From Halichondria panicea (lineage: Eukaryota; Porifera; Demospongiae; Suberitida; Halichondriidae), in contig NW_026986607.1 in the NCBI RefSeq assembly GCF_963675165.1, forward strand, positions 30,771 to 94,770: a stretch of 64,000 nucleotides of DNA. The letters are read 5' to 3'. Position numbers and translations under genes: made by a program. Shown here in pieces: positions 1-64,000 of this stretch (position 1 is its first letter; each line of letters begins with the position of its first letter). Under the pieces are notes generated by a model. The model saw only the letters and a list, made by a program, of their open reading frames with translations. It was not told where the DNA came from and did no database searches.

Positions 1-892
1 ACGTTATCACCACAGAGGTCACGGTGGATAATCAGCTTGCTGTGAATGTAGGCCAGACCACAAGCCATGTCTTTGGAGAGGCTAATTTCACATTTGCTAG
101 AGAGGGACTCTTCATCAAGGCCGGAGAAATAGGATCTCAGATTGCAATCCATCAGCTCAACAACGAGGATTGTACCACCTGATTTGGGGTGCTTAGCAGT
201 CAATAAAAACTGAACAACGTTTGGGTGCTGAAACGACTTGAGAAAATCACTCTCACGATCAATGGCATCGCTAGCATCTTCACTTTTGGTGGCGGGAATA
301 TTTGTCTGCATCTCCATAACAACCTGATGCAATAGTTTGATAGCACAAGGATCGCCTCTGTAGCTGCCTTTGAAGACTGCTCCAAATGCACCACTACCGA
401 GTGGCTCGTCCAGGAAAATGGTCAAATCATCATTGATCTTCTGGTGATTTTGGTCAACTGTAGGGTGTGGGGAGAGTGAGTGGGTGAGGCAGTGAATTAA
501 CAGTGATCATGGGATTATAGGAAAGATTGCTAACAAACATTATATAATATGAATTCCAGCTCAATTAATTGGTACTTATACGTACCCTCTGACTTCACAT
601 CAGTAGACTGTACATGATCTTTCTCGATGGTCCTGGCTATGTAACTGAAGCCCACAATAGGACTAGACAATGCTTTGACAACATCTTCCCAGCGGCTCTC
701 CCCATTTTTCAGCCATTCTTTCAAACCCTCACGATAGCAGTCATCAGGATCATCTCGCCATTTCGTACCTATGCTGTCGATAGTATCCGAGGATACGTCA
801 AGAACAAGCAAGAAGTTTCGCCACTTCACTCGAGCATCGAACGTGACTAAGTACACTTTCTTAAGATCTTCTATTGTGAGATAGTCAGACAT
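1..892 (-). CDS. Death domain-protein kinase gene, 5' part (tandem paralogue, runs off the left edge)
   Basis: Exon 1 (892 to 586) starts at ATG 892 and encodes a Death domain with the family pattern W...L...L.....I.....W...P..CYREGL.EWL. The exon ends in phase 1 before a GTACGT donor. Exon 2 (457 to the window edge) begins in phase 1 and carries the glycine-rich loop GSGAFG, the VAIK-type lysine (CAIKLL) and the HRD catalytic loop region; the DFG motif lies beyond position 1. The stretch 1-888 aligns without gaps to 7936-8823, so this is a duplicate of the last third of the giant gene. Homology stops four bases before the start codon, so this copy lacks the Roc, CARD and upstream Death parts. 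A TATACAG acceptor just upstream of the ATG suggests a spliced 5' UTR. Likely role: Death-domain adaptor kinase (inference). Confidence 0.75.
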
Positions 893-989
893 CTTTTCTG
901 TATAGTGCTAGTGTGGAATACGAAAAAGCAATGAATGTATAGCAAAAAGCAATTATCTAGCACATCCATATGCATACACAGTTAATTGT

Positions 990-1152
990 CTGCCCTCACT
1001 GATAATATCCCAGAGGCTACAGCATTCTGATCACAGCATGATAATACACAGTGCTAGTGCAGTGAGGTTGGTTAGCGGAGAACAACACCAGAGCAACTTT
1101 ACGAGACACGCCCTCTTTCTTTGACTACTGTGCACATTGCGCATGCGCATAG
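990..1152. repeat. Diverged direct repeat, copy 1 (possible shared promoter)
   Basis: Shared landmarks with 3776-3930, in the same order: CTCACTGATAATAT..CCAGAG, CTACAGCA, ATCACAGC, GAGACACGCCCT and GCGCATGCGCA. The block lies just upstream of the minus-strand ATG at 892. Promoter function is inferred from position only. Confidence 0.4.
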
Positions 1153-1914
1153 CCTGTCATTGGCAAATTAATGGTGGGTTACAATTATTTTGACACCTGG
1201 AAAATACAACACACAAGGTAAAATAAGTGTGTCTAGCTATTTGGTGTTCTTTTATGGACAGAGTTCACCGACTGATGTAACAAGTTGTGAGGAGTTGAAC
1301 TCGGAAAACACCAGACAAGAGTAGCAGAGAGCATCTTGTGCAGGCAGGGACGATACCAAAGCACCTGTGCATGCATGGGGAGTGACGGTTAATAATGACA
1401 CTATGGACGTACCATATAATAATAGTTGAGGGTCTAAACATTAATTTTGTGAATTGCATGCAAGGAGAGTGACGGTTAATATTATAGTGTACTAGCCTAG
1501 GTACGTGTATATAGTTGGAATATGGACATAGTATGTAAAAAAATCGTGAATTGACAATTTTGTGGATTAGTCACAGAGAGCGGAATGTTTTGACACCTGT
1601 GTATAATTGTGATGGCTTATTCCAGTTCATGTATAGCTACCTACATGTACGTACGGTAATAAGGTAATGGGGTAACGGGTGAACCCTGACCTCTCTGACA
1701 TTTTTTCACCATTACATGAAGCTATTGTGAATATGTTTTAATTGCTCTTAACAATAGAAGGTCCTTCAATTGAGTGACATTTTAACGGTGCAAACTGATC
1801 ATTTTGACCCAACCAAAAACTACAGACATGCTTCAAATGAGATTACCGTATTCTCTTGAACGTACGTACTCTACCTACGTAACATAATATAGCAGCTCTT
1901 AGGAATCTTCCTAC

Positions 1915-2132
1915 ACTGCAAACCCCACCCACCTGCTCCAGTGCTTGTTGTACACCAGCTGGTCTCCTCCGAGGGATGGACTGGGCAGGGGAAGGGGCGG
2001 AGTCTCGGGGGAGCACCAGTCAACAAGGCATACACAGCTCTTCCATTGTGTGGTGGACTATGAACTCTGGGAGGGACTCTGTGGAGAGTGTGTGGGCAGG
2101 GGGATAAGACTGGAGGAATGGAGATATGATTA
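1915..2132. other. GC-rich block, possible unassigned exon
   Basis: This stretch is clearly more GC-rich than its surroundings and is open on both strands (1945-2133 on +, 1871-2191 on -). On the minus strand it ends in GAGCAG followed by a GTGGGT donor. Neither translation is recognised, so coding status is undecided. Confidence 0.2.
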
Positions 2133-2421
2133 AACCCCTTGGAAGCACACACACATTGTATTGCCATACTACAAGAATACACACTGTACATTAAGATACT
2201 GTACTGCTACTGTAACAATGTGCCTGGGTACAGAGTTCAAATTTTACAATTGAGAAAACATTTGACACTTTGCAATCTAAATTTTGCAATAAGGAAAGTT
2301 TGTGCTATTATCATACAAGTACTGGTATGCAATCTTATTTTAGTGATGTCATAAAGCACTCACAAAGTTCGACACTGTTTGACACTTTCAAAAAATTGCA
2401 GTAGTAATACGATAGTTTAAG

Positions 2422-2634
2422 TTACCTTAAGGTGACATATTTTCGCGTGTATTAATTTCTGCTATTTCTGCGAATGAGAGTAAAATCGCAAAAATTAGTA
2501 CTTGCAAATAATTGGCCGCCCTCTTGTTTAATGTATCCAGATCGACATTTCGCAAAAAATTATACCGCAAAATGTACAAAACTGTAAAAACGCAAACAAA
2601 TCTACCTGTGAAAATATGTCACCTTAAGGTAGTA
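2422..2634. mobile_element. MITE with CTACCTTAAGGTGACATA termini
   Basis: Inverted ends TACCTTAAGGTGACATAT (from about 2423) and its complement ending near 2632, about 24 bp each, enclose roughly 160 bp. No coding capacity. Confidence 0.7.
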
Positions 2635-3775
2635 GACACAAAGTGTGATGACTTCTTAAAGAGAATCTAGCTCTAAAAGGTAGACTAAGCAACGCAGCCA
2701 CTATCACTAAACAAATAAATTACAAGAAGGAATATATAGCTCTTACTATGAAGTCGTGGGAGGTCAAGGCCCGTGGTGTGTCTAAAAGTATACTAAAGTA
2801 GTTTGAAGGACTATACTGCAAACGTTTATGAACAGTACAGCTTATCCATAGCATGAAACCATCCTATATAGCACTTAGATACATAATAACCAAGTCAAGC
2901 AATGTCCTTTGCTGTTTCGGCTTCACAGCAGGGAAAGACCTGGAGTATTTCAAGCTAAACTCAACAAAAAGTAAAAACAGAGTAAAGACAAGGGACTTAG
3001 AGCTTGTCAGTGGTGTACTTCTCTATAGAGTACCTCCCAGCTTCTGAGTGATCAATAGTGGATAGGAGAGCTAGAAACAGTTGAAATACAACCAAGTACG
3101 GTAAAAACTAAAATATTCACGAGCACGAAATCATAACGCGAAGTGTTTCACCCGTTGACACAGGGAGGCCTGGTCGTTTCCAATCCCCTTCCTTTTCAAT
3201 CTATGTTTTGATGCTAAAACTAAACACACTATATAAACCTAGAACTCTCTGAACGCATTTTTTTACACTGGAAATTGGTCAGTTAAGTTATCGTATGGGT
3301 CTTCAAGGTTTCTGCTGACACAGCACATACGTATACATGCATGCATACTGTGCAAGTCTTGATTAAAATCAGATCCACTAGCTAAACAAACACGTACCAC
3401 ATTCCATAGAGCTACATCTTTTCCTTAAAGCAGCTCTTGACAGAGTCCACAAATGTTATAGTTTAGAGCAGCACACTCACATTGCCACACCCCCATTGGC
3501 ACACCCCCTTGTCCAGTTCCGTGTTCTCGTCTCGTACCGTCCAGTGTCACCTGTTGGATCATCCAATCAGCCAAGGATCTATCATTCCATGTTGCCCAGA
3601 TCCCTCACACACATACACACAGGTTGAGGAAGCGTATCGATAGTTGTTTGCAGAAGATCTGTTAGTGTGTGATAATTATAATATAATTATGCCATCAATG
3701 AAACTCACAAGCAATTAATGTGTCTCTACAGTATCAATGTCTAGTCTGTGTATCTACAGTACACAGTGGTGTCTG

Positions 3776-3930
3776 TACTCACTGATAATATTCCAGAGAC
3801 TACAGCATCTTTATTCTCATCACAGCTAGGAGTAGATACACAAGTAAGAGAACATGAGATTGAGATCCTTTTGCAGCTAGCTACAAGACACACCCTTTTC
3901 CTTGTCACATGCGCAATAACATTGCTGATT
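3776..3930. repeat. Diverged direct repeat, copy 2 (possible shared promoter)
   Basis: Same ordered landmarks as 990-1152 (CTCACTGATAATATTCCAGAG, ACTACAGCA, ATCACAGC, AAGACACACCCT, CATGCGCAA). It lies just upstream of the plus-strand Death-domain tail at 4048. Confidence 0.4.
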
Positions 3931-4047
3931 CAGCAAACATGCACATTTTTAGAGACAGAACAGGAGTTGACAGTTGAAGCATAATTAATAATCTATGATG
4001 GAACAAGCTAGTGCAGTGGCCAAACATTTCACTGTCTGGATTTGTAG

Positions 4048-5138
4048 GAAGCTTTGTCCAGTCCTATTGTGGGCCACAGTGACATAGCCAGGACCATGGA
4101 GAGAGACCATGTACAGTCTACTGGTGCAAGCACTGAGGAAGCCAACGTCGTATAGGTATGAGAAGGGAGGCAACTCAATGAGTGACTCTAGACTGCATAG
4201 GAAGATGACAATTCTGAGCCTGTGTTAGTGTACAGTGTGTTGTACAGTACATTATAGCATGAGATGAGTTGGAAAATACATTAAATTTTGTCATCATACA
4301 GCGTGAGCTATAGCTCGTGATGTGTGTTTCCCTGTAATGTATTTGAAGGTGTGCAATGTACAATCATGTACGACCCCACCCCCACACACACACACACACA
4401 CACACCTCTAGGCCTACTATGCTGCTAAAAGAGGAGCCTCACGTAAACTGGCCACTCAGACGCTAACAGACCTCAGCAGTATGGAAAAGGGTCTGTCATC
4501 AGAGACTAAAAACTCCCCTGACACCCAGCCCTTACATGCAGCCCACCTCCAGTCTGGTGAGCAGCCTATAAGCAGTGAGGGACAGTCTGAAGACATGGGT
4601 CCATGGACAGGGGCTACTGAGGAACCTTCATCAAGAACAAGGTACGTGTGTATAATGTGTAGTTATGCAGTGCAATGAGTCCACTGTGTACTATTGAATG
4701 TACAGTACAGAGAATGGGAACCTAGCATGCTTACTAGTCTGTATGTACATGCACTTGTATACAAGGTATGCTTCAATCTATGCAGTTTAGGTGTGTACAG
4801 GGAAACGTCTGTCAATTGAGAACACTGGCTCACAATATTTGTACATGACATTGTACAGTACGTGTACCAGACCCTTCATCACACTACCAGTTTGAATGTG
4901 TCCATGTCAATTGGCTTTCAATTTTCTCACCCTTACTTCCTAAGCCCTCAAACTTCCACCGAGTATGACTATGACCATGTGACTCTTTAACCCCTCAGTT
5001 CCTGAGCCCCACCTCTTACTGTCTGACTCGGAAGAGGAGATAGACTTTGGATTCTGGGAGAAGGCGTCCACCCTACCCTCGGACAAGACCCCAACCATGC
5101 AAGGACCTGAACTTGTTATGAGACTGTCACATAATTAG
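4048..5138 (+). CDS. Partial Death-domain gene, three plus-strand exons
   Basis: Exon 4048-4149 follows a TTTGTAG acceptor and encodes ALSSPIVGHSDIARTMERDH, clearly the C-terminal tail of the Death domain at 586-892 (SSPIVG..IARTIEKDHVQST). It joins in phase 0 to exon 4412-4641 (begins AYYAAKRGASRKLATQ; Ser/Glu-rich, unrecognised), which ends in phase 2 before GTACGTG. The last exon, 4999-5138, follows CCCCTCAG and reads EPHLLLSDSEEEIDF to a TAG at 5138, but only in phase 1, so the second junction does not fit. Either a small exon is missing or the gene is broken. The N-terminal half of the Death domain is absent. The gene converges on the Kelch exon of the giant gene with about 170 bp between stops. 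Confidence 0.45.
4382..4407. repeat. (CA)n microsatellite
   Basis: About twelve CA units directly before the 4412 splice acceptor. Confidence 0.85.
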
Positions 5139-5306
5139 TATAATTATTGTCGGTTTCTTGTCTATTCGGGAAATTTAATTATGTACCAACTAATTGTTTT
5201 TGCATAATTTTTAATAGCTGCCAATCGAAATTCAGTTGCAACTTTAATTATTATGCTAGAAAAGTATCATTAATTTATAATTATAACACGAAGGACATGA
5301 AAAAAA

Positions 5307-6230
5307 CTAAGAACTTATAGAGAAGAAATCCACAGTTTGGATTTTAATCTTATTTACTATCTGTCCTCCGGCTACAATAACCTCTCCACTAGGAAGTACT
5401 GAGCATGTGCAGCAGTATCGTACAGTAGGCAGGTCTCCTACTTTCAACCACCTCCTGGTGTCAGGCTGGTAGAGGTGGATCGATGAACTTGGGTTGACTC
5501 TGTCATTCGCTCCACCAACGGCTAATAGTGACCTCCCAATACTGAGAGGAGCTGACAACCCGAGTGGTACTTCTTGTAAGGTCTGCCAGAGAGTGGGTGT
5601 GTCCAGGTTGGAAAGGGCCTTTGTAATGATGAGTTCATTGAGGTCGACGTGGTGCACTGTCTTGGTTGGCCCAGTGTGATCGTACCCTCCCATTAGGTAG
5701 AGGGTGTTTCCTATGAGAGTTGATTTCAGTTCTGATCGTGAGTTAGGTAGTGACTGAGCAATGTACCATCTTCTTGATGCCACGTCCAACACCTCCACAG
5801 AGGAGATACGACCATCACCATCACGCCCACCAGCTACAATTATGTGGTTGTTGAAGGAGACAGCTGTTGAGGATTGACGAGCAATGTTCATTGGTGGGTA
5901 CGGGTGAGTCCATTCCCCTGACTCGAGCACTGAAAGTTGATTGCTGGGTGTGTTGTTTCTTGGATCACGTCCTCCCACTAGCACTAGTCGATTAGCGAGT
6001 GATGTCATACCAAACCACTTGGCAGTGTACTCTGGTAGTTTGGTCCATTGATCTTGCTCGAGCTTCATCACTGTACACACGTTACAATCATCGCCTGCAC
6101 TGCCTCCACCAACATACGCCGTGTCACCGATAACAACACTCTGCACTGTGTAGCCCATCTTGATCGGCATGTCTTTTCCTCTTCTCCATTTCAGAGTGAG
6201 TGGAGGTCTCAACTCTCTTGGAGGGGGATC
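5307..6230 (-). CDS. Last exon of the giant gene: six-blade Kelch propeller
   Basis: Phase-0 exon after an ATTATTCAG acceptor; stop TAG at 5307-5309. Residues about 3018-3325. Six Kelch blades are visible through their double-glycine strands: YVGGGSAG, LVLVGGRDP, IIVAGGRDG, LYLMGGYDH, LLAVGGAND and VIVAGGQ, each followed by the usual W about 10-15 residues later (DQWTKLP, SGEWTHP, SRRWYIA, RRWLKVG). Kelch propellers typically bind proteins or carbohydrates, so this end is the likely recognition surface (inference). The duplicated copy at the left edge probably had its own Kelch part outside the window. Confidence 0.85.
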   Translation of the reverse strand, partial: DPPPRELRPPLTLKWRRGKDMPIKMGYTVQSVVIGDTAYVGGGSAGDDCNVCTVMKLEQDQWTKLPEYTAKWFGMTSLANRLVLVGGRDPRNNTPSNQLSVLESGEWTHPYPPMNIARQSSTAVSFNNHIIVAGGRDGDGRISSVEVLDVASRRWYIAQSLPNSRSELKSTLIGNTLYLMGGYDHTGPTKTVHHVDLNELIITKALSNLDTPTLWQTLQEVPLGLSAPLSIGRSLLAVGGANDRVNPSSSIHLYQPDTRRWLKVGDLPTVRYCCTCSVLPSGEVIVAGGQIVNKIKIQTVDFFSISS

Positions 6231-9200
6231 CTGAATAATGAATGAGCGTAATTAGGATAGTGTCTACTAACAAGCGAGTGTTACTTGTAGCAATAATTGT
6301 ATGCACACTAAATCACTTTTTTGAATAATCGTATGGAGGGTAATGTCGTGGGGCAAAATATTCGTGGTTTTCTAGTTGAAGGTCTGACCACGAATATTTT
6401 ACCCACGAATAAAGCGACCTTGCCTACCCTTCCCAGCAGTACAAGCAGCATGCAACCACGAAATGTCTCAAAATATTACCCACGAAACGTCTCAAAATGG
6501 CTGAACCACGAATATTTTGCCCCCTAAAAATTACCCGCTATACTGAAGCTTAAGAGGTGAAGACCACCAGCCCACTAGAATGTACAAAACTATAACATCA
6601 AAGCTTCTACTATAGCTCTGCAATAATATAATGGTGCATTGCACCTCACCTGTCTCTGTTCCTGTCTCTGTTGAATGATGGCGTCTCTCTTGACCAGCTC
6701 AGCATCTTTGTGCTCCATCTGTTCCCTGTGTGCCTGTACAGGGGAACGTTGGTGGAACTCATAGGAGAATGTAATAATTGTAGCAGTAGACAATTATGCT
6801 ACAGAACTACAGAACAAAATTAATCTTTACGCTAAAAAAATTATGTAACAATGAAACAGCACCCTAAGGAACAGTACTGTTGTTTGTGGCTGTAATCAAG
6901 AATCTCATTCACACACTACATGTACGCACCTTCTCGACTGGTAGAGTGTCCCTCTTTGTTGCCTCCACTGAGTCCGAGTCTCTTGTCAGTGAAACATCTA
7001 AAAGTAAGAATTAAACGTAAAAAACAAAATCGACAAATTTTTCTGAAGTGTAAAACACATAATTATCATGCACTAGGTACCGTCAGGAGCACATTAAGAG
7101 GAGTATGCAACTCCCACGCACATGCATTCCATCACTAACACTTGTAGTTGTGTAAACTATTAGCCATGAATAAAATTAAATGTGGGCTGGAGGTACAAAC
7201 CACACGTGTGTGTGTGCCGATATCTAATAACCACTACACCTACGCACCCACTTAAGATGTGGTCTGATAGTGACGTGGTATGACATGCTCCTACCGTAAC
7301 CTGGTTTACACTACAACTGCTACAGTTGGATACTCCTCTTAATGTACTCCTGGTACCGTATAGCGCGAAATTTTAGAGGCACTTATATTAATTTTCGTGG
7401 AATGGCCTCTAAAAGCATTTCGTTGCACAATGTTCGCGGAATGACTGCTTACCGGAAGCCAAGCCTTTAAATCTTTGCACGTTATAGCAGATAATTCTAA
7501 TTAAAGAATAATTTTCGTTGACTTAATTTTTGTGTAGGATTGCTAACCCACGAAATCCGCGCTATACAGTATCTAATAGACTCACAGATGTCCCTGGCAG
7601 ATGGTCTCCTCGTCATGTCTTCTTGCAAACAGCTGTCGATAAGCATCCTCAACCTGTGTGTGTGAGGGATCTGGGCAACATGGAATGATCGATCCTTGGC
7701 TGATTTGATCGTCTCTAACTTGCAAACAATCTGCGTCAAAATCACCCCAAAAGAAAACACATCCAGGCTATTATCGTAATTCTCCTCTTCCAATCGATAT
7801 GCCTCGGGAGGTAGATACCCTCTACGCTGACCAATGGCTGTGAGGGTGGAGCTGAGCTTGGAGGGATCGTATAGTCGCGACATACCAAAGTCAGAAATCT
7901 TTGCAACAGGCACTGGCAGTGTCAGCTTCAGCAAGACGTTATCGCCACAGAGGTCACGGTGGATAATCAGCTTGCTGTGAATGTAGGCCAGACCACAAGC
8001 CATGTCTTTGGAGAGGCTAATTTCACATTCGCTAGTGAGGGACTCTTCATCAAGGCCAGAGAAATAGGATCTCAGATTGCAATCCATCAGCTCAACAACG
8101 AGGATTGTACCACCTGATTTGGGGTGCTTAGTAATCGACAAAAACTGAACAACGTTTGGGTGCTGGAACGACTTGAGAAAATCACTCTCACGATCTATTG
8201 CATCGCTAGCATCTTCACTTTTGGTGGCGGAAATATTTGTCTGCATCTCCATAGCAACCTGATGTAATAGTTTGATAGCACAAGGATCGCCTCTGTAGCT
8301 GCCTTTGAAGACTGCTCCAAATGCACCACTACCGAGTGGCTCGTCCAGGAAAATGGTCAAATCATCATTGATCTTCTGGTGATTTTGGTCAACTGTAGGG
8401 TGTGGGGAGAGTGAGTGGGTGAGGCAGTGAATTAACAGTGATCATGGAATTATAGGAAAGATTGCTAACAAACATTATATAATATGAATTCCAGCTCAAT
8501 TAATTGGTACTTATACGTACCCTCTGACTTCATATCAGTAGACTGTAGATGATCTTTCTCGATGGTCCTGGCTATGTAGTTGAAGCCCACAATAGGACTA
8601 GACAATGCCCCCATCACATCTTCCCAGCTTCTCTCCCCACCCGTTAGCCATTCTGACAGTCCCTCACGATAGCAGTCATCAGGATTGTCACGCCATTTCG
8701 TACCTACATTGTTGATAGTAGCCGGGGATACGTCAAGAACAAGCAAAATGTTTCGCCACTTAACTCGAGCATCAAACGTGACTAGGTACACTTTCTTAAG
8801 ATCTTCTATGGTGAGATAGTCAGCCACAGAATGTTGTTGCCTACTTGTTTGAGCATCTGTTGTCTTCAGGACGACTTCATTTAATCCACTCTCATACAAG
8901 ACAGTAACAAGTTTATCTCGAGTAGCATCTTGCCCATCTCTTCTCTTCCACTCGTTGAAAAACCGATAAATCTGCTCTTTGAGGTCTCGTTCATTGGCAT
9001 ATTCAATTGATTGAATATCAATTTCCGTAAAACCAAGACTTCTGGCTAGGACCATCCAGTCTCGTCCAATGTGGTCAGAGACTTCACTGATGAGGGCATC
9101 CACTGACTCTACAGCATAGTCAGCATCAGGGGGCTCCAAGATTGATGGGTCTATTGCAATGGGATTCATGGTTGAGGAGGAAAGTGCATATCTCTCAAGT

Positions 9201-12200
9201 TCTTGAACAATTTTATCATGTCCTCGATGCTCCTCACTGGTCTTAAACAAGCAATCGTAGAGTAGGGCAAAACCATTTTTACCTCCATTTCTTTTTGTTA
9301 GATTGAGAAGATTAGATATTTTAGTTGAATTATCAAGATTCGGCGATTGTACAGAATCGACGTCAGCCCGATGTACCAGACGATATTTGAGCAAGTATGG
9401 AAAGAGTGTGGATATGCTAACAAAGAGTGTGAGGTTAGGGAGACACTCTTTAAAGACATCTTCAGTCATGGAATACCGTTCAATCAGGGAGTCATCAATC
9501 AGGGAGTCATCAATCAGGGAGTCATCTGAGGATAAAAGAAAATAGTGATTATAGCTGTATGAAGTAGAAATGAGAAACATGATCTAGTATGAACGGCCCT
9601 ATAATTATACTGTACTTTTAGAGCCTCTGCATAAAGTTAAAATTATACCTGATTGTTTCAGATTCGAAATGACTTGTTGAACCTCCTCCCAGCTTGGGTT
9701 GTGATGAATGTGGAACCATTTTCTGATCACCTCCATTAGTGCGGCATCCGTGTCTTGGCGGCACTGTACTGTTATGGTTTCCAGCGCATCACTCTCCAAG
9801 TTGAAGAGCATTCCCACTTTGTACCACGAACTAGACCATGGAATGAGTTCAGCAAACACGTTGTGAACGGTAACTGCGTCAGCACCTATGTAATTATACA
9901 ACCCAAAATAGTGATCAAGTTTTAATAATTAATTTTATACTTACTATCATGTATCTTGGTAAACCAGATGTCTTGAGTAGAAAAAAGTGCAAGCTTTTCA
10001 TTTGTAGCAGAACATCTCCAGTGACCCTCTGTGCTAGGAACGATCATGTGTGTGTTGTCAACCTGACCACATGTGCAGTGAAACCCCACAACAGGAAGAG
10101 CTTGACCAGTAATGTGAAACGCTTCTGCGGCTTTGTTTAAACCAGTAACAATTGCTGTTCTGATAAATGGTAGAAACTCATAATCTTGCATCGAATTTGA
10201 ATTGATATAAACAGTTAGTTCAGCATCTTCCTTTCTATACACATTTATGAGAGCATTGACTCCGGGTAGAATGAATTGCACAAAACTTTTGAATAGATCT
10301 CGACGAACATCAATTTTCCATGGCCATGGGTGACCATTGTACTGTGAGCACAAGTAGCACATGATGTATTCAAAACAACCATGGGCTAATAAACACTGGA
10401 TCACAAGTGGAGCAACTTTGGTATCTTTCAAACCGGAAACAAAGCTGAAAGTTTCAACACTGACTTCTTCCCTCAGTAAGCATGGCATCAAGAATAACGA
10501 ATTTTTCATTTCAATTAACAGATGTAAATCTTTAAAGAGGGATATTGCTTCTTTACATGTGAACAATCCTTCAGCATACATTACTTCACAAACTTCAAAT
10601 GCAGAGAAGGGAATAATAGCTCCTCGATTATGTTGTAGGTCAAAAAGGTTTATCTTTGCAATCAATTGGATCAATACGGTCGAATCCTTAAATATCACAT
10701 TTGGAAGAACATTGCCAAAGTAAAGAATCACACCAGTTATGTGCAGGCTAAGTAAGGCAATTTCAAGATCAGTTTCTGACATTCTGAATTCAGCAGCAAT
10801 AGTCAATACTTCTTGCTTGCTAATAAAGTTCCGATTGTATTGTTGCATAACTTTCTTGATAGCGTGACCAAGCATGTGCCAGAATAAAGAGACTTGCTTC
10901 AGTTCACTCAAATCCAATGATGATACTAGCTGTCGTTCGATGTTTTCTATCTCCCTCAATGATTTGCCTACTTCAAATACTTCTTGTTTTCCATTTTTAT
11001 CAGCAATTAATTTGGCTTGCTCATTATCCCTAAAGAGAATTTCACTATTTTTCTCAATCGACTCAACTTCTGCATGTGTTTCAACGACCATCAGTTTTGT
11101 TGCTAGCATACTGATGTCTTTTATTAGTTGCTTATTAGTAAAAGATACATCTGCTTCAATTTCAGTTTCGGGAACTAAAATTTTCTGAAGGATTATTTTT
11201 CCTTCGAGATCTTGGCTCAAACTCATACAGTTTATGCCTATGGCGATGCCTTTAAGGAAAATTGGTAGTACATTCAACAACCAAACATCAGAGCAGCATA
11301 CGCAATTAATAATGTTCAAATTATCAAAATCTTTTGTAAGCGATCGATCGCGATTTACCATTAGTTGTAAAATATTCTCAGGAGAGACACATTTTAATAG
11401 ACTCTCTTTAGGTATTGGCTCATAGATTAGAATCTGATTAGAAGTGAGATGCTGTGGGGAGTTTCCAGCAGGTATCGATCTTGGTACTTCAACTTCTTTA
11501 CCAACAGATTGAGCAGACCTTTCTTGCTTATTTCGATCACTTGCAGAGTTTTCACTTGATGTCTCTTTGGGTCTTTGCTGTAGAAAATGTTCATCTGGCT
11601 CGGTTTGGCCAAGCACTATATTGGGTTGTTGGATGGAATGTTCATCTGACTTGTCATTTTTAGCTCCCTTTGGAGTCTGTACAGCTGCATTACAAGCAAA
11701 CACCATATCCGAATCATCATCGTGTAAAGGTTTAATCTTTTCATCACTGACGGTATAGTAACTAAATTCAAAGCTGGGATCCAATGAGTGTGGTGATTCA
11801 AAAGGAGTAAAGTTCTTATCCATAATCAAACGCTTGCAGGTATGGACATCTGATCCTGGCAGTCCAGTAAAAAGAATTGTTGTGAATCGCAGACCAAACT
11901 TCTTTCCTTTCATCGCAGCCTCAAATCTAGCCTCAGCATCTGCAACAATAAATTATTATTGGCTGTATAATTATATAGTAACACCATTATAATTTACCTT
12001 TTAGAGTAGCTATCTTTGGATGATGTTCATCACTCAACCATATTTTGTGGGCAGCAGTGAGCTCCATTTGTTTGCCAGTATGTTCACCACATGTTACATG
12101 GTTATCAGTTGCAAATGGCAAATAATTGAGAAAGTGGATGCTAGATAAATGTTCGGAGCAAGAACATACAAATGTTAAGCGCATCGATTTCGTATTGATA

Positions 12201-15200
12201 ACTCTTTGCAGCTGCACATTAAGAGTGGATACAATTTGAAGACATAGGTCAATATGGGGAATATTGTCATCAGTAAGTCCATCAAAGTGAGCTCGAACAC
12301 AATCAATAAACTCAGTGAACACAAGCCGAAACTGGTTATTAATTTCAAACGACACCATGTTCTTACAATTTATAAAATCGGGTGACAGTTTCCATATTAT
12401 TCTGCCTTTTTTGATTCCAGAAAGTACGGTCATTAGTCTTGGAAAAAAACCTGGTGGTATAAACTTAGAGATTGGAACCAAAAACAGTGGTGCCACTTGT
12501 AAATCGGCTGGTAATACAGAACAGGCTGAAATTCTCGTATGAAATACATGCTGATGATTAGGACAAATGGGAAGCACTTGGAGCATAGACGGAATAAAGT
12601 AGCTTTCCAGTAAAGGCATATGCATTGCTAAATGGTGTTCATCAAAGAAGTTTAGAATCCATGATAGCGGGAGACCAGTCTTACTATCCTCTAGAAGCTT
12701 TTTACCAACTTGGACATTCAGAATACCCTGTGTTTGAAGACTCTTCCATTGCTTAGGATGATCCTTATACACTTGGGGATCAAGAATAGTTCCAAGAATG
12801 GAAAGTAGGTTCTTAGGCTCAACAAAAACATATTCTTGGAGCATTTTCTTGTTGTGATACCATATGAAGATACCAAGTTCATGAAAATAGCAAAGAGCTG
12901 CTCTAAGGTCTGTTTTACACTTTTTAGCTATTTCACTAGCTTTTTCAAATGTCACAATTCCTGTGCAAGGCTGTTGTAAACATGATTCTCGTTCTAGATC
13001 AATCTTGAAAGCAATCCATTTGCTAGGTATTTTTGCTTTGGCACTCTTTGTGCAGAAAACTATTTGCTCTCGCAAAGTTTTCATTCCAGGATCATCATAC
13101 TTTGCTCCTGATTGTGTGTTGTCTATCTCAAACATAAAAGAGTTGGGTGTAGAAGTTGAAGGCAAGATTACCTTTTCATGAAAGTTCGTTCCTTGAGAGT
13201 TCAGATTGAGTTTTAACTGAAGGAGCATTTGATCCAAGTCTTGCTTGTCATCTACTTTAATCTGATCTTTGAAAGTACCGATAAAGGCTATTTTAGGAAA
13301 AACCGTTGCACTAGCTAATTCGAATACTCTCTTCTTTAATATATCTGGAAGGTTGCTGAGATGCACATCCAGTGAATTAGAGTCTAAGAAGGAAAGACTT
13401 CGATACAGGTAATCAGTATATGTGTAAGGAGACTCTCTCTCTATTTCAAGTGGGCAGGTAGGTCTAATGGAAGCGTTAGAATTTTCCAACAAATCACAAA
13501 GTCGAACAACAATACCATAAATGGATCTAACTTTGGCGAAGCAAGGAAGAAGATCTTGAAACATTGGTTGCCCTCCTGTGTCCCAGAGAGTGAGATAAAT
13601 ATTATCTGGGTCGCTCTTATAAACACTGTCGTACTTCTTAAATACCACGGCGCTTTTCTTGGAGTCTATTGTACTTTCAAATGTTTCTTGGTAAAGCAGC
13701 TCCGGCTCCATTATGATTGTGCTTTTCTCCTTATCATTAAAGGGAATGTTCTGAAGATGCTTTCTGATGGACGTCTTTCCAACTCCCGTGTGGCCAATGA
13801 GAAGCATGTGCAAATGTGGTACCTCCAAATATTCAGAATCTGCTAGTTCAAAAGTAGCTTTCATTTCCAGGCTGGTTTTCTCCAACTCTAAATCGTATGA
13901 ATAATTATAATGACATAGATAATTGCTGTTACTTATAATAATACTTACTTACCTAGTATGTGTTCTAGTTCTTTGGCAACATCTGCTGTACTTGAAGAGC
14001 CTCGTTTATTGTCTGGGAACCACCTGTGCTTAAAAACGTTGAAAAGAATGTGGTTGTCAGGTAGTTTAGAATCGCTGTTGCACTGTTTACGATGAACCAT
14101 CAAAAGAAGACTATCGTTGAGCCAATTCAAGCTGGGTAACTCTGGTTGGGTGTTGAGTTCCACTTTATGGAAGTAAGATTGCTCATATATAGGTAAAAAC
14201 ATAGCTTTTGTGTCATTAGTACTATATTTGTGTACAAACAGAGATTCTGTAGTCAATTGAAGGGTAATATTTGGTGAGAACCCAAGAACACTAATAGCAG
14301 CATTCAATAACAATGAAAGCTGTTGTATTTCAGATAAGGCCTCAGATAAAAAGCAATACTCTTTTAATGGTTGCTGAACTTCAAACAGGACAACAGGGTG
14401 TGAATAGAGTTTAGTATCAAAATGAATGCATTTTGCTGGCATTACATTGGGCTTATTCGTTTGCACATCCTCGATGTATTTGGTGAATTTCAATTTATCA
14501 CCTTCACCATTGTATACTAATGCCATACATTGCTGTCCATTGTGAAGAGCTTTCCAGAGCGAGCATGGAGACACGTCTAGGTCCATTTCCTTTTGTAGTT
14601 CAAGTTTAGTTTCACAAAAAGTGTTGAGAATTTGATTGTAGGTTACTTCCACTTCAGATCCAGGATCTACAATAAAATCAACTATCATACTGAATAATCT
14701 AAAAAATAATTTACTTGCCTGTAAAAGTGTATTCAATGTCCGTGGTATCAATATCTGCCTCTTCTCCATCAATTGTCTCATTGTCTGCTTCACTACATGT
14801 ACTGCTGATCTCACCCATCCCACTGCTATCGAGACTAGACACAGAACCTGCATAAATTAACAAATGACATGCATAGCTTACAAGTACCGTATATACTAGT
14901 ATATACTTATACCACACTTACGTCACCACTCATTGGTCAACAGCTGTAGGATATTATAGCCCAGGCATGCACAGTTTTCAAGTTTTCAAGAAAGTAAGCA
15001 AAGACGGTTCTAAAACTCAAAGCAACGGCAGAAACACGGAAGCTGCTCTCCAACAAGATGGCTAAGCTTCCATGGCACGGTTAAGATACATTTTATCCAA
15101 GAAATCTTGCAACTCCAGTAAGGGACGTCGAATGGTCAACGCTTAGCATCTGTATAGGAGTTGACGTGTTGCTCAACTAGCTCTTTGATGGCTTGAAGAA

Positions 15201-18200
15201 GATCAATTGACTGCTTCAGCATATGTGCCAACTCCCGTAATAGTTCACAAAAGCACTATATGTTTTGTACCTCTAGCTAGCTAGCCACTATAGATCTATT
15301 GGCAGGCTGAAAGATTAATGATTTTCATTTCAATACTTCAGCATTAGCATAGATCTATGGCATTAGATATCAGCCACTACACTTAATTGCAAGACTCCAC
15401 GAGTAGAACGACGAAGATGATACAAAGCAGAGATTTGACTGAGATTTGTGATGCTCATCAATGGATGTTGTGTTACTCTAGCTAGTGGACTTAGCTGTAT
15501 ACATATACTGAGCGATTTTTTTACAAGATTATCATGTGTGACTTAACTATTTATAGCACAGCAACTCAGGAGCAATAATACTAAACCAAACTAGAGGCAT
15601 GCTGAGTATTTTGACGTTTTACTATAGATATTATATGTACTGTGGACTAGGATCACAGCAAAGAAGCCTGGAGTCTCAGAATGACAAGCACCCTCATGAC
15701 CCTACGCTGCCTTATAATTAAATTTTGACTCGATATTGAGACATAAAACGAGTGTGTCCATCAGAAAAGTCACGGAGAGCGCACAAAGTTGCGAAAATCG
15801 ACGTAAAGAGTAATTTTTTTCCTCGTGTTTTGGTCTGCTCCCCCGCACAGTGTATGGGGGGATCTTAAGGAGGGTGAAAGCTAAAACCCTATATATATAA
15901 TTATTATATTATGTATAGTTTCATAATACTCTTAATTGTGTTGTGTATACCTTGTACAGTGACATCATTCTTTGGACGCTTTGACAGAGTTTCAACTTCT
16001 TCATCTGATGGTAATGATCTTCTGCGCTGGCCTGAGGCTAGAGGATCTGTATGTAGTGTGTAGGAACAGATACAGTGCTAAATTAGAGCACTGGTGCTAA
16101 CCCTCGGCTGTTGACATAAATAATTAAAAAGGAGTATTCAATTAAGATATATTTTCATCAGTCTTGGTCTGTTGATTGTTGAACACCTACACAATACCTA
16201 TACCATACTCTACCAAGATTATGACCACCCTAATTGCATGCTACAAAGCAGTTACATGCATGCAGGTGGGATGAGCTTTATCTTCGAAAACATGTAGTTT
16301 ACGCTCATGACTAATGAGTGCACTCATAAGTCTTTTCTGTCTGCATGACAAATGCATCACTCCTGTTCTCGAGGCAATTAGCCTATGCAGGAACTTCCAC
16401 TCAAAAGTGGGGATGGGCATAATTTCGAACGTGGGCGTAACCTTGGTAGAGTATACACGTGTACACATGCATGTGTGTGATAAATGCTGATACTAACCTC
16501 CATACATCAGCACTAAACCTTGAATGGTCGGAACACTGTCACCTATCACTGATTCAGAGTCATCCTTTTCAGAAGATATATCTCTGACTTTTTGGCTGTG
16601 CAAATCTTCAGGAACAGTTGAGGGTTTTATCTCAGTTCTGAAACAGAAGCCACACAATTACACAGTATACTATAATGATTGACTCATTTGAAAAATCAAA
16701 CACTTACCCTTGCATGCATGGGTTGTTGTCGTTACATGTACGTGGTGATTTTATTTTAGAAGTACGCAAATGCCACATATGAAACATCGTATATAGTGTT
16801 GGAAATCTTATTAGTTATTGTGTCACTACGTATTATGTCATCAGTATTGTAATCACATGATCAGACACATGTTGTGAGAAATGAATGAAAGATGAACAAG
16901 AGTCAATATCTGTAGTATAGCGATAATGAGAACAGTTTGAACAGTTAAGGTTAAGTAAGAGTGAATTCTGATGGTCCTTCGAACCGGATTGGAATCGGAA
17001 GTCTACAAACAAGTTTGCGAAGACTACTCAACGGATCACTCTACTGTCTGCTCACATAGTGTGCAATGACCGACGCAGAAGTCTCAACAAGGAAGAAAAG
17101 AATACGCACTGGCCACAAGGCGTCGGCCACGCGCACTCTGGGTCAACTGGCTGTTGCTCTTGGAGAAACACCCCCAAACCCAGATCGACTGTCTCTACTT
17201 AAGCAGCCCCTCGAACAAAAGTTGGAAACACTAAAGGGATTAGATTATTGAACTTACCCCAGAGGAAACCCTTGATGATGAAAATCAACAAGCCGACGAG
17301 TATCGGGAGCGAATATATGAAGCCTTGACACGAATCAAAAGAGCTGAACCTCCTGCTACAGCACCTGGGATTGCCCCACCTACGACCACTCGAGGTTCTG
17401 AACGAGGGGCGAGAGTTCAACTGCCCAAACTAACACTTCCACACTTTAATGGTGACCTGATGAAATGGCCAACCTTTTGGGACTCATATGAGTCCGCTAT
17501 TCACAATAACGATGGGCTAACAGACACGGACAAGTTCAATTATCTGAGGTCCCTGGTGGAACGAACTGCGTATGATGCCATTTCCGGACTCACCGTGTCG
17601 ACCGTTAACTATCAAGAAGCGATTGAGATCCTGCAGAAAAGGTTTGGCAATAAACAACTGATAATCTCGAAGCATATGGAGACACTGTTGACGGTTGGAG
17701 GCTGTGACATCAGACCAGAACCTGAAGGATCTGCGACGACTCTACGACAGCACCGAATCACGCATGAGAAGTTTGAAGTCCCTAGGAGTGGAATCAGAAT
17801 CGTATGGGGCTATGCTCTCCTCTGTGCTGCTAACCAAGCTACCTACCGATCTGCGTCTCATTGTCAGCCGTAAGGTCACATCCACAGATTTGAACATGGA
17901 TAGCCTACTTAAAACCTTCGAAGAAGAACTGGTCGCTAGAGAGAGAGCTTCCAACTCCAACTCCTCCCATACACCACCACGTCGAAACCAAGATCGAGGC
18001 CGACAAACTTCCTCTACCCTATTGTCAAGGGTGCAGGAACCATACAAGAGCTGGCGTAAGTTGTAGCTACTGCCAGCAATCCCACTCGTCAACCGACTGC
18101 AAGACTGTAATCAGCCTCACTTTTTTCCAGGACGGTACTGTCAAGGAACACTTAGCGGAACTAAGCTGCGAATGGGTGTTCAACGTTGAACGCGCACCAT

Positions 18201-21200
18201 GGTCGGGTGGTGTCTTCGAGAGAATGGTCAAATCGACAAAACGTTGCTTACGCAAAGTGATATGGAGAGCCCACCTCTCGCATGATGAACTCCTCACTGC
18301 AGTCACGGAAATCGAAGCCGTTATCATATCTCGGCCAACGATTTGGAGGAAGAACTCGCTCCTTCTCATTTGATTGTGGGACGTCGAATTCTAAACTTAC
18401 CCGACCATATTGGATATCTATGTGATTCTACCGATGATGAAGAGTTCTCAATCAATTCTACACAACTTGCGAAACGCGTTAAGCATCTCAGCAGTATACA
18501 TTGAATCACTTTTGGAATCGATGGAGAACCGAGTATTTAGCAGAACTGAGGGTAGCCCATTACCATTCTGTGAAGAAAGTTGCCAATTCTGGAGACCACA
18601 ACCTGTCCATTGGAGATGTCGTGATCGTATACAACAAACACCTACCCCGTGGACTTTGGAAGCTCGAGAGGATACAGGAACTCATGAAGGGTCAAGACGG
18701 ACAATTTAGGGGTGCCACAGTCAAGATGGCCACGAGAGGTCGCCAACAGACTCTGCTGCATCGACCGATCCAACTACTATACCCCTTAGAAGTGAGATGC
18801 CCAATGGACCAGAGAAGCCAACTAACGATGCCGAGGAACCTGACACCGAACAAGAAGCTGACGTGGTCAAGGAAGGTCCTATGGAAACTCGACAAAGAAC
18901 AACACGTGTTGCAGCCCAACATGTATGAACTGGAAGACAATTGAACTTAAAGGACTGAACTTAAGATTATGTTATCCCGATTGTTGACCATGTTTGGTCA
19001 ACGGGGGGAGTGTGTTGGAAATCTTATTAGTTATTGTGTCACTACGTATTATGTCATCAGTATTGTAATCACATGATCAGACACATGTTGTGAGAAATGG
19101 ATGAAAGATGAACAAGAGTCAATCTAATTGAATCCTGTAGTACAACCTTTTTCACCTCATTTGAAATACACATTTTAAAAACAAAAAAAGAAATGTACCA
19201 CTAATTGACCTCAGGTATGTACATATAGTAATAGTCAGAGCTGGGCATGTTCACAATTTCAAATTGTTAATGAATGATAGATTGTGCAAGACCTAGATCT
19301 AAGCCTTCTTTAGAGTGATGTGCAAGACCTAGATCTAAGCCTTCTTTAGAGTGAATCCTATAGACGTTTAGGGCATAATGTGGCAGCACTTGTAGATCTA
19401 CCAGCAATCTGAATTTCAGGTAGTCGGCTTTTCAAATCATCTCAATGACGATTAGTTTATCGTGAGATCATCTAGACAGTACTCCCTTGGGCTGGCTTTA
19501 TTAGCAGACACATCTCCAGTGTGTTGAAATCTATCAACAACCCTCCAAACAGTAGCTTCAGCAACAAACAATCTATCTACTGCTTCCTTAATGGTACAGC
19601 AATTGACAAGCCTTTGCCATATACCATTCTCCACCTCAGATTCTCATGATAGGATTTTGTACGGCCAGGTTCCCCCATTATTACTTGGTCTTGCACAATC
19701 AATCATTTATGAAACTGTGAACATGCCCAGCTCTGACCATTACTATATGTACATACCTGAGGTCAATTAGTGGTACATTTCTTTTTTTGTGTATATTTCA
19801 AGTGAGGTGAAAAAGGTTGTATAGCGATAATAAGAACAGTTTGAACAGAGTGAATTCTGATTATTTACATATAGCAATACATACAGCATTTTCGTGAGGT
19901 GCAAAATTTCGCGTTTTTCGAAAGTATATAGAGCAGTAACACGAAAATTAAAGCCGGGATAAACTCCCATGCACGCACCGGTATTTTACATGCAAAGCTA
20001 TTGGTGGGTGTGGTTTCCTGACATTGAACCGCGAATATTAGAACTCACGAACATTTTTGCTGAGGGCTCTGGAGCCAAACAGCAAACATTTGCACCCACG
20101 AAAATTTCCCGCTATAATGGTATGTGCCCCCTACACCTTTGTATCAGTAATAGTACCTCTCAACAGTTGTAGGTGCATCTTGAAAAATACTGATTCCTGC
20201 CTCACAGAGAGAAGCTAGTTGTGAAACCGTGGGTGGAAATAACTGAGCAAAAGCCTTTGCAGAAAAAAGGAACCTTAGACACAAGCATCCATCCTCGATA
20301 CTGCATAAGCGAAATGTCCATTCATTCACGTTAAAGATAGAAGCAATGGTATCTTTGGCTGAGATAACATCACGAAGGGAAGAGTATCCACTTGAAGTTA
20401 GTTTCACTGTCAAAATGTTTGTACCGTTCCTTGATTCAGGTAAGCTGGGAAAGGTGTTGCGGGGAATCTCAAAGGCACTTCTTTTACAATAGTTGTCGAA
20501 TGCAATTACATAATCCTTCATGATCATTTTGTCCTTTTTGGAGCCGAATTCCAATACAATACTATTGACAATTTTGTAGTTCAAGAAAGACTTGTACGGC
20601 CTAAGGGCAACAAAAATAGAAGGAATTGTATCAGCTATTTCCAGTTTTGCGATGTATTCCTTCTCATCCGAAGATGAAATCATATCCAAAACAAAATTTT
20701 TGACCACCGCTACATCTTCCTTCGCTACATCTTCCTTGAGATTTTTTGCAATAGCAGTGTCGGCTCTAGCAAAGAGCTCGATCATATTCTGAGTATCCTT
20801 TCTGAGAGTGGCCTCTAGTACTGATCGATCTTCTTTAGAGAGTGCTGGTGTGTTGAGGTATGGAAAGAGGGTTTCACCAGTTGCTTTGTGGAAGGAATTT
20901 TTTGACAAGTACTGCTCAAGCGTGCATTTCTGACAATATGGACAGATAAAGCTGGGCCCTATAAAGAAAGAAGATTATGAAAAACAGTCAATAATTATTT
21001 TAAAACCAGTAGGCTTTCACGGGTAACGTTGTACCAATCTTGAAGCGTGTATAATTATAGTATTTTGCATGCACATACGTATAAATTTCACTAGTATTCG
21101 AACTGTTATAATTATCTTGACATTGGCGTGAATGAATCAAAACAGCATGGAAAGTATACCATACCCTCGCGAAAATAAGCCCACCCTTTTCTGCAAGAAG

Positions 21201-24200
21201 TCTAGGCTTATTAGGGGACTGGGCGTTTAATCGCGAACGGCTTGTTTTCATTTGAATATACGCCCATTCGCGGCCTCAAATCGAGGTTTACACTTTGCTC
21301 TATGACAATTCTTTAATTTTAATACATACTTTTAGTATGAACATTTCATTGACAACAACAATGTTATAAACTAATGCGTGAGTATGATTAAAGCATGACA
21401 AGAGAATGAACACGAAGAAGTGGACTCTGACTCTATTCGTTGCTTGTCAATGTCAGATGTTAGCAGAAACTTTCCGAAGGATGGTAGGTCACACTCCTAC
21501 AGAGCAGCTATCAGGTACTTTGTTTCAGAAACCCAAGGCAAGGTAACCTGCAAAATTAGCGTGTGTGATAACTTTCTTGGACTTTGTGTTTTCCTTTCTC
21601 AGCATGTAGGACTACTTGTTCCCTGCATATACATCTTTAAGAGAAAACTGATCCATACAGAGAAAGTTATATGTCTGATCTTGGTCCAGCAAGGAGTATA
21701 GTCTTACTATATCTGCTACCTAAAACTTCCTTTCTTCGTAGTTAACATGTGACATTCAGCTACTGCGCATGCTCATCTCTTTATTCTGGGTGGGCTTATA
21801 ATCGAGTGAAAATACCCTCGTGCAAGAACTTCAAAGCAAAAGAGGGGATGGGCGTTTATTCAAGATGGGCTTATTTTCGCGAGGGTACGGTACATGCATT
21901 TATCGCCTTTATCGTGTATATGAACGTGTGCTATGATATTTGTTTATGCATAATCATGTAAAAGGGCTTGTAGAATAATGAAAGCACTGCGGGTGCTATA
22001 CATGTAGCCTCTACACAGGCTCTCCTTTTTCTGTTCTTTATCACAATCGTTCAATAAGATAAAATACTGTATTATTCGTTCAATGAGATAAAATACGGTA
22101 TTAATTGGAGGAATAAAGAAAGAAATAGACGTAAAGTTAGGAAAAAGGAGAGCCTGTATCGGGAAGTCGCGTGAGGGTAGAAGGGTGGTAGAAGGGTGAA
22201 AATGAGCGTGGGCATACTGAGCTAGAGATGTTGGACTGCCCACGCAGAGGTCTACGACTAGTAAAACTTTGCCTGCTGCAAGCTGGACATGGACTTGGAA
22301 CTGGAAGTTTGCAAGCACTATAGCTAGCTATACCTTAGGCTTAGCTAGATGATCTACTAGTCTAGATTGTATGTTTAGATTCTATCACTATTACCTTTTC
22401 TTGTGTCTTTCTACATGCTATAGTAGAATAGCTTAGTCATCATTATCATATAGCAGGTAGCTACTGCCACCAGAGCTGGCCACGCTGGTTCTCTGATCTG
22501 ACTTGCAGCACAGCTTGGTGGTTGTCTCAGTGCAGTACAGTACAGTCTTACTCGGAATGCGTGGGAGAATACCTTACGTCACGATTGTGGGCTACATATC
22601 GCCCACGTTCATAAAAATCCTTGTGGATCACGCGATTTCCCAAACCAGGCCTTACGTTTTCTTAACTGTACGCCCATTTCTTTCTTTGCTGCCTCACTAT
22701 GTCTTTCTTATGTTTATGGATGAACAGTGACAACAGCAAGAAAAAGTAAGGCCTGGGAACGAGGCTACTATACATGATGCCTCGGTGAAGGTGTAAAACT
22801 TACATATTAACATAAAGCTGCTTTTATATACTAGCTCTTTGACGGTTGCAAAATCCGGCATATAGTCTTGTTCTTTTTGCAGTCTGCATCGTGGGATTGA
22901 ATTTTTGCTAGGGGGAGGTCCTTTTATAGTGCTGCGGTCACGTGGTATATAAGTCAGATATGCCACACCTACTCGGAGAATATGCACCCTATATATCCTC
23001 CGCTACAGTGGTTACATACCCCTCGGAGTAACCATGCACAGTAACGGAGGATATAATTATGGGTGCATGCATATCCTCCTCTTATAGGTGTGGTATATCT
23101 AAAACAATTTTCGTGGGCTTAATTTTTGTGTAGGATTGCTAACCCACAAAATCAACGAAAATTAAGCCCCTCGAAAATTTAGCGATTTACGGTGTATACA
23201 TGCAGATGCTCATACATGCAGATGCTCAAGAGTTTAATAAAGATTATGAATCTCATTAACGCTAAAAGTAATTATATATAGAGATTGTACCTTGTAGAGC
23301 CGTGTAGACCTGGATATCATCAATGGTGATGGATAGAAAGCCATTATTTGCTAAGAATTCAAGTTCTTTTCCTTGCTTCAACTGTTCCTCTATTGAGCAC
23401 GCCAGAGAAGGAGGGACGTACAAGATGATGCTTTTGACACCACCTGCCACAAGAATAAATTCCTGAGATAGGGAAAATCCTTTCGAAAAAAGTTTGCTAG
23501 TTGTCTTCACATCATACAAAGTACAGTCTTCCCATTTTTTGCATACTTTTTTAACGACTATTCGTTTCAACTTAACCATTGATGGCTTTGCAATTAAATA
23601 CGGCCAATAGTCAACAAAATCGCAAAGTTTAGTTTTAATAAGAAATGTTTTCCTTTCACTCTCATACTCGGCTAGCTTCCTCAGCAAAGGATTGTCTGCT
23701 TCAGTGAACATAACTCGAACCACGTGTTGGAAGAGCTCATAGTTCAAGAAATCCCAGAATTGATTTAACTTGCCCCATATCTCTGCGAGCATGTTCGCTT
23801 TCTCGAAGCATTCTTCAACATAATTTCCTGTAATGTGCTTTAACGATACACTCATGCTCGTTACAATAGCATAGAAATTGTCTACACTAATGCCAGATTT
23901 CTTAATTCGTTGATACCCTTCGTTAGTTAGCAAATTAAAGATCTCCTCCAGGTGTTTAACTTGGTCATCCAGGCTTGAGTAATCTGAGCCTGCAGGTAAT
24001 GAATTAACTGATTGTTCAGGTTACGAAAATCAATACTTACCAATTAGGCCAGTTTCTGATAAAGGAGACGGAAATTTAGACTGCTTTTTGCTCATCATTC
24101 CTATTGAAGAGCAAAAAAAGTGATCATTTGCTGAATTAATCAATAATAATTATGTTATAATTATTTGGGTACCAATTCTCCACTCCTCAATCTTCTCCGC

Positions 24201-26731
24201 CACATCCTTACGGTCCACGGTTGGAGATCGGAGACAGTCACACACATCCCTCCATGAGAGGGGGCCACCAGAGTGCAGACGTTTAATCAGCATTTCACGG
24301 AGACAGGTGTCAAGATTTTGGCTGTTTATTTCGTGGATCGCACTCAAGTCGTTACCATCAATGTTCAGGTTCAATCCAATATTGAACCATTTAGTACGAG
24401 CAGGATAGAGTTGTTTATGCAGTGGTGAAAGGTCATCACATATATCTGTGTGCGTGTGGGTGTGTATGTGTGTGCATGCTCTGCGCACTTAAGGCCCGGG
24501 TCCAGATTTTAACACCAAAATTTACACTATGTTCATACTGCTGTATTATTTGCAATATACAGTGTATGCTGCATCAAAATGATCCAAAATGAAGCTCAAT
24601 GTTTTCTTTTTCCAAAAAACTAATTAGCTTAATTCAATTATGCTAATTAGTCCCATAAATGATGATGACGTCATGCCACTTTCAGAAAGAGAAGTGCAAA
24701 TACGGCGTTGAAGATGCCAAGATCAAGCTTTAAAAACAAGGCTAGATGAACATCTCATAGCTAGGTACTAGTATCCTTGATGGGAAGAGTAGGAGTTATT
24801 GTATTCTTGAGATACACAAAATAGCCTACCTCTAGGGTGGCTGTCAGAGCTAAAGAAGCTAGCATAGCTAAGAAAGTTTTGGACATTTTTACTTCCCATC
24901 AAGGAAACATAATCATAACAACATAATCTATCTTTTGAGGGCCTAAACAGCTACTCTTACCTTGTTTAAGTCCGCCGTATTTGTTGCCAAAGATAATCTA
25001 TAATAGTTCTAGCAGCTAGCTAAGCAAATACATTGACCTTATGACGTCATGTGCAATGAATAACATTAATAAACATTATGAATCTCATTAACACTACATG
25101 ATCTACATGATCTACATAAAATGTAGGCAATGAATAAAATTAATCTTATCAGTGCCTGACCCAGGCCTTAACTGCCCAGAGTGCTGTGCAACAATATCTT
25201 GTAATGATTCCACTAACAAAATTCATGCCCTCATACACGATTTCTTGGAATGTGTTTTATTTGTTACACTGTACTTTCCCCCATGTTACCCTCATCCACC
25301 ATGTTGAGTAGGCCAAAGAATTTACTATAAAGAGAACAATACTTCAGTCCTGTGAATAAATTAAAAAGCTATATATACCGTAGTTAACCGTCGAACCGCC
25401 CACCTGTTTTGATGGCTTCATTTAGGCTATAATGGTGTAGCTATAGGATTGGATCATAATAGCAAGCAAATACCTGGTGTAAAGTATAACTGGTATAAAG
25501 TATATCCAATACTGCACAGCTCTCATTTAGGCTAAACAATTAAGGGGTGGGCGGATTTGATTATGTGGCTACTAAACCGTGCAAGCACCCATCCAAGAGA
25601 GTTGTGCTGGTACTTTCTGTGAAAACTACACAGCTCATCTTCTATACAGTTACAGATCACATGCAGAAGACACTCTGCCACAAGAGAGAAAGGGGCCTGA
25701 ACTGAAAGTAGACCATGTGTTTTGGTGTTTAGAAGAAACAGTCTCTTTGAACACTTGATGTCTGTTCTAGGATAGATCTACTATAGTAACTTTTAAAGTC
25801 TGTTTTATGCATGTTTATAATGAGCTACAAGCTATTTAATAGCTCCACACAGTGAAAATCTTGCATCGTGTTGACATTTGACCTAATTATATGCATGCGC
25901 AATAGTGGGCGCTTCTATACGATTGCAATTAGGCCTCTACAAGACTTTCAGGCAAAAGTAGGGGATGGGCGGTTATTTGATATGGGCGGTTTGACAGTTA
26001 ACTACGGTACACACAAGTGATAGTAAACTGATACAATTGATCAACGTGTTAATTAAGTTGCTGCATGTGCAGCTACAGATCTGTTATTATGCCTCGGTGC
26101 GCATGCGCAAGCGAGGTATACGGTAGTGCAGTGGCGTAGGCAGAGGGGGGCTGACGGGGCTGGAGCCCCCCCCTTTTGTGTTTCATCAACTCCAAACCAG
26201 CTTGAATCACCTTGATCTGTCCATAGATGTGATCTGTCAATCTATTCTGTCAATCTATTCTGCAACTGCACTGCATGTGTTACTAGAATGATGTCATTCT
26301 CAATGGAAATGTGGGCAGGGTCATCTACTCATCTACTGCGCATGCTTACTGCTGATGAATACCGTATAGCGGGTATATTTCGAGGGTATAAATTTTCGCG
26401 GATGGACCATTACAAAGGATTTCGCGGATTTTATTTTCGTGGTCTGAGTTCCAGCCTTTTGGCGCATGCGCACATCAACATGCAGCTGTACCTCCACATC
26501 GTTAGCCTCAAATCCATAATACTGAACACACCTACTATTACAAATTTTCGTGGGTATACATTTTCACGGTACAGGCTCAATCCGCGAAAACCGCGAACAT
26601 TTATACCCTCGAAATATACCCGCTATACGGTAGTGATGACCTTTTTTTTCTAAGCTATTCAGCGCCTGCTCCTGGCCCTGCTCAATGGATTTGAGCCCTG
26701 CCTTTCCCAAAATCCTGGCTATGCCACTGGT

Positions 26732-26788
<57 letters not shown>

Positions 26789-29700
26789 ATGTGTGTAGAC
26801 TGCTACAGCTGCTCAAGGATGAATCAAGTGCAAGTAAGAGTTTCTATATAGGCTTCTAGTCATGTTTACTTGGATTTTAATTCGTGGATTTGCAAAATAA
26901 TGCTTCGTTCTCGAGTTATGCCTAGTTTTGCTTACTTGGAATGCCATTGCAGCCTTTTCAGAAGAGCACGTATAGCCAAACTTGTTTACCGAGTGTTGCT
27001 ACTCTACTTAGTAGTTATAGCTCTGCACTAAAACGCTAGCTATTGGTAGCTGCAAGAGTGAGAAGAGAGCTAGCTGCAAGGCTCTCTGACTTGCAGCCAT
27101 TAATTTTAGGCAGTGGCGTAGCCAGGATCAGTTTGGGAAGGGCAGGGCTCAAATCAGTTGAGCAGGGCATCACTTTTGCTCAGCAGTCAGCATGCGTATT
27201 AGATGGCCCTGCCCACATTTCCATTCAATGACATCCGGCATTCTAGTAACTATATACACATGCAGTACAGTGCAGAATACATGGACAGATCGCAGCTGAG
27301 TAGGAGTTGATAAAGCACAAAAGGGGGGGGCTCTAGCCCCTCAGCCCCCCCCCTCTGCCTACGCCACTGTTAGGCTTGAACTTTTGGCATCACAATCGTT
27401 TTTAACAACAATCATGGTCGATCATTACCCACTCCTTGAGTTTCCTTGGATTTTGCATGCAAATGTTCATAATGATAACCATGATATCCATGTGTGTAGC
27501 TTAGTAGCTTTATGTTATGTAGCTATAGCACCTCCACCGAGGCATCAGCACCCGCGGTGCTTTCATTAGACTAGAGTTGCTTATACTAGAGGTGCTGCAT
27601 GTTAATAAAATAACACTTTCTGTTAGCATGCATCATGGGTCCAATCAGGAGTACATTAAGAGAGTATCCAACTGTAGCAGTTGTAGTGTAAACATAGGAG
27701 TATGTCATACCACGTCACTATCAGACCACATCTTAAGTGGGTGCGTAGGTGTAGTGGTTAATTACTTCAAAATGATATCACGCACATGGTCTGCTGTGGT
27801 TTGTACCTCCAGCCCACATTTAAGTATTATTTAGAACACACCTAGCCAAGATTAAGTGTTTTAATCTGCGTGCCGAGGATGGCCTCGAGGTTAACGTGGT
27901 GCTCGAGGCGCAGCCGAGTGCATTACGTAACCGAGAGGCCATCCGAGTGCACCAGCATTAAAACACGTGACTTGGCTAGGTGTGTTCTAAAGGATTTAGT
28001 GCTGTCACGTGAGCTCTAGCCTCGTGGCAGCTGCTACATTTTAAATCAGTTGCTGGTGGCTAGCTAGCTAGCTAGACGTAATAGCAAGTTTTAGTAGGTT
28101 TGTAGATCCAGTAACTGATGCAAAGGAGAAGGAGATACGATCTAAAGCTATCTGGACTGACTGGGCATGTTCTCGACTTATTTCTCCTGCTGACCAACAG
28201 TCCCGATCCCACTACTGGATATGCCTCCAGTTGATCTGGCTTACTGGATGGGAAACTTTGTGCGCAAACTATATGGCAATGAGTATCTGGTTTGCTCTTT
28301 TGGAACGCTATGATATTCGAAGCACCTTTGATGAAACGATTATATGGATCTGGCTTAGGTACAGGTACGTACATTTTCGAAGCAAGCTGAGCCTATTTCA
28401 CCAGACGAAAAAGTGATGCTATGGTCAAGTCAGCAATTCGGTACACATGAAACAAGTCGAAACAATAACATTCAACTTTCTAATACTTTTCAGCTTTGCT
28501 TGTGTACGTATTCAATCTGCTTGTATTATATTATAACTAGGAGCATGCAGAGCATGTTTGGGGCGAGCGAGCAATTTTGTATTTGTTGTACAGTCATTTG
28601 GTACAATGTGGTAATTTTAAGTATTATTGTTTATTTATGAATCGAATGAAATGAACAGTGATTGTGAATAACCGAGTAGTCCATACATGTAGACGACTTT
28701 CCTGTGCCACCTGTGACAATTATTCTGTCAGAGTGGTGTAGGGTTGTTGTCTTTGACTGTGCATGGTGTAACTTGAAGTTGACTTACTAAGAGTGAAACA
28801 AATTATATCTATGAGTGAAAGTTCAGCACGAAAGAGCTGGCTGTACAAACTAAGCAAGGAGATATTATCACTTTTTGCTGGACCCAAATTACAAGGCTAT
28901 AGTATACTGTCAGTGTAAACAATCCTTAAAGCTACTCTGACCTGTTGTAAGCCTGTGTGGCCTCAGAAGTTTCCATCTGAGCTGGTCTGACCTGCCGTAG
29001 TGCTGTATTATCTAAAAGTGCCTGTGCAACTTCAAAAGTCTCCATCTGAGCTGCTCTGACCTGTCCTAGTGACTGGCCTCGATCTCTGTTTTGTCCTGTT
29101 GAGCTAGCAGGTTTATTATCACAAAAACACAAGACTTGGAAGTGAAACATGGCAAGTAAGCTGCTGTGACCTCCTGCAGGCGTGCCTGTGTGATCTTAGG
29201 CTCAGAAGGTCCCCATTTGAGCTGCTCTGACCTGCTGTAGGCGTGCTTGTAGCCTCAAGCGTCTCTGTGTACGTGTCTTGTCTGAGTCTTCGTTCCTGAG
29301 TATAGCTAGCTCTTGTGCCCATGCGCAGCTTTCACGTAAAAGTTGGTAAAGGGTCACGAGCACAAAAAACAAATATCGTGCCGGTCCATGACACACACAC
29401 AGACAAAATTGCAACGTTCATCACTAGGAAGGGACTCGCTTCGCTCGCCCCAATTATGATGACATTCAGATTCAATCTGCTTGTATTATGATTGTTTGAT
29501 AAAAGTGTGCATTAACAAACCAACTTAAAGCACACTTAAGTGTGGATTAAGTTATTTAATCCATGGTCACCTGACTACTTTCAGATAAGCTGATTGGCTG
29601 GAGATCATGTGATCAGCACTAATTTTGGCTAACACAACTACAAGTGTTAGTGACGGATTCAGTCCTAGATGTAGAATAGAATGGAATGTGCGTACTCTTG

Positions 29701-32700
29701 ATATAATACTCCTGGTCCAATGAAAAGATATACATATATAATAGCTTCGACGACCCTCAGAGAGTGGACTCAGCAGTAAAATAAATTAACAGTATAGCAG
29801 GCTTGGATCTGTAAACTTGATCACTTTGTTGGAGAGCATAAGATTTTATGTTGCTGGATGCTCTTCAACAAAGTGATTACTACGGATACAAGCCCCGAGT
29901 ATACATAATCACTTCTGTGTAAAAAAATGTTGTTGCCACTCACGACGGAACAGTTGCTAACATTTTTGCTTGAAACCACTCCCCGTGCATAACCTCTATA
30001 ACAAGTGTTGCAAGCTGCGCTGTGATAAATTCCTCTGTTATGTTTTGCTTTCGCTCAAAAAGTTATTAGAGTGATTAATTTTACCGTAATTATAGCGGGT
30101 AATTTTCGTGGGTAAAAATTCGTTATTTTCGTGGTCACTGACCTCCACGAAATTTAACGTAGGTGTGGCTTATTGTAACGTATGAATGCAGTGCAGGCAA
30201 CGAGATTTATACTCACTGAGAAGTAATTAGTATAATAATTATAATGTTATGCTGACACTGTGTGATTCAGTTTTTTTGCCTATTATTATGATGGCTTGAT
30301 GATCTTCAAGGATAGAAGCCAGAGGACAGATCGAGGTTATTGCGCGTTTCCTGTCAATGAATAATGAAAAAAGGGGTGGATTTCCAATGAGGTTAGTTCA
30401 CAAGGCTGTATATATGCTGGCAGTGAATACGTGTATATGCAGCTTCGTAGCTCTTTTCTGGCTTAGCAATAGCTATAGCGCTTTAGTTCAAGGCTAGCTC
30501 ATAAGTTGAATAGAAAGCGAATTACTATACTGATGAAGAAGCCTTCACTGTGAGTCAATTAAACTAGCCATAACTCGAGAGGAAACTTTAGTTTACCATA
30601 GTGACCACAAGAATGCAGATAGTATGGCTGTAATAATTGCACACACGCAATGTTTACAATCACTGCGTGTGCGTTATCTCATTAGTTGTGGCTGCGCTCG
30701 CATGTACATTGTACTACCGTACTAGCGCCTATCCTCACGTACGAACGCACAATATCATTTGGGGGCGTAGCTTTCATTTAAGCGAGCTATTTAGCCACTA
30801 CCGTAGAGGGTAAGCGCTAAAACGTTCGATCTAGAGTTCCACGTGCAGGATAGGGCCTATATTTAGCATAGTTAACCCATGATGTCATGTTAACAAAATT
30901 TTGATCCATATAATATGGTCTAGATTTTTCTAAACTGGGTGTGTCACAGCAAAAAAAGTCTATAAATTGAACAACACAGGAAAAAACGTTCAGTAATATT
31001 GAAAAGCATTTCAAACGGCATAAAATGATATAAAAACCAAGTCCCTAGCACTAGTGGTTTTTTACGCGGAACCATTTTTAGCTATTCACTAAAATGGCTT
31101 GCTGTACCTCTTCCGGGTGATATTTCTTCTTGATTCTTGAGGTAGGCACTAGTAGCTTTTAAGTATAGTGAAGGACCCATGTCTCTACTGGCAGCAGTTT
31201 CATAGTTAGTTTTCCCTAGCAACAGCGTGTGGGCGTAGGTGGGCCAGCACCCTTTAAAATATCATATCTTATCATCTTAATCTTCTATCATCTTGTTGCC
31301 TAAGAAATTCCGCATCATTTGGCATGTTGTATGGCTTCACTCGATACAGTTTGGTTATTGCATCTAATTAGTGTTCTTTGAACTCAGACATTAGGATTGT
31401 TTATAATAACTCAAACAACAAATAATTATTGCCCAAGTAACACTACATCCTACAACATATCTCGTGATATGAACTAAAACATAGCTTCAAAAGAGTTCAA
31501 AAGATGCAGAATTTCTTAGGCAACACGATGATATACAATTTTAGTCTTCAATGTTAATGGTTAGACAGTTACAGTTTAACTAACAGCATGCAGCCACTTC
31601 AAAAGTTGAGAATTTCTAATCAACTCAATCTCAAAAGCCATCTTTTTTTACAAAACCCAACATTTTTTCTAAGATGTTATCATACCATTCCTCAAATACA
31701 TACACCAAGTTTCGTGCAATTCTGAAGACGTCACGTTTTAAATTTCGTTGAATTTATATGGAATGACCCATAGTTATCTCTTCTCTCAAGCTAGTTCGTC
31801 TGAGGCTCAACCGATTTTGGTGCAATTATAAAGCTATTGGTGGTATCCCAGGAGCGCGAGTCAGTTTTATACATGCCGTAAAACATAAGGCCACGTCATG
31901 TTTTAATTGACCATGCATGGCATTCCTCTCAGCCCAGAGGAGGTACGACAGGCGCGGTGCAGCTCTAGCAATTAGCCTTTGACTAATTACCCGCCCACGT
32001 TGTGTTGTTATTGCTAGTACAAATGTAATCAGAGGCTAATTGCTTTAGCTGTGCACAGCGCCTGCCGGACCTCCTCCGACAGTATGTTTACCCGAAGACC
32101 TCTCTACCTCCAAATAAATAATTGTTGACCTCTAAAAGTAGCGACAGTTGCGTTGACAATGTCGTGTCCTAAATGGAGGCAAATTTAGCCACACTCTATA
32201 GCCGGCCCAATAGAAAATACACGTTTTTAAGCACTGATCAGAGTAGTCTGGGGGCCAGACCTTTTCTCAGAGGGGGAGGAGGAAGAGAGAAAGAGGTCTG
32301 GAGACTCTTGCAGCACTTCCGTGTGCTCTTGGAATGTCAATAGGGAGGAGACTGTGATATTGGAGGTTATAAAGAAGGAGTAGATGTAGCAATACTCTCA
32401 TTTCATTGGCTGCATCTAAATTCCATTGGCTGTAATCCAAATTCCACAGAGGCAATACTCACATTTCATTGGGTTAAAAATCACATGACATTTATAGGAT
32501 ATGCATTTCATTGGCTCTGGCCACATTCTGCTAGAGCACACGGAAATGCTGCAAGAGTCTCCAGACTTAATCCTAGCTCTCTTGATTTTGCCCCCGAGCT
32601 ATTAGGTCTGGCTCCCAGACTATGATCAGAGCTACATGCTACTCTCTATATGCGACATTCAATACAATTTTTCAACCTCCAAAATAACCAACCTCTTGCC

Positions 32701-32825
32701 ATTTAATTATGCCTCGAGGCGTAGTTAAATTAGGTATTGCACTGCAGTATTTATAGCTTGCCCCACTCACCATCTAGTGGCGATGCCTCTCCACTGTCGA
32801 CACCGTGTCCACCACCAGTAGCCAT
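5307..32825 (-). CDS. Giant Death / Roc-COR / CARD / kinase / Kelch gene (17 predicted exons)
   Basis: I joined 17 exons: 32825-32771 (candidate), 24445-24173, 24100-24041, 23989-23291, 20958-20157, 16637-16498, 16046-15951, 14847-14719, 14666-13953, 13887-11998, 11939-9945, 9885-9649, 9525-8521, 8392-7586, 6997-6930, 6733-6650, 6230-5307. All junctions keep frame and total 9978 nt, 3325 residues plus stop. All but one intron use GT-AG. Domain order: Death, two unnamed modules, linkers, pseudokinase, Roc-COR, Roc-like-COR, Death, CARD-like, Death, Death, kinase, coiled coil, Kelch. No signal peptide or membrane segment was seen, so it is probably cytosolic. Family knowledge: Death/CARD oligomerise, Roc-COR is a GTPase dimer, Kelch binds partners. 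The receptor/scaffold role is inference. The internal chain from exon 2 on is firm; exon 1 is tentative because of the 8.3-kb intron. Splitting into two transcripts cannot be excluded. Confidence 0.7.
6329..6543. mobile_element. MITE of the GTATAGCGGG family
   Basis: Inverted ends of about 40 bp: GTATGGAGGGTAATG... with GGGGCAAAATATTCGTGG at the left, and its diverged complement ending CCCGCTATAC at the right. It sits in an intron of the giant gene. Confidence 0.75.
6650..6997 (-). CDS. Two small linker exons of the giant gene (coiled coil)
   Basis: Exon 6997-6930 completes the kinase-exon codon (phase 1) and encodes an acidic linker (YVSLTRDSDSVEATKRD) ending in phase 0. Exon 6733-6650 (phase 0-0) encodes a short charged heptad-like helix, AHREQMEHKDAELVKRDA followed by IIQQRQEQRQ. 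Both have consensus acceptors and donors. They connect kinase to Kelch, and the helix may act as a rigid spacer or dimeriser (inference). Confidence 0.75.
7076..7357. mobile_element. TIR element with tRNA-like internal boxes
   Basis: Ends GGTACCGTCAGGAGCACA and the complement of GGTACCAGGAGTACATT, each continuing with TTAAGAGGAGTAT.CAACT. The minus strand carries GGTGTAGTGGTTA (A-box-like) and GGTTTGTACCTCC (B-box-like), suggestive of a SINE part. A truncated inverted copy lies at 27643-27840. Confidence 0.6.
7358..7568. mobile_element. MITE of the GTATAGCGCG family
   Basis: Left end GTATAGCGCGAAATTTT and right end complementary (AAATCCGCGCTATAC). It directly abuts the previous element and lies 18 bp from the kinase exon donor. 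Part of it (ATTTTTGTGTAGGATTGC) recurs at 23115-23150. Confidence 0.65.
7586..8392 (-). CDS. Kinase exon of the giant gene
   Basis: Symmetric phase 1-1 exon, residues about 2699-2967. A complete, apparently active protein kinase domain: glycine loop LGSGAFGAV, ATP-anchoring lysine in CAIKLL (about 2739), conserved Glu in DRESDFLK, catalytic loop IIHRDLCGDNVLL (Asp about 2845), DFG (about 2866), APE-like YLPPEA and the C-lobe RRPSARDI. The catalytic loop HRDLCGDN fits the TKL/tyrosine-kinase-like branch better than classical AGC or CMK loops (family knowledge; branch not firmly assigned). It follows two Death domains, as in IRAK/RIP-type signalling proteins. Confidence 0.88.
8521..9525 (-). 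CDS. CARD-like, Death, Death exon of the giant gene
   Basis: Phase 1-1 exon, residues about 2363-2698. It begins with three DDSLI repeats, then a CARD-like six-helix region (TEDVFKECLPNLTLF to GHDKIVQELE), a Death domain (SDHIGRDWMVLARSLGFTE ... EWKRRDGQDATRDKLVTVL) and a second Death domain (YLTIEDLKKVYLVTF ... WRDNPDDCYREGLSEWL ... SWEDV). The last Death domain is the part duplicated at 586-892. CARD assignment rests on length, helix pattern and position, so it is less certain than the Death calls. These modules assemble homotypic signalling complexes. Confidence 0.8.
9482..9526. repeat. 15-bp minisatellite, three units, at an exon edge
   Basis: Three exact copies of AATCAGGGAGTCATC encode DDSLI repeats in frame on the minus strand, starting at the splice acceptor. 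Confidence 0.95.
9649..9885 (-). CDS. Death-domain exon of the giant gene
   Basis: A 237-nt symmetric phase 1-1 exon encoding a single Death domain: VHNVFAELIPWSSSWYKVGM, CRQDTDAALMEVIRKWF and PSWEEVQQVISNL carry the conserved Trp and leucine spacing of helices 2, 5 and 6. One domain per symmetric exon fits exon shuffling. Residues about 2285-2363. Confidence 0.8.
9945..11939 (-). CDS. Second Roc-like/COR exon of the giant gene (degenerate P-loop)
   Basis: A 1995-nt phase 1-1 exon, residues about 1620-2284. The N-terminus reads TTILFTGLPGSDVHTCKR where the first Roc has LIGHTGVGKTS; the GK[ST] of Walker A is gone and the DTGGQ strand is not evident, so nucleotide binding is unlikely. A polar, low-complexity linker follows, then a COR-like winged-helix region (LFWHMLGHAIKKV, VILYFGNVLPNVIFKD, LLIQMKN-type helices) and a Cys/His tail (FHCTCGQVDNTHM, WRCSATNEK) that mirrors the tail of the preceding exon. 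It is most simply a tandem copy of the 11998-13887 unit that kept its COR scaffold. Confidence 0.65.
11998..13887 (-). CDS. Roc-COR GTPase exon of the giant gene
   Basis: An 1890-nt phase 1-1 exon, residues about 990-1619. Walker A/G1 GHTGVGKTS near residue 1021, G3 DTGGQPMFQDL and a G4-like IGTFKDQ mark a Roc-type GTPase. After it come a COR-like region with the helix-turn segment ACGLAYF-equivalent RAALCYFHELGIFIW, the FVEPKNLLSIL strand and the LPLSWILNFFDEHHLAM helix, then a Cys/His tail (FVCSCSEH, VTCGEHTGK). In LRRK/DAPK-type ROCO proteins Roc-COR is a dimeric nucleotide switch controlling a kinase; here an active kinase lies about 1100 residues downstream in the same chain. G1 and G3 look intact. 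Confidence 0.8.
13953..14666 (-). CDS. Pseudokinase-like exon of the giant gene
   Basis: A 714-nt phase 1-1 exon, residues about 752-989. The C-terminal half resembles a kinase C-lobe without catalytic residues: LSEALSEIQQLSLLLNA (helix E), NITLQLTTESLFVHK where HRD/N would lie, no DFG, and a final RGSSSTADVAKELEHIL in the position of RPSF..IV..L. No glycine loop or lysine is evident. I call it a pseudokinase by inference; an unrelated alpha/beta fold is possible. Confidence 0.45.
14719..16637 (-). CDS. Three short acidic linker exons of the giant gene
   Basis: Exon 16637-16498 (phase 2 to 1) encodes a Ser/Asp-rich stretch (EIKPSTVPEDLHSQKVRDIS). Exon 16046-15951 (phase 1-1) carries a basic-acidic patch (GQRRRSLPSDEEVETLSKRP) that could serve as a nuclear-localisation or phosphorylation segment. 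Exon 14847-14719 (phase 1-1) is strongly acidic (CSEADNETIDGEEADID). The last one ends ACAG followed by GCAAGT, a GC-AG intron. No domain is recognised; they look like flexible spacers. The 1.1-kb intron between 14848 and 15950 shows nothing else. Confidence 0.6.
17066..18100 (+). pseudogene. BEL gag remnant
   Basis: Starts MTDAEVSTRKKRIRTGHKAS at 17066. The DUF1759-type gag core follows (LPHFNGDLMKWPTFWDSYES), then a zinc-knuckle-like CSYCQQSHSSTDCK near 18062-18100. Frame changes of one base occur near 17245 and 17693. The corresponding gag of the intact relative at 43732 has the same order. Confidence 0.8.
18126..18944 (+). pseudogene. BEL integrase C-terminal remnant
   Basis: Reads RAPWSGGVFERMVKSTKR, matching the RAPHFGGLWEAAVKSVK region of the intact BEL integrase at 48660-48720, then HFWNRWRTEYLAELR and the SIGDVVIVY barrel. 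Frameshifted in at least two places. Everything between gag and this point is missing, a deletion of most of pol. Confidence 0.75.
19143..19819 (-). mobile_element. Mariner/Tc1-like element inside the BEL LTR
   Basis: Inverted ends CAACCTTTTTCACCTCA and the complement of TGAGGTGAAAAAGGTTG, flanked by TA on both sides (19141-19142, 19820-19821), the target duplication of this superfamily. Further inverted identity (TGTACATA.CTGAGGTCAATTAG region) makes the ends over 100 bp long. Confidence 0.8.
19452..19681 (-). pseudogene. Transposase N-terminal remnant (helix-turn-helix)
   Basis: Starts MGEPGRTKSYHENLRWRM near 19681, shifts frame by one, then continues IKEAVDRLFVAEATVWRV, a helix-turn-helix typical of mariner/IS630-type transposases, and ends TGDVSANKASPREY. 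The DDE catalytic region is absent, so the element is non-autonomous. Confidence 0.6.
19876..20123. mobile_element. MITE related to the GTATAGCGGG family
   Basis: Imperfect inverted ends: ATACATACAGCATTTTCG at the left and the complement of ATACCATTATAGCGGGAA at the right, both continuing TTTTCGTG.GGTGCAAA. Confidence 0.5.
20157..20958 (-). CDS. Unnamed module, copy 2, of the giant gene
   Basis: An 802-nt exon (phase 1 in, phase 2 out), residues about 363-629. It opens with a small Cys cluster (CPYCQKC), then helices (TLFPYLNTPALSKEDRSVL), the landmark LRPYKSFLNYKIVNSIVLEF, and ends with LFPPTVSQLASLCEAGISIF. The same landmarks occur in exon 23291-23989 (FWDFLNYELFQHVVRVMF and VPPSLACSIEEQL...GFLSI), so the two exons are tandem copies of one module of about 230 residues. 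I recall similar sequences beside Death domains in sponge and cnidarian proteins but cannot name the family. Confidence 0.6.
21160..21888. mobile_element. Non-autonomous TIR element
   Basis: Inverted ends TACCCTCGCGAAAATAAG (21162 on) and the complement ending 21887, about 22 bp perfect, followed by looser complementarity. The open frame at 21420-21701 is not recognised and is probably incidental. Confidence 0.65.
22005..22290. repeat. Dispersed repeat A, copy 1
   Basis: Contains GGCTCTCCTTTTTCTGTTC, a GGAGGAA.AAAGAAAGAA core and AAAAAGGAGAGCCTG, then GAGCGTGGGC. The same blocks recur at 52850-53060, 53385-53590, 56890-57150, 57681-57830, 58720-58915 and 59345-59400. Confidence 0.7.
22955..23103. 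mobile_element. Long palindromic MITE
   Basis: Inverted ends around AGATATGCCACACCTA and its complement at 23086-23103, with further complementary blocks (ATATGCACCC.ATAT, TCCTCCG, GGTTAC). A further MITE arm with TTTTCGTGGGCTTAATT lies at 23104-23195. Confidence 0.55.
23291..23989 (-). CDS. Unnamed module, copy 1, of the giant gene
   Basis: A 699-nt phase 1-1 exon, residues about 130-362. Helical, with landmarks FWDFLNYELFQHVVRVMF, LRKLAEYESERKTFLIKT and a closing VPPSLACSIEEQL ... NNGFLSITIDDIQVY. It is a tandem relative of exon 20157-20958 and directly follows the N-terminal Death domain. Function unknown; position suggests a partner-binding or regulatory segment. Confidence 0.6.
24041..24445 (-). 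CDS. N-terminal Death domain and basic linker of the giant gene
   Basis: Exon 24445-24173 (phase 1-1) encodes a Death domain (ARTKWFNIGLNLNIDGNDLS, CLREMLIKRLHSGGPLSWRD, IEEW). Exon 24100-24041 (phase 1-1) encodes a basic linker (MMSKKQSKFPSPLSETG). The acceptor lies in a CA-rich tract (24446-24480). The upstream phase-1 partner is not adjacent; the best candidate is 32771-32825. Confidence 0.75.
24446..25375. other. Intron sequence without recognisable content
   Basis: AT-rich. No open frame of note and no clear inverted repeat. A short stretch (TATGAATCTCATTAACAC near 25078) resembles 23246-23262. Confidence 0.5.
25376..26009. mobile_element. Non-autonomous TIR element, 634 bp
   Basis: Ends TACCGTAGTTAACCGTCG and the complement of the right end (TTGACAGTTAACTACGGTA), about 27 bp with two mismatches. 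No coding capacity. Confidence 0.7.
26360..26632. mobile_element. Nested MITE, TACCGTATAGCGGG family
   Basis: Inverted ends of over 40 bp: TACCGTATAGCGGGTATA TTTCGAGGGTATAAA at the left and its near-perfect complement at the right. The best-preserved copy of this family in the window. Confidence 0.85.
26734..26787. repeat. (GT)n microsatellite
   Basis: Nearly pure GT repeat in the spacer between two inverted CAGTGGCG elements. Confidence 0.95.
27643..27840. mobile_element. Truncated copy of the 7076-7357 element, inverted
   Basis: CAGGAGTACATTAAGAG, AGTATCCAACTGTAGCAG and the internal block GTGGGTGCGTAGGTGTAG match the complement of 7190-7357. The other terminus is missing. Confidence 0.65.
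27832..27989. mobile_element. Small palindromic MITE
   Basis: Ends TAGAACACACCTAGCCAAG and its exact complement at 27971-27989. Inner blocks GTGTTTTAAT and GGATGGCCTC are also inverted. TA flanks are included in the termini. Confidence 0.75.
28075..28416 (+). pseudogene. Possible remnant of a KIAA1958/QRICH1-like (Crypton-derived) gene
   Basis: The open stretch begins SFSRFVDPVTDAKEKEIRSK and continues WTDWACSR. This resembles the N-terminal signature of invertebrate proteins that precede a Crypton-derived DUF3504 domain (RF..PVT...I......P..T......W..W). The match is from memory and short; the following residues are not recognised and the catalytic part is absent. It lies in the 8.3-kb intron, opposite strand. 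Confidence 0.25.
28417..28929. other. Unassigned AT-rich sequence
   Basis: Nothing recognised apart from simple AT-rich stretches. Confidence 0.4.
28930..29270. repeat. Imperfect tandem repeat, about five units of 55-75 bp
   Basis: Units begin GCTGCTCTGACCTG and end TCCATCTGA. The minus strand is open in short runs with a recurring QVRAAQMETFE motif, so this may be a decayed coiled-coil-coding exon (29202-29414 adds ESCAWAQELAILRNEDSD). Coding status unproven. Confidence 0.5.
29271..31274. other. Unassigned intron sequence with two hairpins
   Basis: 29818-29879 is a hairpin with arms GATCACTTTGTTGGAGAGC and its near-complement. 30084-30150 is a single arm of the GCGGGTAATTTTCGTGGG MITE family. 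The rest shows nothing recognisable. Confidence 0.45.
31275..31545. repeat. Inverted-repeat element
   Basis: Arms TGTTGCCTAAGAAATTC near 31293 and its complement near 31510-31530, with ATCATC blocks outside. Confidence 0.5.
31938..32085. repeat. Palindromic element
   Basis: GGAGGTACGACAGGCGCG and AGCAATTAGCC at the left, with diverged complements (AGCGCCTGCCGGACCTCC) at the right. Confidence 0.6.
32234..32629. mobile_element. Foldback element with AGTCTGGG ends
   Basis: Outer arms GTAGTCTGGGGGCCAGACC and the complement of GGTCTGGCTCCCAGACT. Inner arms GGTCTGGAGACTCTTGCAG (32296) and its complement near 32553-32572. Confidence 0.65.
32771..32825 (-). CDS. Candidate first coding exon of the giant gene
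   Basis: ATG at 32825 opens MATGGGHGVDSGEASPLD and the exon ends in phase 1 before GTGAGTGGGG. Phase 1 matches the Death exon at 24445. No stop, acceptor or competing ATG exon with phase-1 output was seen between. The 8.3-kb intron makes this assignment inferential; it could belong to a different gene. Confidence 0.45.
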
Positions 32826-32884
32826 AGTCTTGTGGACCCAGACCACCCTGAAGAGGCAGTATACTGAGTACAGTAGCCGTGGCG

Positions 32885-33012
32885 GACTATGCGGGATCGA
32901 CTAAGTTCACCCAAGGGCGTATACAGAGAAGAGGGCATGCAACTCGCCCCATTCTCAGAATCATCCGACTTCGTATTGAGCTATTTTTAGAACTGCCCAC
33001 AAAAACGCCCAC
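32885..33012 (-). promoter_or_regulatory. Promoter-proximal block, inverted relative of 39925-40060
   Basis: Read on the minus strand, ATACGAAGTCGGATGA, GAGTTGCATGCCCTCTTC and TCTGTATACGCCCTTGG occur in the same order as at 39955-40030 (+). It lies 60-190 bp upstream of ATG 32825. Promoter or 5' UTR function is inferred. Confidence 0.4.
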
Positions 33013-33022
33013 GCGTAACCTT

Positions 33023-33202
33023 TGTCGTGTATTGACTTAGTTAGTTCAAGCACGATAAGTAATAACAATCATTCAGAATTACTTGCACAAAGAGACTTAT
33101 ATTAATGACAAAACTCAAGTATAAATACAGCAACACAGGAAGTAAATGATGACGTCACAATACATAAATTATACAATAAGAACAAATACTCAGTACACTA
33201 CA
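33023..33202 (-). repeat. 3' LTR of the Gypsy element
   Basis: 180 bp, indistinguishable from 37231-37410 by eye. Confidence 0.95.
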
Positions 33203-33264
33203 TTCCTTCCCCCTTACATTGAAGGTCTATCAACTAAATGTCACAGTTTTAACTTATAAGTCCA

Positions 33265-35220
33265 TTATACGAACGAGGGGTCATACCACTCCACTGGACG
33301 GCGAGCCCGCTTCGGATACTCTTTTCGACTATCTGGTGGGATGCCTTCAACATTCTCATCAGCCTTTTGTTCAGAAGTGGATTCAATGTTAGCCGGCACA
33401 GTCGCTTCTTCGGGGGCATCCTCCGGTATGCAAGGTTCCACCCTCTCGGTTTCGACATGCCTCTGTCTCAATTGGTCAATGTGACATTTCCGGATCCTGC
33501 CACCTTCCAGTTTCACTGAATAGGAAACGTTTCCTCGTGAGCTCAGCACAACCCCAGGGATCCACTTTTCTCCAGAGGGCATATTTCTAACAAATACCAT
33601 TGACCCTTCACTTAAAACTCGTAACTTTGAATGGTTATCGTGATCTTTCTTCTGTTGTGATTGTTGTTTCTCAACCCTCTCTGCTGTATTAGACCGTAGA
33701 AAATCGAGTCTCGTTCGAATTCGTCTTCCGAGTAACAAGTCAGAAGGAGCCTTCATTGTGGTAGCATGAGGGGTCACTCTATGTGCAGCAAGAGTTTTGC
33801 TCAGCCTAGAACGAAAAGTTCCTTCCTGATTCTTCTTCAGTCCTGCTTTGACGATTTGCACCGCTCTTTCGGCCAATCCGTTTGAGGCAGGGTGGTATGG
33901 AGCTGTCGTGATGTGGTGAATACCATTGGCCTTGAGGAACGCTGCAAACTCAGCACTGGTAAAACAACTTCCATTATCCGTCACCACAGTCTCTGGCAGT
34001 CCAAACTGAGCAAACTTCTCTCTGCATGTTTCGATTACAGCCGTGGAGGTTGCTGTGGATGTGTGAATTGCTTCGATCCACTTCGTGTGGGCGTCAATCA
34101 CTACTAATACCATTTTTCCTTCTATAGGGCCAGCATAGTCCAAGTGTAGACGTGCCCAAGGCCTGGTGGGCCAGCTCCAGGAGTGCAAAGGAGCTTCGGT
34201 TGGCTCAGCTCGGATCTTCTGACATGGGAGACATTGTTTCACGGTTCTCTCAATGTCCTGATTGATTCCTGGCCACCATACGTACATGCGGGCTAAAACC
34301 TTCGTTCGGACAATTCCTTGGTGTCCCTCGTGTAATTGTGTGAGGACTGCTTCTTGGCACGGCTTTGGAACTATGACCCTGGATCCCCACAACAAACATC
34401 CTTCGAAGGTCGATAATTCATTCTTCTTGTCAAAATACGCTCTCAGCTGTGGTTGACCGGGGATAGTTGCTCTAGGCCAGCCCTGATTCACATATTGTGA
34501 TATCGTGGAGAGCACCGGGTCCTTCCGTGTGGCTTCAGCGATTTGTTCCGCGGACACAGGAGAGTTTTCGAGATGCGTTGCCAATAATACTAATTCAGCT
34601 GGTTTGAGATGTTTCTTGGGTTGCTTGGCCCGTGGCAAGCGTGACAATGCATCAGCGTTTGCATGAGCTGTAGTGTTCCGGAAAGTGAGCATATATTCGA
34701 ACATCGACAAATAGAGTGACCACCTTTTTACTCTGGCTGATGCTTGGGGTGATGTAGACTTGCACTCACTCAGTAGTCCCAACAGAGGTTTGTGGTCTGT
34801 GATCAGTGTGAAGGGGTGCCCAAACAAGTAGGAATAGAACTTCTTGACTCCAAAGACGAGGGCTAGCCCTTCCTTCTCTAGCTGAGCATAGTTCTTTTCA
34901 GCATCGTTCAAGGTCCTCGAGACGTATCCAACTGGTCGTTCGGAACCATCTGGCATCGTATGGGCGAGTACTGCCCCAATACCGTACTGAGAGGCATCAC
35001 ATGCCAACACAATCGGCAGTGTTGGGTCGAACCGAACTAATAGGTTTGAGGAGGTTAGCAACTGTTTGGACTTTTGGAACGCTTCTTCTTGGTCTGTAGA
35101 CCAATTCCACGTTGTGCTCTTTTTCAACAGGGTGTATAGCGGTGCTAGAGTAGTGGACAGGTTCCCCATAAATTTTCCGTAATAGGTTAGCAATCCTAAA
35201 TAGGACTTGAGCTCTGTCAC
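33265..35220 (-). CDS. Gypsy RNaseH-integrase
   Basis: Starts at the RT connection (ELKSYLGLLTYYGKF). RNaseH: LACDASQYGIGAVLA, EKEGLALVFGVKKF, TDHKPLLGLL. Integrase: HHCC finger (HEGHQGI ... CLPCQ), DDE core (HLDYAGPIEG, VVTDNGSCFT, ASNGLAERAVQ) and a GPY/F-like C-terminus (MVFVRNMPSGEKWIPGVV). All catalytic residues are present; only the junction to RT is broken. Confidence 0.93.
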   Translation of the reverse strand: MTELKSYLGLLTYYGKFMGNLSTTLAPLYTLLKKSTTWNWSTDQEEAFQKSKQLLTSSNLLVRFDPTLPIVLACDASQYGIGAVLAHTMPDGSERPVGYVSRTLNDAEKNYAQLEKEGLALVFGVKKFYSYLFGHPFTLITDHKPLLGLLSECKSTSPQASARVKRWSLYLSMFEYMLTFRNTTAHANADALSRLPRAKQPKKHLKPAELVLLATHLENSPVSAEQIAEATRKDPVLSTISQYVNQGWPRATIPGQPQLRAYFDKKNELSTFEGCLLWGSRVIVPKPCQEAVLTQLHEGHQGIVRTKVLARMYVWWPGINQDIERTVKQCLPCQKIRAEPTEAPLHSWSWPTRPWARLHLDYAGPIEGKMVLVVIDAHTKWIEAIHTSTATSTAVIETCREKFAQFGLPETVVTDNGSCFTSAEFAAFLKANGIHHITTAPYHPASNGLAERAVQIVKAGLKKNQEGTFRSRLSKTLAAHRVTPHATTMKAPSDLLLGRRIRTRLDFLRSNTAERVEKQQSQQKKDHDNHSKLRVLSEGSMVFVRNMPSGEKWIPGVVLSSRGNVSYSVKLEGGRIRKCHIDQLRQRHVETERVEPCIPEDAPEEATVPANIESTSEQKADENVEGIPPDSRKEYPKRARRPVEWYDPSFV

Positions 35221-36035
35221 GTTCTTCGGTTTTGGTGCCTTTGGATAGCCTTCATCTTGCTCGGCATAGGGTGTAACCCTTTCTCATCCACAACATGTCC
35301 AAGGAAAACAACTTGCGGCTCCATGAAGTGGCATTTGGTCTTTTTAGCTCGCAGTCCAGCTTCGGTAAGTCTTCTCAGCACCTCTTCTAACGAGTTCAAA
35401 TGCTCGACATTGGTTTGGCCCGTGATCAGAATGTCATCCATATACACGACAACACCTGGAATGCCACGGAGCATCTGCTCCATTGCCCTTTGGAAGAGGC
35501 CTGGTGCAGAGCTGACACCATAAGGCAAGCGAGTGTACCTAAATAAGCCTCTGTGAGTGTTGATCACTACGTACTTCCGAGATTGAGCGTCCAGCTTCAT
35601 TTGTAGGTACGCCTGTTTAAGATCAATGGTAGAAAATGTTTTTCCTTTCACTAAACCGGCAAACAGATCTTCTACCCTCGGTATTGGGTAACGGTTCAGT
35701 TTCGATACTGAATTCACAGTTGTTCGGAAATCGCCACAAATTCGGATAGTTTTCTTGTCGGCCTTCAATACTGCCACTATGGGTGCTGCCCAGTCGGAGT
35801 ACTCAACGGGCTCCAGTGTGCCCTCAGCAACTAAGCGGTCTAGTTCATCTTCAACCCCTTTTCTTTTAGAATAAGGTATGGTCCTGGCTTTGTTGTAACG
35901 AGGCTGGGCATTTGGATTGATTTCTAAATGGGCTTCATACCCCTTGAAGGTGCCTTGGCCATCTTCAAATATCTCACTGTACTTCTCTAGTACCTTGGGC
36001 AACCCAGCAGGCTCAGTATAATAATAGACTGCCAA
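35217..36035 (-). CDS. Gypsy reverse transcriptase
   Basis: RT palm and fingers with KTIRICGDFRTTVN, LKQAYLQMKLD, RLPYGVSSAPGLFQ and the catalytic box VVVYMDDILI, ending at QVVFLGHVV. The frame breaks near 35240 just before the RNaseH connection, apparently by loss of one base. Confidence 0.92.
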   Translation of the reverse strand: MAVYYYTEPAGLPKVLEKYSEIFEDGQGTFKGYEAHLEINPNAQPRYNKARTIPYSKRKGVEDELDRLVAEGTLEPVEYSDWAAPIVAVLKADKKTIRICGDFRTTVNSVSKLNRYPIPRVEDLFAGLVKGKTFSTIDLKQAYLQMKLDAQSRKYVVINTHRGLFRYTRLPYGVSSAPGLFQRAMEQMLRGIPGVVVYMDDILITGQTNVEHLNSLEEVLRRLTEAGLRAKKTKCHFMEPQVVFLGHVVDEKGLHPMPSKMKAIQRHQNRRT

Positions 36036-37207
36036 TCCAACCTAATAGCCTTCAACCAATTCCTACCAAGCAATGTGGGACCATTTCCCTTGACAACAAT
36101 CAGTGGTAAGTCAGCGGTTTGACCTCCATATTCAACCTTAACCACAACACTACCAACAACAGAGATAGGTTCTCCCAAGTAAGTCTGTAGTCTGACCTCA
36201 GATTGTACTAGTGGGTGTTTGGGGAACAACTTAGAGTAATCAGCTTCTCCCATGAGGCTAACAGAGGCACCTGTATCTACTTCAAAATCTAGGTCTACCC
36301 CACTCACAGACATTGTTACTCTGATGGGTGGTGACCTTTCTCTCCTCTTGACTTGAGAGATATCAGCCACCATCTTGATGTAGTCTTCGGCATCTTCACT
36401 CTCTGAAGTAGTTTCTTCCTCTAGGTATCGAACGTTCTTTCTTGAGTGCTTGGGCCTCCATGCCTCTGCCTGCTGTAGTCGATTTCTACACACTCGAGCA
36501 ATGTGGCCTTTCTTTTTGCAAAAGTTGCAATATTTGTCTTTAAACCGACATGTAGTCGGTAAATGTCCCTCAGTACCACAGCGTGAACATTGTGTCAGTT
36601 TATTGGCTGTCTGAGTCTCTTGTCTCTCCCTGCCAATCTGAAATACTGGCTCTGTCTTGATAGGGACAGGCTTCATCTCCCTTAGGTTAGCGTCTGACGT
36701 CTCCACACTCTGGGAAATCTCTACTGCTCTCTGGTAAGTCAATGCTCGCTCTCCCAGGAGTCTTTTCTGTGTTGCCTCATTGTTGATTCCGCCGACTATT
36801 CGGTCTCTCAACGCTGCATTCAATGATGCTCCAAAGTTGCAATATTCTGTCAGCTTCCTCAACTCAGCTATGAACGCTGACACTGACTCTCCTGGTTGTC
36901 TTGATCTGCCATAGAATCTGAACCTTTGGATCACTTCTGATGGCGGTGGACTGAAGTGACTCGTCAGTACTGCCGTCAACTCCTCGAACGTCTTAGTGGA
37001 AGGTTTGTCTGGTGAGAGAAGGCTTCGCAGGATGTTGTAGGTACGCTTTCCCACCACGGACAAAAACACAGATCGTCTCTTCTCGGCCATACCCTCTCCT
37101 ACCATCTCATTTGCTACGAACATCTCTTCCATTCTTTCTGCATACTGCGGCCAATCGTCTGCCTCAGGCTCGAAAGCCTCTATGTGCCCCATCAGCGTAG
37201 TTGCCAT
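35987..37207 (-). CDS. Gypsy gag-protease
   Basis: A 406-residue frame from ATG 37207. Retrotransposon gag core (VFLSVVGKRTYNILRSLL, FRFYGRSRQPGESVSAFI), two CCHC zinc knuckles (CSRCGTEGHLPTTC and CNFCKKKGHIARVC), then an aspartic protease (DFEVDTGASVSLMG) and the LLGRNWL strand. The pol frame overlaps its end by about 49 nt, so protease and RT are probably joined by a frameshift near 36010-36020. Confidence 0.92.
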   Translation of the reverse strand: MATTLMGHIEAFEPEADDWPQYAERMEEMFVANEMVGEGMAEKRRSVFLSVVGKRTYNILRSLLSPDKPSTKTFEELTAVLTSHFSPPPSEVIQRFRFYGRSRQPGESVSAFIAELRKLTEYCNFGASLNAALRDRIVGGINNEATQKRLLGERALTYQRAVEISQSVETSDANLREMKPVPIKTEPVFQIGRERQETQTANKLTQCSRCGTEGHLPTTCRFKDKYCNFCKKKGHIARVCRNRLQQAEAWRPKHSRKNVRYLEEETTSESEDAEDYIKMVADISQVKRRERSPPIRVTMSVSGVDLDFEVDTGASVSLMGEADYSKLFPKHPLVQSEVRLQTYLGEPISVVGSVVVKVEYGGQTADLPLIVVKGNGPTLLGRNWLKAIRLDWQSIIILSLLGCPRY

Positions 37208-37230
37208 GATCCGTTAGTCCTCGTCGCCAC

Positions 37231-37410
37231 TGTCGTGTATTGACTTAGTTAGTTCAAGCACGATAAGTAATAACAATCATTCAGAATTACTTGCACAAAG
37301 AGACTTATATTAATGACAAAACTCAAGTATAAATACAGCAACACAGGAAGTAAATGATGACGTCACAATACATAAATTATACAATAAGAACAAATACTCA
37401 GTACACTACA
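37231..37410 (-). repeat. 5' LTR of the Gypsy element
   Basis: 180 bp with CRE-like TGACGTCA; followed within about 25 nt by the gag start codon. Confidence 0.95.
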
Positions 37411-37415
37411 ACCTT

Positions 37416-37720
37416 TGACCGCACAAGGTAAATCAAAGTATTTTTTATATCTGTGCCAGCTAGCTAGCTCGATTGCAGCATAGTAAAACTAGTTCTCAGC
37501 AGCAGTATGGCTTGTACTAGCAGTGTCAAAGGCAAAGGCAAACCATCCAACAGTTGCAACTCCAAGAAGATGAAACCTAGGTACAATAATCTGTCTTCCT
37601 GAGTCTCTGGTACTTCTTAACAATGCGCCCAGCACTCAACTTCATGCTCGAAGGGGTTGTCTTGGACCTGGCTGGACTAGGACTGGTCATGACACTTCTC
37701 TAAAATAATACTGCACTGTT
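37416..37720. other. Remnant of the original spacer between two mobile elements
   Basis: A plus-strand exon-like stretch, ATG 37507 to 37580 (MACTSSVKGKGKPSNSCNSK) with a GTACAA donor, and a minus-strand 40-codon frame (MKLSAGRIVKKYQRLRK) are both possible. Neither has a confirmed partner exon. Confidence 0.2.
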
Positions 37721-38198
37721 ACAGTGCAACAACCAAAGAGAGTAGATTTTTTTTTTGGTACACATTTTTTACATTTTGTGGCATATCTTCTAAAGTAAAA
37801 GTGATATGATCTATTTGAGTGCAGGTACTGAAAGTTCAACTATTGGCGCTTCCATTGGACCACCACCTGTTACATCACATGACATCATCAGTATAAAATG
37901 GCTGTCTGAAGATGTGTACTTCCGAAAATATGTTAGGAATAGAAGTAGCTTATTTGTTTGAGTTAAGATCTGAAATTTGTTGTGCATGTACCTGAATATA
38001 TTGCTCATCTTTTGAGCTTCAACGGAAGTCTGGGCTACTAGTAAGTTCTGAGAAATACTGCATTTTGTTGTTTTTTGGTGGCAAATATGTTAGGAATACA
38101 ACTTTCGATTTTATATTAGTTAAGGTCTGATTTTTGAGCAGCATGTACTACAATAGTGTACTTTTCATCTGTACTAACTTACAGGAGTTAGGCTAGCC

Positions 38199-39072
38199 CA
38201 GGGGCGGATCCAGGATTTAGGGAAGGGGGGTTCTTACTTCTTGGCCGCGCGAAGCGTGGACAAGAAGAAGTGTCACTCGGCGTGTAGCGCCGAAATTTTT
38301 GGCTGACCACGCCCCCTTTTACATGCCACGCCCATTAATTAACCACATTCCCTTCAACAAAAACATTATACAAAAACATAAATTATATAATATCTGAAAG
38401 AACACAAGGCAAAGCCATTCTCATGCTCTGGGATAGTGATTGCACTTTCTTCTCTTTTAGGAGAGCTCCATTGGCTGATCCTCAGCGGAAGATCTCGTTG
38501 CTTGCTTCGATGAACATGGAGGGGTGATGGAGGTGGCTGGTGGTTCCAGTGGAGAGATAGTTGTGACTGGAGGAGAGATGGTTGTGACTCGAGGAGAGAC
38601 AGTGGTGGCTGGAGGAGAGACGTTGATGACTGGAGAAGAGACGGTGGTGGCTGGTGGTTCTCTTGAAGAGGAGACTGGCTGTAGATCATCTAGATTATTA
38701 TATTAGTCAATATAATTATTATAGCAATTATAATTAATCTATACAGTGTCTATCATTCAGTATGCAGTGCCATGAACTTTCCCTTACCTGAAACTTTAAC
38801 CAGGAGTCAATGGAGGGTTGCAATCTAGACCTTTTGTTAGGATTCATGGCCAGGCTCAATTATCACTGTGACCATGGCTGGATGAGTCAATATAGCCAGC
38901 CCCACCCTCATATTATGCAGAGAGTACCAGCCCCACCCTCACATTATGCAGAGAGAACTTTGTACCCTATTGTCATGACAGTAAGCTAGCTAGCCAGGTG
39001 TAATATAAAGTATCAACTTAGTGGAAGGGTAGTTCGTACGAACCCAACGAACTACCTCTGGATCCGCCCCTG
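38199..39072 (-). mobile_element. hAT-like non-autonomous element
   Basis: Inverted ends CAGGGGCGGATCCAG and complement, the terminus style of hAT elements. On the minus strand, exon 38847-38788 starts MNPNKRSRLQPSIDSWLKFQ and ends at a GTAAGG donor. It is followed by a Ser/Pro/Thr-rich exon after AATCTAG (about 38690 to 38460). This is how many hAT transposases begin, but no catalytic region follows. No clean 8-bp target duplication was found. Confidence 0.6.
38550..38660. repeat. 21-bp minisatellite in the hAT-like element
   Basis: Five units of about TGGAGGAGAGATGGTTGTGAC. On the minus strand it encodes a heptad SPPATTV-type repeat. Confidence 0.8.
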
Positions 39073-39924
39073 CAGCCTCTTCTTTGCTAGAGCGGCCCAT
39101 CTTGTCAAAAACAGTGCTTTTTATGACTTTTGGGGCGATTTGGCTACGTAGTAAGCTCAATTGCCACGCCCCTGTGACACAGAATGACCAGCACCAACTG
39201 TGTATTTGCAGGTAGACATCACATAACCTTTGGATGTAGCAAATAACAACAAGATGATTTGTGATGTCACAAATCAATGAATATCATTGCATACGTCAGC
39301 AAAAGTAGCAAAACGGAGCAAAATCACCGTTTTTGACAAGAAGGGCCGCTCTAGCAAAGAAGATACTTGTTTAGCTCCTGTAAGTTAGTGCAAATGAATT
39401 TTACACTATTGTAGTACATCCTTCTCAAAAATCAGACCTTAACTAGCATAAAATCGAAAGTTGTATTCCTAACATATTTGCCACCAAAAAACAACAAAAT
39501 GCAGTATTTCTCAGAACTTACTAGTAGCCCAGACTTCCGTTGAAGCTCAAAAGATGAGCAATATACTCAGGTACATACACAACAAATTTCAGATCTTAAC
39601 TCAAACAAATAAGCTACTTCTATTCCTAACATATTTTTGGAGGTACACATCTTCAGACAGCCATTTCATAGTGATAATGTCATATGATGTAACAGGTGGT
39701 GGTCCAATGGAAGCGCCAATAGTTGAACTTTCAGTACCTGCACTCAAATAGATCATATCACTTTTACTTCAGAAGATATGCCACAAAATGTGAAAAATCA
39801 AAAAAATCAAAAAAATCTACTCTCTTTGGTTGTTGCACTGTAGCTAGCTAGCTAGGCAGCTCTGATGTACACGCCCATAATTATAACTCCGTAAACAACA
39901 CCGCCCACTTGTTCACGTCCGTAT

Positions 39925-40060
39925 ACTAGATTCTATTTTTAGCATATCCGGTCTCTGATACGAAGTCGGATGAGTACGTAGGATACATAGTGAGTTGCAT
40001 GCCCTCTTCTCTGTATACGCCCTTGGTTCACCGAAGTTGATGAGGATCATCACGTGATTG
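39925..40060 (+). promoter_or_regulatory. Inverted relative of the giant-gene promoter block
   Basis: Shares ATACGAAGTCGGATGA, GAGTTGCATGCCCTCTTC and TGTATACGCCCTTGG with the complement of 32885-33012, and a CTAGTGAGTGGG that resembles the donor of the candidate first exon. The corresponding ATG exon is not preserved. 40061-40213 shows nothing else. Confidence 0.4.
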
Positions 40061-40213
40061 ATCTAGTGAGTGGGTTGGCTCCACCCAACTACTTTTTAAT
40101 TATACACACACAAATATACAAGGAATGACATCAGTATAAACAAAGGAGGCTCAGCTTGGCTTGCAGAGATCTAGATAGAGTAATTACTTTATCTCTGGTT
40201 CTTGGTACATGGT

Positions 40214-40958
40214 CTAATAAGTTAAATCTACAGTTGATGTTGCTGACTGAAGCTCAGGAGCACTGTCCATTGAGGTGAGCAAGAGGTTAGAAGGGGTTAC
40301 CCTATCAAAATGGCATTCCAAAGTATGAATAAGCTCTATGTGGTAGCCCTTTGGTGGTGAAAGCTGAAGGATCTTATTAAGTACTAAGTCTGAACATTTT
40401 TCTTGTTGATGAAAGTGCTCGTTTGGTCGATAGCAAATCCAATGGTAACGTTGGCTGTCTGGTTGCTTACAGAAAATGTAGATTTCTGTCTTCAACAAGT
40501 TAGCTGCTGCATAGATTTCAACTTGCGTACCCCAATATATCCAATAGCTTCCATTTTCTTGCAGTGAGCCTCAAGGGTACCATCAAATACATATCTTTTA
40601 AATAAATGGCTGCTTTCTCGTGTGTGTCGGTTTGTCGGACTGTATGGTGAAATTTTTCATGGCCCAAGATCTCTTTGGAAAGTGCTCTAAACAGACAATT
40701 TCCATCAGCTTGAATGTAGTCAATTCTCCGTTGTTTTCCCAGCATATTCTGAAATAGTTTATATCCTTCTGTGTTCGGTGCAGGATTAATAATGTATCTT
40801 GTTTCGTGTATATGATCTGCTGTCTTTTCGCTTCCCAACAGAGACAGTGAAAGCTGGCGTCTGTAACTCCGTACCATTACCTCATGTGTTGAGTAAAGCC
40901 CACCTGAACTTGGAACATATTGCGGAGGGACAGGAATATCTGCATTGGGTAGCTTCAC
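40214..40958 (-). pseudogene. OTU-type cysteine protease of the MULE gene
   Basis: Catalytic Cys motif DYIQADGNCLFRALSKE; then, after two frame changes, YVFDGTLEAHCKKMEAIGY, an ANLLKTEIYIF strand and the catalytic-His end GYHIELIHTLECHFDRV. The order fits OTU deubiquitinases carried by transposons. Frame changes near 40630 (one base) and 40537 (two extra bases, AT) inactivate it. Confidence 0.75.
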
Positions 40959-41179
40959 AAATCCCGGGCAAGACCTGAAATAACCCTATTGAAGGTATAT
41001 ATAAAATAATAAGAGTGCGACATCAGAATTAGTGCTATACGTACATCACAAAATTCCTTTTCTGATACTTTCCCCTTTTCTTGCACTTCAAGTTGTGGTG
41101 TTGAAGCTGCACCTGTATAAATAATTATTGTCTCCATGCGATTACAAATGTGGTATATGATTATATGGTAACCCCCTTA

Positions 41180-41420
41180 CCACTAAAATGGTGTAGTCTT
41201 GAAATAACATTTGCCACATCAGCTTCTGCTTTTGCAGTACGAATGCACTTGCGTTTGATGCAGCACTGTTTCTTAATTCCTGGTCCACCATTCTTAGGCT
41301 TGTCCAAACAAAACTTACATTGATTGCAGTCTGTATACTAATGCATCCTGGACACTGTTCACACCGTCTTTGCCTCTTCCGACCTGCCATATAAAGTGTA
41401 AAGTTGTGTGGTGTAAAGTA
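41180..41420 (-). pseudogene. zf-CXXC-like finger of the MULE gene
   Basis: GRKRQRRCEQCPGCIS, then after a two-base frame change TDCNQCKFCLDKPKNGGPG and CCIKRKC: the C..C..C....C..C..C ... GG ... C....C layout of CXXC fingers, which bind unmethylated CpG in host proteins. In frame, the spacing (four residues between the third and fourth Cys) matches DNMT1-type CXXC. Confidence 0.55.
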
Positions 41421-41966
41421 GTCAGGTGTACTTTTTGAGTCACTATGAATGGTTTGTGTTTTACTGGATAGTTGTTCTGGCACTTGCTTTGTCTTTACCC
41501 TCTGCATGAACTCATTTCGTGACTCTGACACTTCTTGTGCAATCTTAAAGTATATGACACACATATATAATTATGGCCTTGTAAAATAATTATAATAGTC
41601 CTCACCTTTTTATACCTTAGTGCTTTGTTCCCTACACGGCTTTTAAAATGCCAGTCCTTTTTTTGTGGTGGATCTTTGAATGCACGGATAGAGAGGAATA
41701 TTTAAGGGATTTTTGGTGCACTTTTGTGATATCTTCTTTGCTGAATGGGTAACAAGGGCAGGTCTTAAAAGTAAGCCTCCTTCATGTGGCAACATTCCTC
41801 TGAACCTAGCCTCCACATCTTTAAGCATTTGATCAAGGTGCCGTAACTTTGTGCTGTCAGTGCAGCTGTATGACAGAGACTCTACCACTTTTAGTGTAGT
41901 GAGAACTTGTTGTCGTGTTTTTTGAGTAGAAACAGAACGCTATATGTATAACATAAGCTTGAAGTA

Positions 41967-42367
41967 TATACCGTATATGCTTGATCAGGAGCCGCGGCTA
42001 CTAAATGTTTCATTTTGCTGGAAGAGGAGGCTACAATTCAAGAGGGGCCACTGTTCAAGAGCGGCGTTTATTAGCTCCAGATAATTTAGTTTGTTATCAA
42101 AAGTTGTTTTCACCTGCATAAACTTGAACTCTGCCATGAGAAAGTCTTTGTGAAGCACTAACAAGCTGCTACTCATAGCTACGTACATGTAGCTATATAG
42201 CTAATAATTTTTTTGGCTGCCACGTGCAGAAATGCTTGAGTCAAAGTTCACTGAGGCTACTATTTGAGAGCGGCTACTAAATGTTTCATTTTGCTAGCAA
42301 GGGAGGCTATACTATTTGAGTGCGACCTTTATACAAGAGCGGCCTCTGATCGAGCATATACGGTATA
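41967..42367. mobile_element. MITE in a MULE-gene intron
   Basis: Ends TATACCGTATATGCTTGAT and complement, about 28 bp; inner blocks CGGCTACTAAATGTTTCA repeated. Confidence 0.75.
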
Positions 42368-42385
42368 CATATACATGATTTGTAG

Positions 42386-43038
42386 TTAAATCAAAATACT
42401 CACCTCATGTCGGGGAATGTCATCTGTAATCGTTTTTTCTTCTTCACTCAGATAAGCAGATGCAATGCTAACTGGAGCGTCACTATTGGATAGAGGAGTG
42501 AGTATAGCTGAGTCAGCAGTAATATATTCATTCTTAAGGTAGTCCTTTGGTAAGCTCCGATCCATCCTCAGTTTCAAACACTGCAAAAAAGTGTTTGCAA
42601 GGTATGTGCCAGCGTGTCCAATCTTTGCAAGAGCACTGTGGCATGTTTTCGTCGTTTATGAACTCAAGTGTATCTTGCTTTCCCGAGGTAGTCTTAACTG
42701 TGAATTGACCTTTCGTACCATTTTGTTCAATTGACGCTTTAGGGAATTTTTCAGCTTTTCTGATTCGGGTCAAACAGTGCAGAATTATTGACCTAGGCCG
42801 GCCTCAGGAACAAACTCGTTGTATGATCTGCACGAATCTGACATAGCAAAGTTGTCTTTCTAATACTTCTGTAGCATGCTGGGTAAAAACTCTTTTATGA
42901 TGTTACTAGATGCGATAGCATTGTATTTTTTCCCTTTGGTAAATAGTTGTATTTCAATGTTTTGTTCATTGCTTCAACCCCATTGTTGGTGTTTACAGCG
43001 GCATGGTAACAATCATTCCTATAAACTCTGGCCCATAG
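42386..43038 (-). pseudogene. MULE transposase C-terminal part with SWIM finger
   Basis: Starts LWARVYRNDCYHAAVNTNNG, then VEAMNKTLKYNYLPKG, the MULE catalytic-Glu neighbourhood. After a frameshift near 42780 comes TRIRKAEKFPKASIEQ and the SWIM finger CSCKDWTRWHIPCKHFFAV (CxC...CxH), usually involved in DNA binding. The first exon runs into GLPKDYLKNEYITADSAI before the next intron. Confidence 0.75.
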
Positions 43039-43067
43039 CTGTAATGGGATCAAAAGTACAGTCACAT

Positions 43068-43409
43068 TGTTGATGTGTACAAGCTAGGTGTTTAATTACT
43101 TAATGTTATGCAATATTTACTAGGTTCATAGTTTAATGAGTTTGTGGTGAATGTGTTGTTTTGTTCAATTTTCTTTGTTGTGCGCAGGGCCCCTTGCTCT
43201 GGCCCTGCCCCCTTTGTTTTGTATTTGCCATCACCCACTATCTTTCTCAGTTGTTGTTGTTTTTTGTCTAAACTCACTAAGAATTGTTGCAAAGGGTCAA
43301 GTCAACTTGTACTCTAGGATAAGTAGGAGCCTGTCTCCCAACCATAGCTAACTCTCAAACTAAACTAGCCTGTCTAGTTCTTAGTCTAGATACAAGAAAG
43401 AGCTCAACA
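43068..43409 (+). repeat. 5' LTR of the BEL element
   Basis: Starts TGTTGATGTGTACAAGC and ends GAGCTCAACA. Confidence 0.95.
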
Positions 43410-43516
43410 TTAATTGGTCCTTCGAACCGGATATACGACTCCGAACTCATTGGCATCCACGGCTCTCTCTTGTAGCCCTCTCTCACTCATACAGTCCACA
43501 CTCGATCGTATACGTC

Positions 43517-43688
43517 TGCACAAGAGTGCACGAACTCTGTACAAAGGTGCACGACCCATCGTATCGCACGACCTGCACAACGGTGCACAACTCGACGGCT
43601 GCACAAGAGTGCATGTAAGTCTGCACAAAGGTGCAAAAATTGTTGCCCTGCACAAAGGTGCAAAATTGTTGCCCTGCACAAAGGTGCA
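43517..43688 (+). repeat. Array of seven small hairpins in the BEL leader
   Basis: TGCACAARRGTGCA-type palindromes (stem TGCAC/GTGCA, four-base loop) at 43517-43530, 43539-43551 (imperfect), 43574-43587, 43600-43613, 43622-43635, 43649-43662 and 43675-43688, between the primer-binding site and the polyprotein ATG. Confidence 0.9.
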
Positions 43689-43731
43689 CGAACGAAACCA
43701 AAACATTTAGTATACTTCATTCTTATCTCTT

Positions 43732-46700
43732 ATGATGTCTGAGCTCACTACTCTCAAAAGAAGGAGAGGCTCAGTAAAGGCCAGCATCACAAGGTTGACT
43801 TCCAAGCTAACAGAGCTCGAAGGCATGGACTTTGATCAATCTGTCTCAAGCCAAGCGCAACAGTTACTTAAGAGATTGGAATCACTTGATACTAGCTTCA
43901 AGACGCATAACATGGCAATTCTTGACGCTATAGAAGAAAGCCAAGTCGAAGCTGAACAAGAGACACTTGATGAACATGACGACGATGTCATGAATATCTC
44001 ACTCAGACTACAAGCCCTAACTACTCTTAACACTGACACTGTCGAGGCTAGACCTCTCCCTGATCGTACTCTCATTGGTCGCCGTCTGGCGCAGTTGCAA
44101 GCGAGACTCTTGTCAGTCACAGAAGAAGCAAATACACTCTCTGGAGATCCTGCAGAAGTTCACTTAGCCCACACCTACCAAGAAATACTTGCAGACCTCA
44201 AGGCAGAACTCGCAGACATCAGGAAGGAAGCAGTAGTCATTGCCGCCGATTCATCTGATGATCTCAGCACGGCTGTTTGTAATCAAGACAAGGACATTTT
44301 CAATCTATCAGTAAAGATCAAAAAAATCCTTTACAATCCTGGATACACTTTGGAATCGCTCACCACCACGACACCTGAACCGCATGGAGTTAGACTCCCA
44401 AGAATTGACATTGCTTCATTCGACGGCGACCTGCTCAATTGGCAAACTTTCTGGGAGCAGTTTAACATTTCTGTCCACAGTCGCAAGAATGTTGCTAATG
44501 CGGAAAAGTTGGCTTATCTCCGACACTCTCTGAAGGACGGCCAAGCCAAATCAGTGATTGAAGGACTCTCTCAATCTGGTGATCAATACGCGGAGGCTAT
44601 TGAATCTCTCAAGGCACGGTACGACAGGCCACGTTTAATTCACCAAGCTCATGCTCGGAAAATCTACGAAGCTCCAAACCTAAAGGATGGCAGTGGCAAA
44701 GAGATCAGACGCCTGCATGACTCTGTACAACAGCACTTGCGTGCTCTCAAGGCAATGGGTGAAGAACCTTCTGGAGCATTTATAACTTCTATACTGGAAC
44801 TGAAACTGGACCAAGCCACGATGTTTGAATGGCAAAGGGCCAGTCAGGACTCTACCAGTGTTCCACACTATCAAAAACTACTTGAGTTTCTTGATCTTAG
44901 AGCACAAGCCTCAGAGACGTGTTCGCTTACTCAAGAAAGGCGTAGCGGACGATTTGAGCACAAGAAACCCTACACCAATCCTCACAAGATTTCAGCTCAC
45001 ACTGGAAACGTTTTTGAATCAGCCGGAAACTGCGTCACTTGTAAAGTCGAGAAGCACCCACTGTATGCCTGCCCGAAGTTCAAGAGCTTACCCCACGACA
45101 AGATGTTGTCAACTGTTCGCTCTAACAATCTATGCCTAAACTGTTTTAGGCCCGGACACATGGCCAGGAATTGCTCAAGTCTCCATCGTTGTAAACAATG
45201 CCAAAAACCCCATCATACCTTATTACACATTGAAACCAAGGTATCTGGTCAAACTCCTTCTGCAACTCCAGAAACTCCAGAAAACGAACACTCATGCACT
45301 GCCAGCATCGTTTCGACCAATGCGCAGACAGGTACAAGTTCAAGGACTCTCATGATGACCTGTCAAGTACTAATTCATGCCCCCGATGGCTCTCAAATCA
45401 AGGCTCGTGGTCTACTCGATTCAGGTTCAACAACCTCGTTTGTATCTCAACGATTGGTACAGTCACTTGGGCTACCAAAGTCGTCGAAGAATCTTCAAAT
45501 CACTGGAATAGCTGGAATCTCTCACAACTCACCGTTGCATTCAATTTCCACATTCCACGTCTCGCCAACGTTTTCACCCGATGAAAGAATACCAGTCACT
45601 GCGGTTGTTGTCCCGAGGGTCACTTGTGATATGCCTGCACAGCCTGTGGGTTTCAATTCAAAATGGAATCATTTATCTGGCCTAGAGCTCTCTGACTCGG
45701 AATTTGGATGTCCTGGAAGGATCGACATTTTGTTTGGCGTCGATGTCTGTGCATATTCACTATTGCAAGGCCGGCGGCAGGGACCAGCTGACTCGCCAGT
45801 AGCATTCGAGACCATCTTCGGCTGGGTGCTTGCTGGCAAAACAGACAAGCTACAAGTCCTCCACAGTCAAGTATCAACCCATCACGTCACTGTCACTTCT
45901 GGAGATGACATTTTGAGACAATTCTGGGAAATCGAAGAGAGTCCCAAGGCTGCATCCAATCTATCCCCTCAGGAGCGTACAGTCATACGTCATTTTAATG
46001 AGACTCACACTTTAAATAAAGATGGTAGATTTGTTGTGCCTCTCCCCAAGAACCCTGACTCCAAACCCCTTGGAGAATCCAGAATGCAAGCTGTGCGAAG
46101 ATTCCTTTCTCTTGAACGATCCCTCCGTGCCAAGAACCAATTCAAAGATTTTGCCACAGTCATGGAGGAATACATGAAATTAGGACACGCTGAAGTGGTA
46201 CCAGACACAGACAGTCGAAAATCAAGCAATTGTGTGTTCTATCTACCAATGCATGCTGTGCACAAAGAACATAGCACCACTACAAAGATTAGGGCCGTTT
46301 TTGATGCATCCGCCAAATCTAGTACTGGAGTCTCCCTAAATGATACTTTGTTGGTTGGACCAACTGTACATCCACCGTTGATTGATGTATTACTACAATT
46401 TCGCTTCCATAGAATTGCTCTCACGGCCGATGTGAGCAAAATGTACAGAGCGGTCGAGCTAACACAATCTGATCGTGATCTCCACCGATTTGTATGGCGA
46501 AGCACACCCACCGACAATTTGACAGACTACAGAATGACAAGAGTCACGTTTGGTGTGTCTGCTTCATCCTTTGCTGCCAACATGTCCGTTAAGCAGAACA
46601 CTCTCAACCATGCTACAGAATACCCCCAGGCCGCAAGAATTGTTGAAACGTCTTTCTATGTAGACGACTGCCTCTCGGGAGCTGACTCTGCTGAGGAAGC

Positions 46701-48525
46701 AATTATTCTTCAGCGGCAACTACACAATCTGTTTACCAAGGGAGGATTTCTTCTCAGAAAGTGGGACTCAAATGATGCAACGGTATTGGACAGTATATCT
46801 TCTGAGCTCAGGGATAGTCAATCATCACACTTGCTTCCCACTGACGACGAGTACAAGAAGACCCTTGGTATCGAGTGGAATGCAAGTAAAGATCACTTTC
46901 GACTAACTGTGGCCGATCAACCTCCAATTGAGACTCTAACCAAACGGGGTCTAGCCTCTGATGTTGCTAAGACATATGACGTGCTCGGGTGGTTTTCTCC
47001 TGCTACCATCAAGATGAAGATCTTACTCCAGAAGTTGTGGGAAGAAGGACTCGAATGGGATGATCCAGTTCCTTCAAGTATCAAGGATGTATGGTGCAAG
47101 TGGAGATCTGAACTTTCCCACAAGTATATCCCTCGCTGCTACTTTGACGTAGCCTCTCACATCTCATCGATCCAACTTCACGGGTTCTCCGATGCCTCAG
47201 AATCCGCATATTCTGCTGTTGTGTACCTGCGTCTAACGAACACATCAAATTCCAATCAAATCTCACTAGTCATGTCTAAAACCAAAGTGGCACCAATCAA
47301 GCGTCTGTCGATTCCACGGCTTGAATTGTGTGGTGCACACTTACTCTCTCAATTGCTGAGTCATGTGAAGAAGGTGTTTGACATTCCCCTTTTCAGCATA
47401 CATGCCTGGACAGATAGCACGGTGGTACTAAATTGGCTGGATGGAAGCCCAAAGCGTTTCAAAACATACGTGGGAAACCGAATCTCTGCAATTCTTGACC
47501 TGATTCCGCCAGACAAGTGGAGACATGTGAGTGGACTAGAGAATCCAGCCGACTGTGCCTCTAGAGGTCTCTATCCCACTGAGTTACTAGACTACGAGCT
47601 CTGGTGGAATGGTCCTGACTGGTTGAAGAAATCTTCCACCGAATGGCCTAAGAAAAATATGATCAAGCCCAATACCCCAGCTGACGAAGAAAAGGAGATT
47701 TCATTGCTGGTAGTGGCAGAGTCTGACCACTTGCCAGTAATCCCTTTGGAACGATTCTCAAATTTTAACCAATTCAAACGTGTCACTTGCTGGATCAATC
47801 GTCTTGTGTACAATTCCAAAAGGAAAAGGAAAGACAGGATCCTGTCTAGCTGTTTGACCACCCTTGAACTCCAGCAAGCGGAGAATTACTGGTACAAATT
47901 CGTTCAATTGATTCACTTCAAATCCGAGATTGAAAACCTGAGCAGCAACCATCCACTGCCCAACTCAAGCTCACTCATCTCTCGAAACCCATTCCTTGAT
48001 GATAACAAGTTGCTTCGAGTCGGAGGCAGACAGCAACTATCTCAATCGTCTTATGAATCCAAGCACCCTCTGATTCTGCATGGAAGTCACAAGCTGACTC
48101 GTGTGATCATATTCACAGAGCATATTCGATTGTTGCACGCTGGTCCAACACTGCTTGCCAGCTCTCTGAACAGACGGTATCATATAATTGGTGGATACAA
48201 GGTCATTCGCTCTGTCACAAGGAAATGTGTCACTTGTCGAAAGTATTCAGCCAAGCCCCTACCACAGATGTTGGGACAGCTGCCACCGGAAAGAATCACT
48301 CCTGGATCTGTTTTCGACAAAGTAGGCATCGACTATGCCGGTCCAGTGCTGATCAAGTATGGTTATGTCCGGAAACCAACTATCGTAAAGGCATACATTT
48401 GTGTTTTTGTATCGCTATCGGTAAAGGCAGTTCACTTGGAATTGGTGACCGATCTGACAACGGACGCGTTCATCGCTTGCCTAAGAAGGTTCATCGCTAG
48501 ACGTGGTCTACCTACACTCATTTAG
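43732..48525 (+). CDS. BEL/Pao gag-pol polyprotein, up to an in-frame TAG
   Basis: 1597 residues from ATG 43732. Coiled-coil N-terminus; DUF1759-type gag (IDIASFDGDLLNWQTFWEQF); Cys/His knuckles (CVTCKVEKHPLYAC, CLNCFRPGHMARNC, CKQCQKPHHTLLH); DUF1758-type protease (GLLDSGSTTSFVSQ); RT (IRAVFDASAKSS, ALTADVSKMYRAV, catalytic FYVDDCLSG); RNaseH (HGFSDASESAYSAVV, AWTDSTVVLNWL); integrase HHCC region (HIRLLHAG ... CVTCRK) and first DDE Asp (VGIDYAGPVL). TAG at 48523-48525 falls immediately before SDNGTNF, the second DDE Asp. Everything else looks intact. Confidence 0.95.
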   Translation: MMSELTTLKRRRGSVKASITRLTSKLTELEGMDFDQSVSSQAQQLLKRLESLDTSFKTHNMAILDAIEESQVEAEQETLDEHDDDVMNISLRLQALTTLNTDTVEARPLPDRTLIGRRLAQLQARLLSVTEEANTLSGDPAEVHLAHTYQEILADLKAELADIRKEAVVIAADSSDDLSTAVCNQDKDIFNLSVKIKKILYNPGYTLESLTTTTPEPHGVRLPRIDIASFDGDLLNWQTFWEQFNISVHSRKNVANAEKLAYLRHSLKDGQAKSVIEGLSQSGDQYAEAIESLKARYDRPRLIHQAHARKIYEAPNLKDGSGKEIRRLHDSVQQHLRALKAMGEEPSGAFITSILELKLDQATMFEWQRASQDSTSVPHYQKLLEFLDLRAQASETCSLTQERRSGRFEHKKPYTNPHKISAHTGNVFESAGNCVTCKVEKHPLYACPKFKSLPHDKMLSTVRSNNLCLNCFRPGHMARNCSSLHRCKQCQKPHHTLLHIETKVSGQTPSATPETPENEHSCTASIVSTNAQTGTSSRTLMMTCQVLIHAPDGSQIKARGLLDSGSTTSFVSQRLVQSLGLPKSSKNLQITGIAGISHNSPLHSISTFHVSPTFSPDERIPVTAVVVPRVTCDMPAQPVGFNSKWNHLSGLELSDSEFGCPGRIDILFGVDVCAYSLLQGRRQGPADSPVAFETIFGWVLAGKTDKLQVLHSQVSTHHVTVTSGDDILRQFWEIEESPKAASNLSPQERTVIRHFNETHTLNKDGRFVVPLPKNPDSKPLGESRMQAVRRFLSLERSLRAKNQFKDFATVMEEYMKLGHAEVVPDTDSRKSSNCVFYLPMHAVHKEHSTTTKIRAVFDASAKSSTGVSLNDTLLVGPTVHPPLIDVLLQFRFHRIALTADVSKMYRAVELTQSDRDLHRFVWRSTPTDNLTDYRMTRVTFGVSASSFAANMSVKQNTLNHATEYPQAARIVETSFYVDDCLSGADSAEEAIILQRQLHNLFTKGGFLLRKWDSNDATVLDSISSELRDSQSSHLLPTDDEYKKTLGIEWNASKDHFRLTVADQPPIETLTKRGLASDVAKTYDVLGWFSPATIKMKILLQKLWEEGLEWDDPVPSSIKDVWCKWRSELSHKYIPRCYFDVASHISSIQLHGFSDASESAYSAVVYLRLTNTSNSNQISLVMSKTKVAPIKRLSIPRLELCGAHLLSQLLSHVKKVFDIPLFSIHAWTDSTVVLNWLDGSPKRFKTYVGNRISAILDLIPPDKWRHVSGLENPADCASRGLYPTELLDYELWWNGPDWLKKSSTEWPKKNMIKPNTPADEEKEISLLVVAESDHLPVIPLERFSNFNQFKRVTCWINRLVYNSKRKRKDRILSSCLTTLELQQAENYWYKFVQLIHFKSEIENLSSNHPLPNSSSLISRNPFLDDNKLLRVGGRQQLSQSSYESKHPLILHGSHKLTRVIIFTEHIRLLHAGPTLLASSLNRRYHIIGGYKVIRSVTRKCVTCRKYSAKPLPQMLGQLPPERITPGSVFDKVGIDYAGPVLIKYGYVRKPTIVKAYICVFVSLSVKAVHLELVTDLTTDAFIACLRRFIARRGLPTLI

Positions 48526-49239
48526 AGCGACAATGGCACCAACTTTATTGGCGCATCTAGGCAGCTATCAGATGTCTACAAATTCCTTGAAACGCAAGCG
48601 AATCACCAAACCATCAGTGGTCATCTTGCTAGTCAAAATATAGAATGGCGGTTCATACCGCAACGTGCTCCACACTTTGGAGGTTTATGGGAAGCTGCAG
48701 TAAAGAGTGTCAAGACTCACCTGCGCAAGATCTTAGGCGAAGTCAAGATGACGTATGAGGAAATGTCCACAGTCCTGTGCCAGATTGAATCTACCCTCAA
48801 TAGTCGACCGCTGACACCCCTGCACAACGATGATGATGGCATTGAGGCTCTCACCCCGGGACACTTCCTCATCAATAGACCACTCAAGGCACTACCTGAT
48901 GTCTCATCTATAGCTCCTCGTCCACTCTCACTCTTGAAGCGATGGCAATGTTGTCAATCATTGGTACAGCATTTTTGGAAGAGATTCTCGACAGAATACC
49001 TTTCTCATATAGGAAAGTTCTACAAATGGCAACACCCAACAAGAAACATTCGCATTGGTGACCTTGTGGTCTTTAAAGAGGATGCTCCCATACGCAATCG
49101 ATGGCCATTGGCTAAAGTATTGAACGTTCATCCAGGCAAGGATGGTTTAGTGCGAGTGGCTCAGATCAAGACGGCCGATGGAACCTACACTCGTCCCATT
49201 ACCAAGCTCGCGGTAATACTACCGATTGACGAACAATAA
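48526..49239 (+). CDS. BEL integrase C-terminal part, in frame after the TAG
   Basis: Continues the polyprotein frame without shift: SDNGTNFIGASRQLSDVY (second catalytic Asp), FIPQRAPHFGGLWEAAVKSV (third residue Glu in WEAAVKS), STLNSRPLTPL, HFLINRPLKALP and the C-terminal DLVVFKEDAPIRNRWPL, ending at TAA 49239. It is one ORF with the preceding feature apart from a single nonsense codon, either a mutation or a readthrough site. Confidence 0.9.
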   Translation, partial: SDNGTNFIGASRQLSDVYKFLETQANHQTISGHLASQNIEWRFIPQRAPHFGGLWEAAVKSVKTHLRKILGEVKMTYEEMSTVLCQIESTLNSRPLTPLHNDDDGIEALTPGHFLINRPLKALPDVSSIAPRPLSLLKRWQCCQSLVQHFWKRFSTEYLSHIGKFYKWQHPTRNIRIGDLVVFKEDAPIRNRWPLAKVLNVHPGKDGLVRVAQIKTADGTYTRPITKLAVILPIDEQ

Positions 49240-49294
49240 GTAACTGTTGAACAATGGCAATGTACCTAAGACCATCCGGTCTTGGCCGGCGGTA

Positions 49295-49636
49295 TGTTGA
49301 TGTGTACAAGCTAGGTGTTTAATTACTTAATGTTATGCAATATTTACTAGGTTCATAGTTTAATGAGTTTGTGGTGAATGTGTTGTTTTGTTCAATTTTC
49401 TTTGTTGTGCGCAGGGCCCCTTGCTCTGGCCCTGCCCCCTTTGTTTTGTATTTGCCATCACCCACTATCTTTCTCAGTTGTTGTTGTTTTTTGTCTAAAC
49501 TCACTAAGAATTGTTGCAAAGGGTCAAGTCAACTTGTACTCTAGGATAAGTAGGAGCCTGTCTCCCAACCATAGCTAACTCTCAAACTAAACTAGCCTGT
49601 GTAGTTCTTAGTCTAGATACAAGAAAGAGCTCAACA
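49295..49636 (+). repeat. 3' LTR of the BEL element
   Basis: Same 342 bp as 43068-43409 with about one substitution. Confidence 0.95.
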
Positions 49637-49806
49637 CACATAATAATAATCATAATTATATGTACAACCGTATATGTACAACCGTTTTTATTTTCTCGTA
49701 CCACTCAGGATAATTATACGCAATAATTATTATGTGACAGACGTGCATGCACACTGCAGTATTAATTGTGAAGTAATAAAGGTGTATACAGTCACTTACA
49801 ATATTA

Positions 49807-49989
49807 TAGTGGAACCCCTCTATAACGGACACCTTTGGGGAACAATGTTTTGGCCTTTATACAGAGGTGGCCTTTGTTGAGAGGTTGTTTTGTACACAAA
49901 CTGTTCATTTGGGACCTGGGTGCCTGGCCGTTATAATTATAGCAACTGGCCTTTATTCAGAGGTGGTTGTTAAAGGAGGTTCCACTGTA
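49807..49989. mobile_element. MITE with TA(C/T)AGTGGAACC ends
   Basis: Left TAGTGGAACCCCTCTATA and right complementary (GGAGGTTCCACTGTA), TA at both ends; repeated GGCCTTTAT.CAGAGGTGG inside. It lies in the MULE intron that also holds the BEL element. Confidence 0.75.
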
Positions 49990-50001
49990 GACGATGCTTA
50001 C

Positions 50002-51245
50002 CTTTGGGATACTTAACCATTTTGTATTGAGCCAATCCCTTACACACTCATGGTGTTTCCAGATGTTGGATTGTTTAAGGTCATCTACCGCTTTTTGATA
50101 GTAGAATTCTGAGGGTAACCCTGACACGTTTTCAGTTGGTGGAGCATTAGCACATTCCCTTAACATAGATAGAAGACATTCCTTTTCATCATTACTGAGA
50201 CCATGTTTGTGATTATTTGTCCACCTCTCCCATGCTTGTTCGCGATGAAAATCACATAAATATATTAATTTTGTACACCTGGAAAGGTCTGTTTAAGAGC
50301 CAGAAGTTCAGCCTCCGAATAATCGGTCATGAAAAATTTGGGGTTCCACTTAGGATTCCATTTACGTAACAGTTGTAAGGCCTCAGATACATGTTGAGCC
50401 GTTTCAGACTGGTTAATAAACTCACCAACCACACTGTACCCTACATTCGTTTTGACACAGATAAAAAATAAGGCCAAGTCGTAACGTGTGCATGGTTTTA
50501 TACGTTGCATCTATGAGACTTATAATTATTGTTCCCATAACGTTCCAGTAACTTTTTTTGCCATTGTGTTTGGTGTACAACATACAGGAAACTTTGAGAG
50601 CATTGCTTGTGAGATCCTAAAACCTCACACCAGTCATCACATCACCTCCAGAGTTTCCTTGAAACCCTTTGGTTAATGTGTCTTCCTTTTTCTTTTCCTC
50701 TTTAGGTACTTCTTCTGATGATTGATGGTGCGTTTCAGAATCTTCAGACGAGATATAAGGGCGAAAGAAAAAGGTGCTTTCCCTGTCATGTTCTTCCCAT
50801 TCTTTAATTTTGAGTCTCAAGTTTTCTTGATCCAATTTTGAGAGCTCTAGTGCTCTCTTTGCTCGATACACATGATTTTTCATATCAACATTGTTAGGAT
50901 AAAATGCTCTGTCATGGGCTTGTGGTTTGAATCCAAGCTCTCTACTAATTTGGTTGTCTGAGTAGTACTTCAAGAGCTTTTTTACCTCGTGTACATCAGT
51001 AATATTAGCTGACACTATAGCTCTGAAATTTTTGATAGTAGCAAGGGGTGTACTTTCTGTGCAAATGCAATATCTGCTCCAATCGGGTGGCTGTTGTGTG
51101 CTTCATTCGTAGGAAGCGATACGAAGTATTTTGTTTGTTTTTTCGGGGTACCTGTAGCCAATTCATTCCTCAGCTCTCCCAATTTACCTTCACGTAGTAG
51201 CCGTAACTTCCATGGACTAGCACTGCTCAAAAAACACAAGAAAAG
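50002..51245 (-). pseudogene. MULE transposase, N-terminal half
   Basis: Segments in order: KYFVSLPTNEAHNSHPIGAD, then (shifted by two bases at about 51013) NITDVHEVKKLLKYY, DRAFYPNNVDMKNHVYRAKR, KLDQENLRLKIKEWE and TFFFRPYISSE. After further frame changes come FLYVVHQTQWQKKLLERYG, LIDATYK and VKTNVGYSVVGEFI, with KFFMTDYSEAELLALKQTF containing the second catalytic Asp. This order and wording are typical of MULE DDE transposases. At least four frameshifts. Confidence 0.75.
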
Positions 51246-51615
51246 GAAAATAAGGTAATAATACAATATATACGTGTATATTTAATAGTTTGAATGTGTG
51301 CACAACACCCAATTTTTCTTGTGCCTTGTAGTCGTAGCCGAGCATGTTTGCACTCTTTCTTTCGAAAGTAGTGTTGACCATATTGGCAATCTAATATATA
51401 TGTTGTGTATTTGTCAACAGAAAAAGGCGTATCTTTAAAGTTGACTGCATTTTTCTTCTCCCAGAAAATCTTCGCCGCCTGACTGCTACAAGCAGGGACC
51501 TCCTGCAGAGTGAAAGACTCTTACATTAATTATACTACTCTGTTTATTGTCTCAAGTTTATTTATTGTATTATTACCTTATTTTCCTTTTCTTGTGTTTT
51601 TTGAGCAGTGCTAGT
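51216..51615. repeat. Perfect 53-bp inverted repeat
   Basis: 51216-51268 and 51563-51615 are exact reverse complements, 53 of 53, separated by 294 bp. The arm contains the splice acceptor and the first bases of the MULE first exon (TTTTTTGAGCAG then TGCTAGT). Confidence 0.9.
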
Positions 51616-52849
51616 GCTTGCGCGCGCACGACCGTCGAATACCAAATGTTGATACTGTGCATGCTTGGTGCTGCTGTCTCACCAAGTCCAAGACTGTGTC
51701 ATCAACGTAACCTTCATAGTATAGGCCAACTCTCCTCAGGTTGTGTTCTCCAACCCACTGTGGTGCTGCATCCATAGCTAGCTAGCATGCAGTAATGATA
51801 GATCTACACGTACACACGTGTACCATGACCATTTATTAATTTACCGCCCGCGGCGACGTGGACCAAAAGTGTCTGGTAAAGGTATGTGTTTCCATAGATA
51901 AACGAACAGAAAGGGATTGGAAACGCCTATCTGGCCCACGTAATAGAGGCTAGTTACGGTCACATGACAGGAAGCTCTAAAATTAACTCTTCTTCCACTG
52001 CAAGCCCATAGCAACGACCCGTAGGAACAGCATCTAGAATCTGTAAAATTATGTTGGACTGTTTATAGACTGTAATAGAGGTTCAACTCTGGTGGAGCAT
52101 GCTACTGTTTACATCCCTGAAGAAGAAGATGCATCTGCTGAACTTATGATGAGAGGATCTGTTGTTGTGTTGTGTCCAACTTGTTAGATCTAATAATCGT
52201 CCAACTTGTTAGATCTAGTTACACTAGTACAATTTTGCTCGGAAGCAAGAAGTAAAGCGTATTAAACGTAGAGAGACACTGCAACATCAGACATAATTTT
52301 TAATTGTTTAGTAAAATTAATTTTATAATAAATAAATCGATTATAAATTATTATTGTTGTATAATACATTGTTGTAACATTGTACAACAATTTCTTCCTG
52401 GGTCTCTGGGAGAAGCTTGTCATTGATAACTCCTCTGAATCACAAAATTAACACAATACGTACTAACATGACATAGTTATAATCATTACAAAGTATATAC
52501 ACACAGCGTCAAAAATGTATGTAATGAAAGGTACACATGGCTCATATCCAGGTATTAAAGCAATACCAAAAATAAATGTCATATTCCTATTCTACTATGC
52601 ATAAACAATTAGAAAACACATTAAACGCTACTCACGCTAACTTAGAAGTCACTGTGGAGGAACGGTAACATGATAGAGAAAATTTACTACAAGTAGTTAC
52701 CAATTATTATTTTTATAATAGAATGCCAGCATTGATGGTTCTATTGAATATGAGCTTTCATATAATACAGCATTCAGTAAGTAATAGACTTGCAAAAGTG
52801 AGATATAGGAACAAAACCTTAAAATGTAGCTGTTTTGAGCACAAATCCT
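51616..52849. other. Unassigned sequence
   Basis: No gene recognised. 51888-51925 carries a left-end fragment (CATAGATAAACG ... GGGATTGGAAACG) of the 7-bp-TSD family. 52160-52220 has a short direct repeat (CCAACTTGTTAGATCTA). Confidence 0.4.
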
Positions 52850-53060
52850 AGCCTCCTTCGCAGCCTCTCCTTTTTCTGTTCTTTGTCACAGAAGAGAAAA
52901 TTGGAGGAACAAAGAAAGAAAGAAGGAAGTAACTAAGAAAAAGGAGAGCCTGCCTTGCTAAGTCGTGTGATCCCCTACTGACGTAGACAAATTTTAACGA
53001 GCGTGGGCGAGAGAAAACCTCAATAACTGTCCTCCCACACAGTACTAGTACTTGGAGCGC
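52850..53060. repeat. Dispersed repeat A, copy 2
   Basis: TAGCCTCCTTCGCAGCCTC, TCCTTTTTCTGTTCTTTGT, CTAAGAAAAAGGAGAGCC and GAGCGTGGGCGAGAG. Confidence 0.75.
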
Positions 53061-53384
53061 ATTTACCAGGAACATAATCTGTTATGAACAGTACAGTACA
53101 GTGCAGTAGAGTCAGCCTTTGTGAGACCTTTAGTCAGTAGAGGAAGTATGAAAGACTAGAGTAGAGTAGACTATACTGCTGTAATAATTATATCTACTAA
53201 TCAAGTGGGTCTGTTCTGAACTCAGGAAAAAAAACTGAGCTAAATTTAGATATTAAATAGTCTCTTTAGTCTTTACTAGGTAAGCCCTTGTCTACGATGT
53301 CTCCACGCTTGATTCTGGCTTACTATCTACGATGCTAACAGCTTTTATTTAGAGTTTGTAATGCGTAGGCATGCTGCTCTGTCA

Positions 53385-53590
53385 GGCTCCGCCCAGCTAG
53401 TGATTGCCCACGTTCATTTTCACTCGTCTACCACTCGTCTACCGTCACACGACTTAGCAAGGCAGGCTCTCCTTTTTCTTAGTCTCTTCCTTCTTTCTTT
53501 CTTTGTTCCTCCAATTCGTCCCGTATTTTATCTTATTGAACTACAGTGACAAAGAACAGAAAAAGGAGAGGCTGCGAAGGAGGCTACACA
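53385..53590. repeat. Dispersed repeat A, copy 3 (inverted)
   Basis: Same blocks as 52850-53060 in reverse order and complement, ending GGCTGCGAAGGAGGCTA. Confidence 0.75.
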
Positions 53591-53620
53591 AATCCAAGCA
53601 CAACTGCCAGTGAGCGTACT

Positions 53621-53676
53621 AGTTGGGCGGAGCCCGACCGTCCCTGACGGGAGGGACGGTCGGGCTCCGCCCAACT
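53621..53676. mobile_element. Perfect 25-bp-stem GC-rich palindrome with 10-bp flanking repeat
   Basis: Arms AGTTGGGCGGAGCCCGACCG plus TCCCT and exact complement around the six-base loop GACGGG. Flanked by TGAGCGTACT on both sides (53611-53620 and 53678-53687), as expected for an inserted element with a 10-bp target duplication. Confidence 0.75.
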
Positions 53677-53798
53677 ATGAGCGTACTGGAGCATCAGTTG
53701 GAGCTATCAGGGAAACCATGCAGATGCTAGAAGTTCAGTGCATACCTGGATTTCCCCCTGTAGAAATCGGCTGAAGAGAAAAGTGGGCAGAGCTCAAC

Positions 53799-55146
53799 CA
53801 AAGATATAGGAAGGGAAGGATTGGCAACGGTAGAAAATTTGAAGCTATCCGTGACACGCTTACGTCATTGGAATGCATCACTTTGCCTCTACTTTTGTTG
53901 CCTCCAAACTATGGCAATAAAAATAACAGAGAGAACAAGTCCTATTAATTCTGAAAGAAGTCATTAATGACAGATGCAAGTTGACATCCCAAGAATCTGC
54001 CTCAAGTTAAATACTGAGAGGGATTCTCAAAGTCAACAAGAAAGAGAGAAGCTCAGAAACAACACTTTAATACTTAGACAATACTGCTTGTGTTCATGTC
54101 CATTCTCACATTTGATATAAGCTCTGGGCTTGTATGCACAAAAACTAGATAACATAGATAGACTGATAGTACTGTAGCCATTATCAATATTCTCTGTAAC
54201 ATGTTCTGTACGACATTTTACCAAATTATAATAAATTATCAACATTTCACAAGTCATATAAACTGCTAAGCTGCATAATGAACTGCTACTGCTGCTACTG
54301 CATGAGGTAGAGCTGGTGCTATACAACTGTACAGGTCTTTTGCATGTAACAAAGTCTTTCATTTCGTTTTTTAATATGTAGCCCAAAATAGTCAATCAAC
54401 TCTTCCTTCTTCAGCTTCATAAATTTCTTCCAGCATACTGATAGTACGATGAAGATCTAATAGTATGACTGTGTATGTGGGGGGGGGGGGCATATGAATG
54501 AGTTAGTAAAACACTGTGGCACTGACCTGGAGCTTTCTATCCCAGTTCTGTATAAGCCGATAATCAGGCCTTACACCTCCAGTCATATTTTCTGCAACTG
54601 ACTAAAATTTAAAGCACAAAACCTGTACCAGTTGATGGACCTGACATTGATAAACACTCTCATGAAGTCAGTATAATTTTAAAAGCATGTGTGTTTCTTA
54701 AAAAGGGAGCATAAAACGTCAGATGAAATAAGCCATACTTAACACTACAACACATTCTAAATGGTATGAATAGGCGATTTTTGCCTTTCAGTAGATCAAC
54801 CTACATACATACAACCAGGAAAACTTGAAGAATAGTGAGTACTGTTTCTTAAAAAGGGATCAAACCTTGTAAAATTGTAGTTTTTCTGTAGTAAAAAGTC
54901 TTTGTTTTTTTAGTTTTACAAACTGGCATGATAATCTAACTCTAAATAAAGCACAACATCAGTGTAACACCATGAGAGGTCATGAGGCACTAAAGGAAGA
55001 CCATAAACAGACTTTTCTGCTTTTCGCGGGCATTCTGGCAGGAAAACAGGCGAGTCACGGATGGTTTCATTACAAAACTGCAGAAACACATGTAAAATGA
55101 TCACGTGAACCACTTCCGTTGCCAATCCTTCCCTCCTATATCTTTG
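53799..55146. mobile_element. TIR element, 7-bp-TSD family, copy 1
   Basis: Left CAAAGATATAGGAAGGGA ... GGATTGGCAACGG and complementary right end at 55115-55146; flanks GCTCAAC and CCTCAAC (6 of 7). The open frames inside (for example 54033-54395, -) are not recognised. Confidence 0.7.
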
Positions 55147-55253
55147 CCTCAACCAGTGCATAGATTCTGGAGCGTAACAAGCCTATTCTGAGGGTGTGAC
55201 GTCACACGTTGAGATTGTAATGAATCACGTGAGGCGTTTCCTGTTTGTTTATC

Positions 55254-56801
55254 CATAGATATAGTGTAGTAAGAGGGATTGGAAACGGACCGCGATTGTC
55301 GGCCAGTCCAGGCTGCGCAGGAAGTTAATTCACTCCACCGGAAGCTAATAATAGTTTCTTCACATCACCTTGGGATGGCAGCACAGATTGCAGAGCAGAC
55401 AGACAGCACATGAGACCTTGATAAGAGCTAGAGCTAAAGAGCAGTGATGAGCATCAAAGGTATAAGTCCAAAGTACCAGTCTACATTTGTATAGCTAGCT
55501 TGCTTGTCCATTTTAATATTTGTCCCTTTTAATACAGAGAAACACTCTACTGAGATCGAGAGAAGCCACTAAGCCTCTGTTTGTGAAGACGAAGGATTCA
55601 AGATATTTAGCAGTGCCAGCATCATGTAACTGCACTGACTTTGAGCAACAAAGTTGTAGCTATGAATGGATGATTTACAAGGGAAATACAATTTAATAGC
55701 TATCACTTTAGCGTATTGTGTATTCACACTCTTATACTCTTAGTGTATATAGTTGATTCGATTCATAATTATAATTATGGTTGTTTGATCACACGTAAAA
55801 AAATAATTATGTGCATCAAATAGAAATGTAGTTAAACACTTCGAGAGGGTTCTAGCCGATTTGCTCACTCAGAAAGGCACTTGCATCAGGGAGGATGAAC
55901 AGGTCTCCTACCATGTCAATGAATGATTTGACTGCAAAGGGGCGAGGGGAGTTTTAGGTTTACAATACACATTGTATATATACGTACCTGACTGTGAACT
56001 TCAGTCCTTGTGGCATCACTACAGCATCTTGTTGCAGCCAGTGCACTTAGCTCCTTACGGCTAGAAACCGATTTTTCCCAGTGTCCCAGTCGTCCAGGTA
56101 TTCATTCTCCAACCCTATAGTATATATCACCCATGGGCAAGTAAACAAGACGGTAGTAACATAATAACGTATGACCAGTATATACATGTACATACGTCAA
56201 TTTGTAATTATACATGTAGACTAAACATCACAGCTACTGCCAAAATAAGGCTTTGTTCAGTCAAATGAAGGTGTCTATTGCACAATATACAGCACTCACT
56301 ATAATATTAAGGCATTTAGAAATACTCACGACAAATTATATGCCAAAGAGAGGTACAGAAAAGTGGACATAAATTTAGGTCAATTTGTCATTTTATCACC
56401 ATGTTCTTAGTACTTAGCAGGGCCAACTCAACACCATTTCATTCCTTACCTAATTCTCTATCAACAACATCATCAATCTTTAATATTGCTTGTATAACAA
56501 AAAAGATATAGGTACAGAAAGTCATTCCAGTTTGAAAATGCCGCCAATTTCTGATATAGGACTGGTAAATAAGGTCCCAATAAATAATAAGTATCTACAC
56601 GGTAAGAGAGGCTCTAATAAATACTGCTACTAGTTTTAGTGCTTTACCTTTGTCCTAGAACAGGAGAAAACCTTGTCTTTGTATCTCTGGACGGGCGTGA
56701 TTTAGCGCTTATAGCTGCGTTACGCGCAGCCTGGATTGTCCACAAGGCCCTGATAAGCCCACGTGATCCCGTTTCCAATCCCTCTTACTACACTATCTAT
56801 G
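55254..56801 (-). mobile_element. TIR element, 7-bp-TSD family, copy 2
   Basis: Ends CATAGATATAGTGTAGTAAG AGGGATTGGAAACGG (split here only for length) and complementary right end; flanks GTTTATC on both sides, an exact 7-bp target duplication. It contains exon-like minus-strand fragments at 55852-56114. Confidence 0.75.
55852..56114 (-). pseudogene. Exon-like coding remnants inside the 7-bp-TSD element
   Basis: Fragment 56114 down reads LENEYLDDWDTGKNRFLAVR after a TATAG acceptor; one base later in frame comes KELSALAATRCCSDATRTEV before a GTACGT donor; the last exon, 55931-55852, reads SFIDMVGDLFILPDASAFLS to a TAG. The frames do not join cleanly. Not recognised; it may be the element's own transposase or a captured gene. 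Confidence 0.3.
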
Positions 56802-56889
56802 GTTTATCTATGGTGTTTCTAATAAGAAAACACCCACGCTATTATAATATAATAAGAGCCAATAGGGATTTCATCGGTAAGCCTGAAGT

Positions 56890-57150
56890 ACTAGCCTCCT
56901 TCGCAGGCCTTCCTTTTTCAGTTATAACTGTTGTTTGTCACAATGTTAACACCATACGGGAGGGAGCAAAGAAAAAAAAAGGAAGCCACTAAGAAAAAGG
57001 AAGGCCTGCCCCGCTAAGTCTTGTGATCTGCTACTGACATAGCCAAATTTAATTGAGCGTGGGCAAGAGTAAACCGCAATATCTGTCCTCCCACACACTG
57101 TGACACAGTACTTATCAGGAACTAGAGGCAAAGCAGTGTTACAAGATGAA
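56890..57150. repeat. Dispersed repeat A, copy 4 (tandemly duplicated part)
   Basis: CTAGCCTCCTTCGCAGGCC to ACAAGATGAAG. The part from about 56981 on is repeated directly at 57151-57165 plus 57681-57830. Confidence 0.7.
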
Positions 57151-57165
57151 GCCACTAAGAAAAAG

Positions 57166-57680
57166 CATAGATTGAAGAGTTAGAGGGATAGGAAACGGAG
57201 TGGTGCACGTGATGATTTTACATTGAATCTGCAGTGGAGCCTCGAAAATTATCCGCGCTACGCCCTATGAACGAGGCTATTAAGCACACTTTTGCCGGGT
57301 AACTCCCAAAGCTGTGTTTCCTCGAGACATCATCTCTTTCAGCAACTTAAAACACGCCTAGTCCATGAGCCACGTGTAGTACTTGCTAATGACTGACCAC
57401 ACCCAAAAAAAGAGACTTTCCAATAAAGTTATATGTTCCCAAGGCTGTTTTAGAGCTATTGGAACATATAACGTGTAAGCGTGTTGGTTATGACTACTAC
57501 AATAGGTATAGACCTTGAAATATAAGTGAGTTGCACGGACTAAGCACAGTTACTTGTAGTTTATTATGCACTGAGTGTAGAAATAGATATTGTTGTGATG
57601 GCCTCGATTAAACCGCAGCGTAGCGCGGATGTTACTCGAGATACCAACCGTTTCCTATCCCTCTAACTCTTCAATCTATG
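57166..57680. mobile_element. TIR element, 7-bp-TSD family, copy 3
   Basis: 33-bp ends (CATAGATTGAAGAGTTAG AGGGATAGGAAACGG and complement) are identical. The target duplication GAAAAAG is exact (57159-57165, 57681-57687). It is inserted in a second tandem unit of dispersed repeat A and has no coding capacity. Confidence 0.85.
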
Positions 57681-57830
57681 GAAAAAGGAAGGCCTGCCCC
57701 GCTAAGTCGTACTGACGTAGCCAAATTTAATTGAGCGTGGGCAAGAGTAAACCGCAATATCTGTCCTCCCACACACTGTGACACAGTACTTACCAGGAAC
57801 TAGAGGCAAAGCAGTGTTACAAGATGAAGC
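57681..57830. repeat. Dispersed repeat A, tandem second unit
   Basis: GGAAGGCCTGCCCCGCTAAG to ACAAGATGAAGC, nearly identical to 56994-57150. Confidence 0.8.
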
Positions 57831-58119
57831 ATGAAATGCTAGAGTACTACTGTATCTGATATAATAGCACTGTCAAAAGGACCTGGGCAAAGAAGGAACC
57901 TATCCCAGATCCTGGACAACTCACAGCAATAGTATTGCCAATACTTCTGACATGCCAAAATTGATAGATCCCTTCATGTCATCAGTTTTAGTCCAAGTCA
58001 TAATAAGAAGAAGAAGATTGCCCTAGGCCTAGCACTATCACACTATCCAAACTAGAAGGGCAAGGGCAACCAATTTTATCCTCGGATAATTACAGTAGAA
58101 CTACAGCAGAACTACAGAC

Positions 58120-58400
58120 TACAAGACTCGCCTTATCAAACTCAATGTGCTCCCACTCCAAGACCTCACGTTCGACCTAGTCGAGTGTTTCAAATTACAG
58201 CAGACAATGTAGACCTGAGTGCTTATCTGCAGGTATTATTTCCGTATCCACTATAGAGCTGGTTCTACTGCCAGAAAGTTCCAAAAGGAGCAGAACCTCT
58301 AATACTACTACAATAGGATTACACGACTATGGAATTGACAGGACCCTATCGATCTTCAATCTATTACATGTATTGAACTAAGGGAAAATTCGACATTGGT
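58120..58400 (+). pseudogene. Non-LTR retrotransposon (LINE) C-terminal remnant
   Basis: YKTRLIKLNVLPLQDLTFDL and, further on, RAGSTARKFQKEQN and YYNRITRLWN follow the usual order at the C-terminal end of jockey/CR1-type RT proteins (RL..LNLLPL...R..DL; FNRI..LWN.LP). Stop codons interrupt it. No RT core is present. Confidence 0.5.
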
Positions 58401-58719
58401 GCTCGTGCCCCTGTGAAAACTGTCTCATGCACACAAATTAGTATGGTTTAGTCACTCTGTCAGTACTCATGAGATCACAACCTTGCAACATTGTCATGTC
58501 ATTCTCAAATACACTGTTTCGTAGACTAGACTACTGCTCAATAATAACTGAAGCCTCAATTTAAGGCTTGAGGATAGGCTCAAAGATAGACCTTTAGTCT
58601 TCAGACTTCACTATATATGCTAGGTATTTAAAGCCATCGTCTATGATATAGATAATATCTCCAGACTTGCATATGAAGTAAGTCTGCAATGCGTAGGCAT
58701 CCTGTGGCTTTGTTGCCTG

Positions 58720-58915
58720 CCAGGCTCCGCCCATCTACTGAAAGCCCACGCTCATTTTCACTGTGCCACCACTGTGCCACCGTCACGCGACTTAGCGAGA
58801 CAGGCTCTCCTTTTTCTTAGACGGTTCGTTCTTTCTTTCTTTGTTCCTCCAATTCTTACCGTATTTTATCTTATTGACCGTGTGACAAAGAACAGAAAAA
58901 GGCAGAGGAGGTTGG
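58720..58915. repeat. Dispersed repeat A, copy 5; a short sixth piece at 59345-59400
   Basis: CCAGGCTCCGCCCATCT, GACTTAGCGAGACAGGCTC, TTTGTTCCTCCAATTCTTA and TGACAAAGAACAGAAAAAG. Confidence 0.65.
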
Positions 58916-59400
58916 ACACGATCACGTGCACCACTTTTTTTGCTGAGCTGGCACAAAAATTGACAAATGAGTTCTATGTAAACTTTTAGCTGGTGTTGCA
59001 CGGTCATTAGAGACTGAAGGCAAACTTTATGTGCCTCGCTGGCTTCTTTTGATATAAAACTTTCATTAACCAACCCGATCCCCACCGATCCCCTTTATTC
59101 TGGCGAGTTATCAGTGCATACAGTGTTTACTAGATTCTTGACAGCCAGTACAATGCAAGCTTCATACAGCACTGCTAAACTATACTCTACCCTATAGTCT
59201 AGCTAATCTTGGTCCAGCCAGACAACAGACACAGCTAGTCCGGTGTTACAAGTCAGTAAAGCAAGAGTATCCATAACTTTTTTATTACAGTTATTCGGTA
59301 TCTATGGTAACGTGAGCAGAGACCTTAGGAATGTCACATGATTGATGACGCGTGGCCAACCTCCTCTGAGAAAAAGGAGAGGCTGCGAAGGAGGCTACTG

Positions 59401-59879
59401 AAGTACTATGGCATAGCCTCGATCCCAGGCCGAGTTTTTTCGCTTTTATAACGGTTAGGCGAACAACTAGGCCTGGCGTCAGTCGTTTGTCAGATTCTGA
59501 CGAATGGATATTCTCGTTCACTTTCGTGACATTTATATTTGTGTACTATTGTGTACTAGAAGTCAGTTCCCGTTTTATCATTATTGGAATCGATTGGAAT
59601 GGCTCTTAGGCTTAGCTGAAGCTTCTCTCTTCTCTGAAGCTTAGAAAACATTATTCTGAAGACTGAACAACAAGGGAAGAGGTATAAAGCTCTGTCAAGC
59701 TTGTTAAGGTCAGATGTTTTTGTGTGGGCCCTATGCTATCAAGTCTTGTTCATGTTTGGTAAGATCTAGGTAGACTATAGTATCATCATTAATATGGTGG
59801 ATCAAGTGAAGAGTGTGAGCTAGAGAACTTGGTGCTGCCATCATCAGCTCGTCGACAATGACACTATAACCTGTTTTAT
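59401..59879. other. Unassigned sequence
   Basis: No gene or repeat recognised. Confidence 0.4.
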
Positions 59880-60163
59880 ATGAGGCCACTCCAAGTGATA
59901 CTCTGGTTTCTGGTCCACCGCCCGCATCAGATTTTATTCTTGGATTTCTATCTCATTATTGGATTTCTATCTCATTATTTCTACTACGCATGCGCAGAAT
60001 GGTCCATGTGGTACAAAATAGTGTGATAATGATATTCATTTGCAAAATAATGAGATTCATAAGGTGAAATGGATAATGACATAATGAGAAAAGCCGCCCG
60101 CCCGCATGCAATTAGAAAAACTTCAGGACCAGAAACCAGAGTGTCACTTGGAGTGGCCTGATA
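59880..60163. mobile_element. TIR element, 284 bp
   Basis: Ends ATGAGGCCACTCCAAGTG ... CTGGTTTCTGGTCC and complementary right end (about 37 bp, two mismatches). Confidence 0.75.
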
Positions 60164-60896
60164 TGTATAGATCTACACGTATTTAGAATGTCTACTTCTC
60201 TGTACAGGAGCAATGGATACTATCCAGCTATCCCAACATTGTTCCTCTTGGCTATACTAACGGACGAGACTGGACAGTTTGAGGTAAGGATTTAACTGTG
60301 TTTGGTTTCTTTTAATATTGTCCTATACTTACAGGACTAGAGTATGACCTGCTCGTTCGAGCGTTGCTGGGTAGCTCAGAGGCATCAAGAGAATCTACGT
60401 TTTCTCAAGCAAAGTTTAACTGAGTTACGAGTTGGGGCCTAGAATCAGAGAAGTCCAGCAGCCTGCTAAATCGTTTTGAAACGTAATTTGAAGGCATTCA
60501 TTCATCTTGAAGTTGCCCTGGGTCACTGTAACCGTGCTGCAGCACAACTGGCAACTCCCCAGGCCCTTGTGAAGCAGCTCCCTATGTGCATCTTTTGTGT
60601 ACTCACTCCGTGCATTTTCTGTGTACAAATTTTGATTATAAATATTTTTGCCGACCACAAATATAATGAAAATTTGACACATGCGCAGACAACTAGTACC
60701 GGTGTCATAGGATAGAACCTCCGAGCGACAGTTTCTCCCCCGGAGCCTGCGGTCTTAGGACAATGCCTCCCCCCCCGGTGGTTTCGTCCTAGGACAGAAT
60801 CCCCGCCCCCAGGATATATCATCCGGGTACATGTACCCTGTCAAAACCTATAAGCGTGCGCGTGCATGCGAAATGTATAGACTGTTAGCAATCAAC

Positions 60897-61793
60897 AAGA
60901 GTATGAGGACATACTGCTGTACAAGACTGCTGCCAGCAATGCTGGCCAGAAGAAATACAGAGACGGGCTTTCCACTAATGACAAGAGAAGTATAAGAGAC
61001 AAAACTCAAAGATATGCTCTGCAGCAACAATGCTTATACCTGCCTGAGAAGGACAGCACTGGCATGCATAGAATGAGAAGAGTTGTGGTGAAGCAAGAGG
61101 AGAAAAGCAGGATACTAAACATGTGCCACGATGGACTGGATGGGATGCATTTTGGGAGAGACAAGACCTATGGAAAGGTATATTTATCATCATATCTTAT
61201 AAAGTATAATTATATCTGTTTCATGCATGTAGGTTGCTCAGGATTTCTACTGGAAAGGCCTACATGCTGACGTCATACAGCTCTGCAAGCACTGCGACAA
61301 ATGCCAACGAACGAATCACCAACTGCAGAAGCCCAGAGCAGAACTACACCCCATCCCTGTGACAAAGGTCTGGTACAGAGTTGGTATTGACTTGGTAGGA
61401 CCTCTACCTGAAACAAGCTCTGGAAACAAGTACATTATCACCCTCTCAGACTATTTCTCTAAGTGGCCTGAGGCTGCCCCACTCCCATCAAAATCAGCAG
61501 AAGGTGTAGCAAAATTTCTGTTTGACACATTTTGCAGGCATGGGTGGCCAAAAGTGATTCAATCAGACCAAGGAAGAGAGTTTGTCAACGAAATCAACAC
61601 CCGACTTTTTCAGTTGACTGACATACAGCACTGCGTATCAAGTGCTTACCACCCACAAACAAATGGCCTTGATGAACGCTTCAACCAGACTCTATATAGT
61701 GAACACTCTCAAGAAGGTAATCGATTCTATAGTACTGATGACTGGGATTAGCATCTCTCTGCTGCTCTTTATGCCTATCGCATATCAAAACAG
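60897..61793 (+). pseudogene. Gypsy-like integrase, finger and DDE core (two exons)
   Basis: The exon ending at 61177 reads YEDILLYKTAASNAGQKKYR, RYALQQQCLYLPEK, then CHDGLDGMHFGRDKTYGK (His pair of the HHCC finger). Exon 61233-61793, joined in phase 0, has DFYWKGLHADVIQLCKHCDK (Cys pair) and the DDE core: VGIDLVGPLPETSSGNK, VIQSDQGREFVNE, TNGLDERFNQTL. An in-frame TAG at 61749-61751 replaces the Glu expected in the DWDEHL motif. Closest in style to GIN1/KRBA2-type and Ginger integrases because it contains spliceosomal introns. Confidence 0.8.
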
Positions 61794-61845
61794 GTAAAAT
61801 TTTAATTATTATATCATGCATGCATATATTATTTTTTGATTGTAG

Positions 61846-62398
61846 GCGTCATCAAAGTACACACCCTTTTTCCTAATGTTCAATCGCCACCCGCGGAAAG
61901 CTGTTACTTTTGATATGGATCAACGAGATGGTGTCGACGCTATAGAAGATAGAGGAGATGCTGACCAATTGAGTGGAGAGGAGACTGAAAATGAAGAAGA
62001 CGGAGAAGACATGGATGGAATTCTCCAAAGGTTGATGGAAATTCGTGACCGCTGTCACCTCAATGCCAAGGAGAACATTGCTGCTGCACAGCAAAAACAG
62101 AAGCAGCAGTATGACAACAAGCATAACTCTTTGAAGGTATTATTTTATATAGCAAACTTTAGCTTATTTTTTGCCATTTTTGTCGTAGAGTTATCCAGTT
62201 GGCAGCAGTGTCATGCTATGCTATATCGTGTCATGGCCAATTCTCATCGAATGGGAGGGAAAATGGACTGCACCTGGAAAGGTCCATATATTGTCCATAA
62301 GATCCTTGACAAGGGTAGATACGAGTTGCAGTCTGGGAGCGGCAAAGTATTGAAAAAGTGTTACAATGGGGTACTGCTAAAGGAATACTACTCTCCAG
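61846..62398 (+). pseudogene. Integrase C-terminal exons
   Basis: Exon 61846-62136 begins ASSKYTPFFLMFNRHPRKAV, the conserved post-DDE helix, followed by an acidic insert and a Lys/Gln-rich helix. Exon 62189-62398 carries the barrel YPVGSSVML ... YRVMANSHRMGGKMD and WKGPYIVHKIL. A five-base duplication (GCTAT repeated near 62215) shifts the frame inside the barrel. Confidence 0.75.
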
Positions 62399-62471
62399 GT
62401 AAAGTGTGGCTAGCAATAACCTCCTTCTGTCGTGTTCCTTGCTATATAATTATGCTTAAAACATTTTACAG

Positions 62472-62870
62472 AAACCAACGATGAAGAAAACACTCTTCCT
62501 GGCTCTGAAGACAACCACTCTTCTCCAGTCAAATCACCTCCTAAGAATAAACGAATGCCTGACGTATACCCTCTCAAAATCCTGACCTACCCTCTCAAAA
62601 GCCTGATGCACCCTCTTAAAAGCCTGACCTACCCTCTCAAAAGCCTGATATACCCTCTCAAAAGCCTGATGTACCCTTTCAAAAGCCTGACCTACCCTCT
62701 CAAAAGCCTGATGTACCCTCTCAAAAGCCTGATGTACCCTCTCAAAAACCTGACCTATACCCTCTCAAAAGCCTGACCTACCCTCTCAAAAGCAAGATAA
62801 GCGTGATAAGCGTCCTCTTGACACAAAAGATCCTTGCAAGTCACCTCCTAGGAAGAAACAAAAGAGTCAG
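62472..62870 (+). pseudogene. Linker exon with a 21-bp heptad-coding minisatellite
   Basis: Starts TNDEENTLPGSEDNHSSPVK, ends DTKDPCKSPPRKKQKSQ at a GTAATA donor. Between 62565 and 62790 about ten units of 21 bp encode PSQKPD(L/V) in one frame. Two units carry an extra TA (GTATACC near 62570, CTATACC near 62757), so the frames at the two ends do not match. Confidence 0.7.
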
Positions 62871-62978
62871 GTAATAATATATAATTATCATAACATGTCT
62901 ATTTTCTTGGTAGAATATTCTGTATAAGCTGTGTATATATCTTGTACAATTCTTAGACTTCTGTGTATATGATTATAG

Positions 62979-63620
62979 GGAACGATGTGGCTGAAGAAAC
63001 CTCTTTGACAAACAAGTGTTGAGTGCAATAGGTGGTATGCTCTCCGACAAGCATATGCGTGCAGCCCACCAGTTATTATCGATGCAATTCCTTAAGTTTG
63101 AAGGCTGCTATAATACTCTCTTGGCCCAATTAAAGGCATTTCCACCAGTTTTCAATAATCAAGGCCCAGGTAAGACAACGTTTATGTAATTATGATAATT
63201 TTACTTGTACACGTGCAGCTGTGCAAATCTTCTTTGTTGAAGAACGACAGCACTGGATTGCCACTTCTCTGTTTAAGGGTGAACTGTATTTATACGACAG
63301 CTGCTTCAATGGAACGCTTTCCCCAAGTACTGAGCTCCAGATAGCACAAGTGTATAGCCCATTAATTCAATGCAATGGGCTGTTGATTTCTGTGGTGGCT
63401 CTCCAGCAGCAAGAGGGTGCTAACAACTGCGGACTATTTAGCATTGCTGCTGCATATCACGCTGCTATGAACGATAATGTGGATTCTCTAGTGTTTGATG
63501 AGGCCAAAATGAGAGCACATCTCATTAAGTGCTTTGAGAAGGGCAAACTCTCACGGTTCCCTCGCACAAAGAAAGTGATGCCCAAAAGACCAACACCACA
63601 AACCATTGCCATTACAATAA
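62979..63620 (+). pseudogene. Ulp1/C48-type cysteine protease
   Basis: Exon 62979-63169 reads KQVLSAIGGMLSDKHMRAAH and GCYNTLLAQLKAFPPVF; exon 63219 on, joined in phase 1, has QIFFVEERQHWIATSLF (catalytic His), LYLYDSCFNG (catalytic Asp) and VALQQQEGANNCGLFSIAAA (oxyanion Gln and catalytic Cys). All catalytic residues are present. Such proteases cleave SUMO/ubiquitin-like links; in transposons the role is unknown. Followed by LSRFPRTKKVMPKRP and the PHD finger. Confidence 0.8.
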
Positions 63621-63621
63621 T

Positions 63622-63768
63622 ATATTATACTGCATGTGCAAGAGACCGGACTCTTTTGAGGATATGGTCATGTGTGACAAATGTAGTGAGTGGTATCACT
63701 ATCGCTGTGCCAAAATTCGCAAAGAACCAGTAGGTAATTGGTTTTGTTCTGGTTGCATCACTTTATGA
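63622..63768 (+). pseudogene. PHD finger
   Basis: CMCKRPDSFEDMVMCDKCSE, then WYHYRCAKI and WFCSGC: a full C4HC3 PHD set ending at TGA 63768. It lies out of frame with the protease; removing two bases (TA) near 63620 restores one frame. PHD fingers read histone tails, so this could direct target choice of the transposon (inference). Confidence 0.8.
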
Positions 63769-64000
63769 TTTGTGCACTTTTGGTTATATTTATTGTACTT
63801 CTTTCTCTTGCATTGTTGTATATATTGAGTATTGAGATCTATAACATAATAGATACAGCATCTATTGCATCTAGTTAGGCTTTGTCTATGGCTGTTTACT
63901 TCGTAGCCTAGACTAGTCCTCTCAGATTACCTGTGGACTGACTTTCACCTGCACCGCAGAATGGGGGAGCTCTGGTCCTGGGGTAGGAGCTTTTGTCCTA
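63769..64000. other. 3' region of the Ginger-like element
   Basis: AT-rich, then the probable right terminal repeat (TAGGAGCTTTTGTCCTA) at the window edge. Confidence 0.5.

Follow-up and report, generated by a model that had tools for sequence, protein, structure and literature searches.

The minus strand of the 64,000-nucleotide stretch of Halichondria panicea DNA analysed here (hereafter, the window) carries a gene whose predicted frame is best read as one fused chain, since no stop is found at the junction of its two parts, the start codon and leader of the downstream partner are gone, and a sister locus on contig C6 is modelled as a single chain of 3215 aa. On balance, we judge that this gene is probably a mosaic, in which a ROCO gene became fused to a Death-kinase-coil-Kelch gene, and that it is a member of a germline-diversified family of recognition receptors. 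The evidence base is one genome assembly (131 Mb, 39 contigs), and contig C28, the source of the window, is short (94,770 bp) and presumably unplaced.

Gene model

The rebuilt model comprises 17 minus-strand exons running from position 32825 down to 5307, with consistent phase and zero stops, and measures 9957 nt (3318 aa). A preliminary description of the window had joined seventeen minus-strand exons into one frame of consistent phase and 9978 nt; the rebuilt model agrees with it, the longer figure being obtained with an alternative donor of exon 6 that lies 21 nt further. Fifteen of the 16 introns are GT-AG and one, after exon 8 (14718/14719), is GC-AG, and 13 of the 16 borders are in phase 1. 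Exon 1 (32771..32825) contributes the start codon and MATGGGHGVDSGEASPLD, and its 18 residues, together with the GTGAGT donor, are identical in C1 and C4. Exon 3 (24041..24100) is a short linker exon, exons 6 (16519..16637) and 7 (15951..16046) are candidate exons encoding linkers, and exon 8 (14719..14847) encodes an acidic linker.

Retroelement-like frames were seen by eye at 17.0-18.9 kb of the window, in the intron between exons 5 and 6, as were Gypsy-like polyprotein frames directly upstream of exon 1 (33265-37213), a BEL/Pao-like polyprotein in two adjoining frames (43711-49239), and putative Ulp1-type and OTU-type protease frames (63134-63733 and 40518-40985, respectively). The window also contains a 21/63-bp minisatellite at 62567-62793, with 10.7 copies of 21 bp.

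The junctions of exons 8 to 12 were aligned in five loci, namely the window, C6, C1, C10 and C12. The lengths of these exons are divisible by three in 5/5 loci, AG acceptors are present at 25/25 sites and GT or GC donors at 24/25 (the exception being exon 12 of C10), and the GC donor after exon 8 is common to all five, window counted; the exon 13 acceptor is unresolved within this alignment. Frame and splice sites of exons 1-3 are kept in C1 and C4, and those of exon 4 in C4. The donor of exon 5 is kept in C1 and its acceptor is not; exon 6 is interrupted in C1, and exon 7 was not found there in the comparison with the window.

Predicted proteins share many of these junctions. P0131, the protein of the C6 locus (whose cluster of 11 members may include one from the window), has the junctions from exon 8/9 through 12/13 and that of exons 14/15 in common with the window gene; it uses an earlier donor in exon 13, and its exon 16 begins eleven residues sooner. 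The same earlier GT is present in exon 13 of the window, where its use would skip Death2 in frame. P0131 and P0133 also link upstream modules to exon 8. The neighbouring array gene on C28 encodes P0001, which has the Death2-kinase and kinase-exon 15 junctions in common and the same entry into Kelch, and is without exon 16. Two positions had been named in the preliminary description at which the gene might be divided. The split at 9.9 kb was ruled out, as all five loci, and P0131 too, keep the exon 11-12 junction. A division at 16 kb appears less likely, and it retains some probability because exons 6 and 7 have no support in C1.

Among predicted proteins of at least 1825 aa, none from C28 was listed in the database. 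The database annotation may therefore split or omit the gene, and a shorter annotation of it is possible, since the range 1275 to 1824 aa falls outside the protein listings.

Domain content of the predicted protein

Each block of the protein had been taken to be recognisable, and a domain search exon by exon had been proposed as a check. In this search, Pfam matches over cut-off were obtained for Roc in exon 10 (11998..13887; 2.2e-10), Death in exon 13 (8521..9525; 1.2e-17), Pkinase in exon 14 (7586..8392; 7e-37) and Kelch_1 on the frame surrounding exon 17 (5307..6230; 6e-27), the last exon encoding a six-bladed Kelch propeller with a hypervariable face. COR was recovered twice: COR-A matched exon 10 (E 8.8e-7) and exon 11 (9945..11939; E 2.5e-4), both under the curated cut-off, and full-length P0131 over cut-off (3.9e-13), while a profile comparison (hhalign) of exon 11 with the COR of exon 10 gave a prob of 97.7. 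The candidate CARD gave zero Pfam matches in the exon scans, and exon 2 likewise gave none; the pseudokinase came out weak.

The GTPase motifs GHTGVGKTS (P-loop) and DTGGQ are read in exon 10, and against solved structures this exon gave small-GTPase matches that are weak (best E 0.061). The Roc of exon 11 has no P-loop in its sequence. Considering this and its COR match, the duplicated Roc-COR holds, with a degenerate second switch. With Roc and COR in tandem and the GTPase motifs, the window protein has the features of ROCO membership.

Death-type domains occur at several places along the chain. Exon 2 (24173..24445) is Death-like, with 35% identity to Death2 (E 4e-11) and a match to exon 12 at E 2e-6. 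Exon 12 (9649..9885), also Death-like, is touched by Pfam Death at E 0.12. Exon 13 encodes a helical part (the putative CARD), the Pfam Death domain and then the Death2 of the array gene. By its catalytic motifs, CAIK (Lys), HRDLCGDN and SDFG, exon 14 would encode an active-type kinase. In exon 9 (13953..14666) a possible pseudokinase was compared with a kinase set (hhalign prob 44.8, E 2e-4); Pfam kinase matches the relative P0134 at E 0.003, under cut-off, and an AlphaFold model of exon 9 has a mean pLDDT of 40, too low for use, so that exon 9 is a weak candidate for this fold. Exon 15 (6930..6997) is a linker, joined to exon 14 in the same way in P0001 and P0131; exon 16 (6650..6733), whose acceptor is uncertain, is a short charged segment, a candidate coiled coil with a longer relative in P0131.

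Exons 4 (23291..23989; no fold assigned) and 5 (20157..20958) encode two modules with 36 and 111 genome matches, respectively. The second gave a weak match to PF20694 (TRADD-like_N) at E 0.16, which is only a hint of a link to TRADD-like domains; genome searches with PF13820 and PF20694 returned zero matches, as did their controls, and thus do not show that the domain is missing. A cluster of frames of ~240 aa at C8:6.71-6.76 Mb, several of them matched by both the exon 4 and the exon 5 queries, suggests that the two modules are related; compared directly, they gave no match at E 0.01. LRR are absent from the Pfam scans of the window exons (short linkers not scanned alone) and of P0131, P0133 and P0134, and in the window exons and the same three proteins no Pfam match to BTB or BACK was found.

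ROCO relatives and the fusion seam

The Roc-COR of exon 10 has 44 matches in the genome, and those stronger than E 1e-20 amount to 15 pieces, distributed over 11 loci: C28, C6, C12, C4, C1 (twice) and C10 (five times). Among the matches listed, an array kinase lies nearby at only C28 and C6 of these 11 loci; no array kinase was found when 30-40 kb at C1, C10 and C12 and 6 kb at C4 were compared directly. This distribution bears on the explanation that the protein is a conserved hub of housekeeping or stress signalling, the preliminary description having suggested a candidate immune or stress signalling hub. Roc-COR, Death and kinase domains are frequent in stress signalling in general, but when five further ROCO loci were sampled (C1, C4, C6, C10, C12), the kinase was present at C6 only, and the hypervariable Kelch loops described below are ill-suited to one fixed partner. 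An old conserved hub was rejected on the distribution of the kinase, and we give this explanation very little probability.

The ROCO genes of C1 and C10 end past the Death domain with a stop of their own (C1 ...HSVYL stop, C10 ...DVKKS stop), the end of the C1 gene reading ...CATTCTGTG-TACTTATAA. At C4, homology to the window gene stops within exon 13. C6 has the same ROCO end, including the stop TAA, and runs directly into an array-gene intron. In the window, G-CTGACTATCTC comes after CATTCTGTG; it belongs to the Death2 exon of an array gene, just past its ATG. This fusion seam (8826..8827, no strand assigned), at which the ROCO coding end is joined in frame to the Death2 exon, is resolved to 1-2 bp, ROCO homology ending at 8825 and array homology starting at 8826. 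The ROCO stop is gone, the ATG and leader of the array gene are gone, and the frame is continuous. Because the array-gene start codon and leader have been lost, kinase and Kelch could be produced only within the fused chain, barring translation from an internal start.

The alternative that two abutting genes, one ROCO and one kinase-Kelch, were mistakenly read together appears improbable to us. It would agree with the C1 and C10 ROCO genes, which stop near the position of the seam, and with the array gene of P0001, which starts with its own ATG: the 5' part of this next gene (Death2 and kinase) occupies positions 1..907 of the window on the minus strand, its Death2 begins ATG-TCT-GAC, and its remainder lies on C28 beyond the window, the gene as a whole being predicted to encode 702 aa. 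It does not agree with the seam of the window, where precisely these stop and start signals are missing and the frame runs through, nor with the sister on C6, which is modelled as one chain. We therefore retain the single fused chain.

The C6 locus is a physical sister fusion of the window gene. Its exons 11-14 have 92-99% identity to the window, and the 3215-aa chain predicted from it, P0131, is spliced from a donor before the ROCO stop into the kinase. The two seams differ, being placed in the coding part of exon 13 in the window and in an intron at C6; as C6 retains the ROCO stop, its type is not derived from the window type by simple deletion. With P0131, the database already contains a predicted protein that combines Roc, COR, Death, kinase and Kelch. 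In the literature searched (few subscription journals being covered), no description of the gene, the family or a sponge Kelch system was found; the preliminary description had likewise known of no described protein with all these blocks together.

The ROCO gene of C12 extends into another Death domain and a diverged Kelch (21.6% identity), without the kinase. The region C12:5091517-5098931, with ROCO, Death-Death and diverged Kelch and no kinase, is annotated as LOC135345186 (P0132, P0133).

A 2A/StopGo-like motif, GD[VI]ETNPGP, was observed near the N-terminus of ROCO relatives and is present in P0131, P0132, P0133 and P0134. Of its 13 genome matches, nine precede Roc-COR exons by ~4-16 kb in the same orientation (C6:716594; C12:5109224 and 5112012; C10:1211819, 1224148, 4273788, 4324132, 4383802 and 4421467); the backwards control gave 0, and a six-frame search found none in the window. 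2A-like signal sequences occur on sea-urchin NLRs. Such sequences with recoding activity have been reported (PMC4981915, in the part consulted of which sponges are unmentioned).

Probable mosaic origin of the gene

Identity between the window gene and its relatives switches along its length. With 200-bp bins, identity between 14,900 and 12,101 (14/14 bins) is 92.0-99.5% to C1 vs 81.8-93.0% to C6, and between 11,900 and 8701 (16/16 bins) it is 92.0-100% to C6 vs 71.3-92.4% to C1. Among the sites that separate C1 from C6, 296/331 are C1-like on the 5' side and 474/492 are C6-like on the 3' side, the best-fitting break falling between 12069 and 12051, i.e. at ~12,060. This recombination breakpoint between ROCO paralogues (12051..12069, no strand assigned), where the informative sites change from C1-like to C6-like, lies within exon 10. 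The 5' flank up to 32.9 kb is C1/C4-like. For the Kelch exon, the closest copy is that at C6:527-531k: identity to it is 98.7-100% both in the 5 bins fully contained in the exon and in the next 4, but drops to 82-91% immediately upstream of 6.28 kb. Several other copies have 91-99% identity to the kinase exon (the kinase of C6:527-531k is outside the compared stretch). Given these switches along the ROCO part, the Kelch exon and the kinase exon, the gene would be a mosaic of at least three sources, and probably four. As judged from its sequence, it appears to be a recent mosaic, rather than an old hub.

The same switches could be produced by an assembly misjoin, in which case C1/C4-like, C6-like and array sequence would have been put together wrongly in C28 and the gene would be an artefact. 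C28 is a contig of only 94.8 kb in a repeat-rich array, and the identity switches at ~12,060, 8826 and 6.28 kb are sharp. Near 12,060, however, each of the two sources shows, on its wrong side, a difference of roughly 10-20% to the window, which long reads would separate easily. The parts of the gene are identical to no source examined, save for stretches of the Kelch exon. Since, in addition, the join at the seam is exactly in frame and C6 independently places a ROCO gene beside a kinase with a different seam, the misjoin is less favoured, and we regard it as quite unlikely; a genuine mosaic gene is preferred.

A kinase-Kelch family with a diversifying Kelch face

The downstream partner belongs to a large family. 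At least 126 genome matches were scored for the kinase exon, out of 889 candidates, and at least 126 for the Kelch exon, out of 465; most lie in arrays on C1 (15.5-17.4 Mb), C6 (0.4-0.8 Mb) and C28, and P0001 represents a kinase-Kelch gene without ROCO. Among the matches listed, 113 of the kinase have at least 70% identity, and 46 of these 113 contain a stop in the matched stretch, a count which overstates broken kinases because the ends of the kinase query are intron-derived. For the Kelch exon, a stop is found in 4/126 listed matches.

The two exons evolve differently. For the kinase, dN/dS is 0.21 among 8 copies (28 pairs; range 0.10-0.39), vs 0.79 for the Kelch among 7 copies (20/21 pairs, one with dS under 0.03 being dropped). 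In 44 database segments, some of them isoforms of one locus, 29/29 hypervariable Kelch columns map to two loop registers that recur from blade to blade. Counted from the final G of a blade's double glycine, one register covers residues -16 to -15 and the other +1 to +9; for the GGG motif of blade 1, the second G was taken as reference. Random shifts of the blades reached the observed statistic in 0/20000 cases. Over 9 copies, pN/pS is 1.75 for loop codons vs 0.43 for the framework, with dN > dS in 33/36 and 0/36 pairs, respectively.

In order to reduce circularity, columns were picked using 28 segments taken from 31 C1 proteins, and the test was then made on the 9 DNA copies of C6 and C28. The 27 columns defined in this way give a pN/pS of 2.14 vs 0.60 elsewhere, with pN > pS in 36/36 pairs, and a laxer set of 42 columns gives 1.97 vs 0.53, with pN > pS in 34/36 pairs; with either set, pN > pS occurs in 0/36 pairs for the codons outside the set. 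These tests are pairwise counts on 9 copies (two partial), with non-independent pairs and without a likelihood model. The Kelch face undergoes diversifying change, and the suggestion of the preliminary description that Kelch is the sensor gains strong support from its hypervariable loops. By the pairwise tests, the family has what is expected of diversified recognition receptors: many copies, a diversifying sensor and a conserved signalling part.

Exons of the window gene were also compared with their nearest relatives, from which they differ by few changes: dN/dS is 1.69 for exon 2 (7 changes), 0.68 for exon 5 and 0.67 for exon 11, and exon 13 has four non-synonymous changes and no synonymous one. 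On these small numbers, constraint in such parts of the gene looks low, which speaks against the proposed reading.

A real and recent fusion could also be non-functional and on its way to a pseudogene. Its mosaic structure from similar copies, the absence of an own leader for the kinase-Kelch part and the stops among close kinase relatives noted above would be in line with such a fate, which the 3318 stop-free codons, the kept splice sites and a kinase dN/dS of 0.10-0.39 in 28/28 copy pairs argue against. We consider this outcome unlikely, while leaving it a real share of probability, and continue with a functional receptor-type gene.

Proposed mechanism and significance

In the mechanism that we propose, a ROCO gene composed of Death-like domain, modules, Roc-COR, degenerate Roc-COR and Death-type domains would have lost its stop and joined an array gene in frame. 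The ROCO part would itself have arisen by recombination between two paralogues, one of C1/C4 type and one of C6 type, and the array partner would be a Death-kinase-coil-Kelch gene from the large tandem family. In the resulting protein, the Kelch face may bind a ligand that differs between copies, the Death-type domains may gather chains, the Roc-COR pair, one intact and one degenerate, could set a GTP-dependent threshold, and the kinase, with its catalytic Lys, HRD and DFG, could pass the signal on.

Sponges tell apart microbes and other sponges without antibodies. To our knowledge, their recognition receptors are largely unknown, and an allorecognition receptor set has long been sought. Judged by its architecture and selection pattern, the window gene is likely to serve in recognising microbes, symbionts or other sponges, and an immune or stress function is what we infer for it. 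In H. panicea challenged with LPS, expression changes affected GTPases as well as kinase genes, a number of the latter having Death domains, as given in the part of PMC8242945 drawn on here; these changes fit the recognition reading, without naming the genes studied here.

More tentatively, about a hundred germline-diversified Death-kinase-Kelch genes, in which recombination reshuffles sensor exons and captures ROCO switches, could form a receptor set of the sponge for allorecognition or symbiont discrimination, a proposal that we put forward as possible. If true, ROCO capture by in-frame fusion would give receptors with a built-in GTPase switch. A large kinase family that combines a conserved output with a propeller varying at its apparent substrate-contacting loops is a testable receptor candidate, and the fused gene illustrates how a recognition system could gain switch modules, the seams recording the process.

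Comparison with known systems

ROCO proteins are sorted, in the part of PMC6337361 used here, by LRR, by a C-terminal kinase, and by DAPK1 with its kinase first. The window protein has the ROCO tandem and, from its predicted domains, appears to fit none of these groups as described there; the new ROCO architectures of C28, C6 and C12 would stand outside them. Like group 2 (LRRK1/2 and the Dictyostelium Roco kinases), the window protein has its kinase C-terminal to Roc-COR in one chain, and as in LRRK1/2 a beta-propeller follows the kinase. It differs from group 2 in the absence of LRR before Roc in the Pfam scans, in a propeller that is Kelch and not WD40, in the Death-type domains between COR and kinase and in the second, degenerate Roc-COR. 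With group 3 (DAPK1) it shares Roc-COR and a Death domain without LRR, whereas the kinase of DAPK1 precedes Roc-COR in the account of PMC6337361 consulted, and the window protein would have its active-type kinase after it and a candidate pseudokinase before it.

Within the same genome, P0131 resembles it in uniting Roc, COR, Death, kinase and Kelch in a single chain of 3215 aa, and differs by another N-terminus with the 2A-like motif, the absence of Death2 and a seam in an intron. IRAK and plant receptor kinases couple an adaptor domain or a diversified sensor to a TKL-like kinase; the sensor of the window protein, unlike theirs, would be Kelch. Of the natural proteins with solved structures, Keap1 and KLHL12 rank among those most closely related to the propeller. 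Ser508/Tyr525 and Ser555/Tyr572 of Keap1 presumably hold the same place relative to the double glycine as the hypervariable registers. These registers are 17 residues apart, as are the ligand-contacting Ser508-Tyr525 and Ser555-Tyr572 in the part of PMC6891428 drawn on. In contrast to KLHL proteins, the window protein has no Pfam match to BTB or BACK, and its Kelch is joined to a kinase. The candidate immune receptors of brown algae, which are LRR-ROCO proteins, show ROCO exon shuffling and diversifying selection in the sensor; their sensor is LRR, and LRR-ROC-COR is said to be their sole domain structure (PMC11378527, part consulted).

By analogy, the closest published parallel in spirit may be the expansion of TRADD-N proteins in Amphimedon, which, in the section of PMC8195603 devoted to it, comprises 357 proteins, most with Death-like units and variable tails including kinases. 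The TRADD-N match of the window protein is weak (exon 5 only), and Roc-COR and Kelch are unnamed in that section; the common plan would be one in which Death-like units at the N-terminus are combined with a module and with C-terminal domains that vary, kinases among them.
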